Made by a program: the position numbers and the translations under genes. The notes below the pieces were generated by a model, which saw only the letters and a list, made by a program, of their open reading frames with translations, had not been told where the DNA came from and did no database searches. A stretch of 64,000 nucleotides of DNA from Tetracentron sinense (taxonomy: Eukaryota; Streptophyta; Magnoliopsida; Trochodendrales; Trochodendraceae): the NCBI GenBank assembly GCA_015143295.1, contig CM026571.1, forward strand, positions 33,756,505 through 33,820,504, in the 5' to 3' direction. The first letter of the stretch is position 1. Each line of letters begins with the position of its first letter. Shown here one piece after another: positions 1 to 64,000 of this stretch.

Positions 1-1141
1 GAGTTTAAAGTGGCTGAACATCAGATTAGTGTATAGTCCGGGGTTCCTCTCTGGGTGGGTCAGAAGATGTCGGCATCGTATTTATCAGGGTCCCTTCTTG
101 GTGGAACGTCAGGAGATGTCGGCATTGGTAAAGATGTCGAGGTTCCTCCATAGACTAGCCAAAAGATGACGGTAGGCAGGTCGGTCAGGGTTCTTTCTTA
201 ACTGATACTCAGGGCGATGGCGACGAATACACAGTAGATGTGGCCAGTCAATTGAATGGAAAAGTATGTCCTTATTGGGAAAATGTCCATGTTGTGTGTG
301 TAAGCTTCGGATACGAAGTGGTCTGAGTCGGTATACTTAGGGTTGGTGTATTTGTCTGAGTTGGTGGACTCATTGTTCGGTATGGAATCGTCGGATTCCA
401 GGTGAATTGGGTTGGTATACCCAAGGTTTGATCGTGTTCGGGTCAAAGCCGGAACAATGTGTGTGAGTCTAAATGGCTCCAGGTATGGTTATGATTTAGA
501 AACTATAAGATAAATTTTGTAGGCTGTGGCCAAATAATAGAGTCTCAGGACTCGAAATGAAACATGATTGATAATTGAAATGATAACTTGGTAATATGAA
601 TATATTCATAACTAAACCCCATAATTGGAAAGTAATGTGAGGTTGGGAACCTCTGTTATGGTGACGTAACCCTAAGTGACCTTGGGTCACAATTTATTAT
701 ATACTGTTCTATTTTACTATAACATGCAAATTGAACTGCTTATTATATCATTATTGATGATGCGTGTTATTATGTGGAAAATAGTTTAGAAGGATTGTGG
801 TTTTATTGGGCTTCATGGCTCACTGACTTTTTATGTCAGCAGATTTCGGAGCTGCTGACCAGTAAGTGAAAAGTCCAACTGGACATTTTGGAAGCTTGTA
901 CAAGCTGTACCCGGCATGATAGAGGCGCCTACTTTTGTAAAACAAACTTGATGTAAATAATACAGGTATATGATTTGTATGATGGCTATTGTGATGACAG
1001 GTGTTATTTGCTTTTTGAAAGCATCTGATAAATGTTTAAATTTCCCGCATTTTCGCGGGTAAAGTCTTTCGCTTGCGTGATTTGACGAACGGACGCGCGT
1101 CTCGGAACTTGTTTCCCTAGGCGCGAGTTCGGGGCGTCACA
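1..1141 (+). repeat. 3' part of an LTR (5' end outside window)
   Basis: This is non-coding sequence ending in GGGGCGTCACA, a typical ...CA terminus of a plant LTR. It shares blocks in the same order with 45950-46316 (TATGTGGAAAATAG, TTTAAATTTCCCG, GGCGCGAGTTCGG), so both are 3' ends of one LTR family. The right border cuts into a LINE zinc-binding domain, which shows that the LTR inserted into that LINE. The start lies outside the window, so neither the target duplication nor solo status can be tested. Short ORFs inside show no recognisable domain. Confidence 0.6.
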
Positions 1142-2340
1142 CACTCTATAGTGAATGAACAGGTGATTGACTGTCTCACCATCCTGCAAGCACATAACCT
1201 ATACATGCGGGGATAGCAACCACTACTTTCTTCTTCTCTGGACCATGTTGCATGTATTGATCATTTGATCTTGCTATGGGCAAGTGTCCACACAAAAGAG
1301 CTTGTCTTAGGAGGTTCAAGATTTCCAGATGGCTTTGTGAGGGAAGATGGCATTGGTCTCATGATTCCCAACTAACAGGTTTAAGAAAGATTTGCAAGAG
1401 AATTTACCACTGAGATTAGGAACCATACTCACATGTTAGGGTCATCATTGAACAAAATGACATCTTTCAAGGAAACAAGAAGATATGACAATTCTATAAT
1501 TTCAACCGACCTACAACCACTATGAAAATTGACATTCCGAGACAAAAGCGGGGGTGAAAAGGATACCATAACAAGAATAAACAAAAAAAAATCTTTAGAT
1601 TTAGCTAATCCAAACAGATCCGAAAAGGCTGATTTAAAATTGATTACCCCACACGATGTATCCTCCCAAAATTTAACAAACAACAAAAAATCTTTGGATT
1701 TAGCTAATCCAAACAGATCCGAGAAAGCTGATTTAAAATTGATTTCCCCACACCATGTATCCTCCCAAAATTTAGCACGGATTCCCTTACATCACAAAGT
1801 CAAACAAATGGAAGAAAAGAAGGGAGCAAAAAATTAATAGTTTTCCAACTGGCAACGATAATTAAGTAGTTAACAAGATGGGCCAATTTAGAATCCCATA
1901 GTGTCTAGATGCTTAATCACCGAAACCCATCATCTATTCAGTTCTAAGGGAAATCTCCATAATCATTATCCTAGCATGGTCAAATTCCTCTCATATTTCC
2001 TCCCATTTAATTAGGCAAGCTTTTTAACCACGTTATCTCCCCCACAAAAAGTTCCTTTGAAGCTAATCCAGATTCTTAGCAGCATTGATTTGGCAACTTG
2101 AAAAGAGACAAATAGTAGAATAGCAAGCTAGACAAAGTGCTTTTAAAAAGAGTAAAAGGAAAAGAAAAAGAGATGTGATTCCTTATCCAAGCTGCCTAGT
2201 CTACTCCCCACCTTTTAAACAACACGTCCCTAAACATAGATAATCTAGGATTGGCCCCCAAGGGTACACTAAGATATCTAGGAGGCCTTTTTTTTTTATA
2301 GCTAACGCATCATAATATATATATATATGTGTGTATATTA
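1142..2340 (-). pseudogene. LINE (L1-type) ORF2 C-terminal remnant
   Basis: On the minus strand, broken frames encode the end of a LINE ORF2 polyprotein, downstream of the reverse transcriptase. About 1429-1686 reads KFWEDTSCG, the FWED-W-G block that plant LINEs carry between RT and the zinc-binding domain. About 1142-1320 reads like zf-RVT (LCACRMV-like, then DGETVNHLF). Stops and frame changes are frequent. The LTR at 1-1141 truncates the 3' end. The RT and endonuclease regions are not seen upstream, because a solo LTR begins at 2357. Assignment rests on motif order, not full-length similarity. Confidence 0.6.
1588..1782. repeat. 99-bp tandem duplication
   Basis: Two adjacent copies of about 99 bp begin near 1588 and 1687. 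Both contain TTTAGCTAATCCAAACAGAT and a following TGTATCCTCCCAAAATTTA. The period is a multiple of three, so the plus strand stays open across both copies (33-residue repeat), but on the sense strand of the LINE it duplicates the region after FWED. It is probably a local duplication within the decayed LINE rather than a gene. Confidence 0.8.
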
Positions 2341-2356
2341 AGAGAGAGAGAGAGAG
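2313..2356. repeat. (TA)n(TG)n(AG)n microsatellite
   Basis: A compound simple repeat runs from TATATATATG through GTGTGTAT to an (AG)n tract. The solo LTR that follows is flanked by GAGAG on both sides. The left copy lies in this AG tract, so that target duplication carries little information by itself. Confidence 0.85.
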
Positions 2357-4700
2357 TAATGACCCGCATTAAATGTACTTGTCTTCATGATTTTATGAGT
2401 TAATTTCCTAGATAAATGTGCTTAAATTTATACGTCAATCCTAGGAGAAATCAATGTATTAAAAACCTTGATTAAGAAAACTCATTTAATTCATTCAATT
2501 TAGCGAATTTTTAGAAATAAATTGCATGAATTAAAAGAGGAAGAAAAAGTAGCAAAAGACTTTAAAAAATAATAATAAATAAATAAATAATTGGAGATTG
2601 GTGCTACCGATCGATCGCCCAACGCGGGATTTGCCGTGTTGACGCGATTTTTCAACCTTTTTAACTCTCTGGGGTCTTCAAACTCTATAAATAGTCCTCC
2701 AACTCGAGAATTAGGGTTCTTATATGCTTCTAAACCTAAAAAAGAAAAAATTGAGAGTTTTCTAAGAGATCAAAAAGGGGAAAACTGAAGGAGTTCAAAA
2801 ATTAGAACAGAAAAATGAGAAAAGAGGCTTGGAGATCGATATAGAACCCTATTCGCAAGCGATAGATCATAGGGAAGCGATCATGGGAGGTAAATAACAA
2901 CCCTAGTCTTCAATATTTTGAATATTAACCTAAAAGATGGATTGAAATGAGTAAACCTAAGTAAGAACTTGAAAGTATGTAGGATGTGAAGAACCATGAT
3001 TTGATTCTTGTCTTATTATTTATAGATTTGCTAAAATAGGATGTGAAGAACCATGATTTGATTCCTGTCTTATTATTTATGGATTTGCTAAAATAGGATG
3101 TGAAGAACCATAATTTGATTCCTATCTTATTATTTATGGATTTGTTAAAAATATAATGTGAAGAACCATGATTTGATTTCCATCTTATTATTCATGGATT
3201 TGTTGAAATAGGATGTGAAGAACCATATTTTTATTCTTATCTTATTATTTATGGATTTGTTAAAATAGGATGTAAATGATATGTTAAAATTATTTGTGAT
3301 TTAATGAAGTGCTGGGAAATTTTATTGAAGTGTGTGGATGATTAAGTAGAATGAATGGAATTGAATGGATGAATTATGGGATTTCAACCGTATGTGAGTT
3401 TGATTTTGTCTTTATAATTCATGAAAATTCTGATTGATGAAAGGTGTTATAATTAGGATATTGATCTAGATTTAAACAAAAAGAGGATTTTGATATTTAC
3501 ATTAAATCGAGATTATGTGTGCTTTGATATAAACTGTGATTTTTACATTGTCAAATCATGGGAAATATGATAGTTTATGTGTTTTTTTTATGTTCCTTAT
3601 ACATGATATACATTTGGGTAAAGGAGCCTTTGAGGAAAGTCAAGCTTGCCTAGGCCTGGTTAACATAGTGGAATGGGACGCTATGGTGAGATATCCTATG
3701 GCCCCTGACGGTTACTCTTATGTGTAATTTAAACGAAAGGTGTATCATTGAGCACTCAAGAATGAAAAAGATGCATAATGATTGAGAAAGAATCTAAGAC
3801 ACTAAGAAAAGTATAAGTAAGACCTAAGATAAAGTAAGTAAGAAAGTAAAACATACAAAAGCGATAATATATGTATATGTTGTGCACCACCTGATACCAT
3901 CAAAGGGCGAGGAGTATGCCAAAGTAAGTAAGCCGTCGTATCGGGAAATGTACTAAGTTGTCTGTGCCGGGTAATGTACGAAGGGTGGTATCTCGGTAAA
4001 ATAAAGTATAGTAACCCCTTTCCTTATACGTTAAAGCGGTATTTTAAGTTATTACTAATGCATATGAATGGATTGTTCCTTAAATGATAAAGTATGAATT
4101 AAGAAAGTAAGAAAAGTAAGAAAGTGAGAAAGTAAGAAAAGAAAGAAATTGACGTAATGTATTTGGTTGTTTTCCGCACTCTAATTATGTAAGTGAACTG
4201 ATGTATGAATCTGTAAGCTACATGAAATTTAATATTCATTATATTGTCCACTATGGTCTGTTATATACGCGGAGTAACTTGTTACTCAGCCGATGACTTT
4301 TGTTTTCAGCAGGTTCAGGTTTTGATATTTGTGCGCCCGGACCGTGGGAAGAAGAGGAATATTTCGAGGAACCGGAAGGTGATTATCCCGAAGAATAACG
4401 GGATCTTGATCGTTGGCCCTACTGTTGAACTTAATTTAATTGTGGTCAAATTTCAGGGAGACTTTAATTGACCTTATGGATATTTATGTTTAGTTTAGTT
4501 TCTTGATGATCATGATGGATCATCAGGATTTATTATATTTCAGTTGCAGTCAATGATTATGAATTTAAATTGATGTTTTAATTGAAGAAATTTTTCGGTT
4601 CATATTTTAGTATGTCTTAAATGCTTTAATAAGATGGTTTGTTAAGTAAGTCACATGTCAAAATCTTACATTCTCCTAGGTGGGGTTTTGGGGCGCGACA
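2357..4700 (+). mobile_element. Solo LTR A (gypsy-like family)
   Basis: This 2.3-kb unit ends in GGGGCGCGACA, exactly like LTRs ending at 55228 and 62799. Its start (TAATGACCCG) looks like the usual TGTAGAGACCC with the first bases lost. GAGAG flanks both ends. Internal landmarks match the two relatives in order: a palindrome CGATCGATCG at 2608-2617, a TATA box TATAAATA at 2686-2693, a CGCAAGCGATAGATC block near 2855, and GTTACTCAGCCGATGAC at 4281-4297. No internal retrotransposon sequence adjoins it, so it is a solo LTR. It lies between two LINE remnants. Placement in Ty3/gypsy (Tekay/Del-like) is inferred from length and ends only. Confidence 0.8.
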
Positions 4701-5640
4701 GAGAGATACAAAATATTACAGAGAGCTATTGAGGTTCACAGAGTATGAACCCACTGGAGCTAGAAGCTAGAAAGAAAAGAATAATGATAGACTAATAAAC
4801 TATGGGATATAAAAAAGTAAAATACGAAAGTGGTAACTAATAATCACAATGCAGAAAGCAACTCATCAAAATCCTTCCTAATAGAGCACAAATCTCAAAG
4901 GTGTCACGATCTCAAGTAAACGTGGTCCTCTGAAGACACCAACCCCTAAAACACCCTCGTAAGCCCTCTCGATAAGGAGTCCCAAATAGACCTAGGGAAG
5001 GCCCAAACGAGCCCCACTCGAATAAGGAATTGGCTCGGTCGAAGCAAAAAAGATGATTTACCAACTCTTCCTTTTCCAAGCACATAAAACAGTTGTTGGT
5101 CATCCTCCACTCTTGATTCATCAAATAATCGCAAGTGAGAATCTTATCCAAAGCAGCAGACCAAAGGAAGAAGGATACCTTTGAAGAAATACCAGGATTC
5201 AAAATAGTCCAATAGGGAAAAGGCAAAGAAGAACAGTTTCATAAAGAGTGAAAAAAGGATCTCATTAAAAATAGACTTCAGCTACTTCTAGACCACAATT
5301 GAGCATCCTTGCATTGGGGGTGAGTAGTGACCGACGACAATCGATCAAACAGGCGAAGGAGATCATCTATCTCCCAGTTGTTCAAATTGTGTCTAAACTT
5401 AGGGCTCCACACACAAGACGAGGACTCTCACTAACTAGAGGCCGCTGGAGACGATATATCCAAGGATAGAGAGAAAAGATTCCCAAAATTTTCTTGAAGA
5501 GGCTCTATCCAATAATAATAATCTCTAACCCATTCCCACTCTGAATCTAATGCAAAGATGGAACGGTAGTCCTCGGATTCCCAACTAAACACTAGCACAG
5601 AGCTCATCAAGGTGAAGTTCATTTGAGCTGGGCCACAAAC
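4701..5640 (-). pseudogene. LINE ORF2 C-terminal remnant with zf-RVT domain
   Basis: On the minus strand, 4912-5226 encodes a zinc-binding reverse-transcriptase domain (zf-RVT): KVSFFLWSAALDKIL, then CFMC and VNHLFCF, the usual W-x-K-x-C-x2-C-x-HLF-C spacing. Upstream, near 5341-5400, NNWEIDDLLRLFD is the segment that precedes it in plant LINEs. Frames are interrupted. This is a second, different copy of the domain seen at 1142-1320, so two 5'-truncated LINEs lie in the same orientation. Both are in line with the ABCE exon upstream and may occupy its first intron. Confidence 0.65.
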
Positions 5641-6521
5641 GATTAAAAAGGAATAGAGCCGCCCTTGGTAGCGGCCATGACTCGTTGAATACTATTGTGT
5701 TGAAGGTAGATAGCTTTTTTACCACAATGATTCCCTTATTCTATTCAAATGGAATAAGAATGGACTTTTCATCTGAATGAAGAATTTGGTTCACTGCTCT
5801 TGTCCAAGATGGCCAACTATCCATCGAGTTCCGGAAGAGGCAAATAAGGGGTCTAGAACACCAACCATTGATTTCCGGTATGGTTAGCTCCACCATTTTA
5901 TTCACTTGGGCAGAATCTTAATACTGGTAGGCTTGGTTTGATGGATGAAAGCATCAAGATGAATGATGAAAGTGTTATATTGTGATAGTAGTGTTTTACA
6001 TGGGATGAAAGATATTAAGGCTATCAACTAATTTATAGTCGTTCATGTGGATGCCCTCAGGAAAAGATAGCCATCGGTTGTCTACCTCCCAAGGTTGGTA
6101 TAAATATAATATCAGATAGCATTAGATAGGTACCAAATTTGTTAGTGGCTCATTTGAAAAGGAGAGTAGATAGAAAGTATACAATGGAGATGTTCCTTCT
6201 TTTGGTCTTGCAAACGCTCCGTTATAACTTTCAGAAACCACCAAAAGCCTATCTCCTCTATACCGAGATCCCACTACCTCTCTGGCTGAATCAAAAGGCC
6301 ATTTTCTTTGATGAAGTCGGGGGAGCCTTTGATTCAATTGACAGCTAATATAATATTGAAGGAAATAGCTATTGATGGTTTGTGCCGCCAGAGCTTCTAG
6401 GAAAATTTTCAATGATTCCTGCATTACTGGATGCTAACCAACGGAATCCTTTTGGGATTACCTTATCAACTAAAGCATTTACGGGTTTTAAGAATCTGAA
6501 TCTGAATCTGAATGTACCTAC
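5641..6521. other. Non-coding DNA next to ABCE exon 1 (probable intron 1)
   Basis: No conserved domain is seen on either strand, and the short ORFs here have no recognisable motif. The right edge begins, on the minus strand, with GTAGGTAC directly after the ABCE first exon, a normal plant splice donor. Exon 2 should encode the second iron-sulphur motif (GCGICVKKCP-like); I do not find it between 1 and 6521. Confidence 0.4.
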
Positions 6522-6624
6522 CTGTTTTAACAACGGGGCAGCTCTTCTTGCATTCCTGGTGGCACTTCTTAGGCTTACAACGGTCCGAGCTCACAATGGC
6601 GATACGAGTCAATCGATCCGCCAT
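6522..6624 (-). CDS. ABCE: ABCE/RLI ATP-binding cassette protein, first coding exon only
   Basis: The minus-strand ATG at 6624-6622 opens a 103-nt exon for 34 residues plus one base, starting [16 protein letters not shown]. It contains [15 protein letters not shown], the N-terminal C-x4-C-x3-C-x3-CP motif binding the first [4Fe-4S] cluster of ABCE1/RLI. ABCE proteins are soluble twin-ATPase factors that split ribosomes after termination. The exon stops at GTTAAAACAG followed by GTAGGT, a consensus donor. The family protein is about 600 residues, so over 90 percent is missing here: either intron 1 is longer than 6.5 kb and filled with LINEs and LTRs, or the gene is truncated. Identity of the exon is near certain; function of the locus is not. 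Confidence 0.88.
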
Positions 6625-6830
6625 TTTGTCCCCTCCCTCCCCACCCGTTCGTTCTGTTTCTGCTTCAAACAAACAGTACTGGCACGGGATAGAAGAAACC
6701 CTAGAAATCGACCACTGAAAAACTCGTAAATTGAAAGCCACCGAAACCTGATTTACACAAGACAAAGAAGATGAAATTTTGAAGCAATCCACGGCGTTCA
6801 GGTTTTTTGGTCGCACTTTATAAGCTATGT
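6625..6830 (-). promoter_or_regulatory. ABCE 5' leader and core promoter
   Basis: Reading the minus strand toward the ATG, a TATA-like CTTATAAAG lies near 6816-6824. A leader of about 190 nt follows, containing TTCTAGGGTTTCTTC, a motif common in leaders of plant translation genes, and a purine-rich GGGGAGGGAGGGGACAAA just before the ATG. No upstream ATG in this stretch seems to compete with the start. The start site itself is inferred. Confidence 0.5.
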
Positions 6831-6944
6831 GTAACGCTACGCAGTACGCTGCACGCAACTACGCATCTCTACTCAATATATTGTATGTATAAGTTCATTG
6901 GTATATATATTATGTTTATACTATACTGTACGTCCATTGCAAAA

Positions 6945-7121
6945 CTCTGGCTGACGCCCGAGGTGAGCCATCGGGCATCCACACATCATTGGAGGTGTGG
7001 CGATTAAACGGGGAGAAGTCAAAATCATGCAAGAAAATGAAATGATCACTCCTCCCCTAAGTTCTCGACACGTCCAATGATGTGTAAATGCCCGATTGCC
7101 CACCTCGAGCGTCTGCCTGAG
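6945..7121. mobile_element. MITE, about 177 bp, long terminal inverted repeats
   Basis: The two ends are inverted copies over about 45 bp: left CTCTGGCTGACGCCCGAGGT, and on the opposite strand from the right end CTCAGGCAGACGCTCGAGGT. Both continue through an ATCGGGCAT-ACACATCATTGGA block. The middle is only about 80 bp and has no coding capacity. AAAA lies on both sides but is too simple to define the target duplication, so the superfamily is open. It lies about 120 bp upstream of the ABCE TATA-like box. Confidence 0.75.
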
Positions 7122-7748
7122 AAAACCCGAAGCCTTTACTAAAAGCCTAAATCCTACATTCCAACTTTAATAACATTCTGCTACAAAGTAAAGTAATTGA
7201 GCACAAGGCAATGTATCATAGGAAGAGAGTAAAAAGGGTTTAATCAGACCCTCTTAACCTAATTACTCTTATGCAAACTTCTTGATTTGTAATCACACTG
7301 AGGAGAAAACAGGAACAACATGAATGGTGATAAACTGCATTCTTCTAAACTATGTTACTACGGATATCAACTGCTTATTATCAAACAACGAATAAATGAT
7401 TCAAAAGATGGCAAAAAAATAAGTTTTCTCCAAATTTTAATTATAGGTCTAGATATCACCGGACAAAAAATTGGAGGAAAAAAAAAAGACATCCACAATG
7501 CAGCTTTGTAATTCCAAATTGACTATTTGAATGGTTAATCATGTAATCTGGATTGGCGAACTTTCATGCACAACTTCAAAAAAGGACAATTTTATTTTTT
7601 CGTAATTATTATAATTTTATTGTTAACTAGATAGATTGTTTTTTGTTATTTCCTGAGAGAGGAATGCAAGGTCCACTTTCTTGCTTGTCCAATTTCTTTG
7701 AGGATGAAAGACCCACTAGGCTACTATTGCAGCCAGTCAAAGCAAAAG
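7122..7748. other. No gene seen
   Basis: AT-rich sequence without recognisable domains. The last five bases (7744-7748, AAAAG) are the left target duplication of Tat1, repeated at 18966-18970. Confidence 0.6.
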
Positions 7749-8456
7749 TGAAGCAGGAAATTCTGGGAAGGACTCACGTCAGCAGCTGCTACAGGTACTC
7801 TGGTTTACTGGTAGAAGGTTGGTATTGAAGGGTGTATTACCCTGACTTTACTCCAATGTCAAAGTAAGTAGGTGTAGAAGATGATGAACAGCAAATAATA
7901 GAGAAATAGCTGAAATTTTTCGGTCCCTATGCATTGGGTTTCTTGGGGTATTTATAGGTTTTAGCCGAATGCTCATGGATGGTCATAGATGCCCATGCCA
8001 CGTGCTCCACACTCATTACCAAATATGTCAGACAGATCTGTCACCTTACGTATCACACGTGGGAGCTTACTATTAGTTTAGTCGATTTGTTTTTTACAGC
8101 ATGCAGAAGTGACCAGCATTAAATGTCAAGACAGTGTTTTCCACCTACTGTCAGAATAAAATGATCCCCTCCTGACCACTTCCTCCTGCGAGTCGGTCCC
8201 GTTGTTGACTCAAGCTCGGGTCCGTTTGATATGCGTTAAAACGAGGTTCGATGCGCTTATCTTGAAGACAACGGATACATTGTGCATAAGACAACGAGTA
8301 CGTTGTCGAGAGTACAACAGGAACGTTATACATCAGACAACGGATCATTCCTTCATTTTAATCACATGATCCACGTGTCACTCATCGGTGAGCATAACAA
8401 AGAAAACTAGCTCATTCTCCAACACTTAATCAATTTTATGAATTTTATCATTTACA
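7749..8456 (-). repeat. Tat1 3' LTR (708 bp)
   Basis: In plus coordinates it runs TGAAGCAGGAAATTC ... TTTATCATTTACA; in element orientation TGTAAATGAT ... CTGCTTCA. It aligns throughout with 18207-18965. On the minus strand it keeps a TATA box (CTATAAATACC, about 7948-7957). ACAACGG/CCGTTGT motifs lie at 8199, 8268 and 8337, two of them in the stretch of partial repeats ACAACGNNNACGTTGT near 8268-8345. The host duplication AAAAG precedes it. Confidence 0.95.
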
Positions 8457-8896
8457 ATTTGCCCATTTATGATAATTGGAACTTAGTTCGAAGTGTTAAA
8501 AACTAACAAAAGGCAACAACTCTTACCTAACCCTGCTCCCGGGATTCGTAAAGTTGTGTGAACCATATGCTAAGGATGCCAAACGTTCATTCCAGCTGTC
8601 ATACACATGCGAAACTGTCACGCCTCATTAATACATGGCAGACTGTCATCATATCATTTTTCAGAATTCGAAACGCTTTATTCCTCTGACAGTTATTCTA
8701 TTTGTCTAAAAAAGACAATCATGCCCTTGTTATCGTTGACGTGTACGCTCGAGATGAATGGTAACTTCGTCCTGCACGAAGTTATTCTGACAGGCTAATT
8801 TCAAATATATGTAAATGACCATTCTGACCTTACTTCTTGGGTATGTGTATAGCTTTGATGAATGGTATCCCTGTCTTCTATCTTTCCTGAGCTATC
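8457..8896. other. Tat1 spacer between 3' LTR and antisense gene promoter
   Basis: No coding domain is seen. A polypurine tract should lie directly beside the LTR on the minus strand; the sequence there (AAATGGGCAAAT) is only a weak match. The spacer is probably upstream regulatory DNA of the plus-strand gene starting near 8925. Confidence 0.4.
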
Positions 8897-9160
8897 TATA
8901 AATCACTAAGGGGTCGTCCATCTTTTTCACCTTGCTTTTGAAGTACTGTTACTGTGCCGATTTTGCGCCTCGACCAAGTCTCCAAGCCTTCAAACTTTCT
9001 TTGTTCTCCTTCCTTCTTTGGTACGCTTCCTCTAAACTCTCTCTTTTGCGTTTTTACTATTGCTTTTTGCTCTTCTATTTTTCTTGTTTTTTTTGGTTCT
9101 CTGTTCTCCGTATCCCTCTCCCTTTCTCTGCTCTCTGTTTCTGCCCTCTTCTTTTTCATC
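8897..9160 (+). promoter_or_regulatory. TATA box and CT-rich leader of the Tat1 antisense gene
   Basis: TATAAAT at 8897-8903 is followed by about 230 nt of CT-rich DNA with no ATG before 9161 in the coding frame. This is typical plant core-promoter architecture pointing away from the neighbouring LTR and opposite to gag-pol. It implies the antisense gene has its own promoter inside the element. Transcription start would be near 8930 (inferred from TATA spacing). Confidence 0.6.
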
Positions 9161-11579
9161 ATGTCTACCGAGGCTTCCCTAGAAATCATTAGGGTAGAAG
9201 AAGAAGTTAGAGCTCTGAGTGATGATGAGGCGAGTTGCACTGGTAGTGCACCGTATGGTGCCTACATTGCAGAGTCTTCCATACTTCATCAAAACCAACT
9301 GGAGTATCTAAATCACTTCAGAACTCGTTTTGACTTCCCCTCTCATTTTCATCTTCATTTTAAAAGAGATGATGCTTTCATTGATAAACGCTCTTTTGCT
9401 TGCACCGTTGTCTACCTCGCTCAGCTCGGGATTGGACTACGATTCCCTTTGCATCCCGTTGTAGATGATGTTCTCTCCACCCTTTAGCTTGCCCCAGGTC
9501 AAATGCATCCCAATTTCTACAAGTATATGTCCATGATGATTAAATTCATCAAGGACAGGTATCCCATCGAGACCAGACACCTTTTTCACTTCAGCCACAC
9601 TGTCAAATATCGAGGTTGCAATGATGACCTTTATAACTATTTCTCCTGGAATAGAAAGTCATTGCTCCCCTATCTCGTCTCTGACATAACAGATATAGAA
9701 AGAGGTTGGAAGGCAACACCTTTCATCTTCTCCGGGGGTTGGAAATCGGATACCTCCTCTGTTCCCAACGTCTTACAAGAGAAACCAGGTAACTAACTTT
9801 CGCTGTCCGGTGCCCGTTGTATATCGTCTGTTGCCCTCTCGTTGTCACTATTTGTTGTCATCTATCCGTTGTATGATCTTCTGCTATTCTTTTGTACTTG
9901 TCCGTTGTCTGACACTTTTATTTCTTGCAGTTGAAATGAAGAAAATACCCTTTAAAAAACTTACAGCAGAAGAAGAGCGTGTTCGTACGAACATCAAGAG
10001 AGAACGAGGAGGCGAGTACATCAGGTGGAAACCACTAGAGCCTGATACTTGGGGATTCGACAGTGTACCAAACCCAACTCCTCCCATTGACCAAAGACAA
10101 CAGGGTGCTTCCTCTTCTCAACCTACTACCGAACCCATTGAAGAAGAAGAAGAGATTGAAAACATTGATCCTCCTCCACTCATCAGAAAGGCAAGGTCTA
10201 CTCATCCAACAACAGTTCTGCCTCCGCTTCCACCGAAGAAAACTCACCCCACAACGGAAGCCATGGCCGCTGAGCCAAAAAGAAAGAGGATTCACACCCA
10301 GGCCAAGATACAGGCCAAGAAGAAGAAGAAAGAAGAAAAGCACTTTGAGAAAGGCAAGGCCGCTGCAGTTCCCCCTTCCTCTCCTCTAGTCTTCAGGGAG
10401 CCCGAATCCACAACGGATCTCCTAGTAGTCAGCACTATTCCTGCTGCTACTCCACGAGCTGATCCTGCCCTCACTGCTCCAGACGCCACTGTTATTACTC
10501 CTACCGCGACAACGGATACTGTTGCCCTAGCACAACGGGAGTTGGGTGTACCGGGAAATCATCTTGATTGGTTCCCCGAATTCTCCCGATATGGACGAGC
10601 AACCGTAACTGATTCGGCAATGACAACAGACTCCATGGCTTTAGCACTGACTTATGCCATGAGACTTCCCACTGACATTGCATATGTTGAGCAGTTATCC
10701 ATCCCCGAGGTGAATCATGCAGCATGTCGGGCCCTCACATCGGTAAGAGTTATTCCGTCATCCCACACTATATGGTTCTTTGTACTCAACGATGTATTGA
10801 CTTTACTTATTTCTGTCCCACAACTGAATACTCTAGTTACCGAACTGAATGCTCGTAGCAACTATTGCTACAATCATCTCAAAGAGGCAATAGAATACTG
10901 GAAATGAAGGGTCACCACCATTGAAGAAACCCTAACAGAGGAGAGAGAAAGAATATGGCTTGATCTAGCACGAGCTCATGCCGAAGTGCGGTTGGTGGAG
11001 GACAAACTCATCTCTGCCCAACAATCGCAAGAAAAGGCTGAAGAGGAAGCTTGGGCGGCAAAAGAAGGAGAAGCTAAGGCAAAACAGGAAGCTGAGAATG
11101 CCGTTCTCCGAATCAGTGAACTGGAGGTCATTTCCCAGACACTAGAAAGGCAGCTCGAAGAAGCAGAGGCAACAAAAGTATCTCTTGCACAAGAACTTGA
11201 AGAATCCAGGAAGGCTGCCAAGACTATAACTGTGGATCTTCAGAGGCACTACCAATTACAGCTGGATAGATTGCTGGATGAAGACAGAGAAGAGACAGAG
11301 AAGGAATTGATGATCATGCTCCGCCGACAAGGAAAATTGAAAGGGGACAACGAGGAGGATGTGACCACTCAATCCGAGCTCCAAAGCAAAGACGTTGTCA
11401 ATCTGGACGACGAGTCTAAAGTTGAAGGAGTTTAGAAAGCACTCCCCTTTGAAGGTCCTGCCCTTCTGCACTCTGAACTATCTTCTGATCCTTCTGCTTC
11501 TGGTGTACCTGCTACTGTTGCCCCTCCTTCCGTTGTGCTGCCTGATGCCTCCACTACTCCTGAAGATACTACTGCTTGA
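9161..11579 (+). pseudogene. Tat1 antisense gene (gypsy-type Transposase_28-like plus coiled coil), spliced, three in-frame stops
   Basis: Exon 1 (9161-9788) and exon 2 (9931-11579) join in one frame across a 142-bp intron (GTAACTAAC ... TTTCTTGCAG). The spliced frame spans 758 codons but carries stops at codon 109 (TAG, 9485), 535 (TGA, 10905) and 711 (TAG, 11433). TAG and TGA fit C-to-T decay of CAG and CGA. The N-terminal part (FPLHPVVDDVL, LAPGQMHPN) resembles the plant domain annotated as putative gypsy-type transposon (PF04195). The middle is rich in Pro, Thr and basic residues (KIQAKKKKKEEK), and codons 536-690 form a Glu/Ala-rich coiled coil. The biochemical role of this family is not established. 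Antisense ORFs at this site are known in Retand/Grande elements. Confidence 0.8.
9789..9930 (+). other. Intron of the Tat1 antisense gene
   Basis: The donor CCAG|GTAACTAAC and acceptor TTTATTTCTTGCAG|TTG are consensus, and removal joins the two exon frames exactly (exon 1 leaves one base, exon 2 supplies two). The intron is T-rich and contains three CCGTTGT heptamers (9814, 9866, 9902) in 142 bp. Confidence 0.8.
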
Positions 11580-12527
11580 CTTCCTTTGTCTCTATGCTTC
11601 TCTTGTCCCCATTTATGCATTTCCTTCTCTTTCATTGTGATGTATGTGATATACTTTGCCCAGCAATGGGCTTATATGAATGAAATCTTTTTTGCTCTTA
11701 TCACTTGTATTTTGACTTAATCTCGAAGCACAAAGAGGAAAGAGCTCATACATAACACATAAACAAAAATAACATAAGTAATCGCAATTCTGACAAGGCA
11801 GAGAACACATGGTAGAACACCAAAATAGAGATGTCATTCTGAGAACAACATTGAAATGGATCTAAACACTTGGCAAATTTGCAGCAATAAGCACACTGAA
11901 AAGATCACTAGTACTGGCCACACTCACAACGTAAATTCATATAAAAGGAATAATGTGTCTAAGATGCAACACTCTGAATGTAATCTGACAAATAAAATTT
12001 CATAAGATGAACTAAATGTAACTCATTGATGAGACACTTTGCTCAGAGGATATCATTAGGATAAGCCACTAGTTTGCTCAGATGACATCCTTAGGATAAG
12101 CCACTTGTGTCTCATTGTGAGTACGTTGTTCAAATGAAACTTTATTTGAATGTGCAAAGCATTCACGATGTCTCACTTAACACTTTGACAAAATATTTGC
12201 ACAAAGTCTCTTGAGTAATTCACTTAAATGATTATACGAGCAAACTCAAACATATAAGCAAAGGAACTCGTTGTATATCACAAACTTCTATTGAAAGAAT
12301 TGTCTTAAATTCATGTTGTTCCAGGATTTTTGGATTGTATTATCTTGTAAATCTTTAAGGTAGCATACACCAAGGCTCCCCAAACAATCTACAATATAAG
12401 TCCATTCCCAATTAGGTCCTAACTTTCCACTGTTAAGCTCTCTTGTATTCTGGAATACTTTTCGAATGACGAGATCTCCGACCTAAAAGACTCTTCGTTG
12501 TACTTTTTGATTATAAGCCTTCCTTAA
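11580..12527. other. Tat1 spacer between antisense gene and integrase
   Basis: No domain is recognised. It holds the convergent 3' ends of the plus-strand antisense gene and minus-strand gag-pol. A 35-bp near-tandem pair (GCTCAGA...TTAGGATAAGCCACT) lies at about 12038-12107. TATGAATGAAATC near 11675 could serve as a plus-strand polyadenylation region. Confidence 0.45.
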
Positions 12528-13400
12528 TCACTGTTGATACCTTCCCATCTGAATGCTGGCATCTTCCCGCTTTTCTTCTAGTAAGTTAAGATGAATGACC
12601 ATGAGCTCAATATTTTTGTCATTCTCTCTTGCTTTCTTCTTGTTGTGCCAGGAACGCATTGTGGGCAGACTGATCTCTGTAGGAATAACAGCTTCCATTC
12701 CGTAAGCTAAGGAGAAAGGTGTTTCATTTGTAGGACTCCTTGGCATTATCCTATACCGCCATAATACGTTGTGCAGCTCATTGGTCCACTTCCCCTTCGA
12801 ATCTTCTAATATTCTTTTCAGTGCATTTAGAATATTCTTATTAGTTGCTTCAGCTAGACCATTCCCTTGAGAATAATAGGGTGATGAGAAAATATGCTTG
12901 ATCTTCAGTTCTTTACAAAATTCAGCAATAATTCTCCCCGTGAATTGCTTCCCGTTGTCAGAGATGATGGACTGTGATATGCCAAACCTACAGATGATAT
13001 GCTCCCAAATGAATTTCTTCACTTCCTGCTCTTTGATACGGGCAAGGGGGATAGCTTCAATCCAACGAGAGAAATAGTTAGTTGCTATTAAGAGAAAGAT
13101 TAAATTTCCTGGAGCTTTGGGAAAGGGTCCCACAATATCAAGCCCCCAACGAGCAAATGGCCAAGGCTGGGACACGGTGTTGAGCTCTTGAGCTGGAGCA
13201 TGGATTAACCAAGCGTACCATTGACACTGGCTACATTTCTTCACATATTTCTGAGCATCAGCTTGCATATAAGGTCAAAAGTAACCTTGCCCCAGAGCTC
13301 GGTAAGCTATTGTTCTTCCCCTAGAATGAATGTCACAAATACCTTCATGAAGCTCAACAAGAATCCTTTCAACATCTACAGGATGAACACACTTTAGTAA
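12528..13400 (-). pseudogene. Tat1 integrase
   Basis: The 246-residue open stretch at 12528-13268 carries the integrase core: GLDIVGP (D44), SDNGKQF (D104) and GLAEATNK (E140), giving the D-D-35-E triad of retroviral-type integrases. KKCSQC supplies the cysteines of the HHCC zinc finger. Its histidines (LHEGICDIH) lie just upstream near 13340 in the same frame, separated by one in-frame stop at about 13275. Integrase would insert the cDNA into the genome. It is the last minus-strand domain; no chromodomain is visible. Confidence 0.88.
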
Positions 13401-13463
13401 AAGACCCCCGAAAGATTTCTTGTATAACTCTCCTTGCACCAAGATATATCGTGGTGCCTTGTA

Positions 13464-14090
13464 CTAGATACGCCTTGATTCCTTCACGTTGATAGGGAGA
13501 ACTCCATCTTTCAAATATGTTGTTAACCCTGTCATCCAACTCGGAACTGGATTAATAAAAAACATCTCTCGTTGTGGCTGAAACTCGATTAAAGGATACT
13601 CCTTATATTCCATAAGGATTACTTTAGGCTCATAAGACTGTAACATGGAAGCAAGGTAGGCTAAAGCACCAGCATGCCTGTTGTCATCTCTTTGGATATG
13701 CTTAATTTCAGCAACGGTGAATGCCTCGTACTGAGTATGAATAAGAGCAGCATATTGTCTTATCTAATCATCTTTACATTCGTAGACACCATTCACCTGA
13801 TTTACCACGAGCTGTGAGTCACAGAAAACTCTTTGCTTTGTGATCTTCAAATCATGCGCACTTTGTAACCCAAGCAGCAATGCTTTGTACTCAGCTTCAT
13901 TGTTAGAGGCAACAAAACCAAGAAGCGCCATCTTCTGGATTTTTATGTTCTCCGGACTAATGAGCACAGCACCAAGCCCTGAACCATTAGAGTTTGAAGA
14001 TCCATCTACATATAAGGCCCAATCATTCCACGTTGCTAGTTTGTCTTCATCTTATTCAACGTTTCCGTTGTCAACCTTGTCTGGGAGCTC
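13464..14090 (-). pseudogene. Tat1 second (archaeal-like) RNase H
   Basis: Broken minus-strand frames read YVDGSSNSNGSGLGAVL, then ASNNEAEYKALLLGL and CDSQLVVNQVNG, then DDNRHAGALAYLAS. These are the D-E-D-D landmarks of the extra RNase H (aRNH) that the Tat clade acquired downstream of its original RNase H. A stop near 13765 splits the domain (ECKDD, stop). It removes RNA from the RNA-DNA hybrid and probably replaces the eroded first RNase H. It is the key lineage marker here. Confidence 0.85.
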
Positions 14091-14125
14091 ATGAAGATCT
14101 GGATTTACTTCTACTTCAGCTTCTT

Positions 14126-15628
14126 CTATGGGAAAATCAGAGAGAAAACTTGTATAGCTTGCCCATTCTCTGAGATTGTTAATTGATACTGGATGTCATA
14201 TTCACTGAGTGCTACAGCCCATTTCGACATCCTTCCCACCAACTCGGGTCGTCCTAACACAATTTTCAAAGGGTACGTTGTGATAATAATGATAGTATGA
14301 GCATGAAAATAAGGACGAAGTTTTTCAGTAGAAAAGACAAGAGCAAGACATACATTCTCGAGCTTACTGTAATTACTCTCCGTCTTGAGAAAGGTTTTGC
14401 TGATAAAATATATAGGCTTCTTAACGCCATCACAACTTCTGAGCAGGACGAAACCAATAACTTGCTCTGAGACTGAGAGATATAGATACAATATTTCACC
14501 AGACTCAGGAACTGAGAGAATGAGAGCAGAGCCCAAATAATCATTCAAAGCAGCAAAGGTTTGGGAACACTCTGAAGTCCACTTGAATACAGAATCTTTC
14601 CTTAGCAACTCAAAGAGAGGTTTGCAACGATCAGATGACTTTGAGATAAAGCAGTTGAGTGCATCAATACGTCCTATTAATTTTTGAATTTCCTTCTTCA
14701 TCTTTGGCTCCGGCATGTCCAACAGAGCACAGATTTGAGCTGGATTAGCCTCAATAACTCGCTGGCTCACAAGATAACTCAAAAATTTTCCAGAAGTAAC
14801 CCTAAACATACATTTCTCTGGATTCAACTTCAAATTAAAAGCTCGAAGAATAGAGAAAGGTTCAGTGAGATCTACCATCAGGGTACTTCGTACTCGACTC
14901 TTCACTATGATGTCATCAATATACACTTCCATTGTTTTGCCGAGCACTGGACCAAACATCAGGTTTATCAGACGTTGATAAGTGACACCAACATTCTTCA
15001 AACCGAAATGCATAACACAATAACAAAATAGGCCACGCTCTGTAATGAAAGTAATTTTCTCTTGATCTTCCTCAGTCAGAAGAATCTGGTTATAGCCCGA
15101 ATAACCATCCATAAAAGATAACATTTCATGGCCAGCAGTGACATTGATAAGCCTATCAATTCTTGACATGGAAAAAAAGTCTTTGGGACAAGCATTATTG
15201 ACACCTGTGAAGTTAATACAAACTCTCACTTTCCCATTTTTCTTAGGTACAACCACCATATTTGCTATCCAGTCGTGATAATGCACTTCTCGAATAAACC
15301 CGTGTTGGATGAGCTTGTCAATCTCCTCGTTGACGATACTATGATAGGCTGGGGCAAGTCTCCAGGGCTTTTGCTTGATTGGGGGAGCAGTATGATCAAC
15401 ATTGAGATGATGACACATAATACCTGGATTGATCTCTGTCATATCTTTGTGCGACCAGGTAAAGACATTGAGATTTTTCTTCAGAAAGTCCAGCAGCTCG
15501 ACCTCCTCCTCCGTTGTTAAGCTCGTCTCGATCTGCAACATCTTTGGTTCCTCATTTGTTCCCAAATTGACAGCTTTCGTGGGCTCAACGGATGGTCTGT
15601 ACAATGCCTCCTCTGAGCTCTCCTCCAC
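14126..15628 (-). CDS. Tat1 reverse transcriptase and RNase H (open 500 codons)
   Basis: A 500-codon open frame covers the RT and first RNase H of the polyprotein. RT signatures in order: VVVPKKNGKVRVCINF (about residue 126), FMDGYSGYNQ (172-181) and YIDD (236-239, catalytic aspartates). The RNase H-like part runs from about residue 375 (LYLYLSVSEQVIGFVLLRS) to 480. As usual in Tat elements, its first catalytic Asp is not present, matching replacement by aRNH. The true start is upstream in the polyprotein; the first Met here is not a real initiator. Confidence 0.9.
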   Translation of the reverse strand: MEESSEEALYRPSVEPTKAVNLGTNEEPKMLQIETSLTTEEEVELLDFLKKNLNVFTWSHKDMTEINPGIMCHHLNVDHTAPPIKQKPWRLAPAYHSIVNEEIDKLIQHGFIREVHYHDWIANMVVVPKKNGKVRVCINFTGVNNACPKDFFSMSRIDRLINVTAGHEMLSFMDGYSGYNQILLTEEDQEKITFITERGLFCYCVMHFGLKNVGVTYQRLINLMFGPVLGKTMEVYIDDIIVKSRVRSTLMVDLTEPFSILRAFNLKLNPEKCMFRVTSGKFLSYLVSQRVIEANPAQICALLDMPEPKMKKEIQKLIGRIDALNCFISKSSDRCKPLFELLRKDSVFKWTSECSQTFAALNDYLGSALILSVPESGEILYLYLSVSEQVIGFVLLRSCDGVKKPIYFISKTFLKTESNYSKLENVCLALVFSTEKLRPYFHAHTIIIITTYPLKIVLGRPELVGRMSKWAVALSEYDIQYQLTISENGQAIQVFSLIFP

Positions 15629-15649
15629 AACGGACCCGAACTATAATTG

Positions 15650-16264
15650 TTATTTAGGCACAACGGGTGGAGCGAAGTTGCACTTCTGAGATGCCAACCG
15701 GTCTCCTCTGATCTCCTTGGGCCCGTCCTGAGTAGGATACTTCAATACTTGATAGTAAGAAGAGGTGACAACTTTCATCTCGTGGGTCCACCATCGTCCC
15801 AGAATTGCGTTGTATGGAGATGAGGCATCAAGAACGGAGAATCGCGTTTGCAACACAACGGGTCCGGCCACAACGGACAGGACGACATCTCCCACTGGTT
15901 TCATCGAACAACCATTAAACCCAAATAACCTGGTCTGAGTAGGGATAAGAGCAGCTGGATCTAACTTTATTTGAGTGAAAGCATAGAGATAAAGGATATC
16001 TGCCCCACTCCCTGAATCTACGAGCACCCTATTGATATCAAAGTCTCTGATCCGCATGGTGAGAACGAGAACATCATAGTGAGGTCTGACCACCGTTGCC
16101 ATATCGTGATTAGAGAAAGTAAGTGCTTGCTCGATGCCCCTCGCTACTGACTGTACCTGACACACTTCGGTTACATGAGACAACTTCCTTGCCTTATCCC
16201 TAAACTCTTGTTTTACGTCTATCGTCGGCATTCGTGCATGGTAGATGACATTGATAGTTCCCAT
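15650..16264 (-). pseudogene. Tat1 aspartic protease region
   Basis: The 204-codon open stretch contains VLVDSGSGADIL (D83-S-G), the active-site loop of a retropepsin-type protease that works as a dimer to cut the polyprotein. It continues with YNAILGRWW (about residues 151-159), the conserved second motif in plant gypsy proteases. The frame differs from the following RT frame, with a stop between them, so a frameshift has accumulated. Four ACAACGG motifs lie here or at the edge (15627, 15660, 15855, 15870). Confidence 0.85.
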
Positions 16265-18170
16265 GGGCGCTCCTCCTCGTTGTCCTCCTCCTCTACTGGT
16301 GCTCAGATTATTTGAAGGTTCTTCTGCACGGGACTAAGATAATGGTTCCCTGGTATGCACTGCACCACTATTACTGGAATCCAAATACTCCCCCAAGTAG
16401 CCCTCCTGGACTAACCTCTCCAAATATTCTCTCAAAATGCGACAACGGTTCGGGCAGGCCACTTGATGTGCCCGTGGTCTCGATGTGACATTTTGAACAG
16501 CTCAGGCAGGCCACTTGAAGTATGGCTGATACTCCATGGACTTCATGATGGTCGTCGGACTGGCCGTAAAATTAATGTGATCAGTTCGGGCTGCAAAAGG
16601 ACGCCTCTCTGTCGCCTGATTGCCCTTCTCCTAATTATTTTGGGGCTGCTCTTGATGAGGCTGATAAGGTTGCCTCTCTTGATGCTGATGATTTGGATTT
16701 GGACGTCTATCTATCCTGCTCTGCTGCTGGTTCTGGTTGAAATTTTCTTTATATGGGCGTCGAACCAGCTGATCCTGTTGAGTCACATACACCACTTTCT
16801 CCCTCCTCTCTCTGGGCAGTGAGTCCTCAGATGATGAAGATTCGTACCTTCATCCTTTATCCTTCTTTGATGAAGACGACCGGCTTGCTCTCTCCACAAC
16901 ATCCACTCCCTTCGCCTTTGGCCATGGTACAATTGAGACATCATCTTCATATCTCATGTACTTAGCAGCATAAACCAACATATCATCCAGCTTGACAGGA
17001 TAGTCGAGAGCTAGAGATTTGTAGAGCTCGGAATGCTTGGGGATAGCGTTCTTGAAAGCAGCTATACAACTCTCATCATCAATTTTGTCGATGCCATGGA
17101 CTTCATCAATGAAGCACGGAATGAACTCGCTCAAAGATTTTGCTGGCTACATCCTTAGAGCAAAGAGAGAATCTGCACCTATTTTTTTCTTTTTATTGAT
17201 AATAAATTGATCAATAAAAACTGACCTGAGCTCGGAGAAGCTTTTGATTGAGCCAGGGGACAGATTACGGAACTACCTTGATGCTGCTCTAGACAAGCTG
17301 TTGGGGAAGGCTTTGTATAAAAGATTATCATCCAGGTTGCAAAGAGTCATCGCATGTTTGAAGTCAAACAAATGCTCTTCCAGATCCGTCTTGCCCATGA
17401 ACATGGAAAAAATTGGTGTCATGAACCGATAATGGGTATACGACTGATTGATTGCATCCGAGAAAGGAGAGTTCTCAACGTTGTCCTTTGCTGTTTGAGC
17501 AAAGTGGTCAGATGTTCCTCCTCACATGCTCTTGACACGAGCACTGATCATGGCCTCTACCTCTTTGGACCTAATCTAAGCCCTCTGAGTGTTAGGCTCC
17601 TCCGTAGCACATCCTCATGGCTCCTCTCGAGCCTCATTTTCTCGTAGCTCAGCACGATCAGAAGAATCTCGTTGATCAGCACGGACCTAACTCCGTTGTG
17701 CATCAAGAACGGGTGAAGAATGGGGTCGAACTACATCACCAACAGGAGGAATAAGCACAAATCTATTCTCACGATTCTCTTACAACAGTGGGGAAACTGG
17801 TCATGCTGCTGCAACTCCTGAAGGGGAAGAGGAGAAGTCGAGCTGACGTCTTGCCGAAGGCCTTTGAGGTGGCCCTTCATCCACTTCGAGTCTACTGTGC
17901 TCGAAAGTATCGAGCCTCTCCTGCAACATCTGTTGTTGCCTGGTGATAAGGTCCAAAGCAGACTGATGCCTCTGCTACATCAATAGAATTTGGTCTGAGG
18001 AAGAGGAACCATCTGATGAAGACATAATTCTCTCAGGCTGCCCGAAAGATTGCCCAATTCCTGGGATGAAAGTTTGCATGACAGTAGGTGCAAAGGGAGT
18101 GGCCTGAGGGGTTCGATTCTCAAGTGCAGCCACGGGAGTTTGATAAGTTGTGATCACAAAGAGCAAAGGG
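16265..18170 (-). pseudogene. Tat1 gag
   Basis: Interrupted minus-strand frames encode gag. The Retrotrans_gag core is readable from about 17420 to 16950 (EEHLFDFKHAMTLCNLDDN, then FPNSLSRAA, SFSELRSVFIDQFI, SLSEFIPCF, AAFKNAIP). The N-terminal segment near 18166-17975 is Gln/Ser-rich (QPERIMSSSDGSSSSD). Several stops and frameshifts are present, so no intact capsid protein is made. A zinc knuckle is not clearly visible between 16270 and 16850. Confidence 0.75.
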
Positions 18171-18188
18171 AGGTTGTTTATAATTTTT

Positions 18189-18202
18189 CACAAACAACAC
18201 CA
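18189..18202 (-). promoter_or_regulatory. Tat1 primer-binding site (putative)
   Basis: Four bases after the 5' LTR end, the minus strand reads TGGTGTTGTTTGTG. Primer-binding sites start with TGG, complementary to the CCA end of a tRNA, usually 0-6 nt from the LTR. I cannot name the tRNA from this sequence. Confidence 0.45.
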
Positions 18203-18206
18203 ATTT

Positions 18207-18965
18207 TGAAGCGGGAAATTCTGGGAAGGACACGCGTCAGCAGCTGCTATAGGTACTCTGGTTTACTGATAGAAGGTTGGCATTGAAGGTTGTATTACCC
18301 TGACCTGTACTCCAATGCCAAAGTAAGTAGGCGTGGAAGATGATGAACAGTAAGAAGCACAGAAGCAAATAATAGAGAAATAGCTGCAATTTTTCGATCT
18401 CTATGCACTGGGTTTCTCGGGGTTTAGCCGGATGCCCATGGATGGCCATAGATGCCCATGCCACGTGCTCCACACTCATTGCCAAATATGTCAGACGGAT
18501 CTGCCACCTTATGTGTCACACGTGGGAGCCTACTATTAGTTCAGTCGGTTTGTTTTTGACAGCAAACAGAAGTGACCAGCATTAAATGTCAAGATAGTGC
18601 TTTTCACTTACTGTCAGAATAGAATGATCGCCTCCTGACCACTTCCTTCTGCAAGTTAGTCTTGTTGTTGACTCAAGCTCAGGTCCGTTGTATATGCGTT
18701 AAAATGAGGTTCGATGCGCTTATCTTGAAGACAACGGATACATTGTGCATAAGACAACGGGAACGTTGTCGAGAATACAATGAGTACGTTGTGCATAAGG
18801 CAACAGGTACGTTGTCGAGAGTACAACGGGAACGTTATACATCTGACAATGGATCATTCCTCTATTTTAATCACGTGATCCACGTGTCACTCATCGGTGA
18901 GCATAACAAAGAAAACTAGCTCATTCTCCAACACTTAATCAATTTCACGAATTTTATCCTTTACA
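18207..18965 (-). repeat. Tat1 5' LTR (759 bp), TATA box deleted
   Basis: It aligns along its length with 7749-8456 and ends TTTATCCTTTACA, followed by the duplicated AAAAG. Differences: an extra block of about 45 bp in the ACAACG/CGTTGT stretch (18731-18840), an extra AGTAAGAAGCACAGA near 18350, and loss of about 12 bp where the other LTR has GTATTTATAGG, so its minus-strand TATA box is missing (about 18417-18424). This is the LTR that would drive gag-pol. Confidence 0.93.
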
Positions 18966-20341
18966 AAAAGTATTTTTTTGGTTTAAAGATGAAATTTCAT
19001 TCATTAACAGAAGGTAAAAGATGAGTAAACTCCATTCCTGGATTAGGAAAAGTGGGGAAAAGCACTCCATTTTGGTGAGTAAAAGACCATAAACTCTCTT
19101 TGAGGGTCAATGGGCTGTGAAATTGGCTCCACAATAGATGTTGCTGAAGGTGACTGCTTCAAAGTGATCTTGGAGTCTCAAGATGTCGTCTATGAAGGAT
19201 CAAATTTCCCAGTGAAGATGTCTTATTTTTGTACCTCAGCCCCCATCTGTAAGTTATACTTTTAAAAATAAAACCTTTCAAAACGGACTAACATTAAAAT
19301 AGGCAAAGCCTTCCTATTTGCTCTCCGACTTTTTTTTCTCTTTTCTCTACCATGTTTCATCTCCTTTCTCTCTCTTTCGTTCTTCTTAAAGAGAACCCGG
19401 TTTGGGTTGACGGTAAATAGAAGGAATTTCTATCGGTAATCAAAATCCCAAGGGTAATTTTTGTTTCCTTTTTTCTTTTGTCTGTTTCTTCTTCTTTTTT
19501 TCTATCTTATTTTATGTCATTTTAGGGTTTCAAGAGGTCTCTATTAATGGAGTTCTAGAGGGAGAGTTATTTGAGGAGAGAAAAATATAGTATTTTGCTA
19601 GCATATTATTGCTTACCTAACCGCCATACATCTCCTTTAAACATATATCGTCAATGTTCAAAACTTAATCCTATTAAACTCGGGAATCAAAACATAACTT
19701 TGGAATTTGTGGTGTTATATGTCATTCCATAATCCACAGATGCATGATTTTGTAGTTTAATTCTATCTACTTGTTTGGGTACATTAAAAGGGCTTTGTGG
19801 TGTTATGTCATTCCATATGCTCATTTGTGTAAATTTGGGCTTGGTTTTTTCCCTTTATTTTTTTCATTTTCTTTTTGATAAGTTAACTTCTTATGTTTAC
19901 ACCTGGAGTTGTTTTTGGTAGTATTTGTGGTGAATGAATATGTAGGATCTTCCATTCTATAAAAGTTGAGAGTGAGATTATTCCAAACTCTAATCTCTAT
20001 AATAAAATAGAGGTTTTTCATCTAGTTTGTGGGGAGAAGATCATTTAGAGAGACTTTAAGGCAACTAGGCTTGTAAAAATTTATGGTGAATGATTTGGGG
20101 ATGGGTGGTGATGGGTTGGACGATGAGTTGTTGTTGCCACCCAGGACAGCATTGTTCAATTACTTTTTAAAGTTAATATTAGTGAAATATAGGAAAACTA
20201 ATATGGTTCATAGTTTGGTAATTTTAGTATGTACTAGATGTTTATATATTGAAACAAAATTGTAATTGATTAGTTTTAAATACTTTCATTCATTTTGTTT
20301 TGATTAATAAGTTGCATGTCTCTTTCTACAATATTTATCTT
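18966..20341. other. No gene seen; possible 5' region of the FRS pseudogene
   Basis: It starts with the AAAAG duplication. 19300-19560 is CT-rich and contains TTTAGGGTTTC, reminiscent of a plant leader. TTATATAG just before 20359 could be a splice acceptor for the following FAR1-like fragment. I recognise no protein domain. Confidence 0.4.
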
Positions 20342-21355
20342 GTTAATGTCTTATATAGGACAAGTTATTCCGTTGATGAAATTGTAGATTCTCTTAATGA
20401 AAATAAGTCTTGAATTACTTGTAGATGAACATGATATGGAAGTCCTTAAGGAAATGGAGTTCGATTCATATGAGAAGGTGTATTCGTTTTATAGGGAACA
20501 TGCTAAGTCTATAGGATTTGACACTTTAAAATTGAGTAGTCATCATTCAAAGAAAATGGGAGAATCTATAGCTGCATAATTATTATGTTCTAACTATGAA
20601 AGAAAGAAACAAAGATCTAATCAAGTAGTCAATCCACGATGGAAGCTAGATGGAAAATGGTTTGCATATAGATTTATAAATGAGCATGACTAAGAGCTTT
20701 TAAAAAAAAAATCATACTCTCATTACTTTCAAAGCCACAAGTGAATCAACCCATCTATCAAGAGTAACATAGATATTTTTGCATGGGTTGGGGTACAAAC
20801 AAGTAAGATTTATGTGTAATGTCCAAACAATACAATGGATATCAAAACGTTGGGTGCCTGAGAAAGCTGTCAAGAATCAATTTGACAAAGAAAGACGTTT
20901 GACTATAGAAGCGGGGATGCACAAGCAATGCTTGAACAATTTATACATGAAGAGAATCCTAACTTCTTTTATGCAATGGATTTGGGTGATGATCAACATT
21001 TGAGAAATGTGTTTTGGATGAATGCCAAAGTTAGGAATGATTATATCAGCTTTGGTGATGTAGTTTCTTTTGATACTACATATCTCAGCAATAAATATAA
21101 AAAGACATTTGCTTCTTTTGTTGGAGTCAATCATCACTTTTAGTTTATCTTGGTTGGATGTGCTATTATTTCAGATGAGACTAAATCGACATTTATTTGG
21201 TTGATGCTGACAAGGCTTACAGTAATGGGTCTGGAGTAGCTCTAAAAGTGATGATTACCAACAAAGATAAAGTAATGAAAACAACTACTCCAAATACTTG
21301 TCATCAATTTTGCTTGTGACGCGTATTGAAGAAGACACCTAAAAATTCAGCCATG
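20342..21355 (+). pseudogene. FAR1/FRS-type (MULE-derived) protein remnant
   Basis: Two conserved parts survive in different frames. 20397-20579 encodes the start of a FAR1 DNA-binding domain (MEFDSYEKVYSFYREHAK, IGFDTLKLS). 20928-21143 encodes the start of the MULE-type transposase domain (NPNFFYAMDLGDD, NVFWMNAKVRNDY, FGDVVSFDTTYLSNKYKK, FVGVNHHF). 21145-21355 continues with CAIISDETKSTF and a decayed NTCHQFCL-LKKTPK. Stops and frameshifts are many and the C-terminal SWIM region is absent. FRS proteins are domesticated Mutator-like transposases acting as transcription factors. This copy is dead; whether it came from an FRS gene or a MULE is not decided. Confidence 0.8.
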
Positions 21356-21419
21356 TAATTAGAAAACATAAAATTTATAGTATTCTTATCTGCTAAACAA
21401 AGGGTACAAACCATCATGG

Positions 21420-21760
21420 GCGTGGAGGAGTATCTTACAGGTAGATCCACCCTTGAAAAGGCATCATATGGAAAATTAGGGCTGGTAATTTTGTGAGAGT
21501 TTGACTTGATCCATGGATCCCAAACCAACCAATTTTTTTTCCTTCTCCTTTGTTAGGAATTTCGATAGACAATATAAAGGTGTCTAATCTTCTTAACACC
21601 ATTTTGGGTGGTTGGAAGACCCCCACTTCTCCTCAAGTTGTTCTCTAGATGATGGTTGAAGATGTTAGAATGTTACCTATAAGTAATCTTGAGGCGGACA
21701 AGCTAATCTGGCACTACTCAAAAATTGGCAACTTCAAGATTAGCTCGCTACCCACTTGGC
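21420..21760 (+). pseudogene. LINE ORF2 fragment
   Basis: The plus strand encodes the segment between LINE RT and its zinc-binding domain: DPWIPNQPIFFPS, then VSNLLNTILGGWK, then LEADKLIWHYSKIGNFKISS. This W-x-DPW ... D-x-LIW-x-G-x-F-x-V-x-S order is standard in plant LINEs. Stops are present. It is cut on the right by Tat2 sequence and abuts the FRS remnant on the left. Confidence 0.6.
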
Positions 21761-21930
21761 GAGAACTTGCTTGAGGTCCAACCCTCCCCTCCCTATGGGT
21801 GGTGAAATCTCACCATCCATTGCCCAGGTATATGTGCAATTGCACACATCTGATCATTATCTCTTAGAGAGACGGTTTGGATTCGTGCATGCCTATGACA
21901 CGCGCATTCCTTTTGGTTGACAATATTAAA

Positions 21931-23153
21931 TGTTGATGGTTAGCCATCATGCCACTACGTATGGCAAGGGGGTGACCATGAGAATAAGATCTCACAGATA
22001 CATCCCTATATGCTAGCCTCTGAAAGGCTGACACGTGTCTGCTTTGTGAGGATAAACCTCACGGATCCACTCTTTAGGTGTTAGCCTCTGAGAGACTGAC
22101 ACGTGTCTAGTTCGTGAGGATAAACCTCATGTATACATCCTTTAGATGCCAGACTCCGAGAGGCTAACACGTGTCTGGTCCGTGAGGATAAACCTCACAG
22201 ATTCACCCTTTAGGTGCTAGCCTCCGAGAGGCTGACACGTATCTGATCCATGAGGAAAAATCTTAAGGATCCAACCCCTAAGTGTTAACCTTCGAAGGCT
22301 GATACATGTCTGGTCTGTGAGGACAAATCTCATGGATCCACCATTTAGGTCTGACACCCCAGAATCATGGAAGGATTAGGATTTTGTCCTAGATCCTATG
22401 AAAGGATGTGACTTGACATTCACTTTTTGAGGAGAAGATATTATCTTCCACTCCCTTTCTGAATAGTACTAGGATTTCTCCCAAAAAGGGAAAACCTGGT
22501 ATAAGAGTTCTCAAAAGAAGATGACTTTTTTTTTTCTAGGGGTAGATGACTCTTTTTTTTTTCTAGGGGTCTCCCAGATAAGGGAAACCTGTGAGCTGGC
22601 CTCTTCTAAAAGGAGAGTCCAAGTTTGACTTCCTCAGAATAAAGGAGTCAAAGAAGGAAACAAAAAAGGACTCTCTCAAACCTATAAAAGGAGGATTTCT
22701 CATAAGAAACTCACACGAAGAAAGAGAGAAAACTCCCCCAAAAAGTGTAGAAAATAAAAGAGATAGTTATTTTCTCCCCTTCAAGCAACAACAAGCAAGC
22801 CGAAGAAGAAGACTCCTTCGACAAGGAGAATATCAGGTAAGCCTCTTAAAATGGTCACCCCTATTCTCTCTTCTTTTCTGAAAATCTGAAGACCTCAAAG
22901 AGGCATCCTGTAACACCTACATGGGATATGGGCAATCTCATTGAATAAATACAAATACTTTATTATTCTTTAATTATTTTTTTTAATAAGAGGTTCTTCC
23001 CCAAATTTAGAAGGTAATTAACAATCCAGGTTTACTCGGATTGGAAGGATAGTTCCTCACATAAAATAATAAACTTCATACAATAATGAAGGTAATTTGA
23101 CAGCAAGGTTCAAGATGTCAACCATAAAAAGACGCTTGAAATTTACGGGTACA
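21931..23153 (+). repeat. Tat2 5' LTR
   Basis: The right end is firm: TTACGGGTACA followed after six bases by a primer-binding site. The left end, TGTTGATGG at 21931, is a guess because there is no second LTR to compare. The U3 part contains a 68-bp tandem array with G-boxes. TATAAAAG at 22683-22690 follows CTCTCAAACC and is the probable TATA box. The R/U5 part after it contains AAGAAAGAGAGAAAACTCC. Confidence 0.6.
21985..22345 (+). repeat. 68-bp tandem array with G-box cores in Tat2 U3
   Basis: Five units, period 68 (last 67), contain GAGAGGCTGACACGTGTCTG, then GTGAGGATAAACCTCACGGA. ACACGTGTCT occurs exactly at 22031, 22099 and 22167. The fourth unit has ACACGTATCT (22235) and the fifth ATACATGTCT (22302). 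CACGTG is the plant G-box bound by bZIP and bHLH factors. GTGAGGATAAACCTCAC in each unit is also a short hairpin. The array lies about 340 bp upstream of the TATA box, as an enhancer would. Confidence 0.85.
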
Positions 23154-23159
23154 AATTTT

Positions 23160-23176
23160 TGGCACGCCCGGTGGGA
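23160..23176 (+). promoter_or_regulatory. Tat2 primer-binding site
   Basis: TGGCACGCCCGGTGGGA begins six bases after the LTR end. It starts with TGG as expected for complementarity to a tRNA 3' CCA and looks like plant gypsy primer-binding sites. The cognate tRNA was not determined. Confidence 0.6.
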
Positions 23177-23485
23177 CTTTCTTCTCCTCTTATCTATGAA
23201 GAAGAAAAAAAAAATATAAGAACAAATTAGGAAATATGAATTGATCTTTTCCTCTCTTCTCTTTCTGTTTTGTGCAGGATAATCGAAACTGTTTGTGTCC
23301 GTCTGACCTATGTTCTGACCATCAAGAGGAGAGTCTATATCCCTCCAATGCTGATTCCAGGAACTCACCCCTTCACTTGAGCTGAGGCGGTAGCGACCCT
23401 AGTTATAAGGTATCGGTCTACTACCTGAACCCTCAATAAGGGTATTGCTACCCCTCCATGGAGAGGTTATCCCTATCAGATCCAC

Positions 23486-23696
23486 GGATAGGGTGCATCC
23501 CCTAGGATGCACCACGGAGAAGCTGCACCCAAGAGAATGTGCCATGGATAGAGTGCAACCCCCAGGATGCGCCATAGACTGGGTGTATCCAATTGGATGT
23601 CCTACAGACAGAATGCATCTCACATGTGTGCATCTCGGACAAAGTGCATCCCAATTGGAGTGCTCCGTGGAGAGTGTACCCAACCGGGTACACACA
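23486..23696 (+). repeat. 30-bp hairpin array in the Tat2 leader
   Basis: Seven consecutive units of 30-32 bp each start GGA-A or AGACA and hold an inverted repeat. Unit 1 is GTGCATCC-CCTA-GGATGCAC (23493-23512), a perfect 8-bp stem. Unit 7 is GTGTACCC-AACC-GGGTACAC, also perfect with other bases. Unit 3 keeps 7 of 8 pairs (one G-U). Units 4 and 6 keep CCAATTGG or ATCCAATTGGAT centres. Units 2 and 5 are weaker. The array lies downstream of the primer-binding site and upstream of gag, so it would be in the genomic RNA leader, where packaging or dimerisation signals sit in retroelements. That role is inference. Confidence 0.75.
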
Positions 23697-24039
23697 TTGT
23701 AGGGTGGTCCACCACTCTGCGACAGGTCAGCCCAAAAGGCAGACCTATGTCCACTTCTGGGCCTAGCCGAACAGGCGATCCTAAATCCCAACAGCCTGTA
23801 TGTGGGATGCCGTAAAGGCTAACCTAAGGACTTACTGGTTATAAGCACCCTCAGTCCAAGCTGGTTGTGGGAACTCCCCCTTTAAAAAATCTATCAAAGA
23901 GGGGAGATACTGCCTAATTTTCACCAGGGTAAAAAGACAAGGCCAAGAGCCTCAAGGGCTTAATGAACAATTTGTCAAATAGTGTTCTTAAAAAATACAA
24001 AGAAAATGAGGAAGATGCCCCAAGGCATTCACCCGTGAA

Positions 24040-24360
24040 AAGAAGCGTCCACAGACGATATCCATGGACAGAACTTCAAGATTGTCCATGAACATAAGTG
24101 GAAGATTGTCCACAGACAGAATTGGAAGACCAGCACCTTCCATGGACGAAAAATCAGACCATCCACAGACGGAAGATCAGCACCATCCACGGACAGAAAA
24201 TCAAGATTGTCCACGGATGAAAAATTAAGACCGTCCACAGACGAAATTACAAGACTGCCCACGGACAAAAATACAAGACTATCCACGGACAGAAATGCAA
24301 GACTATCCATGGACGAAAATTCAAAGCTATCCATGGATATGCCCAAGCTTGGTCCATGGA
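24040..24360 (+). repeat. 24-bp tandem array (TCCACGGAC) in the Tat2 leader
   Basis: About a dozen units, mostly 24 bp in the right half (24195-24340), have the form TCCACGGAC-GAAAATNCAAGACTA. Many contain the palindrome GTCCATGGAC or variants (TCCACAGAC, CCACGGAC). Because 24 is divisible by three, octapeptide repeats stay open on both strands, so the long ORFs here (for example minus 24029-24481) are by-products of the array rather than genes. Confidence 0.8.
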
Positions 24361-24859
24361 CACAAGACCTAATCCTTCGGGATTCAGGCCTAAGCCGGTC
24401 CGGGGGTTGGAGGTATGGCCTCCTCACGGACACCAATTCTAGCAAGTCCATGGACAGGGTCCACGAACAGAGTTCCCTCAAAAGGGAAGAGATTCATGGA
24501 CATGTACTCTGCCCTCCATGGATAACTCCATTTCAATGAAGGAGAGAAGTTGGCAGTATACAGCCAACAAAAGGAGGGAATTCCCCTGGAGCGGAATTCA
24601 TTGCCAGATGACATCATCAAGTCAAGGGAAGAAAGGTCAGACTCACATGTGTCTTCAAACAACGCAAGGGGCATTAACAGTCATGATCGAAATCACCCGA
24701 CTGTTAATGCAAGAACAACTATGAACTTAGAACAAACATACAAGAACTTGTTGTTTAGGTTGGGCCTGCATGCTTTTAGAGGCACTAATTCGGCGACCCT
24801 CACAACAATGATGACAGTTGTTCATCATCGACATCAATTGCCTCCATCCAGAGATGTTA
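24361..24859 (+). other. Tat2 leader between arrays and solo LTR E
   Basis: Several overlapping plus-strand ORFs occur (24550-24864, for example), none with a domain I recognise. It continues after the insertion at 29489. TGTTA at 24855-24859 is the left target duplication of solo LTR E. Confidence 0.4.
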
Positions 24860-27800
24860 TGTAACAACCTAAAATCCTCCTCGGAGTTAGGTGAGACTTT
24901 AGACATGACTGTCATAACCTGGCAAACCATCCTGCAAAATATAGAAGGCATACTATAGCGGGAACGAAATTAATGCGGAAATGTGAACAACAATTTCTCT
25001 TCTATACATGAATAGTATTTCAAGTTCTTATACATAACATGACTAAGTTTAAAGGTGGACAGACCCACCTATCAAAATACAAAAGACAACTCTCACTCTC
25101 TCCCTCTCAATAGTCGCCCTGATAAGGCCAACTATCTAAGTTCCTGGCCTCCACCTGAGGCTCTCCTGTTGGCTCTATATGAGGCTCCTCCTCACCGTAG
25201 TCTTCCTCAACCCAAGGACCAGGAGCACAGATATCAAATAGTGTACCTGCCGACATCAAAATGTAGGGCTGAGTATTGAAACACTCAGCAAGTACAAGCT
25301 ACTAGCAAACAATTATATAATATAATTCATGGCATACAGGAATTTAAACAATGCATTCATGACCATGCATAAAAACCAAAAGCAAAATCTTATGTAAATC
25401 ATGTGTGCAAAGTTCATAGCTTGTACTTGAAATTATCTTTTTGTAATTTATAAAACTTGCTTGTTGTGCTTAAAATCTTATTCTTGTCTTGTTCTTGTCT
25501 TGTGAAAATCATGTTTGTCTTGTCGTGCTTGTCTTGTCATGCTTGTCTTGTGAGCCAGATGTTAGTACCCTTGTAGCGACTTGTGAGCCTGGTATGTAAA
25601 TACCCTTCATCGAAATTCTTGAAAGCAACTTGTGAGTTGGGTATGTAAATACCCTTCAACGAAATAGAAAAAGGCACACTAACATCCTTGATTTCTTGTA
25701 TTGTTTTCTTGAAGCCGGATATGACATATCCTTGGATATGCCCTATCCTTGATCGACCCAAAGTTCGACTTTATCATTTGTCTCATAAATCACTTGTCTT
25801 GTTCTTTGGTAGTTTTTCATATACTTATACGTAGAAAACTCAGTCATGCATACATGCTTGTGCATAGTGCTTGGTGGACATCATATTGACATGAAGATAC
25901 TTAAATGAATAACATATGACATTTCAAGCATTTCTATAGATACGGGAGATCTTTAAAGGGAACATATATAGGCATCATAGCAATGTGACATTTGTGGAAG
26001 AAATGTTAAGGTATCTTAATACTCATGAAGAACTTAAATTATGGAATCATGGCAATGGGCATTACATATTTGACATGCATCGCATAGATCATGGTTACTT
26101 AGCTTATTACATTCATATCATACTTTATATTCCATACATTTTTTGTGAAATCATGGTAGATTTAGGAAATTGAAAACATATGTACCCAACTAAACATTTT
26201 AAGCTTAAAAACCTAGGTTTGGGATCTAGGTTATCACTAAGTTAACTAGAAGGGTGTACTTACAATATCTATTCAAAATCACCCATAGAATCTTACTTTT
26301 CAATATTTGTATCATAGTAAAGCTAGGTAGTAATAGTACTTACATTCTTTCAAGATCAATCCTAGATTGAAGAAGCCCTTAGCAAGAAATCCAAACTTGA
26401 TGGAGAAGATTCAACTTTGAGAATGAAGATCCTTGTTTGTAGAAGATGATCCAAGCCTTGGAAGTCAAGATTTGAGCTCCACTTGATCTCCAACAAAAAC
26501 CCCTCTTTGGTATCCTACTCTTCTCTCTTTTTCTCCTAAAATATCTCTTAGGATTTGTGTTAGTTTAAAACCCTAGAAATCTCTATTTATAGCCCAAGGG
26601 GGGTAAAACCCTAAAAATCCCGAATTTAGGGCTGTTTTGTGACTTTACTGTGCATAACCGTCTGAATAGTCTTTTGATCATTCGAACAGTTGAGGAACTG
26701 TCTTCAATTTCTTTTTTTTTATTCATCATTCACCGGCATCGTTCGAACGGTCATGGGAACCGTTCGAACGGTTGCTTCAGTTTCCTCCTATTTTTCCTAT
26801 TTTTTCTTTTTTTTCCTCATTGGCTTAAACCTCAACACTTTTTAAACATTACCATGGGTCCTTAGGTGTAGAGACCTGAATCTTTTTCATCCTTTTACAC
26901 AAGTATTAAGGGTATTTTAGTCTTTATCATGTTTTAATGTATGTGTATTTATATCTAATTAGTGTGGTGTGATCTAGGTTTAATCAAAGTTGTAAAGAGA
27001 TGGAGGCCTTAACACACCCTGAACTTTAGGAACCTCTAATTTTGTTACCGTTTATCAGAATTAAGTGATTCTTGAATCATTAGAAAGGTATTGGAACTCT
27101 CTTCAAGATTTATATTTAATGTTTTTCCAGATTTTGAGTCTAAGCTAAGTCAAAAGTAAGTTTTCCAGTGTTTTTTCTACTGAAATTACAGACTAGTCAG
27201 CTTTAAAGCCTATTTAGACCCTTAAAACCTTAAAATTAAGATTTTTGTAAAACACCAAAGTTGTTCTCCTTTTAAAGACGAGTCTAACGTAAGTTGAATC
27301 GTGAAAATTTGATGAACGAGTCAAAAGTTATGGTCAAAATACTAAAATGCGATTTTCTAGACTCCTCATCAGATTTTTGACGATCGATCGTCACAAGCTG
27401 ACGATCGATCATCCGGAGCCCAGAAAATTGATTTAGCCTTGAGAATTTGGACTATCAATCATCCATATTGACGATCGATCGTCAAGATACGACCCTGTTT
27501 ATTAAAAGACGCAGATTTTAGGGTTTTTAACCCTTGGGGCTATAAATATGGGTCCTATTTCGAGGTTTTAGACTACTCTACCCATTTCTAACCTAATTTG
27601 GCAAGGAAAGAGAGAGAACCTAGGGTTTTAAGAGAGTTTTGGCTTGATAAGAAGATTTTTGCTTAAAGAGGAAGGTAAATTAGCTTGGAGATCTTCCTCA
27701 AAGCTTCTTAAGAGCGATTTGGATCTAAGGGAATGATCCCTAAGGTCGATATACTATCCAAATCAACTCTATTATAATGTTTTGTGAATGTTAATATGAT

Positions 27801-29328
27801 AGAAATGATAGAAATAGAGATTTGATGTATTTTTACCCAATTTTGTATGACGTAAGCTATTATAGATGGAAATATGGTTTAATAATGTGGATGGAATGTA
27901 TGGATGGATTATGGTAAGATTGTAGAATATGGAATATGGATTATGGTTTATTTGTATGGAAATGGATTTGTGAATATGGATTGAAATTCTATGAACTATT
28001 ATGGATGAAATATATGAAGAATGAGAATTATTATGGAGGATGGGATGATTGTATGAATGTGGATTATGTTGGGTTGTATGGATAGATTATGGAATGGTGA
28101 AATGTAGAAAATGAGAAAGGGCAATGTATTCATAAAGTATGTACCTAAGGTGTTTGTGGAAATGCTTGAGTTGATAAGTATAAATAGGACTCTATGGAAT
28201 TGTTGGAAATTAATTATGAATTATGTTAAGAATCATGAGAAGGTATTTATATGTGAATGTTTGTTAAGTTATGCTTAATTATTTTGCATGGTAATTGATA
28301 TTCGAGTAAGCCATTACTTAGAGGAAAATCTTTTAAACCGGGAATTCTCTAACTATTTGGTATGGGACAGTATAGTGGAGTTTCCATGGTGGGAGATTGG
28401 GATCTAAGCGTTTGACCAACTCGAATGCTAATTACGACACTTATGCACAAGCGCATGTGTATGTTAAGATAAGAGTCTCACAAGTCACACCTGTAGACCA
28501 CAAGTGTAAGCATTGCATACGCCTAATGTTCTGAATAAGCCCAATGAGGGATCTGAATAAGTGCATGTTCTGAATAACTTGCTCAAGACTCATAAGCATA
28601 AGCATGACATTCGTATGACATTCTGAATAAGCCTAATGAGGGATCTGAATAAGTGCATAAGCATAAGCATAAGCATCTCGCAAACACGTGGTCTCATAAG
28701 CATAAGCATCTCATAAGTATGTTGTCTTCTAAGTCTAAGGTTCTTACAAGTCCACGAGTCAAGGTGATGATATGATATAGCACATGTTATTCCGTACTCT
28801 GATTATGTTATTATGCTCTTGGATATGGTTCTAACTAAGTGCAGGTATACTATGTTGTTGGTTGGAGACTTTTGTAATTAGCCAGACTTTTGTCTTGACA
28901 GGTTTAGAGCAGAAGTACAGGGCGGAACCGTGGATTGAAGAGGCTTATGTTACAGAAGGAGGAGAAGATGAGCCTTCCAGGGAGGGAGCCAAGGGTTTTG
29001 ATAGTTACCCCTATTAGTTTATATTTTGTTTTTGGCTGAGAGAATTGTAATAGACTCTTAGAAGATGTTGCTTATTAGACTTCTTTATAGTGGTGTATCA
29101 GACTATTTTGTTTATAATGGGATGTGTATGTTGACCATAGACTTGTACAGGATGGTTTGAGTTTATATATTGAAATTTTTATTACTCTCATTTTTGGAGA
29201 CTGTTGTTAGTATACCTTGTATGCATGGATTTTAAACAGGTTAAGGAAATGTGACGATTCCAAAGTCCTATTTTAGCCTGGTAGGATTTTGAGGTCATTA
29301 CATTAGGACCTTAGAATACATTCCAACA

Positions 29329-29366
<38 letters not shown>

Positions 29367-29483
29367 TGATTTCAACTATCAATTCATTTTTCACACATCA
29401 AAATATATGAAAGGCATTGAAGCCTTAAATCATTATTCACAGCACTATTCACAAGCTATGAACTAGAGTTTCGGGTTTCTACA
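24860..29483 (-). mobile_element. Solo LTR E, interrupted by solo LTR B
   Basis: On plus coordinates it begins TGTAACAACCTAAAATCC and ends TTTCGGGTTTCTACA, flanked by TGTTA at 24855-24859 and 29484-29488. Without the nested LTR and its 5-bp duplication it is about 2183 bp, nearly the length of solo LTR F (2180 bp), to which it aligns (TTAGG-GAGACTTTAGAC, CATCCTGCAAAATATA). Orientation follows the minus-strand TATA box at 26583-26592. Palindromes CGTTCGAACG (26740-26749) and CCGTTCGAACGG (26760-26771) lie upstream of it. An (AT)n tract at 29328-29367 lies in the part right of LTR B. Confidence 0.9.
26867..29302 (+). mobile_element. Solo LTR B nested in solo LTR E
   Basis: TGTAGAGACCTG ... GAGGTCATTACA, 2436 bp, has TTAGG directly repeated at 26862-26866 and 29303-29307. 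Its first 300 bp resemble LTR C at 60131 (TTTTGTTACCGTT-ATCAGAAT, GTGATTCTTGAATCATTAG). Two perfect 16-bp palindromes TGACGATCGATCGTCA (27378-27393, 27469-27484) and two imperfect ones lie before the TATA box at 27541. Near 28500-28740 is a stretch of short GCATAAGCATAAGC and GAATAAGCCTAATGAGGG repeats. No coding domain is seen. This makes a solo LTR within a solo LTR within Tat2. Confidence 0.9.
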
Positions 29484-29588
29484 TGTTAGTCCATTTTGGG
29501 GCTAAACAAACACGGAACCAGAAATAAGAACTAGAGCATCATAAACCCTCAGGTTAAAGTGCTGAATAGAAGTTCATTTCCTTTCGAA

Positions 29589-31420
29589 ATGCCAAGGAAG
29601 AAGACTCTTGAGGAAATACTCCAGCTCAAAAATCAGAAATATCCCTCGGCTTCGCCAAAGAGGGTATATAATTATCAGTCGAAGCCAAGAAGGTCGAGAA
29701 AGCAAAGGCCAAGAAGGTCGACTAATGTCTCGGTTGCAGTTTGTTCTGTTCGTAGGGAATTGAGGACCGACATCCCCACTTCCACTCATCCTATTCGGGA
29801 GAGATCAAGGAACCATGTTAGAAATGCAAAATTCTTAGAATTCAGCTGTCGCTGTTTTAGTTGCACTAGACGAAGTTAAATCCTCAAGAGCAGTTGAAAA
29901 ACAATTTACTAATCCAAGGATTCCAAGGAGGAAGAGAAGCCATACAAATAAGGTGAGGGGCAAAGAAGCAATTAAAGATCCGATTCAATCGGCTTTGGAA
30001 CCAGACATCAATGAATCCCAAGAGGGATCAGAGCAAGAAATAACCCCAGTAACCTCTCCGAGAGAGTTGGGAAAAACCCCTTCCAATGGAGGATTATGAC
30101 TCTGAAGAACCAGTTATTTAACCTGCAATGCCGGAAGTTGTGCCACAACTACCGCAACAGTTTTTTTAATGCACCCAACCCTCTGTACAGAATGTCCAAG
30201 GCTTATTTCACAAAAAAAGAGTTTCCAAACCTGTTCCTGCTACGGGAACCAAGAACCGAGCGATCGATAGCGATCATGATGACAAACTTAGACAGGAATG
30301 CAGGCCAAGGAAATCACCCTTCAGTATCGGCACCTCCACCATCAAGTGATCAAACAGCTGCCTTACAAGCCCAACTCCGGTACAAAGATGATGAAATTAT
30401 AGCCATCATATCTTAAATGTAAGAATTGGCTACTCAGTTGTCAGCTCTCAAGTCTGCATCGGCACCAGGACCGCACTTCTCATACCAAGGACACAACAGT
30501 AATCAAGGAACAGTCCTTGCACCTTCGAATCATCCAATTGTACCAGGAACAAGGCCAGTCCCAGACCAGGCATCACTCATAGGAGGAGTGTCACCATCTC
30601 TTCTTTCTGCAATTGAAGAGGCCATTCGCAACCAATTGCGAAGGACCAAAGAAAAAGAAGAGGATGTTCGGATGATTGTGAAACCCTATCTGATTAACAT
30701 CGATGCGGTTCCGTTCCCGCCAGGCTTCATTCAACCAACATTCAAAATGTTTGATGGTACTGGAAATCCGAGGCAACATCTATCTCATTTCCTTTTGAGG
30801 TATGGATTAACATCCAAGACGGGACCTCTCTGTCTCCAACTCTTCGTGCAATCCCTAGAAGGTGCTGCTTTCACATGGTATGCCAATCTTCCTGATGTTT
30901 CAATCCTGGATTGGAACACAATGATGTTTGAATTCAACAAACAATTCTACAATACTTAAAGAAGAGTAGGTGTTCCAGAATTGATTGAGACTAGACAGAG
31001 AGATAATGAATCTGTAATAGAGTTCATTGCCTGATGGAGAGCCTTAACCTTCTCCTATCCTCAAAGGTTCACTCGTCTGGAACTCATCCGGATGTGCCTC
31101 AACAACTTCAGACATTATCTGTCAACTGCCCTCATTGCCTAAACCTTTGAAGGTTTTGAAGATCTATGCATAAAAGCACATGACATGAAGAGCCATATAG
31201 GAAAGAGAAGGCGAGGTAGAGGCACTGATCGTCTTGAATCTTCAACAGCCGCAATAGTTGAAATGAAGAAGGCGTTGCAACCAGCACTAAGTGCAAGTAG
31301 ACCAATTGGTTGATCAAACAATGGCAAATGACCAGTTAAAGTTGTACTAAACCAACTCAAGATGGAACTAGAAGACCACAATGACAAGATAAGCACGACC
31401 CCCCGAAAAGAGTTATCATA
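29589..31420 (+). pseudogene. Tat2 gag
   Basis: ATG at 29589 opens MPRKKTLEEILQLKNQK, the probable polyprotein start. Several stops and frame changes follow. The capsid core is clear at about 30640-31190: PFPPGFIQPTFKMFDGTGN, HLSHFLLRYG, QSLEGAAFTWYANLPD, LDWNTMMFEFNKQFYNT, then RDNESVIEFIA and LELIRMCLNNF. These match the Retrotrans_gag domain of Tat/Athila-type elements. Gag would form the particle around element RNA. This copy is interrupted by at least four stops. Confidence 0.8.
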
Positions 31421-32934
31421 AAAAAAAGAATGAATAAAACATATTATTTCTCTGAGGATATTGTCGAAGATTTGTTCGAAGACCTTCTCGGCAATGAGCT
31501 CGTCACTCTCCCTGAAAGTAGGAGACCCTAAGAGATCGAAATGAAGGACGACCCCAAATATTGTTCTTATCATCGTATAATCAGTCACAAAATAAAAGAT
31601 TATTTTGTACTGAAAGAGATCATTCAGTGACTCTTGGACAATAATAAAATCGTCATTGGTCAAGATTTGCAACAAAAAGCTACATCCAACATAATGGTTG
31701 TTTCAGAACCGCTTGATAAAGATGAAGCTCTTCTAAGTGACCACTCTTTTGGTGATAAACCATCAAATGAAGAGGACTGGACTCTTTTTAAAAGCAAAGG
31801 AACCAAGAAGAAAAAACAATTGACCCAAAATACTGATGCTAGAAAGCAAGGTCAGGTTAAAAGGCAGGCTCAAGCTCAGAGAAAAAAAGGGAAGCACATA
31901 GCCAAAGCTGAGAAGAAGAAGAAGTAAAGAGAAAGAGTGAGGAAAACCAAGAAAAATGGAACTTCCCAAGACAGTCTTCTGGAACAAAAGTCATTGATGG
32001 CAATAACCTTAATGGATTTCATCCCTTCAGGAGATGAATCTAACATCTTCTCTTGTCATTTTATCAATGCGGTCTCGAATGAAGACCTTTCATGGTTAAA
32101 TGCCCCAAGGCAATTAGTAGCCTGTAGTCTAGAAAGGCACCAGGCATTTCAGGATTGGCTCAATCAATCTGAAGATATTGAACTCCCAGAAAGGAGACCG
32201 TCCACACCGGGTGGACACCTACAGGAATTTTAGATCTTTTTGAAGGATTTTCATCTGGAGAAGAACGAGAAGCAGATGATGAACAAGTACAATCCGATTA
32301 CAATCCGATTACCTTCAAAAGACACCAGGTACACCGAAGACTCCAAGTCAATATCATCGTCAAACACGGCGATCGGTGCAAATCTTAAGTCAGCCCTAGA
32401 ATTAAGATTCACTCGCTGTAGCCGGTTCAAACAAAGACCCTCTAACAGAAGAAGCAGTCCTAAGCTTAGTGTCGATTGATAGTTTATTGGCTTCTGAACA
32501 AATTTCAGCGTTCTGAGGGCTTTCCAACTTCTCCAATGGCTATATATCCAAGGAAGAATAAGAAGAAAACAGTAAATGAGCACCACTCAGTACTCTTGAG
32601 GGTTCCAAATTAGAATCCGCAACTCTAACTCGACAAGAAACATCAGCTGCTACTGAGGCATCAGGCCTACGCTGTTACAAAACTCGATGGTCTATGCCAA
32701 TTTCAGCCCAATCTGGAAGTCCAACTCTTGGAAGGAGAACCATCAAAACCAATCGATCAGACAATTGCCAAAGTCTATCAACTCAATCTCCGATCAGGTA
32801 GAAAACTACAACCGAGATTTGTATCAGTTCAACATGAAAATTGGATCAGAGCTCAACCGGCCTAAACTCAAGCAGCTCCCGGTAATGAGAGGGTCAAGTA
32901 CGATATCCTAGCTCATCTAAAGAAGATCCATTTT
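31421..32934 (+). pseudogene. Tat2 gag-protease linker
   Basis: Broken frames include KYCSYHRIISHKIKDYF near 31555, similar to the C-x2-H-x4-H zinc-like motif that ends gag in Tat elements, but the last metal ligand is replaced by Tyr. A Lys-rich stretch lies at 31800-31926 and an acidic region (MDFIPSGDESNIF) near 32010. The domain identity of the rest is unknown. Confidence 0.5.
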
Positions 32935-33315
32935 TTGTTAAGTGTTTATGATGCTCTCAAGATGTCTCTTGAATTGAGAAGGTCTCTCATATATGCCCTC
33001 TCCAATCCGGAGGACTTCTCTAAAGAAGTTACAAGTCAACCGTCACAACCTCCTCAAACAGGAACTCCATACATTTTCACAATCACATTTAATGATGAAG
33101 ACATACGAGCTAAAACTCTCCAACACAATCGACCATTGTTCATTACTGGTATATTTAATGAAAATAGTGTCTCCCGAGTAATGATTGATGGAGGTTTAGC
33201 CTTCAACATCCACCCAAAAAAATGTTGTCCAAGCTTGGCATACATATGAATAAGCTTCATGAAAGTAACCTGATCGTCCAAGGGTTTAACCAAAATGTAA
33301 AGTCCATGTTTTATG
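32935..33315 (+). pseudogene. Tat2 protease, first part
   Basis: YIFTITFNDEDIRAK and then VMIDGGLAFNI around 33090-33215 match the start of a plant gypsy aspartic protease (usual motif D-S/G-G-S-A-x-N). The catalytic DGG is present. The frame shifts near 33230 into LGIHMNKLHESNLIVQGF. The domain is then cut by solo LTR G and continues after 35447 (VIDVDTSYNTLLG, about 35515-35555). Confidence 0.75.
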
Positions 33316-35447
33316 TGTTGGCTTATTCTGGTGTCAAAACAAGTAAGTGTAGGTGTCTAGGTGTGTATCTTGTATCATTGCCTTCAAGCATCCATGACAA
33401 GTGAAGTTGAAGACCGAAGAAGATTGGTTGAAGACTCATTTCCTTCGTTTCACTCATAGGATGGTAAGTGACCTAGATACCATGTTACCATAGGTGGGAA
33501 TTGACTTAGAATAAACCTAACATGATACCAAACCGAGTTGGCTTGAAAGTTCGGCTCGGTTCAGCTTGATCAAGCCAAGCTTGAGCAGATATTTCAGGCT
33601 CGATCGAGCCGAGCCGAGCTTGAAGCTGAGCTCAAAATTTTAAACAAGCCGAGCTCGAGCCCTCCCCTGTTTGATTCGGCTCGGCTTGAAGTTCAGCTCG
33701 TACAAGCTTGATTCAGTTCAAAAATCGGCTCGGCTTGGTATTTATTATATATGTGTTTAAATTTATAATATATATTTTATAATTTTTGAAGTCCGTAGAC
33801 ACTTTTCCTCGTAAAAAGTAAAATATTAAATTATATTGTATAAAATTTTGAGTCGACAATCAATACCTAAACTATATTTAATAAAATTTCAAGTCCACAT
33901 CGCACTTTTCTAAAATGGTCCTTTGTCTCCGGTAGTGACTCCCTACTGTTCTCCGATGGGTTAATCCTCATCAACGCTTGACTCTCACCTCCAATGGTCC
34001 TTCCTCTTCGGCAGTAGCTCCTAACTATTCTCCGGTAAGTCCTTCCTCATCAACACCTGCTTATCTCAGCCTACAAGATTCAGTTCTCTGAAATTCCTGT
34101 CTGGGTTTGGTTGTATGAACTTTCGTTTTTATGAGAAGGTGATGGTAAAATTCATTTGAATGTAGCAAGCCGAGATCAAGCTAAGCCAAGCTCGGCTCGA
34201 GCTCGAATCAGTTCAAGCTCAAGCCGAGCTCAAGCTTGGTAATCTACGTTCAAGCCGAGCTTCGAGCCTAGTTATTTGAGTTTGATTCGAGCTCGGGCTG
34301 AGCCGAGCCTAGTCTAAACACCTTCAAGCCGAGCTCGATCTTGACTAAGCTCAGCTCAGCTCAGCTCGAATACACCCCTAGTGTTGAGATATGTAGCGCT
34401 AAACAAGTTTACAATCCTGAAATTTCTCAAAAAACTAAGGTTGCTTGTAGGTGGCATATCTCCCAAACCGTAGCTCAGATTTTGCTCCATAATATAACAA
34501 ATCGACCGTGTCAAAAAGAGCTACAACTTTCATAAAAGGTGCAAGAGCTAAAAATGATTTTTTAACTCTCAGTCGACTGAAACAACTCCCAGGGTTGACC
34601 CTGATATGGATTTTCTTGTTAAATCCGATTTTTGGCAGTTTCTAATACTTGGGGTTGCTTCCCTATTTATGGTGAACCCTTCTGGTTTGTGGGTTGCATG
34701 TTTGGGGGAGTATAGAGAGTGTTTTTTACTATCACTAGAGTTTATAAAAACTCTTATTTTCATTGTCTCTCCTCCCCTTTGTTAATCTTTCTCCCATCCT
34801 AGATTTTGCTAGTCATTGCATCAATCTTGCTTGCTTGGACTTTTCCATTGAAGGAGTCCATCTAAGAATTGATTCTTATCAAACCATCAACCCGTTTTGG
34901 ATAGAACAACTTGGTCGGAGGGTTCTGGAGCCTTTGCGAAGGAGATCGATCTGAGACAGATCGTGGTAGTGTGATTTGGTCGGTGGAATCCGAAGCCGTC
35001 ATTGACGGAGATTGATCGGAAGGTTGTAGATTGTTTTCGAGACATAAAGAGAAGTACAAACAGCTGCGGTTAATCATGTGACTTGAGAGTACGTGATGAC
35101 TTTTCCAAGTGTGGAGGATTAAGAACTGAAGGATCATAGTGTCGAGTCCGAAGGAGTCAAGTTCGAGTCTTGTAAGTTCTTGTTAACTTTGTCTTAGTGG
35201 ATTCTCATGGCTGGACTAGGTCCCCTGGTTTTTCCTAAAAGGGTTTCCACGTAAAAATCCTCGTGTTATGGTTTGCATGTTTCTCTCTATTTCCGCACTT
35301 AAAGTACATCATCCCTTAAGTTAATAACTTAATTGTTTAAATATTAAAAATTGTAGATAGACTTATAGGGAAGCCTAACCATCCCCTTAAACTTGTGAGA
35401 TTCTCAACTCGAACCCTAGATTTGAGGTTCACCGAAATTTTTTCACA
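33316..35447 (+). mobile_element. Solo LTR G (copia-like)
   Basis: TGTTGGCTTATTCTGG at 33316 interrupts the Tat2 protease. The host frame resumes with KTRFGDIS near 35475. The right half has copia-type R/U5 features: GGACTAGGTCCCCTGG, TTTCCACGTAAAAATCC and TTTCTCTCTATTTCCGCACT. The right border (TTTTTTCACA, about 35447) is approximate; flanks TTATG and AAATG match only in part. A palindrome CAGTCGACTG (34570-34579) and AGGGTTGACCCT (34591-34602) lie 60-95 bp before a TATTTATG box. A GCTCG-rich block (33530-34380) sits inside. Confidence 0.65.
33530..34380. repeat. GCTCG-rich block, possible non-autonomous DNA transposon
   Basis: Two zones dense in CGAGC and CGGCTCG in both orientations (33550-33745 and 34160-34380) flank about 400 bp of ordinary AT-rich sequence. 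The right edge reads GCTCGAATACACCCCTA, whose complement TAGGGGTGTATTCGAGC resembles a hAT terminal repeat. No matching left terminus or 8-bp duplication was found, so element borders are unproven. Dense subterminal motifs are typical of hAT ends. Confidence 0.45.
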
Positions 35448-37039
35448 AAATGAACTGCATGGCTAACCTTAAGACGAGGTTTGGAGATATCTCTTAAACT
35501 ACAATGTTTTCTGGTGATTGATGTTGATACATCATACAACACCTTGTTGGGGTGCCAGTGGATGTATAACCATCTTGTTGTGCCTTCTACCTAGCACCAA
35601 TGCCTCAAATACCCACAGTAAAACATGCAAATATGAATCGATGCTGATGATGATCCGTTCAATGATGCAGAGGTATATTATGCAGATGCGCGCTTCTATG
35701 TCAAAAGTGTCAAAAAAAATATTCAGCAAAATCCCAAGGGGCAAAAGTTGAGAATGGCCTGAAAAGCGATCCTGGACTTGCCCAAACTGCAGTTTTGAAA
35801 ATGGTGTTCCAATATACCCCCAAAGTCTCAAAGAAAAGAAGGGCAACCAACCCTGGATTTGGTCGAATCTCTCCGGAATCTCAAAATGGACAAACCGGTT
35901 TACCCCTTTCAGATTTGAAAGGTCAAACGAATTGACCATCTTCAAACTCTTAAAGCTGATCATCTGGTTCCTTTGAGGAAGATGGACTGTACAATAGTAG
36001 AAACTACCTCAAATCATACTGTTTTTAGCACAGAAAGAGGATAGAAGTCTATACTCGATAATTCTTTCAGTTAATATGAAATAATTAATCCTGCATATAC
36101 CGATGAAAGGCACAGAGTGATCAAACCTTACAGGAAGAAGTCAAATTATGACAAACAGACCCTCATAGTCCTAAAAAATGATAGGCTGAATCTTGAAGAA
36201 AAAGAACAGATCAAAGGAACTCTCCTACCTATTTATGAAGCTGCACTGGAGATAGACCAGTATAAAGCCTTGGATACTGGTGACTATGTTGATGTTGTCA
36301 CAACAGGAGTCAGGTATAAGACCTTAGTCTTTGTATTCGGGAAAAATCATAACCAAACTGTAAATATGGTCACGGCCAGAGAAGATCCCCAATCAAAAGA
36401 AGCTTCTATGGAATGGCTCCCGGAAGAGACAGTGTCTCGCCAAGCATCACCATGAGTTCAAGCGGCTCATCAAGATATGATTAATAGTCTGGCTAAGGTC
36501 AGTCTTGATACATGGCAAAAATGGCCAACAACGGAGGTCATTCCCAATGGTATTGTCTCATCCAGAGGAGCATGGGAAAAGCCCATTGTTTTTTAATTTG
36601 CATGACAAACAGGCAAAGCCACCCCTTAGAACAACAAAATGAACAAAAGAATGAACCCTTATCAGAAGAAGTCTGTGTATAATCCAGCAATTAAGAGAAT
36701 GCTTGAGAAACATGAATTCAATACTGAAGAAAAGCAAACTGAGCGTAAAATTATGCCAGCACTTAGGGCTTTGGCTACTAGTAAGTGGGCTGGCTCTAGC
36801 TTGGGAAGTTCTAAATCTGAAAATTTTGATTCTTCATCAAATGAAGATAAAATCTAAACCGTGAATATTATTACAGTGGACGAAGACTCCTCTTCAGGAG
36901 AGGAAATGATCATGGAAGAACTACTGGAAGAAATGGAAGTCCGTCCGGCTCTCCTCCAGAATTTGAAGCAAGAGGTCAGGCAACAATTGATGATCTCTTT
37001 GAAGTTAATCTGGGTACAGAACAGGATCCACAACCAACA
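35448..37039 (+). pseudogene. Tat2 protease end and RT linker
   Basis: The first part gives VIDVDTSYNTLLGCQW and NHLVVPST, the second conserved protease motif, in frame with a stop after it. Later frames (36117-36455, 36639-36857) have no named domain, as expected for the long linker before RT in Tat polyproteins. Stops are frequent. Confidence 0.6.
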
Positions 37040-38137
37040 TTCGTCAGTGTTTTCCTCTCCCCAATAGAAAATGAGGAATATCTTTGTCTCCTAAAAGAGT
37101 ACAAGGATGTCTTTGCTTGGAACTATACCAAAATGTCTGACCTAGATCCTAAAATTGTAGTCCATCATCTCACAACTCGAAACGTTGTCAGGCCAATCAA
37201 GCAGGCACAAAAAGAGCTCGCCCAGAACTGGTAGCTCAATTTGAAGCCAAAGTTGATAAACTCCTCAAAGAGAGGTTTAAAACCCTACTTGGCTTGCCAA
37301 CGTTGTTCCCGTAAAGAAGAAGAACGGAAATATCCGGGTTTGTATAGACTTCTGGGATTTGAATGAAGTTTATCCCAATGATGACTTCCCTTTGTCAATC
37401 ACAGAAATGATGGTTAATGCAACAACCGGCTTTGAAACCTTATCCTTCATGGATGAATATTCCGGTTACAATCAAATCAAGATGGCTCCGGAAGACAAAG
37501 AACTCACAGCATTCCGTACTCCCAAGGGAATGTTCTATTATAAAGGCATGCCATTTGGCCTCAAAAATCCCAGAGTAACCTATCAAAGGGCCATAACCAT
37601 CATATTTGGGGATATTCTTTATGACAAAGTCGAGTGCTATGTTGACGACTTAGTTGTCAAAACAAGCAACAAATAAATCATCTGGATGACCTTCGCAAAA
37701 TCTTCGACAGATTGCGACAACATCAGCTCAAAATAAACCCGCTCAAGTGTAGGTTCGGAGTCACATCAGGATAATTCCTAGGCTTTGTAGTACGCCATAG
37801 ACGAATCAAGATTGACCCTACTAAAATAATGGTCATTCGCGAAATACCCCCTCCAAGAAATCTATCCAGAGATTCATTTCCAATTTGGTCAGAAGGTGTT
37901 AATCGTTTTCACGGCCGATGAAGAAGGGAATATCATTCCAATGAGATCAAGCTTGTCAAAATGCCCAAAATGCCCTGGACAGCATCAAGACCTATCTCAC
38001 CAATCCACCAGTCCTCATAGGTCCTATTAGAGGAAAACCACTTATCCTTTATATAGCAGTACTCGAAGGATCTCTTGGAGCTCTCTTTGCTCAGCATAAT
38101 GACTAAGGGAAGGAAAATGCCCTATATTATCTGCCTA
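37040..38137 (+). pseudogene. Tat2 reverse transcriptase and start of RNase H
   Basis: After EYKDVFAWNYTKMSDLDPKI, the RT core is open at 37359-37676: FETLSFMDEYSGYNQIK, FRTPKGMFYYKGMPFGLKN, CYVDDLVVK with the catalytic YVDD. It continues in shifted frames to KINPLKCRFGVTSG and an RNase H start (LSFI-QYSKDLLELSLL) and breaks off at ALYYLP (about 38136), exactly where the copia LTR H begins. Upstream frameshifts near 37210-37330 disrupt the finger region. Confidence 0.85.
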
Positions 38138-38142
38138 GTATA

Positions 38143-39704
38143 TGGACCCTAGAGGGGGGTGATTAGGGTCAATGGCAAAATAAAATTTCTGCCTTAGTCT
38201 ATTTTACGGAATTAAAGAATTTAAGGCAAATGCAATAAACAATAATTAACAAGAAGAATAGAGATAGAGATAAGGAGTGAAAACACTAAGGCTTTGTTCA
38301 CAAGGTTTGACAACTTGTCTACATCCCCGCCTTTCAGCTTTCTGTTTTAAGGATTCCCACGATTTTACTCGCACAAGCTTCTTCACTGGGTGAAGCTCAA
38401 ACCTCTACAATCCTTTGCAGGCTAGGATACCACCTTTACAATCCCTTCCAGGCTAGGATACCACATTTACAATCTCCTTTCATAGGTTGAGATCACGACC
38501 TTCAATGCAAGAGAGCACCCTCTCTTGACTTCACAAAGCTATCCCGCTTCACAGACAAGAATCCATGATTCTTGATTTCTTTCAATACAAAGTGTGATTG
38601 GATTTGAATCCAAATACAAAGGTTCCTTGATGAGCTGAATAAGATTAGAATACGCAACCTAAAAGTCTCTCAAAAGATTGGGAGTTGAATGCTCAAATAC
38701 AAGAGATTGAGATTTCTAGGTTTTCAATGTATGATTTTGATGAGAGTTGAAAGCAACTAAGGATTTGATCAATAATGATTCAAGAGTTGTTCAAAGATTG
38801 TTTGATGTTCATAAATGAAATCAATTTATAGTTGAGCATTCAATCTAGCCATTGGGAACTCATTAATTGCGAAAATGGCCATTGAAAACTAGCCATTATA
38901 AGTGTTCCAGCAGGTTTCCGTCGACGGATGAGATTCTCATCCTTTGAACTGTCGATAGTTCATGGGACAGAAAGTTTAAAAACTTTCTGTAACCTAAACT
39001 ATTGACGGTTGGTCATTCCTCTGGCTCAGCCGTCGACGATTCATGGATGATTTTCCCATAAACCTCTGTTTTCAAAGACCAATATGATGAGAGTGATTTC
39101 CTAGGTCTTTTGACAATCCTTAGTCATGATTTTAACTATATTGTAAGATATCTTGGGGCCTTAGAATATTTTCCAATAATTCTTAGGTTCCTAAGGTCAA
39201 TCTAGGCACTTTGAGCATTTCAACTTTCCAAGCATTTGAAGACTTTTTACATAAGTCCTAGACTCTTCAAAGTAATAAAAAATAATTTTTAAACCCTCGT
39301 GAGAGTATTGATTCTTTTTATTTTGATCTTGAATGATTTTCACTTTGACTTCATGATCCGACTTGGACTTTAGGTGAGAACTTCAATCTTCATTGAATCT
39401 TCAATTTTGGCTTCAACTTTAAAATGATTAGTTCTTCACTTTTGATATGATCTTGAATTCTTCAATGTGATCTTAGAATTTGAGTCTTGAATTCGATTTG
39501 GAGTTTGATGGCTTTTTCTTGATGGATCATTTTTGACATGTGATCTCCTTTCTTTGCTTCATACCTTGAATGTTGGGCTAATGTTCTTACAATCTGAATT
39601 TTACATAAACTTCATAGAACCATTAGTACCAAAGTGATCATTTCATTATTATGTTATAATCAAAATTAATAAAGGTAGATAGTGTTGTAACCTTTAGGCT
39701 AACA
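38143..39704 (-). repeat. 3' LTR (H) of a truncated copia element
   Basis: On plus coordinates it runs TGGACCCTAGAGGGGG ... CTTTAGGCTAACA. On the minus strand the sequence just outside its start is CAAAAAGGGGGAGAT, a classic polypurine tract, so this is the 3' LTR with internal sequence to the right. The TATA box on the minus strand is CTATAAATT (38823-38831). Palindromes CCGTCGACGG (38918-38927), AACTGTCGATAGTT (38947-38960) and CGTCGACG (39031-39038) lie upstream of it. The left flank is the Tat2 RNase H. There is no second LTR in the window. Confidence 0.75.
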
Positions 39705-41030
39705 ATCTCCCCCTTTTTGATAATGACATACTAATGTAATGAAATGGGAATAAGCTCCCCCTCAATATATGTTTTTAATAAAAAAATTTGAGGTGGCTCC
39801 CCGTAAACATATGCATTCATATAAATTTTGCATTTTCAAGTAATATGCATAGTTTAGAACATTCACTTCCAAATTCAAAGAGATTCAAAGAACATCTTCA
39901 ATGTCTATTTAAGATACCAAGAAAAATTGAAGTTTCATTCATATCAATCAAAAGTATTAGCATTTACATGTGATCAATGTCAAGTCATGTCAAATGCACA
40001 AAAAGTATATCAACAAGATAAGTCTCATTCTTATTTAAAACAATCAAAGTATGACTTGCTTGTCACTTGTATACAAGAAAGTATAACGAGAGACATTTCA
40101 TATAGTCTAAAATTGACAAAGAGTACAAGCCATTTATAAAGAAATTCATTTCATTCATAACTGGAATTCCAATGGAAATATATTCATTTGAGCTTTTTAA
40201 TTCGTATTTCCATAATTATATTTCATTTCATCAAAAAGAGTACTCAAATAGAGTACAAGGGAATGTGGAATATAATTATTTCATTACATTCTCTCCCCCT
40301 TGGCATCATAAAAAAAATGTAAACATTAAAGCACACAAAAAAATTATATTGATCTTTTTCTTCTCTCTTTCTCTTTGCCTTGAGTGACATTTTTGACATA
40401 GTTTCTTTTCTCTTTCCTTTGGGGTCACTAGGAGAGGTATCATCCAAGATGACCGGCTCCTTGGATCTCTGCTGAGTATCGACCTGGGGTCTCTCTGAAG
40501 CTTGAATATCCACTGGGATTGGAATGTGAGATATCTTGACCTTCAAGTCCGTCAAGTCAATAGTTGCCCGAGTCACTGTAGTGGCTGTCTAATGGATGAT
40601 CGAAGCCTGAGTACCCAGTAAGGATGACATCTTATAGATGAAAGAACCTGAAGCCTTGACATCATCACTGATGTTGGAGATATCAGCTTCCATCTTCTCA
40701 CCTTGCTCTAAGGCATCTATGACCTTCCTCTCAATAAGAGTGAGAATAGAATCTGCTCTAGTCTTCATGACATCGCCAGCAACCCCAATATCCTCTAAGC
40801 GAGTCTCCACTATCTTAGCTCTAGCTCTCAGCTCAGTCTGAATGCCATCAATTCTTATCTCGAGAGATGAAAGTCTATCTCTAGTCTCATACTGGAAGCT
40901 CATCATACTGTCTCAGATGGCAGATTGGCTCAACATACTCTCCAAGCTAGAGCCAATGGAGGCTATCTAGCACATCAGGAGGCTCATATGATCTGCACTC
41001 ATCTCTTGTCTCCTAAGGGACTCAAAGAAT
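39705..41030 (-). mobile_element. Internal 3' fragment of the copia element with LTR H
   Basis: On the minus strand it holds two open stretches: 40589-40906 (coiled-coil-like, SSLEIRIDGIQTELRARAK) and 40244-40576 (ending in a Lys/Arg-rich KGKRKETMSKMSLKAKRK). A second PPT-like TATGATGCCAAGGGGGAGA lies at 40291-40310. These resemble the extra 3' ORF of SIRE-type copia elements, but I cannot name the protein. All of pol and the 5' LTR are missing. The right edge joins Tat2 integrase directly at about 41031. Confidence 0.5.
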
Positions 41031-41890
41031 GGTCCAGTATCCTCAAAATGAGGTGAGTTCATCGAGACAAACATCTGATGGGCATCAATACATCTTAGTT
41101 GCGACGGACTACTTCTCAAAATGGGCTAAAATCGTCGCTCTAAAAGAGGTCAAACTTCACTCAGTGGCAGACTTCATCCGGACCAACATCATATACCGGT
41201 TCGGAATTCCTAAAAGCATCATCACAGATAATTGGCAACCTTTTCGAAGCACCCTGATACATAAGTTATATGCCAAATTCGACATCAAAGAAAATCATTC
41301 CACTCGGTATTATGTAGTCGCGAATGGTCTCGCCGAAGCCTTCAATAAGACTTTGTGCAAAATCCTGAAGAAAGTTGTGGACAAAATCAAACGGGATTAG
41401 CACGAACCCCTACTCGAAGCACTTTGGGCTTACAAGACTACTTACCAGACTTTGACATAGACCACGTCGTATTCCCTGGTCTTCGACGGTGAAGCAATTC
41501 GCCCCCTAGAAATTCAAATTCCCTCCCTACAGGTGACAATTCAGCAGTCTATCACAAATGAAGACTTAGCTAAGGTTCGTCTTGCAGAGCTCGAAACTCT
41601 TGATGAATGTCGTCTTCAAGCCCAACAGAGTTTAGAGATGTACTGACAAAGGCTAACCAATGCCTTCAACAAAAGAGTAAGACTAAGGTATTTCAAAATA
41701 GGGGATTTGGTCTTAATGGTCAGAACTCCAATCATCGTCACTCGTTGAACCAAGAGAAAGCTCGAACCAAAGTGGGAAGGGCCCTATGTCATCGAGAAGG
41801 TATATTCTAATGGAGCATACTTGTTGACTTCAATGGATGGAGTGCGAATCATCCCTCCAACCAATGCAAGATTCCTAAAGCGATATTACT
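41031..41890 (+). pseudogene. Tat2 integrase (5' part missing)
   Basis: HQYILVATDYFSKWAK starts the visible core. IITDNWQPF carries the second catalytic Asp (usual G replaced by W) and NGLAEAFNKTL the Glu. The zinc finger and first Asp are gone, lost at the junction with the copia fragment. After a stop at 41398 the frame reads EALWAYKTTYQTLT and the C-terminal barrel VGDLVLMV-like (FKIGDLVLMVRTP), LEPKWEGPYVI and NGAYLLTSMDG, ending FLKRYYS. It is inactive. Confidence 0.85.
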
Positions 41891-41894
41891 CCTA

Positions 41895-42348
41895 AGAATT
41901 GAAAAGCTCGCTAGACCAAAACTTTAAAAGATGGTCTAGGCAAAATTAGAGCACCCAAAAAGACTCGTTAAGTTGAAAATTCGAAAGGAGGACTTAGGCA
42001 AAAATTAGAGTCAAAATTAAGCTCGCTAAGTCGAAAACCCTAAGGGGCGGCTTAAGAAAAAATTAGAGCGACAATGATTCGCTAAGTTGAAAACCCTAAG
42101 GGGCAGCTTAGGTAAAAAATTAGAGTCAAAATAAAAGACCCGCTAGACCAAAACTTCAAAAGACGGTCTAGGAAAAAATTAGAGCAACAAAAAACTCGCT
42201 AGACTAACACTCCAAGAGTTAGTCTAGGAAAAAATTAGAGCAATTTGACTGGCTCCTAAATACGAGCTAAAAATGATCACCGTGCTTCAAAAGTTTTCAA
42301 TATACAAGACCGAAGTCAAAACTTTCTTCGGTGCGAATGGAAACTACC
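41895..42348 (+). repeat. Tandem repeats in the Tat2 3' region, first copy
   Basis: Directly after the integrase stop, units of about 60-75 bp alternate CTCGCTAGACCAAAACTT-AAAAGA-GGTCTAGG and CTCGCTAAGTTGAAAACCC-AAGGGG-GGCTTAGG, each followed by AAAAATTAGAG. Each pair can form a hairpin (CTAGACC/GGTCTAG). The right end (42290-42348) is the start of the 91-bp array interrupted by solo LTR F. Confidence 0.75.
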
Positions 42349-44528
42349 TATCGCGACCCGAAATCCTTCGTAGGAGTTAGGAGAGACTTTAGACGTGACT
42401 ATCCTAACGTGGTAAACCATCCTGCAAAATATACAAGACATAACATATCGGAAGCGTAAATCAAAGTGCGGAAACCTGAACCCAAAAATTTCTTTTCTAT
42501 ACACGATCTGTATTCCAAGTTTGTACAATACATAAACCAAAACAAAAGTGGACATGCTCACTCATCAAAATACAGAAGAAGTCTCTCCCTCTCACTCACT
42601 TTCAATAATGCCTAGGATAAGACCACCTATCTAAGTTCCTACCCTCCTTTGGATAAGCCTCTGTCGAGTCCTCCTCATCGTAGTCCTCCTCGACCCATGG
42701 TCTGGGCACAAATATCGAAGCTCTGAACTGCCGATAGAACATGTACGATTGAGCATGGAATACTCAGCATCTGCCTACTACTAGCTAACAATGTTATAAT
42801 GTCAATAATATCATGTGCGCATTGAAGATAACAATTCATAATTCATGCATTGAACCAAATATAGAAATCATACTTCAAGACTTAACTTTGAGGTGCATAG
42901 CTTTAAAACTTCATTTTTAGAACTTTCGTAGGAAACAAAACATGTCTTATTCTTGCGTGTCTTATGAGAATTAGAGTTCTTGTGAGAATCAGGGTCCGTC
43001 TAAGTCTTAGCTTGTGAGTTTCATTGTGATCTTAGAGTTCTTATGAGTCTTATGAGCACTTTATGAGACTCCTTATGAGCCTTAAGAGCACTTGTGAAAT
43101 TTTTTATGAGACTTCCTTTCAAGATTCTTGTGAGCAAGGGGTTAGTACCCTGTAAAACCTGGGCTACCAACCTCCTTGACAATCCACCAAATTTATGAAA
43201 ATTTCTTAGAGCAAGAGGTTAGTACCCGTAAAACCCTGGGCTACCAACCTCCTTGACAATCCACAAAACTTATGAAAATTTCTTAGAGTAAGAGGTTAGT
43301 ACCCATAAAACCCTGGGCTATCAACCTCCTTGACAATCCACCAAATTTGAGAATTTCTTAGAGCTTAGCTTATGAGCAAGATGTTAGTACCCGAACTACC
43401 TTGAGCTACCAACATCCTTGACCAACCTTGTTTGGAGTGATTAATGCATATGAGATGATGTTTGTTGTTTCTTATGAGTTCCCTTATGAGTATTAAACTT
43501 TCGAGTACTTACGAGAAAACTGACAATACAATAATCTTACTTATTAGGAAAACAATCATACGAGGCATGTGCGTACATAATAGACTTGTGAGCATCATGA
43601 AAATCTTAGAGAAACGTTAAACATGAGACAAGAGTACAACATTTCATCTAAAGCAATTATGAAGGCATCCAACATCCATACATCTAGTAAAATCATTTAA
43701 ACAAGCTTTTCAAGAGGGTTTATACAAAATCATAAGCCCATTGTCTTAATACCATAGCAAAATTATGACAAAGCTAGGTAGTAGGGTATCTCTACCTTTG
43801 AGATTGGAGAAACTCTTGAGAAGAATTGAGAATGTGAGATCCAAGCTCCAAGGAAAGATCCAAGCTTGAAGAAGGAATCCAAGCTCCACCTTGATCACCC
43901 AAGATCCCTTGGTGAAAACCCTAGCCTTCCCCTTTCTTCCTCTCTAAATTCTCCTCTTAGAACTCTCTTGGGTTGCCTTAAGGGTTTATGAAACCCTAAC
44001 CACGAATTGGGGGCATTTATAGTAAAATGGGTGGTCAAAAGACCATCCTATCCTTAATGAAATGGTTCAATAGACCAAATTGGGCAAAACTTCGGGTGCC
44101 CAATCGATCAGCTAGGAGGGGCGGTTGACCATCCATGGGAAAAACCTTACTATTTAGCCAATTTTGGGCATTTCCTTTATAGTCGGTTAACCGGCCTTGA
44201 GGGGCGATCGATCAGCCCTGTACAACCAACTCACTGTTAGCTTGTTTTGAGCCTTTTCATGACAGTCGGTCGACTGGCCTTGAGGGGCGGTCGACCGGCC
44301 TTTGCAAATTTTGGTCATTTCTCTTGTTTTTTTTCCCATTTGTCACACGTAGAGTGATTCCACTCTTGTTTCTTGGCTTAACACCCATATATATATATTT
44401 GGTTTCAAATTGTTTTATTTAATCATCACACAAAATACATAGAAGACCTTTAGGCCAAAATCACTATTCATTGACACTATTCACATACACTAATCACCAA
44501 ATAGGAAATTGTGTTCCGGGGTTCTATA
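42349..44528 (-). mobile_element. Solo LTR F
   Basis: On plus coordinates TATCGCGACCCGAAATCC ... TGTTCCGGGGTTCTATA, both terminal TG/CA now TA. Flanks CTACC (42344-42348) and CTGCC (44529-44533) match 4 of 5, and joining them restores the host repeat GGAAACTACC-TATTCGCTC. Length 2180 bp, alignable with solo LTR E. Minus-strand TATA is at 44015-44022. Upstream (44100-44300) lie several palindromes, including GGTCGACC near 44289, GGTCGACT near 44269 and CGGTTAACCG near 44184. An internal threefold repeat (GGTTAGTACCC ... CCTGGGCTACCAACCTC) lies at 43140-43430. Confidence 0.85.
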
Positions 44529-44925
44529 CTGCCTATTCGCTCTCAAAATGCGAATCAAAGCTTCAAAGTCTTCAAGATACAAGACCAGAGTCAAAACCCT
44601 CCTAGGTATGAACGAAAACTATCTATTCGCTCTCAAAATGCTAATCAAAGCTTCAAAAGTCTTCAAGATACAAGACCAGAGTCAAAACCCTCCTAGGTAT
44701 GAACGAAAACTGTTTATTCGCTCTCAAAATGCACTTCAAAGTCTTCAAGATACAAGACCGGAGTCAAATCTCTCATAGGTATGAAAGAAAATTGCCTATT
44801 CGATCTCAAAATGCGAATCAAAGCTTAAAAAGTCTTCAAGATACGAGACTGAAGTCAAAACCTTTCTAGGTAGGAACGAAAACTACTTATTCGCTCTTAA
44901 AACGCGAATTAAAATGCCCCTTCTC
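44529..44925 (+). repeat. 91-bp tandem array in the Tat2 3' region
   Basis: Units start TATTCGCTCTCAAAATGC at 44534, 44624, 44715, 44797 (shorter unit) and 44888. Each continues with AAGTCTTCAAGATACAAGAC and GAGTCAAA-CCTCCTAGGTATGA. A further unit lies at 42290-42348, left of solo LTR F. The small ORFs here simply read through the repeat. Confidence 0.85.
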
Positions 44926-45545
44926 CCGAACTACGTTTGGCTTGATCCTATCATGGGTACGTAGGCAACCTGAGAAAATCAACTTGGGTTCAGCTAGTTC
45001 TTCTAAAAGAACACTATCCCCCTGAGATACAAAATCATTGTTGCTGTCCCTCAATATAGGCAAAACGAAGAAAAACTGTTATCTGGTGTTCTAAGAAGAA
45101 ACCACAACTCTATGGAAGGACTTCTCACCATCAAGGGAATGCGCTTAAATGAAGCATATTTGCTAACTACAACGAACGAATAACGGAACATTTCCCCTGA
45201 CCAATGTAAGATTCTCAAAGTGATACCATCCATGAGAACAAAACAAAAGCCTGCTAGACCTAAATCTCAAAAGACGGTCTAGGCAAAAATCAGGGTAACA
45301 AAGCTCGCTAAGTTGAAAACCCGAAAGGGAGGCTTAAGTAAAAATTAGAGCGACAATGATTCGCTAAGTTGAAAATCCGAAAGAATGGCTTAGGTAAAAA
45401 TTGGAAGCCCGTTGGACCAAAACTTCAAAAAAGAAGGTCTAGGAAAAATTTAGGGTAATAAAAAACTCACTAAACTAACACTCCAAGAGTCAGTTTAGGC
45501 AAAAGTTAGGCTACTTGACAGACTCCTGAATACGAGCTAAAAAGA
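44926..45545 (+). repeat. Second, diverged copy of the Tat2 integrase tail and repeat zone
   Basis: 45115-45240 aligns with the integrase C-terminus at 41760-41890: GLLTIKGM, NEAYLLTTTNE and CKILKV match GPYVIEKV, NGAYLLTSMDG and ARFLKR. 45240-45545 then repeats the CTAGACC/GGTCTAGG units of 41895-42290 in the same order, ending CTCCTGAATACGAGCTAAAA. The segment was therefore duplicated, with the 91-bp array between the copies. Confidence 0.75.
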
Positions 45546-45949
45546 TTCATAATTTATCAAAGACTTGCCCCTAAAAATACAAATCTGAACCTTCTTAGGT
45601 ACAAACGAAAACTACTTGCTTGTTCTAAAATACAAGTCTGAACCTTCCTAGATATGAATGGAAACTATCTACTTGCAAATACGAGTTTAAGTCACCCCTA
45701 TATTGGAACTACGTTTGAAATACCAATCCCTTGGGATGCAAAAAGAAAAAAGGGTCATATCACTAAAAAAAAGGAGTACAAGAGGAAAAACAAAATAGTC
45801 TTTTATTCATGGATAACAAAATTAGGGAACTCCATATAAATTAGAGAACTCACTTAAGTTTAACAAGTAGAATCTTGAGAACGTGTTACTAGCCCAACAA
45901 ACTTCTAAGTTAAACAAGCAGTATCTTGAATATAAGGTTGGAGGACGAA
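45546..45949. other. Tat2 3' remnant
   Basis: Diverged repeat units continue to about 45700 (TACTTGC-CTAAAATACAAGTCTGAACC). The rest is AT-rich without recognisable features. No copy of the Tat2 5' LTR follows, so the element is 3' truncated before the next LTR fragment. Confidence 0.5.
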
Positions 45950-46316
45950 TGTGTACTACTATGTGGAAAATAGTCTAGATGGATTGTGGATTTTACTGGG
46001 CTCTATACCTCACTCTCATTTTTTGTTTTCAGATCTTAAAGCGGTTGTCAGTTGGCAAGGAGCTACGCTTGATAGATTCTAGAAAGTGTACTGGTTCTTT
46101 AGTGACGCAAAAAATAAAGACTATTGTAGCAAGTGAGGTAATGCATTTGTTTATGATGAGTTATTGTGATGACCAATTGTTATTGCTTATGTAAGCTCAT
46201 AAGAAAAGTTTAAATTTCCCGTAATTTTGGTGGGCAAAGTCTTCTGCTGCGTGCTAATGACGATCAGCGCATGTGTCGAAACATGATTTCCTAAGGCGCG
46301 GGTTCGGAACGTCACA
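45950..46316 (+). repeat. Truncated LTR 3' end, same family as 1-1141
   Basis: TATGTGGAAAATAGTCTAGA, a GGGCT-CACTC block, TTTAAATTTCCCG and CTAAGGCGCGGGTTCGGAAC-GTCACA appear in the same order as at 773-1141. The left border is not sharp, and the upstream part of the LTR is missing. Its right end borders the hydrolase promoter region. Confidence 0.65.
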
Positions 46317-46759
46317 GTGAGCAAAATAAAAAGGTAAACAAAGAGAGGATAAGATGAACATAAGGGGGTGTGGGAGACGAAGATAGCTTTTTGTTCTTAA
46401 GTTAATCGCACGTGTACGACACGCACATGTTGAGACCTACAAAAGTTAATTTGAAAAGTCATGGCTTATTATTATTATTATTATTTTTTTTTTTTGTAAA
46501 GTTTTGGGCCTATTTTGGTTAAAAAAAAAGAAAAACCCCAAAAATGATTTATTTTAAATCCTGCGGTTAACAAAAGTTGTGTTGGCGGAAATCTAAGTAG
46601 CATTTCTGGCCACTACCACATGAATGGGAGGGACAATGTGGTGTCGTGGTGCCTTCTGGTTCTATCCCTCCAATGGTTGAAGTATATGAGCCCTCGCCTC
46701 GCCTCGCCCGCCCTCATTTACGAAGGAAGAAAAAGAAGGAGTAAGCGCATGCGTTGGGG
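46317..46759 (+). promoter_or_regulatory. Promoter and leader of the alpha/beta hydrolase gene
   Basis: Low-copy-looking sequence, AT-rich to about 46560, with an (ATT)n/T tract at 46468-46495 and an ACGTG-containing CGCACGTGTACGACACGCAC at 46409-46428. A 5' leader with GCCTCGCCTCGCCCGCC leads to the start at 46760. An upstream ATG at 46620 opens another frame overlapping exon 1, and a further ATG at 46749 is also out of frame; either could reduce initiation. No clear TATA box is seen. Confidence 0.45.
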
Positions 46760-48424
46760 ATGGCTTTGGCATCCCCATTTTCAGTTTCAGTTTCAGTTTC
46801 AATTTCAAGAAGAGCACCAATTGTGCACCACCACCACCACACATTCTTCGCTTCTGCACCACAACACAACTACCGCCCGGCCGTTATTCTTCCAGTTATA
46901 TATATTTGTTTTTTTTTTGAACTTTTGCCTTTATCTCTTCATGACCATGTACAAAGCAAAGCACCACTAACACTACACCTCCGTGTGGTTGGTTCAGGGC
47001 TTGGGCAACAATTCAAGCGATTACCACAAGTTGGAGGTTACCTTGAAAGAGAAGGGTGTGCCCACAGTGGTTGCTAAAGTTTCTAGAATTGATTGGCTGA
47101 GGAATGCTGCTGGTTTGGTGGACCCCAATTACTGGCGTGGAACTCTCCGCCCCCGCCCAGTTCTCGATTGGTACTCTCTTCTCTCACTTAATTAGTTTTA
47201 TGGAAGGAGATTTGTCTTAATTAATTTAATGGACATTCTGGATGCTTGCAGGTATCTGAATCGAGTGGATGAGGCTGTCCGCGAGGCTAAGCTTCTCGCT
47301 CAAGGTCTATCTATATATAGCTTTCTTTTCAGTTTCTTCTTTTAACAACCTTTATTTAATGAATTCCCAAAAATGAATAAATGGGTAGTTACTAGTTTCA
47401 TTTTTTGTTCAATTTCTGCTTCCTAGTACTATTGAGAACATTCTTTCAATTGCTCGACTCAAGACTCGACTCGACTCTACTGCACTACCTCACCATGTCA
47501 GAGCCACGCTAACATTCTTTCCATTGTTAATACTTAAGTCTCCATTGTGGATATTATTTCCATGATTAATATATCCTTGTTTTGTTTCTGAATCCCTGAA
47601 AACAATTGCATTATAGGTGGGAGTTTATCCTTAATTGGACATTCAGCTGGAGGATGGCTTGCACGTGTCTATATGGAAGAATTTGGGCTGTCCCATATTT
47701 CCCTACTATTGACTCTTGGATCCCCTCACCTGTACGTTATTGTCATATTTATTACTACTTCACAGACAACTGGTATAAGGTTGTTCATTAGATGAAGGAC
47801 ATGCAGTCTGATATAAATATTTGTAAGCAGGATGAAGAAATTAGTGATAATAATGGTACAATCCCTAAAATTTCACCTTATTATATGCTTAGTAAAGTCG
47901 TCTATTCGCTGGTTTACTGATTTTGTGATTATTAGCATTTCGAAGTTCCCTTCTTTATGGTTTTCAAAATTCCAGAATGCTTAAAGCTACATACGTGGTA
48001 GTCTTCATATAACGTTTTTTTTGGAAGGCAATTTTTTTAATTTATTGTAGAGTGCTTAAGATGCAAAATCATGTTTCCTAATGGAGTAACTCTAATTATG
48101 TTCATTGTTCCAGCATCTCATTTTGTGTTCAAACTATCAAAGTACATTTTGTGTTCAAATTTTATCAGCTCTGATACAATTATGACGAATGAAATAAAGC
48201 AAGTTCCATGGGATTCTGCATGCAAATTTAAATTTTCTAATGGGTGGAGTTTAATTTGAATTTTATCATGAAGATTCAGCAGTGACTATGTTTACTTTCA
48301 GGCCTCCCCAAAAGGGTTTGCCAGGAGTTATTGATCAAACAAGGGGCCTCTTGGATTATGTTGAAAGACATTGTGCAAAGGCTGTTTATACACAAAAGCT
48401 GAAATATGTATGTATTGCAGGGAG
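46760..48424 (+). CDS. Alpha/beta hydrolase, plastid-targeted, first five exons
   Basis: Exons 46760-46894, 46998-47170, 47252-47304, 47617-47731 and 48302-48424 all join in frame with GT-AG introns, giving 199 residues plus two bases. The first 45 residues (MALASPFSVSVSVSISRR, then a His run) look like a chloroplast transit peptide. The body then reads LGNNSSDYHKLEVTLKEKG, VVAKVSRIDWLRNAAGL, DPNYWRGTL and the nucleophile elbow LIGHSAGGWLARVY (GHSAG). It ends in YVCIAGR and a donor GTAAAT. The catalytic Asp and His, expected in the second half of a protein of about 350-400 residues, are not found. I do not know the substrate. The remaining exons must lie beyond the copia elements or be lost. 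Confidence 0.85.
46785..46818 (+). repeat. (TTTCAG)n hexamer repeat within the transit peptide
   Basis: TTTTCAGTTTCAGTTTCAG and diverged units encode the alternating VSVSVSIS stretch. It is a microsatellite in coding sequence and may vary in copy number without breaking the frame. Confidence 0.75.
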
Positions 48425-49161
48425 GTAAATTCAGAAATCATATCCTGTTAGCTTCTTTTTCTTCTCCAGAAATTGTCTGTCCTAAGCCAGCAATACGGGT
48501 ACTCAATGCTTGACATTTATCTTACCATTTTACTACTATACCTTTGTGCATTCATGTTGGAAAATATGGCTACCTGTGTAGCTTATGAAAAGAGAATGAT
48601 AAGTATGCACTCTCTTGTGGTTGCATAATATGTACAAAGCTTATAATGTGGGTTTTGTTTAGTTTTGAGATATTATTCTTTCCAGAACAATTTCTGCAGG
48701 GGCTTTATTGATAGTTCCCCACCACCCCTTGTTGTATGCAAGGGTTATCCTGCACTGCTATATGCTGCTAGACTATGGATTACAGAAGGAAGGTTATTTG
48801 CTATATGATTTGCTACCTTTTCATCAGAGAATATGGATCCTCATGAATGGTCTTGAGTAGCAATATAACATGCTTACTAAATTGATCAATCTATGTTAAT
48901 TCATGGTGTAACGATTTGCCCCATGCTTTCAAATTCTTTTAGGTATTTAGGCACTAATAAAAAACCAACTCCGATATTGTTTGACAAGTGAACTTTTCTC
49001 AATTTATAATGTTATTCTTTTCTGGATAGACCCTCTGGTACCTTACCTTCACAGGAGCATAGAACTTATAAATATATGAACAACAAATCTTATTATGAAG
49101 TGCTTAATTTGTATCTGTGGGATGACAGACAGGTTTTCTTCACTAGACAAATGAGATAAGA
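48425..49161 (+). other. Intron 5 of the hydrolase (start) and unassigned DNA
   Basis: It begins with the splice donor GTAAATTCAG. No further hydrolase exon is recognised. TTTCTGCAG at 48691-48699 resembles an acceptor but is followed by a short frame without family motifs. Confidence 0.45.
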
Positions 49162-49728
49162 TGTTGGAAAGTGTTTTGGATTGAAATTCGGGCAAAGAAT
49201 AGTTTTTTTTTGGGTTTCTTGTGTGTGTGTGGGGGGGGGGGGGGTGTTGTTCTCCTGGAGATATATAATTTGGGGAATTCCTTGATTGTGAGGGATTTGA
49301 ATTTGAATTTGAATTTGAGTCTCTATAAATCAGCCTCGGGTACAGACTTAGAATTATAACTTTTAAAATTCCTAGTCAGTGTAGGGTTGTGGTCCATGAT
49401 TCAGTAGTTAGTGTAGGGTTGTGATCCATGATTCAGTGGTTTTTTGGAATTGGTATCCATTTAGGTATTTCCTTTTGACTTGAGGAGAGTAGGTCTTGAG
49501 ATATCTGTGTGTTTGGAATTGTCGTAACTTGTAATCTTCACCAATAGTGGAAGCTCTTAGATCGTTGTTTCCCATAGACGTAGTCAGTCTTGTGATGAGC
49601 CACAAATATTGTCTTTCGCTTGTGTTCTTTCTTCTCTATTGTACTTCTTTTCTCTTTTCCATGTTCATAGAATTTCGACCCTGTTTCCGCACAACAGACG
49701 GATATCAGAGCTATGGTTTGCGTTTGTG

Positions 49729-50520
49729 ATGGTCACGAAGGATTTTAACATGAGGTTCAAGATGGAGAAGTTTAGCGGAAAGAACAATCTTAGTTTATGA
49801 AATGTTAAGGTTTGGGACATACTGATTGAACGGGTTCTGTACAAGGCCTTGAAGGGGAAAATGAAGAAGCATGTCGATATATCGGGGATGATTGGGAAGA
49901 TTATGATTGAGGGCTGTGAGCACGATCTGTTAGTGTCTTGCAGATGAGTTGCTATATAAAGTCATCAATGAGAAGTCTACAACAAAGCTTTGGACGAAAC
50001 TTGAAAGCCTCTATGGACCAGGTTCTTCACAACCGTTTGTACCTAAAGTGACAGTTGTACAGACTACAGATGAAAGAAAGTATGGGTTTCTCTGTTCATC
50101 TTTAAGTAGTTTAAAAAATTGTTTTGCCAGTTTTTGAGTATTGAAATTAAGCTTGAGGATGAAGACAGAGACTTATCCTGTTGTCATCCTCTCCTTCATA
50201 TGAGCATCTCATCTGCTCTATGGCAATGATAATATTGATATGGAGGATGTCAGTAAAACTATTCTCTCGAACAATTGTGAAAAAAAGTTCTTGGTTAAGG
50301 ATGCCTAGGCAGAAGGCTTGTTGGTCCGAGGCAAGACAAAGAAAAAGAGTTCTAGAAGTAAGAATAAATCTATATCAAAGTCTAAATCTAATAATGAGAA
50401 TGTGTGTGGAGGGGTTATTTTTTGTCATAAGAAAGGGCACATAATGTAGAGGTGTTTTAAACACAAAGGAAATGATAAAAAGGTTGGAAAATCCTGTCAC
50501 AGCTAGCGTTGCAGAGAATA
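49729..50520 (+). pseudogene. Copia element 1 gag
   Basis: Frames with stops read FKMEKFSGKNNLSL, KVWDILIERVLYKALKGKMK, then VINEKSTTKLWTKLESLYG, LLSSSPSYEHLI and, near 50400-50460, a zinc-knuckle remnant (FCHKKGHIM-RCFKHKG) lacking part of its cysteine set. This is the UBN2-type gag of Ty1/copia. At least five stops are present. Confidence 0.75.
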
Positions 50521-50559
50521 ACTTGGATGGGCTGAAATAGTCCTTTCAGTGACTGCTAG

Positions 50560-50960
50560 TACTAGTAGTGACCACTCTCTAGATGAGTGTATCCTTGATT
50601 CAGGTTCTTCTTATGATATGTGTCCCAATAGAAATGTTTGACACCTATAAAACAATTAACGGTGGTACAGTCTTCAAGGGAAATAACACCCCTTGCAAGA
50701 TCATGGAGATAGGTATGATCAAGATCAAAATTCATGATGGGATTGTGAGGACCTTGATAGACATTCAACATGTTTCAGTATTGAAAAATAATCTAGTCTT
50801 TGGGAACCTTAGACTCTAGTGGGCGTAAATACACCACAAGGTGGTCATGAATGTTGTAAAGGATGCCCTGGTTCCTATGAAGGGAAAGAAAATTGGGATC
50901 TATATGTTATCTGGGAACATAGTTACGTCATTACGTGTGGAGTATTGTATTGTTGGTTTC
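50560..50960 (+). pseudogene. Copia element 1 protease
   Basis: ECILDSGSSYDMCPNR holds the catalytic DSG of copia proteases. INGGTVFKGNNTPCKIMEIG and DGIVRTLIDIQHVSVLKNNL follow in order, and then the pre-integrase YMLSGN. The frame changes after DSGSS and stops near 50817. Confidence 0.75.
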
Positions 50961-51828
50961 TTATCCTGATATAGACTGAACAAGGTTATATGTATTCATA
51001 TGGGTCAATGAGCTAACAAGGTTTGGTAGAGTTAAGAAAACAAGTTGGATTGGCAGTGACATGATTGCGAAGTTAAGACTTCTATGAGCATTATGTATAT
51101 GGAAGCTGTATAGAGTGAGGTTCAATACACTATTCATTGCATGAAGGGTAAGCTCGATAGCATCCTTTTTTATTCTTTTGAGTCATGTAAGAGTTTCTTT
51201 GAAAGGAGGAATATTAGTTCCTTTTGTCTTTTATAGTTGACTTCATGAGGATGGTTTCCCTGATCACTTAGTAATTGAAGATACCTCAGAAATGGAAGAA
51301 AGAGGGGAAGTGAGGAAGAAACAGATATAGAAAGAGAAACAACCTCCTAAACGAAGGGGACTAAACAGGAACAAGAGGGATCCACCGAAGAATTGTTCAG
51401 AAGAGGTGGATTCGAACTAAATAGATGAAATAGAAGTGATCCGAATGAATGGAAAGGAAAAATAAACAAAAGATGAATTCCTCTCTTTAATGAGACATGC
51501 TATAAAAATAGCTTACTTTATGAAAACTCTTATCTGGATGAGAATCAAGAAAATTTGAAGCTATCCATACTTAAAGATAAAGATATCGTCTAGTTTGAAA
51601 AACCTCTTGTGACTCTTCTTTTCGACTATAAACGATGGAATCTGAAGTCTTTATTACAAAATCAGTGCAAAGCGTGGTCAAGAGGCAAATAGGCAAGAAG
51701 CGCTTGAGAATGGACGATGGGATTGAATTTTGACACTAGGAGTATGTGTTTTATAATTCATCTGAAATTTTGTTTGTTCCTTTTGTCTTTCATAGATGAC
51801 TTCTTGAGGAAGGTTTGAATTTATACCA
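50961..51828 (+). pseudogene. Copia element 1 degraded integrase region
   Basis: Mostly unreadable. TFCLLSFIDDFLRKV-like sequence at about 51775-51815 matches the integrase phrase IDDFSRKVW. A related block GTTCCTTTTGTCTTTTATAG occurs at 51218-51237, suggesting duplication or rearrangement in this region. Basic residues near 51330 (PPKRRGLNRNKRDPPK) resemble the linker after integrase. Confidence 0.4.
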
Positions 51829-52353
51829 ACCTTCTCACTAGTCACCGCCGGCCCTGCACCGTGGAAAAGGTCACCCCATCAAGGGAGACTCCATTAACTT
51901 GCTGCTACCCCTGCATTGCAGACACAATCATACCATCAAAGGATACTGCATTGACTCACCACCACCCCCATGCCATGGATGCGGTCACTCCATAAGGGGA
52001 GACTCCATCAACTCGCCGCCAACTACGTGCCCTGAATGACATCATTTCTAATTGAATGACGTCAGCAAGGATCCAACGGCTTCACGCCACAGACTCTCTC
52101 CAATTTCCAGGGAGGTATTTGTTTGGATGCATTTCATATAATGAGAACATCTATGGAATGTAATTCTAGCATCACTCTCAACCCATGTACTCCAGGGTGT
52201 AGACCCTGCCACTTTTGCTGTGGTGATGCATCGAGCAAATGGTGTAGGGTGCTGCTCATCCCCACCCCGAAGGGACACCATGAATGTAAACCAGCAGGCC
52301 CAAAAATGCATACGGGTCATCTGCAACAGCCAATACCTGCCATGCATAAGGGG
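51829..52353. repeat. 62-bp tandem repeats and unassigned DNA between copia elements
   Basis: At about 51841-52020 three units carry CACCGCC-CTGCACCGTGG or variants, GGTCACCCCATCAAGGGAGA and CTCCATTAACTTGCTGC. 52030-52070 has TGACATCA and TGACGTCA eleven to twenty bases apart, similar to bZIP sites. The minus ORF at 52048-52347 has no domain I know. Confidence 0.55.
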
Positions 52354-52592
52354 TGTTGATAGGGGTATTTATGGTATTTCATGGTATTAGCTATACCATG
52401 TGTATTATTCGTACCATGTCTAGTACGCCTAGTACACATAAGGGTAAATATGTAATTCTCCATTTAAGTAATAATATATAAAGGAGAAGAGAGAAGTGAA
52501 TCACAATCTCTCTAATCCCTCTTTTCCTCTTTTCTCTTCTGCCTCTTTCTATTATTTTTCTTCTTCTTTTTTCTTCCTCTTCCTCTTTCTAC
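52354..52592 (+). repeat. 5' LTR of copia element 2 and adjacent primer-binding site
   Basis: The short LTR starts TGTTGATAGGGG, contains TATATAAAGGAG (about 52475) and a CT-rich 3' half, and is followed at 52594-52605 by TGGTATCAGAGC, complementary to the 3' end of initiator tRNA-Met, the standard copia primer-binding site. The right terminus (TTTCTACT) seems mutated from ...CA. Confidence 0.75.
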
Positions 52593-52997
52593 TTGGTATC
52601 AGAGCATGAATTCAAGGCATGCTTTTTTGTTGTTCTTTTTGCATGGGTGTCCCTCCAATCGAGCCCTTATAGGAGGAAGGAGAGGGGGCCATTCAAGTGG
52701 GATTGGAGGACCCACTGCTCACTCTTGTCTCCTTGGTTGGAACTCATCTACCTCTTTATGATGCTCCAGTCTCTTCGCCGTGAAGTTGAAGTTATGTGGC
52801 AGTTTATAGTCCAGTTAGAAGTTCCCTTAGCTGCATCCACTTCTGTGTATGCTCTATCAGGTACCTTTTCTACAACTCCCAGTGCATCCCTTTCAGCTCC
52901 TAGTCTCTCTTGGATCATTGATTTAGGAGCCTCTGATCATATGACTAGTGTGTTCACTTTTTCTCCTCTTATCATATTTACTTGAGTAGAGATAAAG
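52593..52997 (+). pseudogene. Copia element 2 gag remnant and protease start
   Basis: One open frame of 130 codons ends with SLSWIIDLGASDHMTSVF, the copia protease active-site loop (D-x-GAS-HM; here DLG instead of DSG). Gag between the primer-binding site and protease is far too short, so an internal deletion has occurred. TAAAG at 52993-52997 is the target duplication of solo LTR D. Confidence 0.65.
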
Positions 52998-55228
52998 TGT
53001 AGAGCCCCGAATTTATTATTCTTAATACTTGTGAAGTTTATTAAATGTTATGGAAACATGTGTTTAATTTTAATGTGTTTAAGCTTGCAAATTTAATGTT
53101 AAAAAGTGTTGATTTTAAAACCCAAATAAAACACTCAATTTAAGTCGTTTTTGAGGTTTAATTGCATGAAAAGGGAGATAATCAAAAAGTAGCAAAAGAG
53201 TTTTAAAAAAAAAAAATCGGCCCCGGCGATCGATCGCCATCGGTGGGCAATCGATCGCCCAAAACGCCGTTCCGGTGGTGGTTTGCACGATCTCGCGTGT
53301 TTTGAGTCCCTAGGGCTCTCAATGTTATAAATACCCCCTTATACTCGTGGGTTGAGGGTTTCTAAAGCTTTCTAAACCTAAAAGAGAGTGAGAAGAGGAT
53401 TTTGAGAGATCCAAGAGGAAGGATCAAAGGTTTTGCAAGGAAGAAGGGTGAAAAAGCTTAGATCAATCCCATTCGTAAGCGCGTGATCGTAGGGAAGCAA
53501 TCAGGAGAGGTAAATATAACTTCCTTACTATCAATATAGTGATTTTGATATGAACATTATGAAAGTGATAGATCTAAAGCAAGAACAATCAAGATTAAGC
53601 ATGATTAGGATGTTTCAATCCTTTATGAAAAATACATATGATGTTAGAGAATGTTTTGAACCATGATTCCCTTATGAAAAATATATATGATGTTAGAGAA
53701 TGTTTCGAATCATGATTTTCTCATGAAAAAATACATGTGATGATTTGATAGTATTTTAAATTATAATTCTCTTGTGGAAAATATACCTGATGTTTAGAGA
53801 GTATTTTAAGTGATGGTTTTCTTATGGAAAAATATATATGATGACTAGAAAATGTTCTAAATTATGATTTTATTATGAAAGATGAATGTGATGTTTAAAG
53901 ATGTTTCTATGATTTTTATTTCTCATATCAACAAGGGAAAGAAAATTATCTTGTAGTGTGTGGATGATGGAGAATGGAGGAAGGGATGATGGTTGAAATT
54001 GATGAAACAATTATGAGCTTGCCTTGAAATTTTGATGTGTTATGAAACTAGGGTTTGGTGAGATTAATTTTATTAAAATTATCTATTGAAAATTAGGCAT
54101 GATAGATATAATTGTTTCTTATTTTATTATCGAAAACTTGATAAATTTATATTTCATAGTGATTATGAGAATTTCTGCATGTTAAAATTAGTGCATGATC
54201 GACAATTATCATTATTGCACTCATACTGATTCACGAAATTAAATATGAATAAGCATGAGAATAAACAAGATGACAAGTATTATGCAAGTACACAAGGACA
54301 CGAGCATGATGTATGATTGAGTTTTGCACTGACCGAGTACCTACAAGCCTAAGATCAAGGCAAGACCAGCCGTATACACCGGCGAATGTGTAGACAAGCC
54401 GTATACACCGGATAATGTGTAGACAAGCCGTATACACCGGATAATGTGTAGACAAGCCGTATGCACTGGATAATGTGTAAACCGTGTGGTACCTCGGAAA
54501 GTAGGGTATATGTTAATCTCTACCCAATATATGGGGTAGAGTTATATTAAGTTATTGCATTTGCATGTTGTTGGATACATTCACGAACAAAAAAAATAAC
54601 TAAGATAAACAAGAGAAACAAGTACAAGTGATCATGTGCAAGAATTGAAATTGAATTATGTTTCCGCACTCTGAATTGTTATATGTTTACATGCCATGTT
54701 AAATTTTAAATTATGTTTATATTAAATGTCGTTATATTGTTAGATAGGATTTTATATATATGTGGGATAACTTGTTACTCAGCCGATGACTGTTGTTGTC
54801 GGCAGGTTCTAGATTTGACATCTGTGCTCCAGGACCTTGGGAAGAAGAAGAGTACAAGGAGGAAGAGGAAGAGCCAACAGCTGATTACCCCGAGGGTGAA
54901 TGGAATTTGGACCGTTGGCCATATACTGGAAATTAGATTACTAGTATTTTGAGTTCGAGTTTTAGACATTGTAATAGACTTAATTCTAGATTTATAGTTA
55001 GATTGAATTAATGATTTGGATCATGTAGGATGATTTGAATTAATTTTGATGTTTTAGTATTTATTTCAAATATTAGACTTGATCAGTATTTATTTAAAGA
55101 GAAATTTTTTTTCAGGTTCATGTTTTAGAATTACCTTAAATGCTTTATGATAGGAAGTTATGGAAGTTAATGGTTAAGTCACATGCCAAAGTCTTACATT
55201 AAGTTAGGTGGGATCTTGGGGCGCGACA
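52998..55228 (+). mobile_element. Solo LTR D
   Basis: TGTAGAGCCCCGAATT ... CTTGGGGCGCGACA, 2231 bp, flanked by TAAAG at 52993-52997 and 55229-55233, interrupts the protease frame of copia element 2. Palindromes GGCGATCGATCGCC (53225-53238) and GGGCAATCGATCGCCC (53245-53260) lie before the TATA box at 53326-53333. A 29-bp tandem repeat (GCCGTATACACCGGATAATG) runs four times at 54369-54480. GTTACTCAGCCGATGAC is at 54774-54790. It is closest to LTRs A and C. Confidence 0.92.
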
Positions 55229-55684
55229 TAAAGTTAGGAATGTTGATGGTACTATGCCCTCTATCTCTAGCAATAGTAGTGTTTTTGTATCTCCTTCAAA
55301 GTCTTTGTCCGCTGTCCCTCGTTTTTCCAATTTTTCTATCAACCTTCTCTTTGTTAGCAATATCACAAAATCTTTGAATTGTAGTGTCACATTTTTATCT
55401 TCTCACTATGTCTTTCAAGACTTGGTGATGAGGAGGATGATTGGTAGTGGTAGTGAGAAGGATGGCTTCTACATGTTGGATTCATTCGTGGGTTCTCAAG
55501 CCTACCAGTCTACTTCAGGAGATATGGGTTGTTTTGATCAGTTGATGAGATGGCATTTATGCTTGGGCCATCCATCCTTTTTTGTGCTTAAAATGATGTT
55601 TCATTAGTTGTATTCTTCTACTTCTAGTGAGAAACTTGTGAACGTGTAAAACATTGTAGAACTTCATATTCTTATAGTAATAGC
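55229..55684 (+). pseudogene. Copia element 2 protease end and integrase start
   Basis: Open at 55254-55607: FLSSHYVFQDLVMRRMIG, GFYMLDSF (pre-integrase) and RWHLCLGHPS, the H-x-RLGHP part of the GAG-pre-integrase domain. Then CRTSYSYSNS, interrupted by the hAT insertion. GTAATAGC at 55677-55684 is its left 8-bp target copy. Confidence 0.75.
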
Positions 55685-57179
55685 CAAAGTTCGTAATATC
55701 GAAAATATCGGCGATATATCGCCGATATTTTTCGGTATCGGTGAAGACCGATGCATTGACACCCTGTTTAAAAAAAATACACAATATCGATTGGTATCGC
55801 CGATATATCTCCGATATCGGCGATATATCGACGAAACCATACCGATATTGACCAAAAAAAAAGGAAGTTGAGAGTTCAAACTCTGAATATCTTTGATTTA
55901 GTAGAAAAAAAAAGGGGGGGTTGATTTAGAAGAAAGAAGAAGGAAGAAGAAGGAGGAAGAAGGAAGAAGAGGCCAGAGGGTACCTGAGCCAGTCCACTGT
56001 TGCCGTCCACCGTCGCTGTCACTGTCGCCGTCGCCATTGCCAAACGCCCAAACCCAAGCTAAGGTTCCTCCTTGCCCCTTGGCTCCTCTCTGCGCTTTTT
56101 TTTTTTTGGTTATGTTCTGTGATCTGAAGTCTTATGATTGAATTGGATAAGCTTGAAACCCTTATAAGGGTTTGCTAAGTTCACTCACTCCTACTTAAAA
56201 CTTAAAACCCTTGTAAGGGTTTGCTAAGTTCACTCACTCCTAGTTAAAACTTAAAAACCTTATAAGGGTTTGCTAACTTCACTCCTACGTAAAACTTAAA
56301 ACCCTTTTCAGGGTTATCTAACTTCACTCTTACTTTTATTTTTTATTTTTTTAAGGGCTTTAACTTTTAAGTAAGATTATATTAATGCTTTTTTTATTTT
56401 ATTTTATGATAATGCATTTTTTTCTATGAAACTAGCATTATCTTATAAACCCTTATAAGGGTTATTTAATTGTTAATGCATTTTTTTTTGTAAAAAAGTT
56501 ATCATGTTAATGTTAGGTATTTTAACCTAAAATTTTAAAGGTAATGCTAGTTTCACACTTTCACTCTCTTTATAAATTATATGGAGGCTTTAATTAAAAA
56601 AAAAAATTCACTATATTGAAATATAACAAAAAAATAATAATTTCTTGATAAAGATGTATCTCTAGCAAATTATGCCCATAAGACCATTTTAGTAATATTA
56701 AAAAATTAATAATTTCTTAATAAATTTTTATAAATTAAAAATAATTTATATGTAATATCTCTAACCTTATAAGGGCTTTTTAAAAATATAATAACACCTT
56801 GACTAATCAGTAATCACTTAACTATTCTTTTTAATACAAAAATTTAACATACTTTCTCTAATCAGTAATCACTTTGATTAATAAGTTAACATACTTTTTA
56901 GTACAAAAATTTATAAGTTAATATACTATTTTTATTACATAATCTTCTCATTGCATCTTTTATATATATTGTTGTTTTTTTTAATGTTTTTATTCTAAAA
57001 TGTGTATTAACATCTATTTTAACATTTTCTGAAGTTTCACTACAAAATTCCATGTTTTGCCCAATTTTTTGCCATTTTTTCCAATAGTCACCGATAAACG
57101 ATATATCTTCCGATATAACTCCGATATATCTTTTTTCTGCGGCTCGACATGTCGACCGATATCGACATTTAAAACTTTG
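55685..57179. mobile_element. Non-autonomous hAT element, 1495 bp
   Basis: GTAATAGC is repeated exactly at 55677-55684 and 57180-57187, an 8-bp duplication typical of hAT, and removal restores the copia frame (YSYSNSKCTTPF). Ends are CAAAGTT and, inverted, CAAAGTT. Both subterminal zones are crowded with palindromes such as CGATATATCG, TCGGCGATATATCGCCGA and CCGATATCGG, likely transposase-binding sites. Inside lie a GAAGAAGGA tract, a GC-rich CCGTCGCTGTC stretch (55995-56040) that could be captured exon-like DNA, and a 49-bp tandem repeat (TTTGCTAAGTTCACTCACTC) at 56150-56330. No transposase is encoded. Confidence 0.88.
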
Positions 57180-57650
57180 GTAATAGCAAATGCACTACAC
57201 CATTTAAAGTTCATTCTGATGTTTGGAGTCCTCACACCACCTCACTATCAGTATTTTATATCTTTGTTGATGATTTTCTCACACTACATGGGATCACCTT
57301 TTTAAAGCTAAAAGAGATGTTTGTTTTGTATTTAAATTTTTTCACAAAATGGTGTGTACTCAGTTCACTACTTAGCTAAAAATTATTCCTTCTGATAATG
57401 GTAGTGAGTATTTAAATGAAGGTTTACTTATTTTTCTGCTCATGGCATTATCCACCAAACTACTTGTCCAACAAAATGGGGTGGCTGAACACAAGAATTG
57501 TCGTCTTGAAATTATTCGCTTATTGCTCTTTACTGTGCATGTTTCCAAAACTTTCTTGTGTAACGCAATGCTTACTGCTGCTTTCCTTACAAACTACATG
57601 CCTTCGAGAGTTTTGAGATTTAAAGCATCAATTGATGTTCTATCTCCTCA
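57180..57650 (+). pseudogene. Copia element 2 integrase, second part
   Basis: Reads TPFKVHSDVW (first catalytic Asp), FVDDFL, then a decayed SDNGSEYLNEGL near 57395-57425 and QQNGVAEHKNCRLEIIR with the Glu, FLTNYMPSRVLRFKASIDVLSP. At least two frame changes and one stop are present. It ends abruptly at the junction with the reversed copia element 3. Confidence 0.75.
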
Positions 57651-57828
57651 CTCCTCTAGGTTTCCCAAGTTGGAGAAAGGGTTTAGAGATTTAGGATTCT
57701 TAGGGAAGAAGAGGGTGAGGAAAAAATAAAGATTAGGGTAAATTGCATAGTGAGGGATAGAGAACCCTATTAGCATCTTATATTAAGAGAACATTAGATA
57801 TATACCCTTGATATTACATATATCAACA
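57651..57828 (-). repeat. 3' LTR of copia element 3 (left border approximate)
   Basis: On the minus strand the coding end NVYAPA-stop is followed by GCTTGAGGAAGAG, a polypurine tract, and then TGTTGATATATGTAATATC, the LTR start at 57828. The LTR continues with CTCTATCCCTCACTATGC. The left end cannot be fixed without the 5' copy; it meets copia element 2 near 57640-57660. Confidence 0.6.
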
Positions 57829-58590
57829 CTCTTCCTCAAGCTGGAGCATAAACATTAAGCATGTCCAGCTTGACAGTAATATCCTGAAGGATAGCAAGGC
57901 CAGCAGGCTTGGTGAAGATGTTAGCAAGTTGTTGAGAAGACGAAACATGCTGAAGAGATATGAACAATCTCGAACTTTCTCTCGGAGAAAATGAAAATCA
58001 ACTTCAATGTGCTTTGTCCTCTCATAAAGCACAGATCAGAGATAATTTTGCGACAACCTCATTATCACAATATAAAGACATAGGGCCTTTACTAGAAACC
58101 CTAACTCAGAAATTAGAAAACGAAGCCACAGAACTTCACAAGTGGCATGAGCAAAAGCCCGATATTTTGCTTCGGCACTAGAGCGAGAAACAACGGATTG
58201 CTTTTGCTCTTCCACACAACCAAGTTAACTCCAAGAAAAGCACAATAACCCGAGTTGGAGCGACAATCAGTAGTAGATCTGGTCCAATCGACATCTGTAT
58301 AGCCGGAGATCTCGAGATGCCCATGTGAGCGATAGACAAATCCACAACTGGGTTTAGACTTGATATATCGGGGAATACGATGAACAATAGTAAGGTGTGA
58401 AGCACGGGGAGCATGTATGAACTGACTAACCATGCTGATAGCAAACGTAATATCGAGTGAGGGTGAGATATATCAAGCAGCCCACAAGACGTTGGTAGGC
58501 ATGAGGATCAGGAAGAAGATTACCCTCACCATTATGTAAAGAGAGCTTCGGATCTATGGGAGAAGTAGCGGGTTTACACCCACTCATACT
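57829..58590 (-). pseudogene. Copia element 3 RNase H
   Basis: Minus-strand frames read LVGCLIYLTLTR (58470-58510), VSQFIHAPRASHLTIVHRI, RYIKSKPSCGFVYRSHGH, ISGYTDVDWTRSTTDCRS (D-x-D-W of copia RNase H), YCAFLGVNLVVWKSK and, at the end, LANIFTKPAGLAILQ. The normal SGY-x-DADW is changed to TDVDW, and frames shift several times. Confidence 0.8.
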
Positions 58591-59370
58591 AGTATCACTC
58601 AGCAGATCAAAGCATACTTCCGCTGTGATAGAAAAATTTCCTTCTTAGATGGAGCAATCTCTAGACTAAGAAAGTACTTTAGATGACTTAGGTCTTTGAC
58701 ATCAAAGGTACACCCCAAATCACTCTTAGCATGAAAGATAAATGAGGAGTCATCACCAATCAAGATGATATGATCAACATATACCAGAAGTATAGTGCGG
58801 CCTAAGGCGCCAGAATGGATAAAGACAATATGATCAGAGTGACATCGCTGAAAGCCCACACTCAGAACCACTTCACTGAAGCGATGAAACCAAGCACGGG
58901 GTGATTGCTTTAAACCATATATAGACTTCCGAAGTCTACAAACCTTCTCAGACTCCCCCTGAAGCATGAAACCAGGAGGGGGTCCATTTATACTTCCTCG
59001 GTAAGATGCATATTAAGACATTCTTGATGTCCAACTGATAGAGAGGTCAACTATGATTTGCCACAAGAGAGAGTAGGACACGAACAGAAGTCAGTTAGGC
59101 CACGAGAACAAAAGTAGCATCGTATTCAAGCCCATAGGTCTGAGTAAATCCGCGGGGAACAAGACGAGCCTTGTACTGAGCAATTCTAGTATCAAAGTTA
59201 TGTTTGACTATGAAGACCCAACGGCAACCCACAGGTTTCTTCCCAGATGGAAGAGGAATCATATCCCAAGTATGATTAGACCGAAGGGCATTCATCTCAT
59301 CAACCATAGCACCATTCCACTCAGGATGAAGAAGAGTAGCACGAACAAATCGATGAATAGTCATAGAGTC
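58591..59370 (-). pseudogene. Copia element 3 reverse transcriptase
   Basis: 59095-59364 gives EWNGAMVDEMNALRSNHTWD and GKKPVGCRWVFIVKHNFD, the RVT_2 start. 58599-58967 gives VCRLRKSIYGLKQSPRAWF and LLVYVDHIILIG. The catalytic YVDD is YVDH here, so the second aspartate is lost. A frame change and a short non-coding stretch separate the two parts. Confidence 0.85.
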
Positions 59371-60130
59371 AATCCCTGAAAGGAAGGCCTAGTACAAAGG
59401 AGATACATCCTGATAACAAACATACTTTGCAACAGGGTAAGGAGTAACATAGGAGCAGACAACCTTTCGATGAGCAATAAGCAACTCAAGATCAGAAGTA
59501 ACATGAGGAACAATAGCAGAAGAATGAACATGAATAACAAAAGGTAAATAAACACGTCGGGGAGTGGCCTGCGGAGAAGATTGTGGTAGAGGCGCATCAA
59601 AGAAGGACTAGGCAGCTGACAACGAGAGTACGTGAAAAACTCCTGCTGTGGAAGGTCCCTTATAACAGATAAAGGCATAGAGACAGTAGGCACAATAGGA
59701 GTAGGAAAGAAATATGGTTTTGTCTCGAAAAAGGTAACATCCAGAGAGACAAAAAAACGATTAATCTGAAGATCATAACACTAATAGCCTTTAGATACAC
59801 GCTAGAATAACCAACAAAGACACATCTAATAGCTTTATCGTCCAATTTCAGACGATTGGGGCGAAGATCTTGAACAAAGCAGGTAAGACCCATAACTCAA
59901 TGAGAAACATGAGAATAAAGAAGCTGATATGATGAGAGACCATCAAGAAGATGAGAAGGTGCCCGATTGACGAGGAAACAAGTAGTGAGAAGTGCTATAG
60001 ACCAATAAGGCTTAGGCACTTACATGCCTCGCAATAAGGAGCGGGTGACGCCGACTAAATGACAATTTTGCGCTCAGTAACACCATTTTGTTGTGGTGTG
60101 TAAGGATAGGTAAGTGGATGAGCAATACCA
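59371..60130 (-). pseudogene. Copia element 3 integrase C-terminal part and linker
   Basis: 60055-60130 encodes AHPLTYPYTPQQNGVTERK with the catalytic Glu. 59660-59893 encodes FVQDLRPNRLKLDDKAIRC and VFVGYSSV, the usual post-integrase segment. 59371-59650 is the variable linker with Leu-rich frames. TACCA at 60126-60130 is the left target duplication of solo LTR C. Confidence 0.75.
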
Positions 60131-62799
60131 TGTAGAGACCCAAAATTTAGTTTCTTGACATTCGTGCCATTTATATGAATTTCTTGAAATATGTGTCCGA
60201 TTTTAAATGCATGCATTCCTAAAAGATGAATTAAAAGGGATGCCTTAACATCCCTTAACTTCAAGAAGCTCTAGTTTTGTCACCGTTGATCGGAATCGAA
60301 TGATTCTTGAACCATTAGGAAGGTATGGAAACCTTCTTCGAGGTTCATGTTTATAATTTTTCCAGATTCTTAGTCAAAGATAGGCTAAATATTGGATTTC
60401 CAAAATTGGGCCTTCTGAAAATTTGTGCTGCTGAAATCCATTCCAAACCAGTTAGCTTTATAGCCCATTTAGGTAATTAAAAACTTAAAATTGGGACTTG
60501 TTTATTAGATATAAAATTGTTCCCCTTTGAATGACGAGTCCAACGCAAGTTGAATCGTCAAATTCCAATAACCGAGTCAAAAGTTACGGCCAAAATACCA
60601 AAAATAGTTCCGAGTAAAAAAAAAAGAAAAACAAAAATGTGAGGGTGACTGATCGCCCACCACTGGCGATCGATTGCCCAGTACAGGAAATTTTTCCGAG
60701 AAACGCGATTTTCAACCTTTTCTACCTTCCCTAGGGTTCTCAACTTTATAAATACCTCCTTAACTCGTGAATTAGGTTTCCTAGAGCCTCATAAACATAA
60801 AAGTGAGAGAGAAGAGAGTATTTTGAGAGATCCAAAGAGGAAAAAGCCTAGAGATTTCAAGGATTCAACAAAAGAAGAAGGAAAGAGACTTGAGGATCTA
60901 GTTCGAGCCCCATTCGCAAGCGATAGATCTTAGGGAAGCGATTAAGTGAGGTAAATAACTTTCCCTAGTTCTCAATTTTATAACTATTAATCTAAAGTAT
61001 GAATCTAATGATAAGATCTATGTAAAGAACATGATTAATAGTAAGATAAATGGATTTGATTATCTCTCATGCAATATTTTTATGAATAACGTAAATATGA
61101 ATTTCTTTCTAACAATATGATGATTATTAATATAAATAAGAATAAATAGTTTGGATTTAAAGTAAGAAAACAAGATCAAAGCATGTTATATTATGTACAT
61201 CCCTTATTAAACATGTTCATGATTTTTAGAGATGTTTTATTTATGATTTTTATGATGTATATCAACAAGGGGAAAGAGAATGAAAATTGTGGTGTATGTA
61301 TGGATTGAGAATGAAGGAAGTGATGAAATTATGGAGTTGAATGTAATGTATGAAATAATTGAATGATGGATATAAATTATTTGTGAGATTAGGGTTACAT
61401 GTTAGTGTGTTTTGTGGATATAATCTATGAGAATTATGATTGATAAATTATGTAGTGTAATTATGATATTGATCTCGATTAAAAAGGGTGTTGTTGATAT
61501 TTAAATTAAATTGTGAATTATGTATGTAGAAAATAAACTGTGGTTAAAGCCTATTAAATGATTGGGAACATGAATGTTGCTGTGTGTTTATTTTATGTTT
61601 TCATACGTGATATATTGTTGGGTAAAGGAACCTTTGATGAGAGTCAAGCTTGCCTAGGCTTGGTTAACATAATGGAATGGGACGCTATGGTGAGATGTCC
61701 TATGGCCCTTGACTGATAGTCTTAGGTATAATTTAACCAAGAGTATATTACCGTGCACTCACTCAAGATAATGAATATGTAAAAACATGATAAAAAGTAA
61801 GATTACAAGTATTATACAAGTACACACGAAAGCGATGAATGCATGATTGAGTTTTGCATTGACCAAGTATCCACAAGCCTAAGATCAAGGCAAGACAAGC
61901 CGTATACACCGGATAATGTGTAGACAAGCCATATACACCGGATAATGTGTAGACAAGCCGTATGCACCGAATAATGTATAAATCGTGTGGTACCTCGGAA
62001 AGTAGGGTATATGTTACTCTCTACCCAATATATGGGGTAGAGTTATTTTAAGTTATTGCATAATGCATGTTGTTTGATTTATTCATGAAAAAGAAAGACA
62101 AGTCTGAAAAGTAAGATAAGAAAGACAAGTCAAGAAAAGTAAGATAAGAAAAAAAGTCAAGTAATAAGACAAGCAAGATAAGTAAGATAAGCACAAGTGA
62201 ACACATGAAAGAATTGAAAAGAAAATTTGTTCCGCACTCTGATTTATGTATGTGAATTGTAATTGAACTGTTACTTGTATACATGTTATAGTTATGATAT
62301 TGTTTACTATGGATTATTATATACGTGGAGTAACTGGTTACTCAGCCGATGACTATTGTTGTCGGCAGGTTCGAGATTTGATAATTATACCTAGGAGCCA
62401 TGAGTTAAAGAGAAGTACATAAGGAAGATCTTGCAAGTGATCATCCCGTAGAGGAACGGGATTTCGATGGATGGTTTTACTATTATTTTAGTTTATTAGA
62501 AATTGTTTAAATTCCAGAGAGATTGTAATTAGTTTATTATGTTTTAGTCTTTAAATTGAGATACTTAGATTTGATAGGTTTAATTTAAGAGTTGAGAATC
62601 ACGAGGATGATTTAGATTATGTAGGTTCAGTTTAATTACAGATTTAAGTTGATATTCTGTTGAGGTATTAAATATTATTCCATTGAAGGAATTTTTAAGT
62701 TCAGATTTTGTATGCCTTTAAGGCTCATTAATTAGATTAAGTCAAGTAAGTCACATGCCAAAGTTTTCAATTCTCTAGGGGGGATTTTGGGGCGCGACA
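60131..62799 (+). mobile_element. Solo LTR C
   Basis: TGTAGAGACCCAAAA ... TTTTGGGGCGCGACA, 2669 bp, with TACCA at 60126-60130 and 62800-62804, interrupts the integrase of copia element 3. Landmarks: CTGGCGATCGATTGCCCAG (near 60663), TATAAATA (60747-60754), CGCAAGCGATAGATC (about 60916), a 29-bp tandem repeat of the GCCGTATACACCGGATAATG type (three copies, 61893-61980), and GTTACTCAGCCGATGAC (62337-62353). Its orientation is opposite to the element it hit. Confidence 0.93.
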
Positions 62800-63540
62800 T
62801 ACCATGAGTTTGAAGATATTGGACAAAAGGAGTAGAGAGATAGTTGCCACTATTATCAGATCAAAGAGCCTTAATAAGACCACCAAATTGGTTAACAACC
62901 ATAACATGAAATTTTTGGAATTTAGAGAACACCTTATCCTTAGACTTAATAAGGTAGACCCAAGTAGCCCAAGGGTAGTCATCGATAAAAATAACATAAT
63001 AACGAAAACCATCACTAGAGGTAACCGAAGATGGACCCCAAACATCAGAATGAACAAACTCAAAAGTAGAACTACATCTATACATGTGAGAGGATAGACA
63101 GTGCAAACATGTTTAGAAAGCTCACAAGTATCACATTGAAAAGTAATGAAGAACATAGTCTACTAAAAGTAGGAATCAAAGAACACAAAGTCTTAGATCC
63201 AACATGCCCAAGCTTGGTATGCCATAAACGATAAGTATCATGAGTAGCATCAATAGAAAAAAGAAAAACAATAGTAGTAGTAGATGGGACATGATCAAGA
63301 GCATAATCTGTGTCAAGGTAGTATAGTCAACCTCTTTCCACGCCTCTACCAACAATCTTCCTCATAGTTAGCACTTGAAAGAGACAATAAGAAGGATAAA
63401 ATATAGCACAACAATTGAGTTTAGTTATAAGACTACTAACTGAAAGAAGGTTAGAAGATAAACAAGGAACATGTAAAACATGAGATTGAGAGAGAAATTG
63501 AGATACAACAATGTGACCTACTCCTAAAACAGGGTAATGG
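62800..63540 (-). pseudogene. Copia element 3 integrase N-terminal and core part
   Basis: Minus-strand frames include LWHTKLGHVG (63200-63230), CELSKHV, then STFEFVHSDVWGPSSV, YYVIFIDDYPWATWVY and SDNSGNYLSTPFVQYLQ, giving H-x-GH, first Asp and SDN-second Asp. A stop precedes SDN. The frame is continuous with the part left of solo LTR C when that LTR is ignored. Confidence 0.8.
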
Positions 63541-64000
63541 TACCATCGGCCAAGCGAACCTTAGCAGTAGGAGATGGAGGTGAATAAATGGAATAACCCT
63601 GTGACTTACCAGTCATATGATTACTAGCTCCGGAATCAATAAATCAGTTAGGGGAAGAAGACGGTGTAGTGGCAGCATAAGCTGAGGGAGCATGGATACT
63701 TGAGGCAGCAAGTGAAGATGAAGTAGAAGTATCAGAATCACTCTGCAGACGAAACTCGGCGCGGATCATCTCAGCAATCTGAGCTCTCAAGGACTACAAA
63801 GGATCACTCGCATCAACTGAGGCTGCAGGCGGAGGATCAATAGCAGGAGTTGTAGTAAAATGAATAGCAAGACCAGACTGGTAACCCTTAGGATAGCCAT
63901 GCAGACGATAACAATGATCACAATCATGTCCCACTATATCACAGTGAGCATAATGAATAATAATTTTGCCACGACCATGACCTCCATGACCACGACGACT
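63541..64000 (-). pseudogene. Copia element 3 gag end and protease (partial at window edge)
   Basis: Minus strand: HDCDHCYRLHGYPKGYQSG (about 63885-63945), a zinc knuckle followed by the Ale-type CY-LHGYP phrase. A Ser/Ala/Pro-rich linker (SVDASDPLC) follows, then FIDSGASNHMTG (about 63610-63650), the protease active site, with a stop where Trp is usual. Gag continues beyond the window. Confidence 0.75.

Follow-up and report, generated by a model that had tools for sequence, protein, structure and literature searches.

What are the short palindromes that stand before the TATA boxes of eight LTRs (A to H) in the 64,000-base stretch of DNA analysed here (the window), and how has their symmetry outlasted their letters? 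The boxes were located at the predicted places or a few bases off them, and LTRs E, F and H, correcting the original prediction, lie on the minus strand. Counted in the LTRs only, there are 1 box in A, 4 in B, 2 in C, 2 in D, 4 in E, 6 in F, 2 in G and 3 in H, and their quality is given here as complementary arm pairs out of seven. On the plus strand, LTR A carries its single box at 2606..2619 (TATA box at 2686; 5/7), and LTR B, with its TATA box at 27541, carries a distal pair at 27379..27413 (centres 27385 and 27406, 21 bp apart; 7 and 6 of 7) and a proximal pair at 27450..27483, in which a decayed box at 27456 is set 20 bp from a perfect one at 27476 (4 and 7 of 7). The pair of LTR C (60644..60678; TATA box at 60747) joins a decayed box at 60650 to one at 60671, 21 bp away (4 and 6 of 7), that of LTR D (53225..53259; TATA box at 53326) has centres at 53231 and 53252, again 21 bp apart (7 and 6 of 7), and that of LTR G (34568..34603; variant TATA box at 34664) has centres at 34574 and 34596, 22 bp apart (6 and 6 of 7). 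On the minus strand, LTR E (TATA box at 26591) has a decayed proximal pair at 26657..26690 (26663 and 26683, 20 bp), the weakest of all with 3 and 4 of 7, and a distal pair at 26738..26772 (26744 and 26765, 21 bp; 6 and 7 of 7). LTR F (TATA box at 44021) has three pairs, each spaced by 21 bp: a decayed proximal one at 44099..44133 (44105 and 44126; 4 and 4 of 7), a middle one at 44182..44216 (44188, GGTTAACC, and 44209, GATCGATC; 6 and 5 of 7) and a distal one at 44265..44299 (44271, and 44292, CGGTCGACCG; 5 and 6 of 7). LTR H (TATA box at 38830) has two boxes at 38916..38960 (38922 and 38953, 31 bp apart; 6 and 6 of 7) and a third at 39028..39041 (centre 39034; 5/7). No such boxes occur in the LTR pair 7749-8457/18207-18966 or in the LTR-like promoter at 22.7 kb, and both show CACGTG-type sites.

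The palindrome signal upstream of LTR TATA boxes is above chance. When all TCGA sites were taken without a symmetry filter and their first four arm pairs scored, 56 of 84 pairs were complementary around the 21 TCGA of the promoter stretches (-300 to -40 of ten LTR or LTR-like TATA boxes), compared with 168 of 656 around the 164 TCGA elsewhere in the window (Mann-Whitney p = 1.9e-8), and none of these 164 had all four pairs complementary. The predicted excess over shuffled sequence is likewise present: the window has 12 TCGA-centred perfect palindromes of at least 10 bp, where 100 local dinucleotide shuffles give 3.15 ± 1.69 (maximum 8), and 15 TCGA sites with at least four of five arm pairs, where the shuffles give 2.83 ± 1.56 (maximum 7). 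Single named factors (W-box, MYB, as-1, heat shock and DRE) were also considered for the half-sites and rejected, as each resembles the half-sites of one family only. All half-sites together are explained by no single factor.

The boxes hold a narrow position. The centre of the nearest one stands at -73, -64, -75, -73, -72, -84, -67 and -92 from the TATA box in LTRs A to H, respectively (standard deviation 8.5), so that the predicted fixed distance takes the form of 64-92 bp in all eight. Against random placement p is 5e-5, and it is 0.005 when each of four groups is represented by a single LTR. The nearest box of E (-72) is a poor partner found by position, with 3/7 arm pairs, and taking the next E box (-92) leaves the range unchanged. 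Pairing at 10-30 bp had been predicted, and it can be sharpened to 20-22 bp from centre to centre (21 bp in seven pairs, 20 in two and 22 in one, with decayed partners among them), the exceptions being H, with 31 bp, and the unpaired A. Of 22 anchor sides, 5 have a partner at 21 bp, whereas no other distance in the range 14-40 bp accounts for more than 2, and neighbouring boxes of a pair are identical at 8-13 of 14 positions in six cases. Part of the spacing evidence comes from decayed partners in C, B, E and F, which keep 3-4 of 7 arm pairs. In a scan for paired palindromes without regard to core, 21 bp was not distinctive (9 pairs, vs 11 at 20 bp and 9 at 49 bp, with 8 each at 25, 35 and 60 bp), and the pairing is therefore based on the anchor boxes and on neighbour identity; the three best pairs of that scan (13/14) are all LTR boxes at 21 bp.

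The eight LTRs had been taken as unrelated, but A to F are linked by sequence as homologues and, on that ground, are one diverged LTR superfamily, in which pairing and position may consequently have been inherited once. They are read as solo LTRs with no adjoining internal region, and their ends are unlike those of H. LTR G is presumably copia-like by its motifs, and LTR H carries, to judge from its sequence, the non-coding marks of a Sirevirus; at most three lineages are therefore represented. Of the 29 listed ORFs, 20 were scanned against Pfam; the matches were to reverse transcriptase, RNase H and integrase and, below threshold, to gag, and none was assignable to A-F. The box-bearing LTRs in the window are old retrotransposon copies.

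We consider it somewhat probable that the boxes are promoter elements of the upstream (U3) region, each bound by a protein dimer, with two dimers lying next to each other. Each palindrome would be the site of one symmetric dimer, and the two dimers of a pair, spaced by 20-22 bp or two helical turns, would sit on one side of the helix at some 64-105 bp before the TATA box, where by binding together they might recruit transcription. The half-site letters would change by family with the dyad symmetry kept because the family of bound factors is diverse or changing. A promoter module read by a dimer had been proposed from the start, and it fits position, symmetry and covariation best, though its two companions, eight unrelated LTRs and novelty of kind, have fallen away.

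A different role, in which the boxes act as RNA, is unlikely but survives best among the alternatives. In transcripts that include U3 the palindromes would form hairpins, by folding or pairing, and so supply small RNAs for silencing, as has been proposed for the palindromes of maize Sireviruses; the boxes would be retained as a by-product or through the host. In PMC5311732 and PMC10760457, which cite Bousios 2016, maize Sirevirus palindromes are reported to be small-RNA hotspots with hairpin potential, situated like the boxes here in a palindrome-rich LTR regulatory region of variable sequence; for the present boxes the comparison extends to computed folding, and its evidence is mixed. Stretches of 260 bases fold above shuffles in A, B, F and H (sense/antisense z of -4.4/-2.1, -3.3/-5.1, -2.8/-3.4 and -4.9/-5.5), but less so in D (-1.1/-1.8), E (-1.8/-1.9) and G (-1.0/-1.3), with a mixed result in C (-3.0/-1.2). 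Complementarity within and between boxes is nearly equal, and so does not discriminate, in four of seven pairs (B, D, E and F distal). Three other pairs (F middle, F proximal and G) consist of unlike boxes, and there each box is symmetric in itself and not with its partner: between the boxes, 7, 5 and 6 of 14 positions are complementary (10, 7 and 8 with G-U), and the values within boxes are higher (12/10, 8/8 and 12/12). Moreover, an RNA role has no need of a fixed distance to the TATA box.

It has also to be considered whether the boxes are a private mark of each family, bound by a protein that the element itself or partner elements encode and that recognises no family but its own, such as an anti-silencing factor. 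VANC proteins are anti-silencing factors of this sort in VANDAL DNA transposons, and an architecture that is constant while half-site letters are family-specific would suit such a mark. It is nevertheless improbable, as the vicinity of the TATA box suits an ordinary activator equally and LTR F alone carries several different boxes; A-F being all solo LTRs, no candidate gene can be read from them.

Just as improbable is a single ancestral sequence whose simple decay produced all boxes, with symmetry inherited and not maintained. The kinship of A-F, the common TCGA core and the prevalence of transitions among broken pairs all agree with it: in 24 boxes, 31 of 37 broken arm pairs are one transition short of pairing, vs 222 of 625 at 167 other TCGA, which supports decay by transitions. 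Positions ±3 to ±5, however, hold several distinct intact pairs (the innermost arm pair being, for example, A-T, G-C or T-A), which decay could not produce, both-sided arm changes number 28 against 10.9 in shuffles, and G and H have yet other boxes. Covariation of arms between box sites scores 0.576 vs 0.232, a value reached in none of 500 shuffles, and together with the 56 of 84 complementary pairs it bears out the claim that the arms change and stay complementary. Least probable is that mutation, through template switching by which quasi-palindromes are corrected, creates and keeps symmetry without selection, for although such correction would make both-sided changes in one step, it leaves unexplained the narrow position, the pair spacing and the symmetry of TCGA before TATA boxes but not of the 164 elsewhere. 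Symmetry itself looks to be under selection, as had been surmised, from the covarying arms and from decay that leads away from perfect palindromes, and its retention despite family-specific letters suggests docking sites for paired proteins. Under the promoter reading, it would be chiefly by transitions that dead copies lose their boxes, in line with deamination of CpG.

Symmetric elements in retrotransposon promoters have precedents. The LTR of Tnt1 has in its U3 region a symmetric activator box, box I. Its symmetry is named in PMC2829016, and the boxes here are likened to it by description. The closest counterparts are the palindromic repeated motifs of Sirevirus LTRs, which lie upstream of the TATA box and differ by element (Bousios et al. 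2010, PMC2829016), so the claim that this type of box was undescribed has to be withdrawn. The two share short, dyad-symmetric, CpG-rich boxes upstream of the TATA box with element-specific letters and no single known factor, and the Vitis Sirevirus box CGGTCGACCG is identical to the LTR F box at 44288-44297. The Sirevirus motifs, in the same paper, occur in at least eight copies per element, mostly with a CGG-CCG signature, and in 13 Sireviruses only, and are given there as setting Sireviruses apart from the other copia elements in the comparison. The boxes here, in contrast, number 1-6 per LTR as counted in the LTRs, have a TCGA core and two-turn pairs, and lie mainly in LTRs without Sirevirus ends; the CGG-CCG signature occurs in F only (CGGTCGACCG and CGGTTAACCG), and is likewise missing from the Sirevirus Tnd-1. 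The LTR of ONSEN (PMC3907296) also has symmetric host-factor sites, its heat response elements, of the form nTTCnnGAAn in an LTR without CG, whereas the present boxes are CG-centred; the TTCGAA core of LTR E matches that pattern in form only. Sirevirus boxes before the TATA box and ONSEN host-factor sites thus offer a precedent for the promoter reading, under which the boxes may belong to one type of element with the Sirevirus motifs, occurring here as well in a superfamily whose ends are not those of Sireviruses. Neither this occurrence nor two-turn pairing was found in the open-access literature searched.

The Sirevirus marks of LTR H were compared with the description in PMC2829016. Beside the LTR, at 39703..39714 on the minus strand, is a Sirevirus-type polypurine tract with attachment site, AGGGGGAGATTG, in which the polypurine tract AGGGGGAG is followed by AT/TG at the 3' LTR. 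Three copies of AGGGGGAG lie closely upstream of the 3' LTR (39707, 39755 and 40293), and the window holds two others, at 23874 and 58953. An inverted repeat of 19/23 bases surrounds the tract, and its right arm begins 39 bp into the LTR; the Sirevirus repeat averages 28 bp (PMC2829016). A C-rich CACCCCCCTCTAGG at about 38161, near the approximate 3' end of the LTR, is a candidate for the Sirevirus integrase signal.

Tentatively, and with considerable doubt, we raise the possibility that different LTR superfamilies converge on two palindromic dimer sites, two turns apart and about 65-105 bp before the TATA box, whose half-sites would be rewritten by compensating double substitutions with phased symmetry kept, the driver being escape from silencing or a diversifying family of host factors. 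If general, TCGA-type palindromes paired about 21 bp apart before TATA would be a simple cross-family LTR promoter signature that tells which promoter letters matter, would make the evolution of retrotransposon promoter codes by compensating change under silencing pressure testable, and would extend a feature that PMC2829016 gives, for the copia elements it compares, as specific to Sireviruses.

Relatives were sought in sequence collections. A protein query with the reverse transcriptase of the window matched 25 stretches by pattern and gave no relatives, and two degenerate reverse transcriptase patterns, gypsy and copia, matched no stretch in viral_contigs, where a primer-site 14-mer matched at least 120 stretches, judged chance matches and used as a background set only. 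In genome_contigs the gypsy pattern matched 35 stretches, some of which are probably eukaryotic contamination, to go by titles and composition. Perfect 12-bp CG-centred palindromes were checked in the 25 of these with GC below 50%, the 10 of higher GC being left out, and occurred in two, one each: TCGA-centred in L129 (at 3806) and GCGC-centred in L151. Paired palindromes of any core number 23 in the window, 28 in 189,610 bases of the gypsy-pattern loci and 144 in 1,104,496 bases of the listed viral background loci.

Self-complementary sites centred on TCGA, referred to here as boxes, are present upstream of the TATA box in eight long terminal repeats (LTRs) of the window, A, B, C, D and G on the plus strand and E, F and H on the minus strand, as the original prediction held. 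The window is 64 kb with a GC content of 38.7% and, judged from its content, is made of nested remains of plant-type retrotransposons. The evidence is of one window, at most three lineages and dead copies, and because the eight LTRs had been chosen for their palindromes, the promoter set is not blind. Palindromes centred on TCGA and 10 bp or longer number 12, against 3.15 ± 1.69 in 100 local dinucleotide shuffles. With no symmetry filter, 56 of 84 arm pairs (the opposed bases flanking the core) are complementary at the 21 TCGA lying -300 to -40 from ten TATA boxes, versus 168 of 656 at 164 TCGA elsewhere (p 1.9e-8); these ten comprise A–H, with G trimmed at its presumed LTR start, the LTR-pair member at 7956 (minus strand) and an LTR-like promoter at 22683, which adds zero TCGA. 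When right arms were swapped among the 19 A–H sites, 34.0 ± 3.5 of 76 pairs were complementary, and none of 20,000 swaps reached the observed 54.

The boxes also keep a narrow distance from the TATA box. Counted from the first T of TATA to the centre of the nearest box, this distance is -73 in A, -64 in B, -75 in C, -73 in D, -72 in E, -84 in F, -67 in G and -92 in H, with a standard deviation of 8.5. Tested against random placement, this narrowness has p 5e-5, or p 0.005 when each of four groups is represented by a single LTR. The value for E belongs to a poor partner box located by position (3/7 arm pairs), and using -92 instead keeps the range the same; the TATA of G is the variant CTATTTATGG.

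The eight LTRs had been regarded as unrelated, which fails for A–F. Alignments A-C, A-D, C-D, B-C and E-F extend over hundreds of bases at 67–79% identity, and shorter ones of 61–79 bases join A-E (E value 1.5e-5), B-E (5e-5) and D-E (1e-12). A profile of the A, C and D TATA regions matched F at 3.8e-7 and did not find B or E. The 3' end is GGGGCGCGACA in A, C and D, TTACA in B and E, and near GGGTCGCGA in F; the start is TGTAGA in C, D and E and altered in F and A. By eye, 5-bp target-site duplications flank C (TACCA), D (TAAAG) and E (TGTTA), A has a GAGAG that lies within a GA repeat, and B is nested in E; A–F, gypsy-like according to the original prediction, are read as solo LTRs. H bears three non-coding Sirevirus marks (polypurine tract/attachment site, its repeated copies and inverted repeat) and perhaps a fourth, a C-rich integrase signal. 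G is presumably copia-like, judging by its motifs.

The arms were described as changing between copies while staying complementary, and the covariation check agreed, giving 0.576 against 0.232 ± 0.040 (0/500 shuffles). The paired share is 73.1% against 52.4 ± 3.2, and cells changed on both sides number 28 against 10.9 ± 2.7 (each 0/500); all these measures, from 19 sites of which 18 are distinct, are inflated by kinship among sites. Across the same 19 sites, neither pair columns with both-sided change (5 vs 4.7) nor further pair types (14 vs 12.9) exceeded shuffles. The 24 boxes hold 37 broken arm pairs, 31 of them one transition from a pair, whereas the 167 other TCGA give 222 of 625 (Fisher p 6e-9). 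Restricted to positions 3–7 of the arms, the count for the boxes is 24 of 30 (p 1.5e-6). The boxes thus look formerly perfect and now decaying by transitions, in line with methylated-CpG loss in dead copies. Observed/expected CpG, partly raised by the boxes themselves, is 1.2–1.7 in the promoter stretches of A–D, 1.0 in E and 0.64–0.76 in F–H, with 0.95 in the 7.95-kb LTR, 0 in the 22.7-kb promoter and 0.55 in the whole window.

Moreover, the boxes tend to be paired. Around 11 anchor boxes (22 sides), neighbours with at least 5/7 arm pairs, sought at centre-to-centre distances of 14 to 40, number five at 21 bp and at most two at any other distance. Identity of anchor and neighbour at 21 bp is, of 14, 13 in B, 10 in C, 13 in D, 13 in E, and 12 and 8 in F, and at 20 bp it is 11/14 in B. 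For a random 14-mer, the probability of 10 or more matches is 0.0003. Including decayed partners, a spacing of 21 bp is seen in seven pairs (one each in B, C, D and E, and three in F), 20 bp in one pair each of B and E, and 22 bp in the pair of G, the exceptions being H, at 31, and A, with no pair. Weak boxes, with 3–4/7 arm pairs, number one each in B and C and two each in E and F. In a scan of palindrome pairs with any core, 21 bp was not distinctive. Within F (44105–44299) the pair recurs three times at a step of 83 bp, and GGTCGACC, GATCGATC and GGTTAACC boxes lie within the three 83-bp repeats, so that differing half-sites coexist in one promoter. Two turns of B-DNA span 21 bp, which places paired boxes on the same face.

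Each box, being a dyad, would most likely be the site of a protein dimer, and paired dimers would most likely bind cooperatively at an upstream promoter element, as suggested by the narrow TATA distance and two-turn phasing; binding, factor and effect are all inferred. Alternatively, the boxes may have a small-RNA role, as proposed for the palindromes of maize Sireviruses by Bousios et al. 2016, according to PMC5311732 and PMC10760457. This reading is still viable given the mixed folding: in A, B, C, F and H, one or both strands fold more strongly as RNA than shuffles do, and in D, E and G folding is close to ordinary. As to an RNA stem between boxes, seven pairs were tested, and the two boxes differ in three. 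Box-internal complementarity there is 12/10 of 14 against 7 between boxes (10 with G-U) in F middle, 8/8 against 5 (7) in F proximal and 12/12 against 6 (8) in G, which favours protein dimers; in B, D, E and F distal the two counts lie so close together that they favour neither reading. Chance is excluded in three ways, by the shuffles, the unfiltered TCGA comparison and the arm swaps.

No description of such sites had been known to the original prediction, but the kind of element is in print: Bousios et al. 2010 (PMC2829016) describe palindromic repeated motifs in 13 Sireviruses, located in the LTR upstream of TATA, CpG-rich, with element-specific letters and no common factor identified, and report them absent from the other Ty1/copia elements compared. 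The Vitis Sirevirus motif given there is identical to one F box, whereas Sirevirus motifs have at least 8 copies and mostly a CGG-CCG signature, and most boxes here have neither. To this the window adds boxes in G and in a superfamily of long LTRs that lack Sirevirus ends, together with the pair spacing and measured covariation; searches of an open-access library returned no description of these.

Other palindromic elements were also observed. The LTR pair 7749–8457/18207–18966 (minus strand, 83% identical) encloses remains of reverse transcriptase, RNase H and integrase and has CACGTG sites before TATA in place of TCGA boxes; the 18207–18966 copy is without the CTATAAATAC of the other. Tandem repeats of ~68 bp at 21976–22350, two of which hold the G-box-type palindrome GACACGTGTC, precede CTATAAAAGG at 22682 by some 330–700 bp; this LTR-like promoter has a palindromic core other than TCGA. 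A hAT-like non-coding DNA transposon at 55685–57179, with, by eye, ends CAAAGTT...AACTTTG and an 8-bp duplication GTAATAGC, carries AACCCTTATAAGGGTT repeats and subterminal palindromes of CGATATATCG type, among them a perfect one of 30 bp (55702–55731). In addition, one perfect TCGA-centred palindrome, CCATGTCGACATGG, occurs at 3806 of L129, a contig of a Trichormus-titled assembly matching a gypsy reverse transcriptase pattern.
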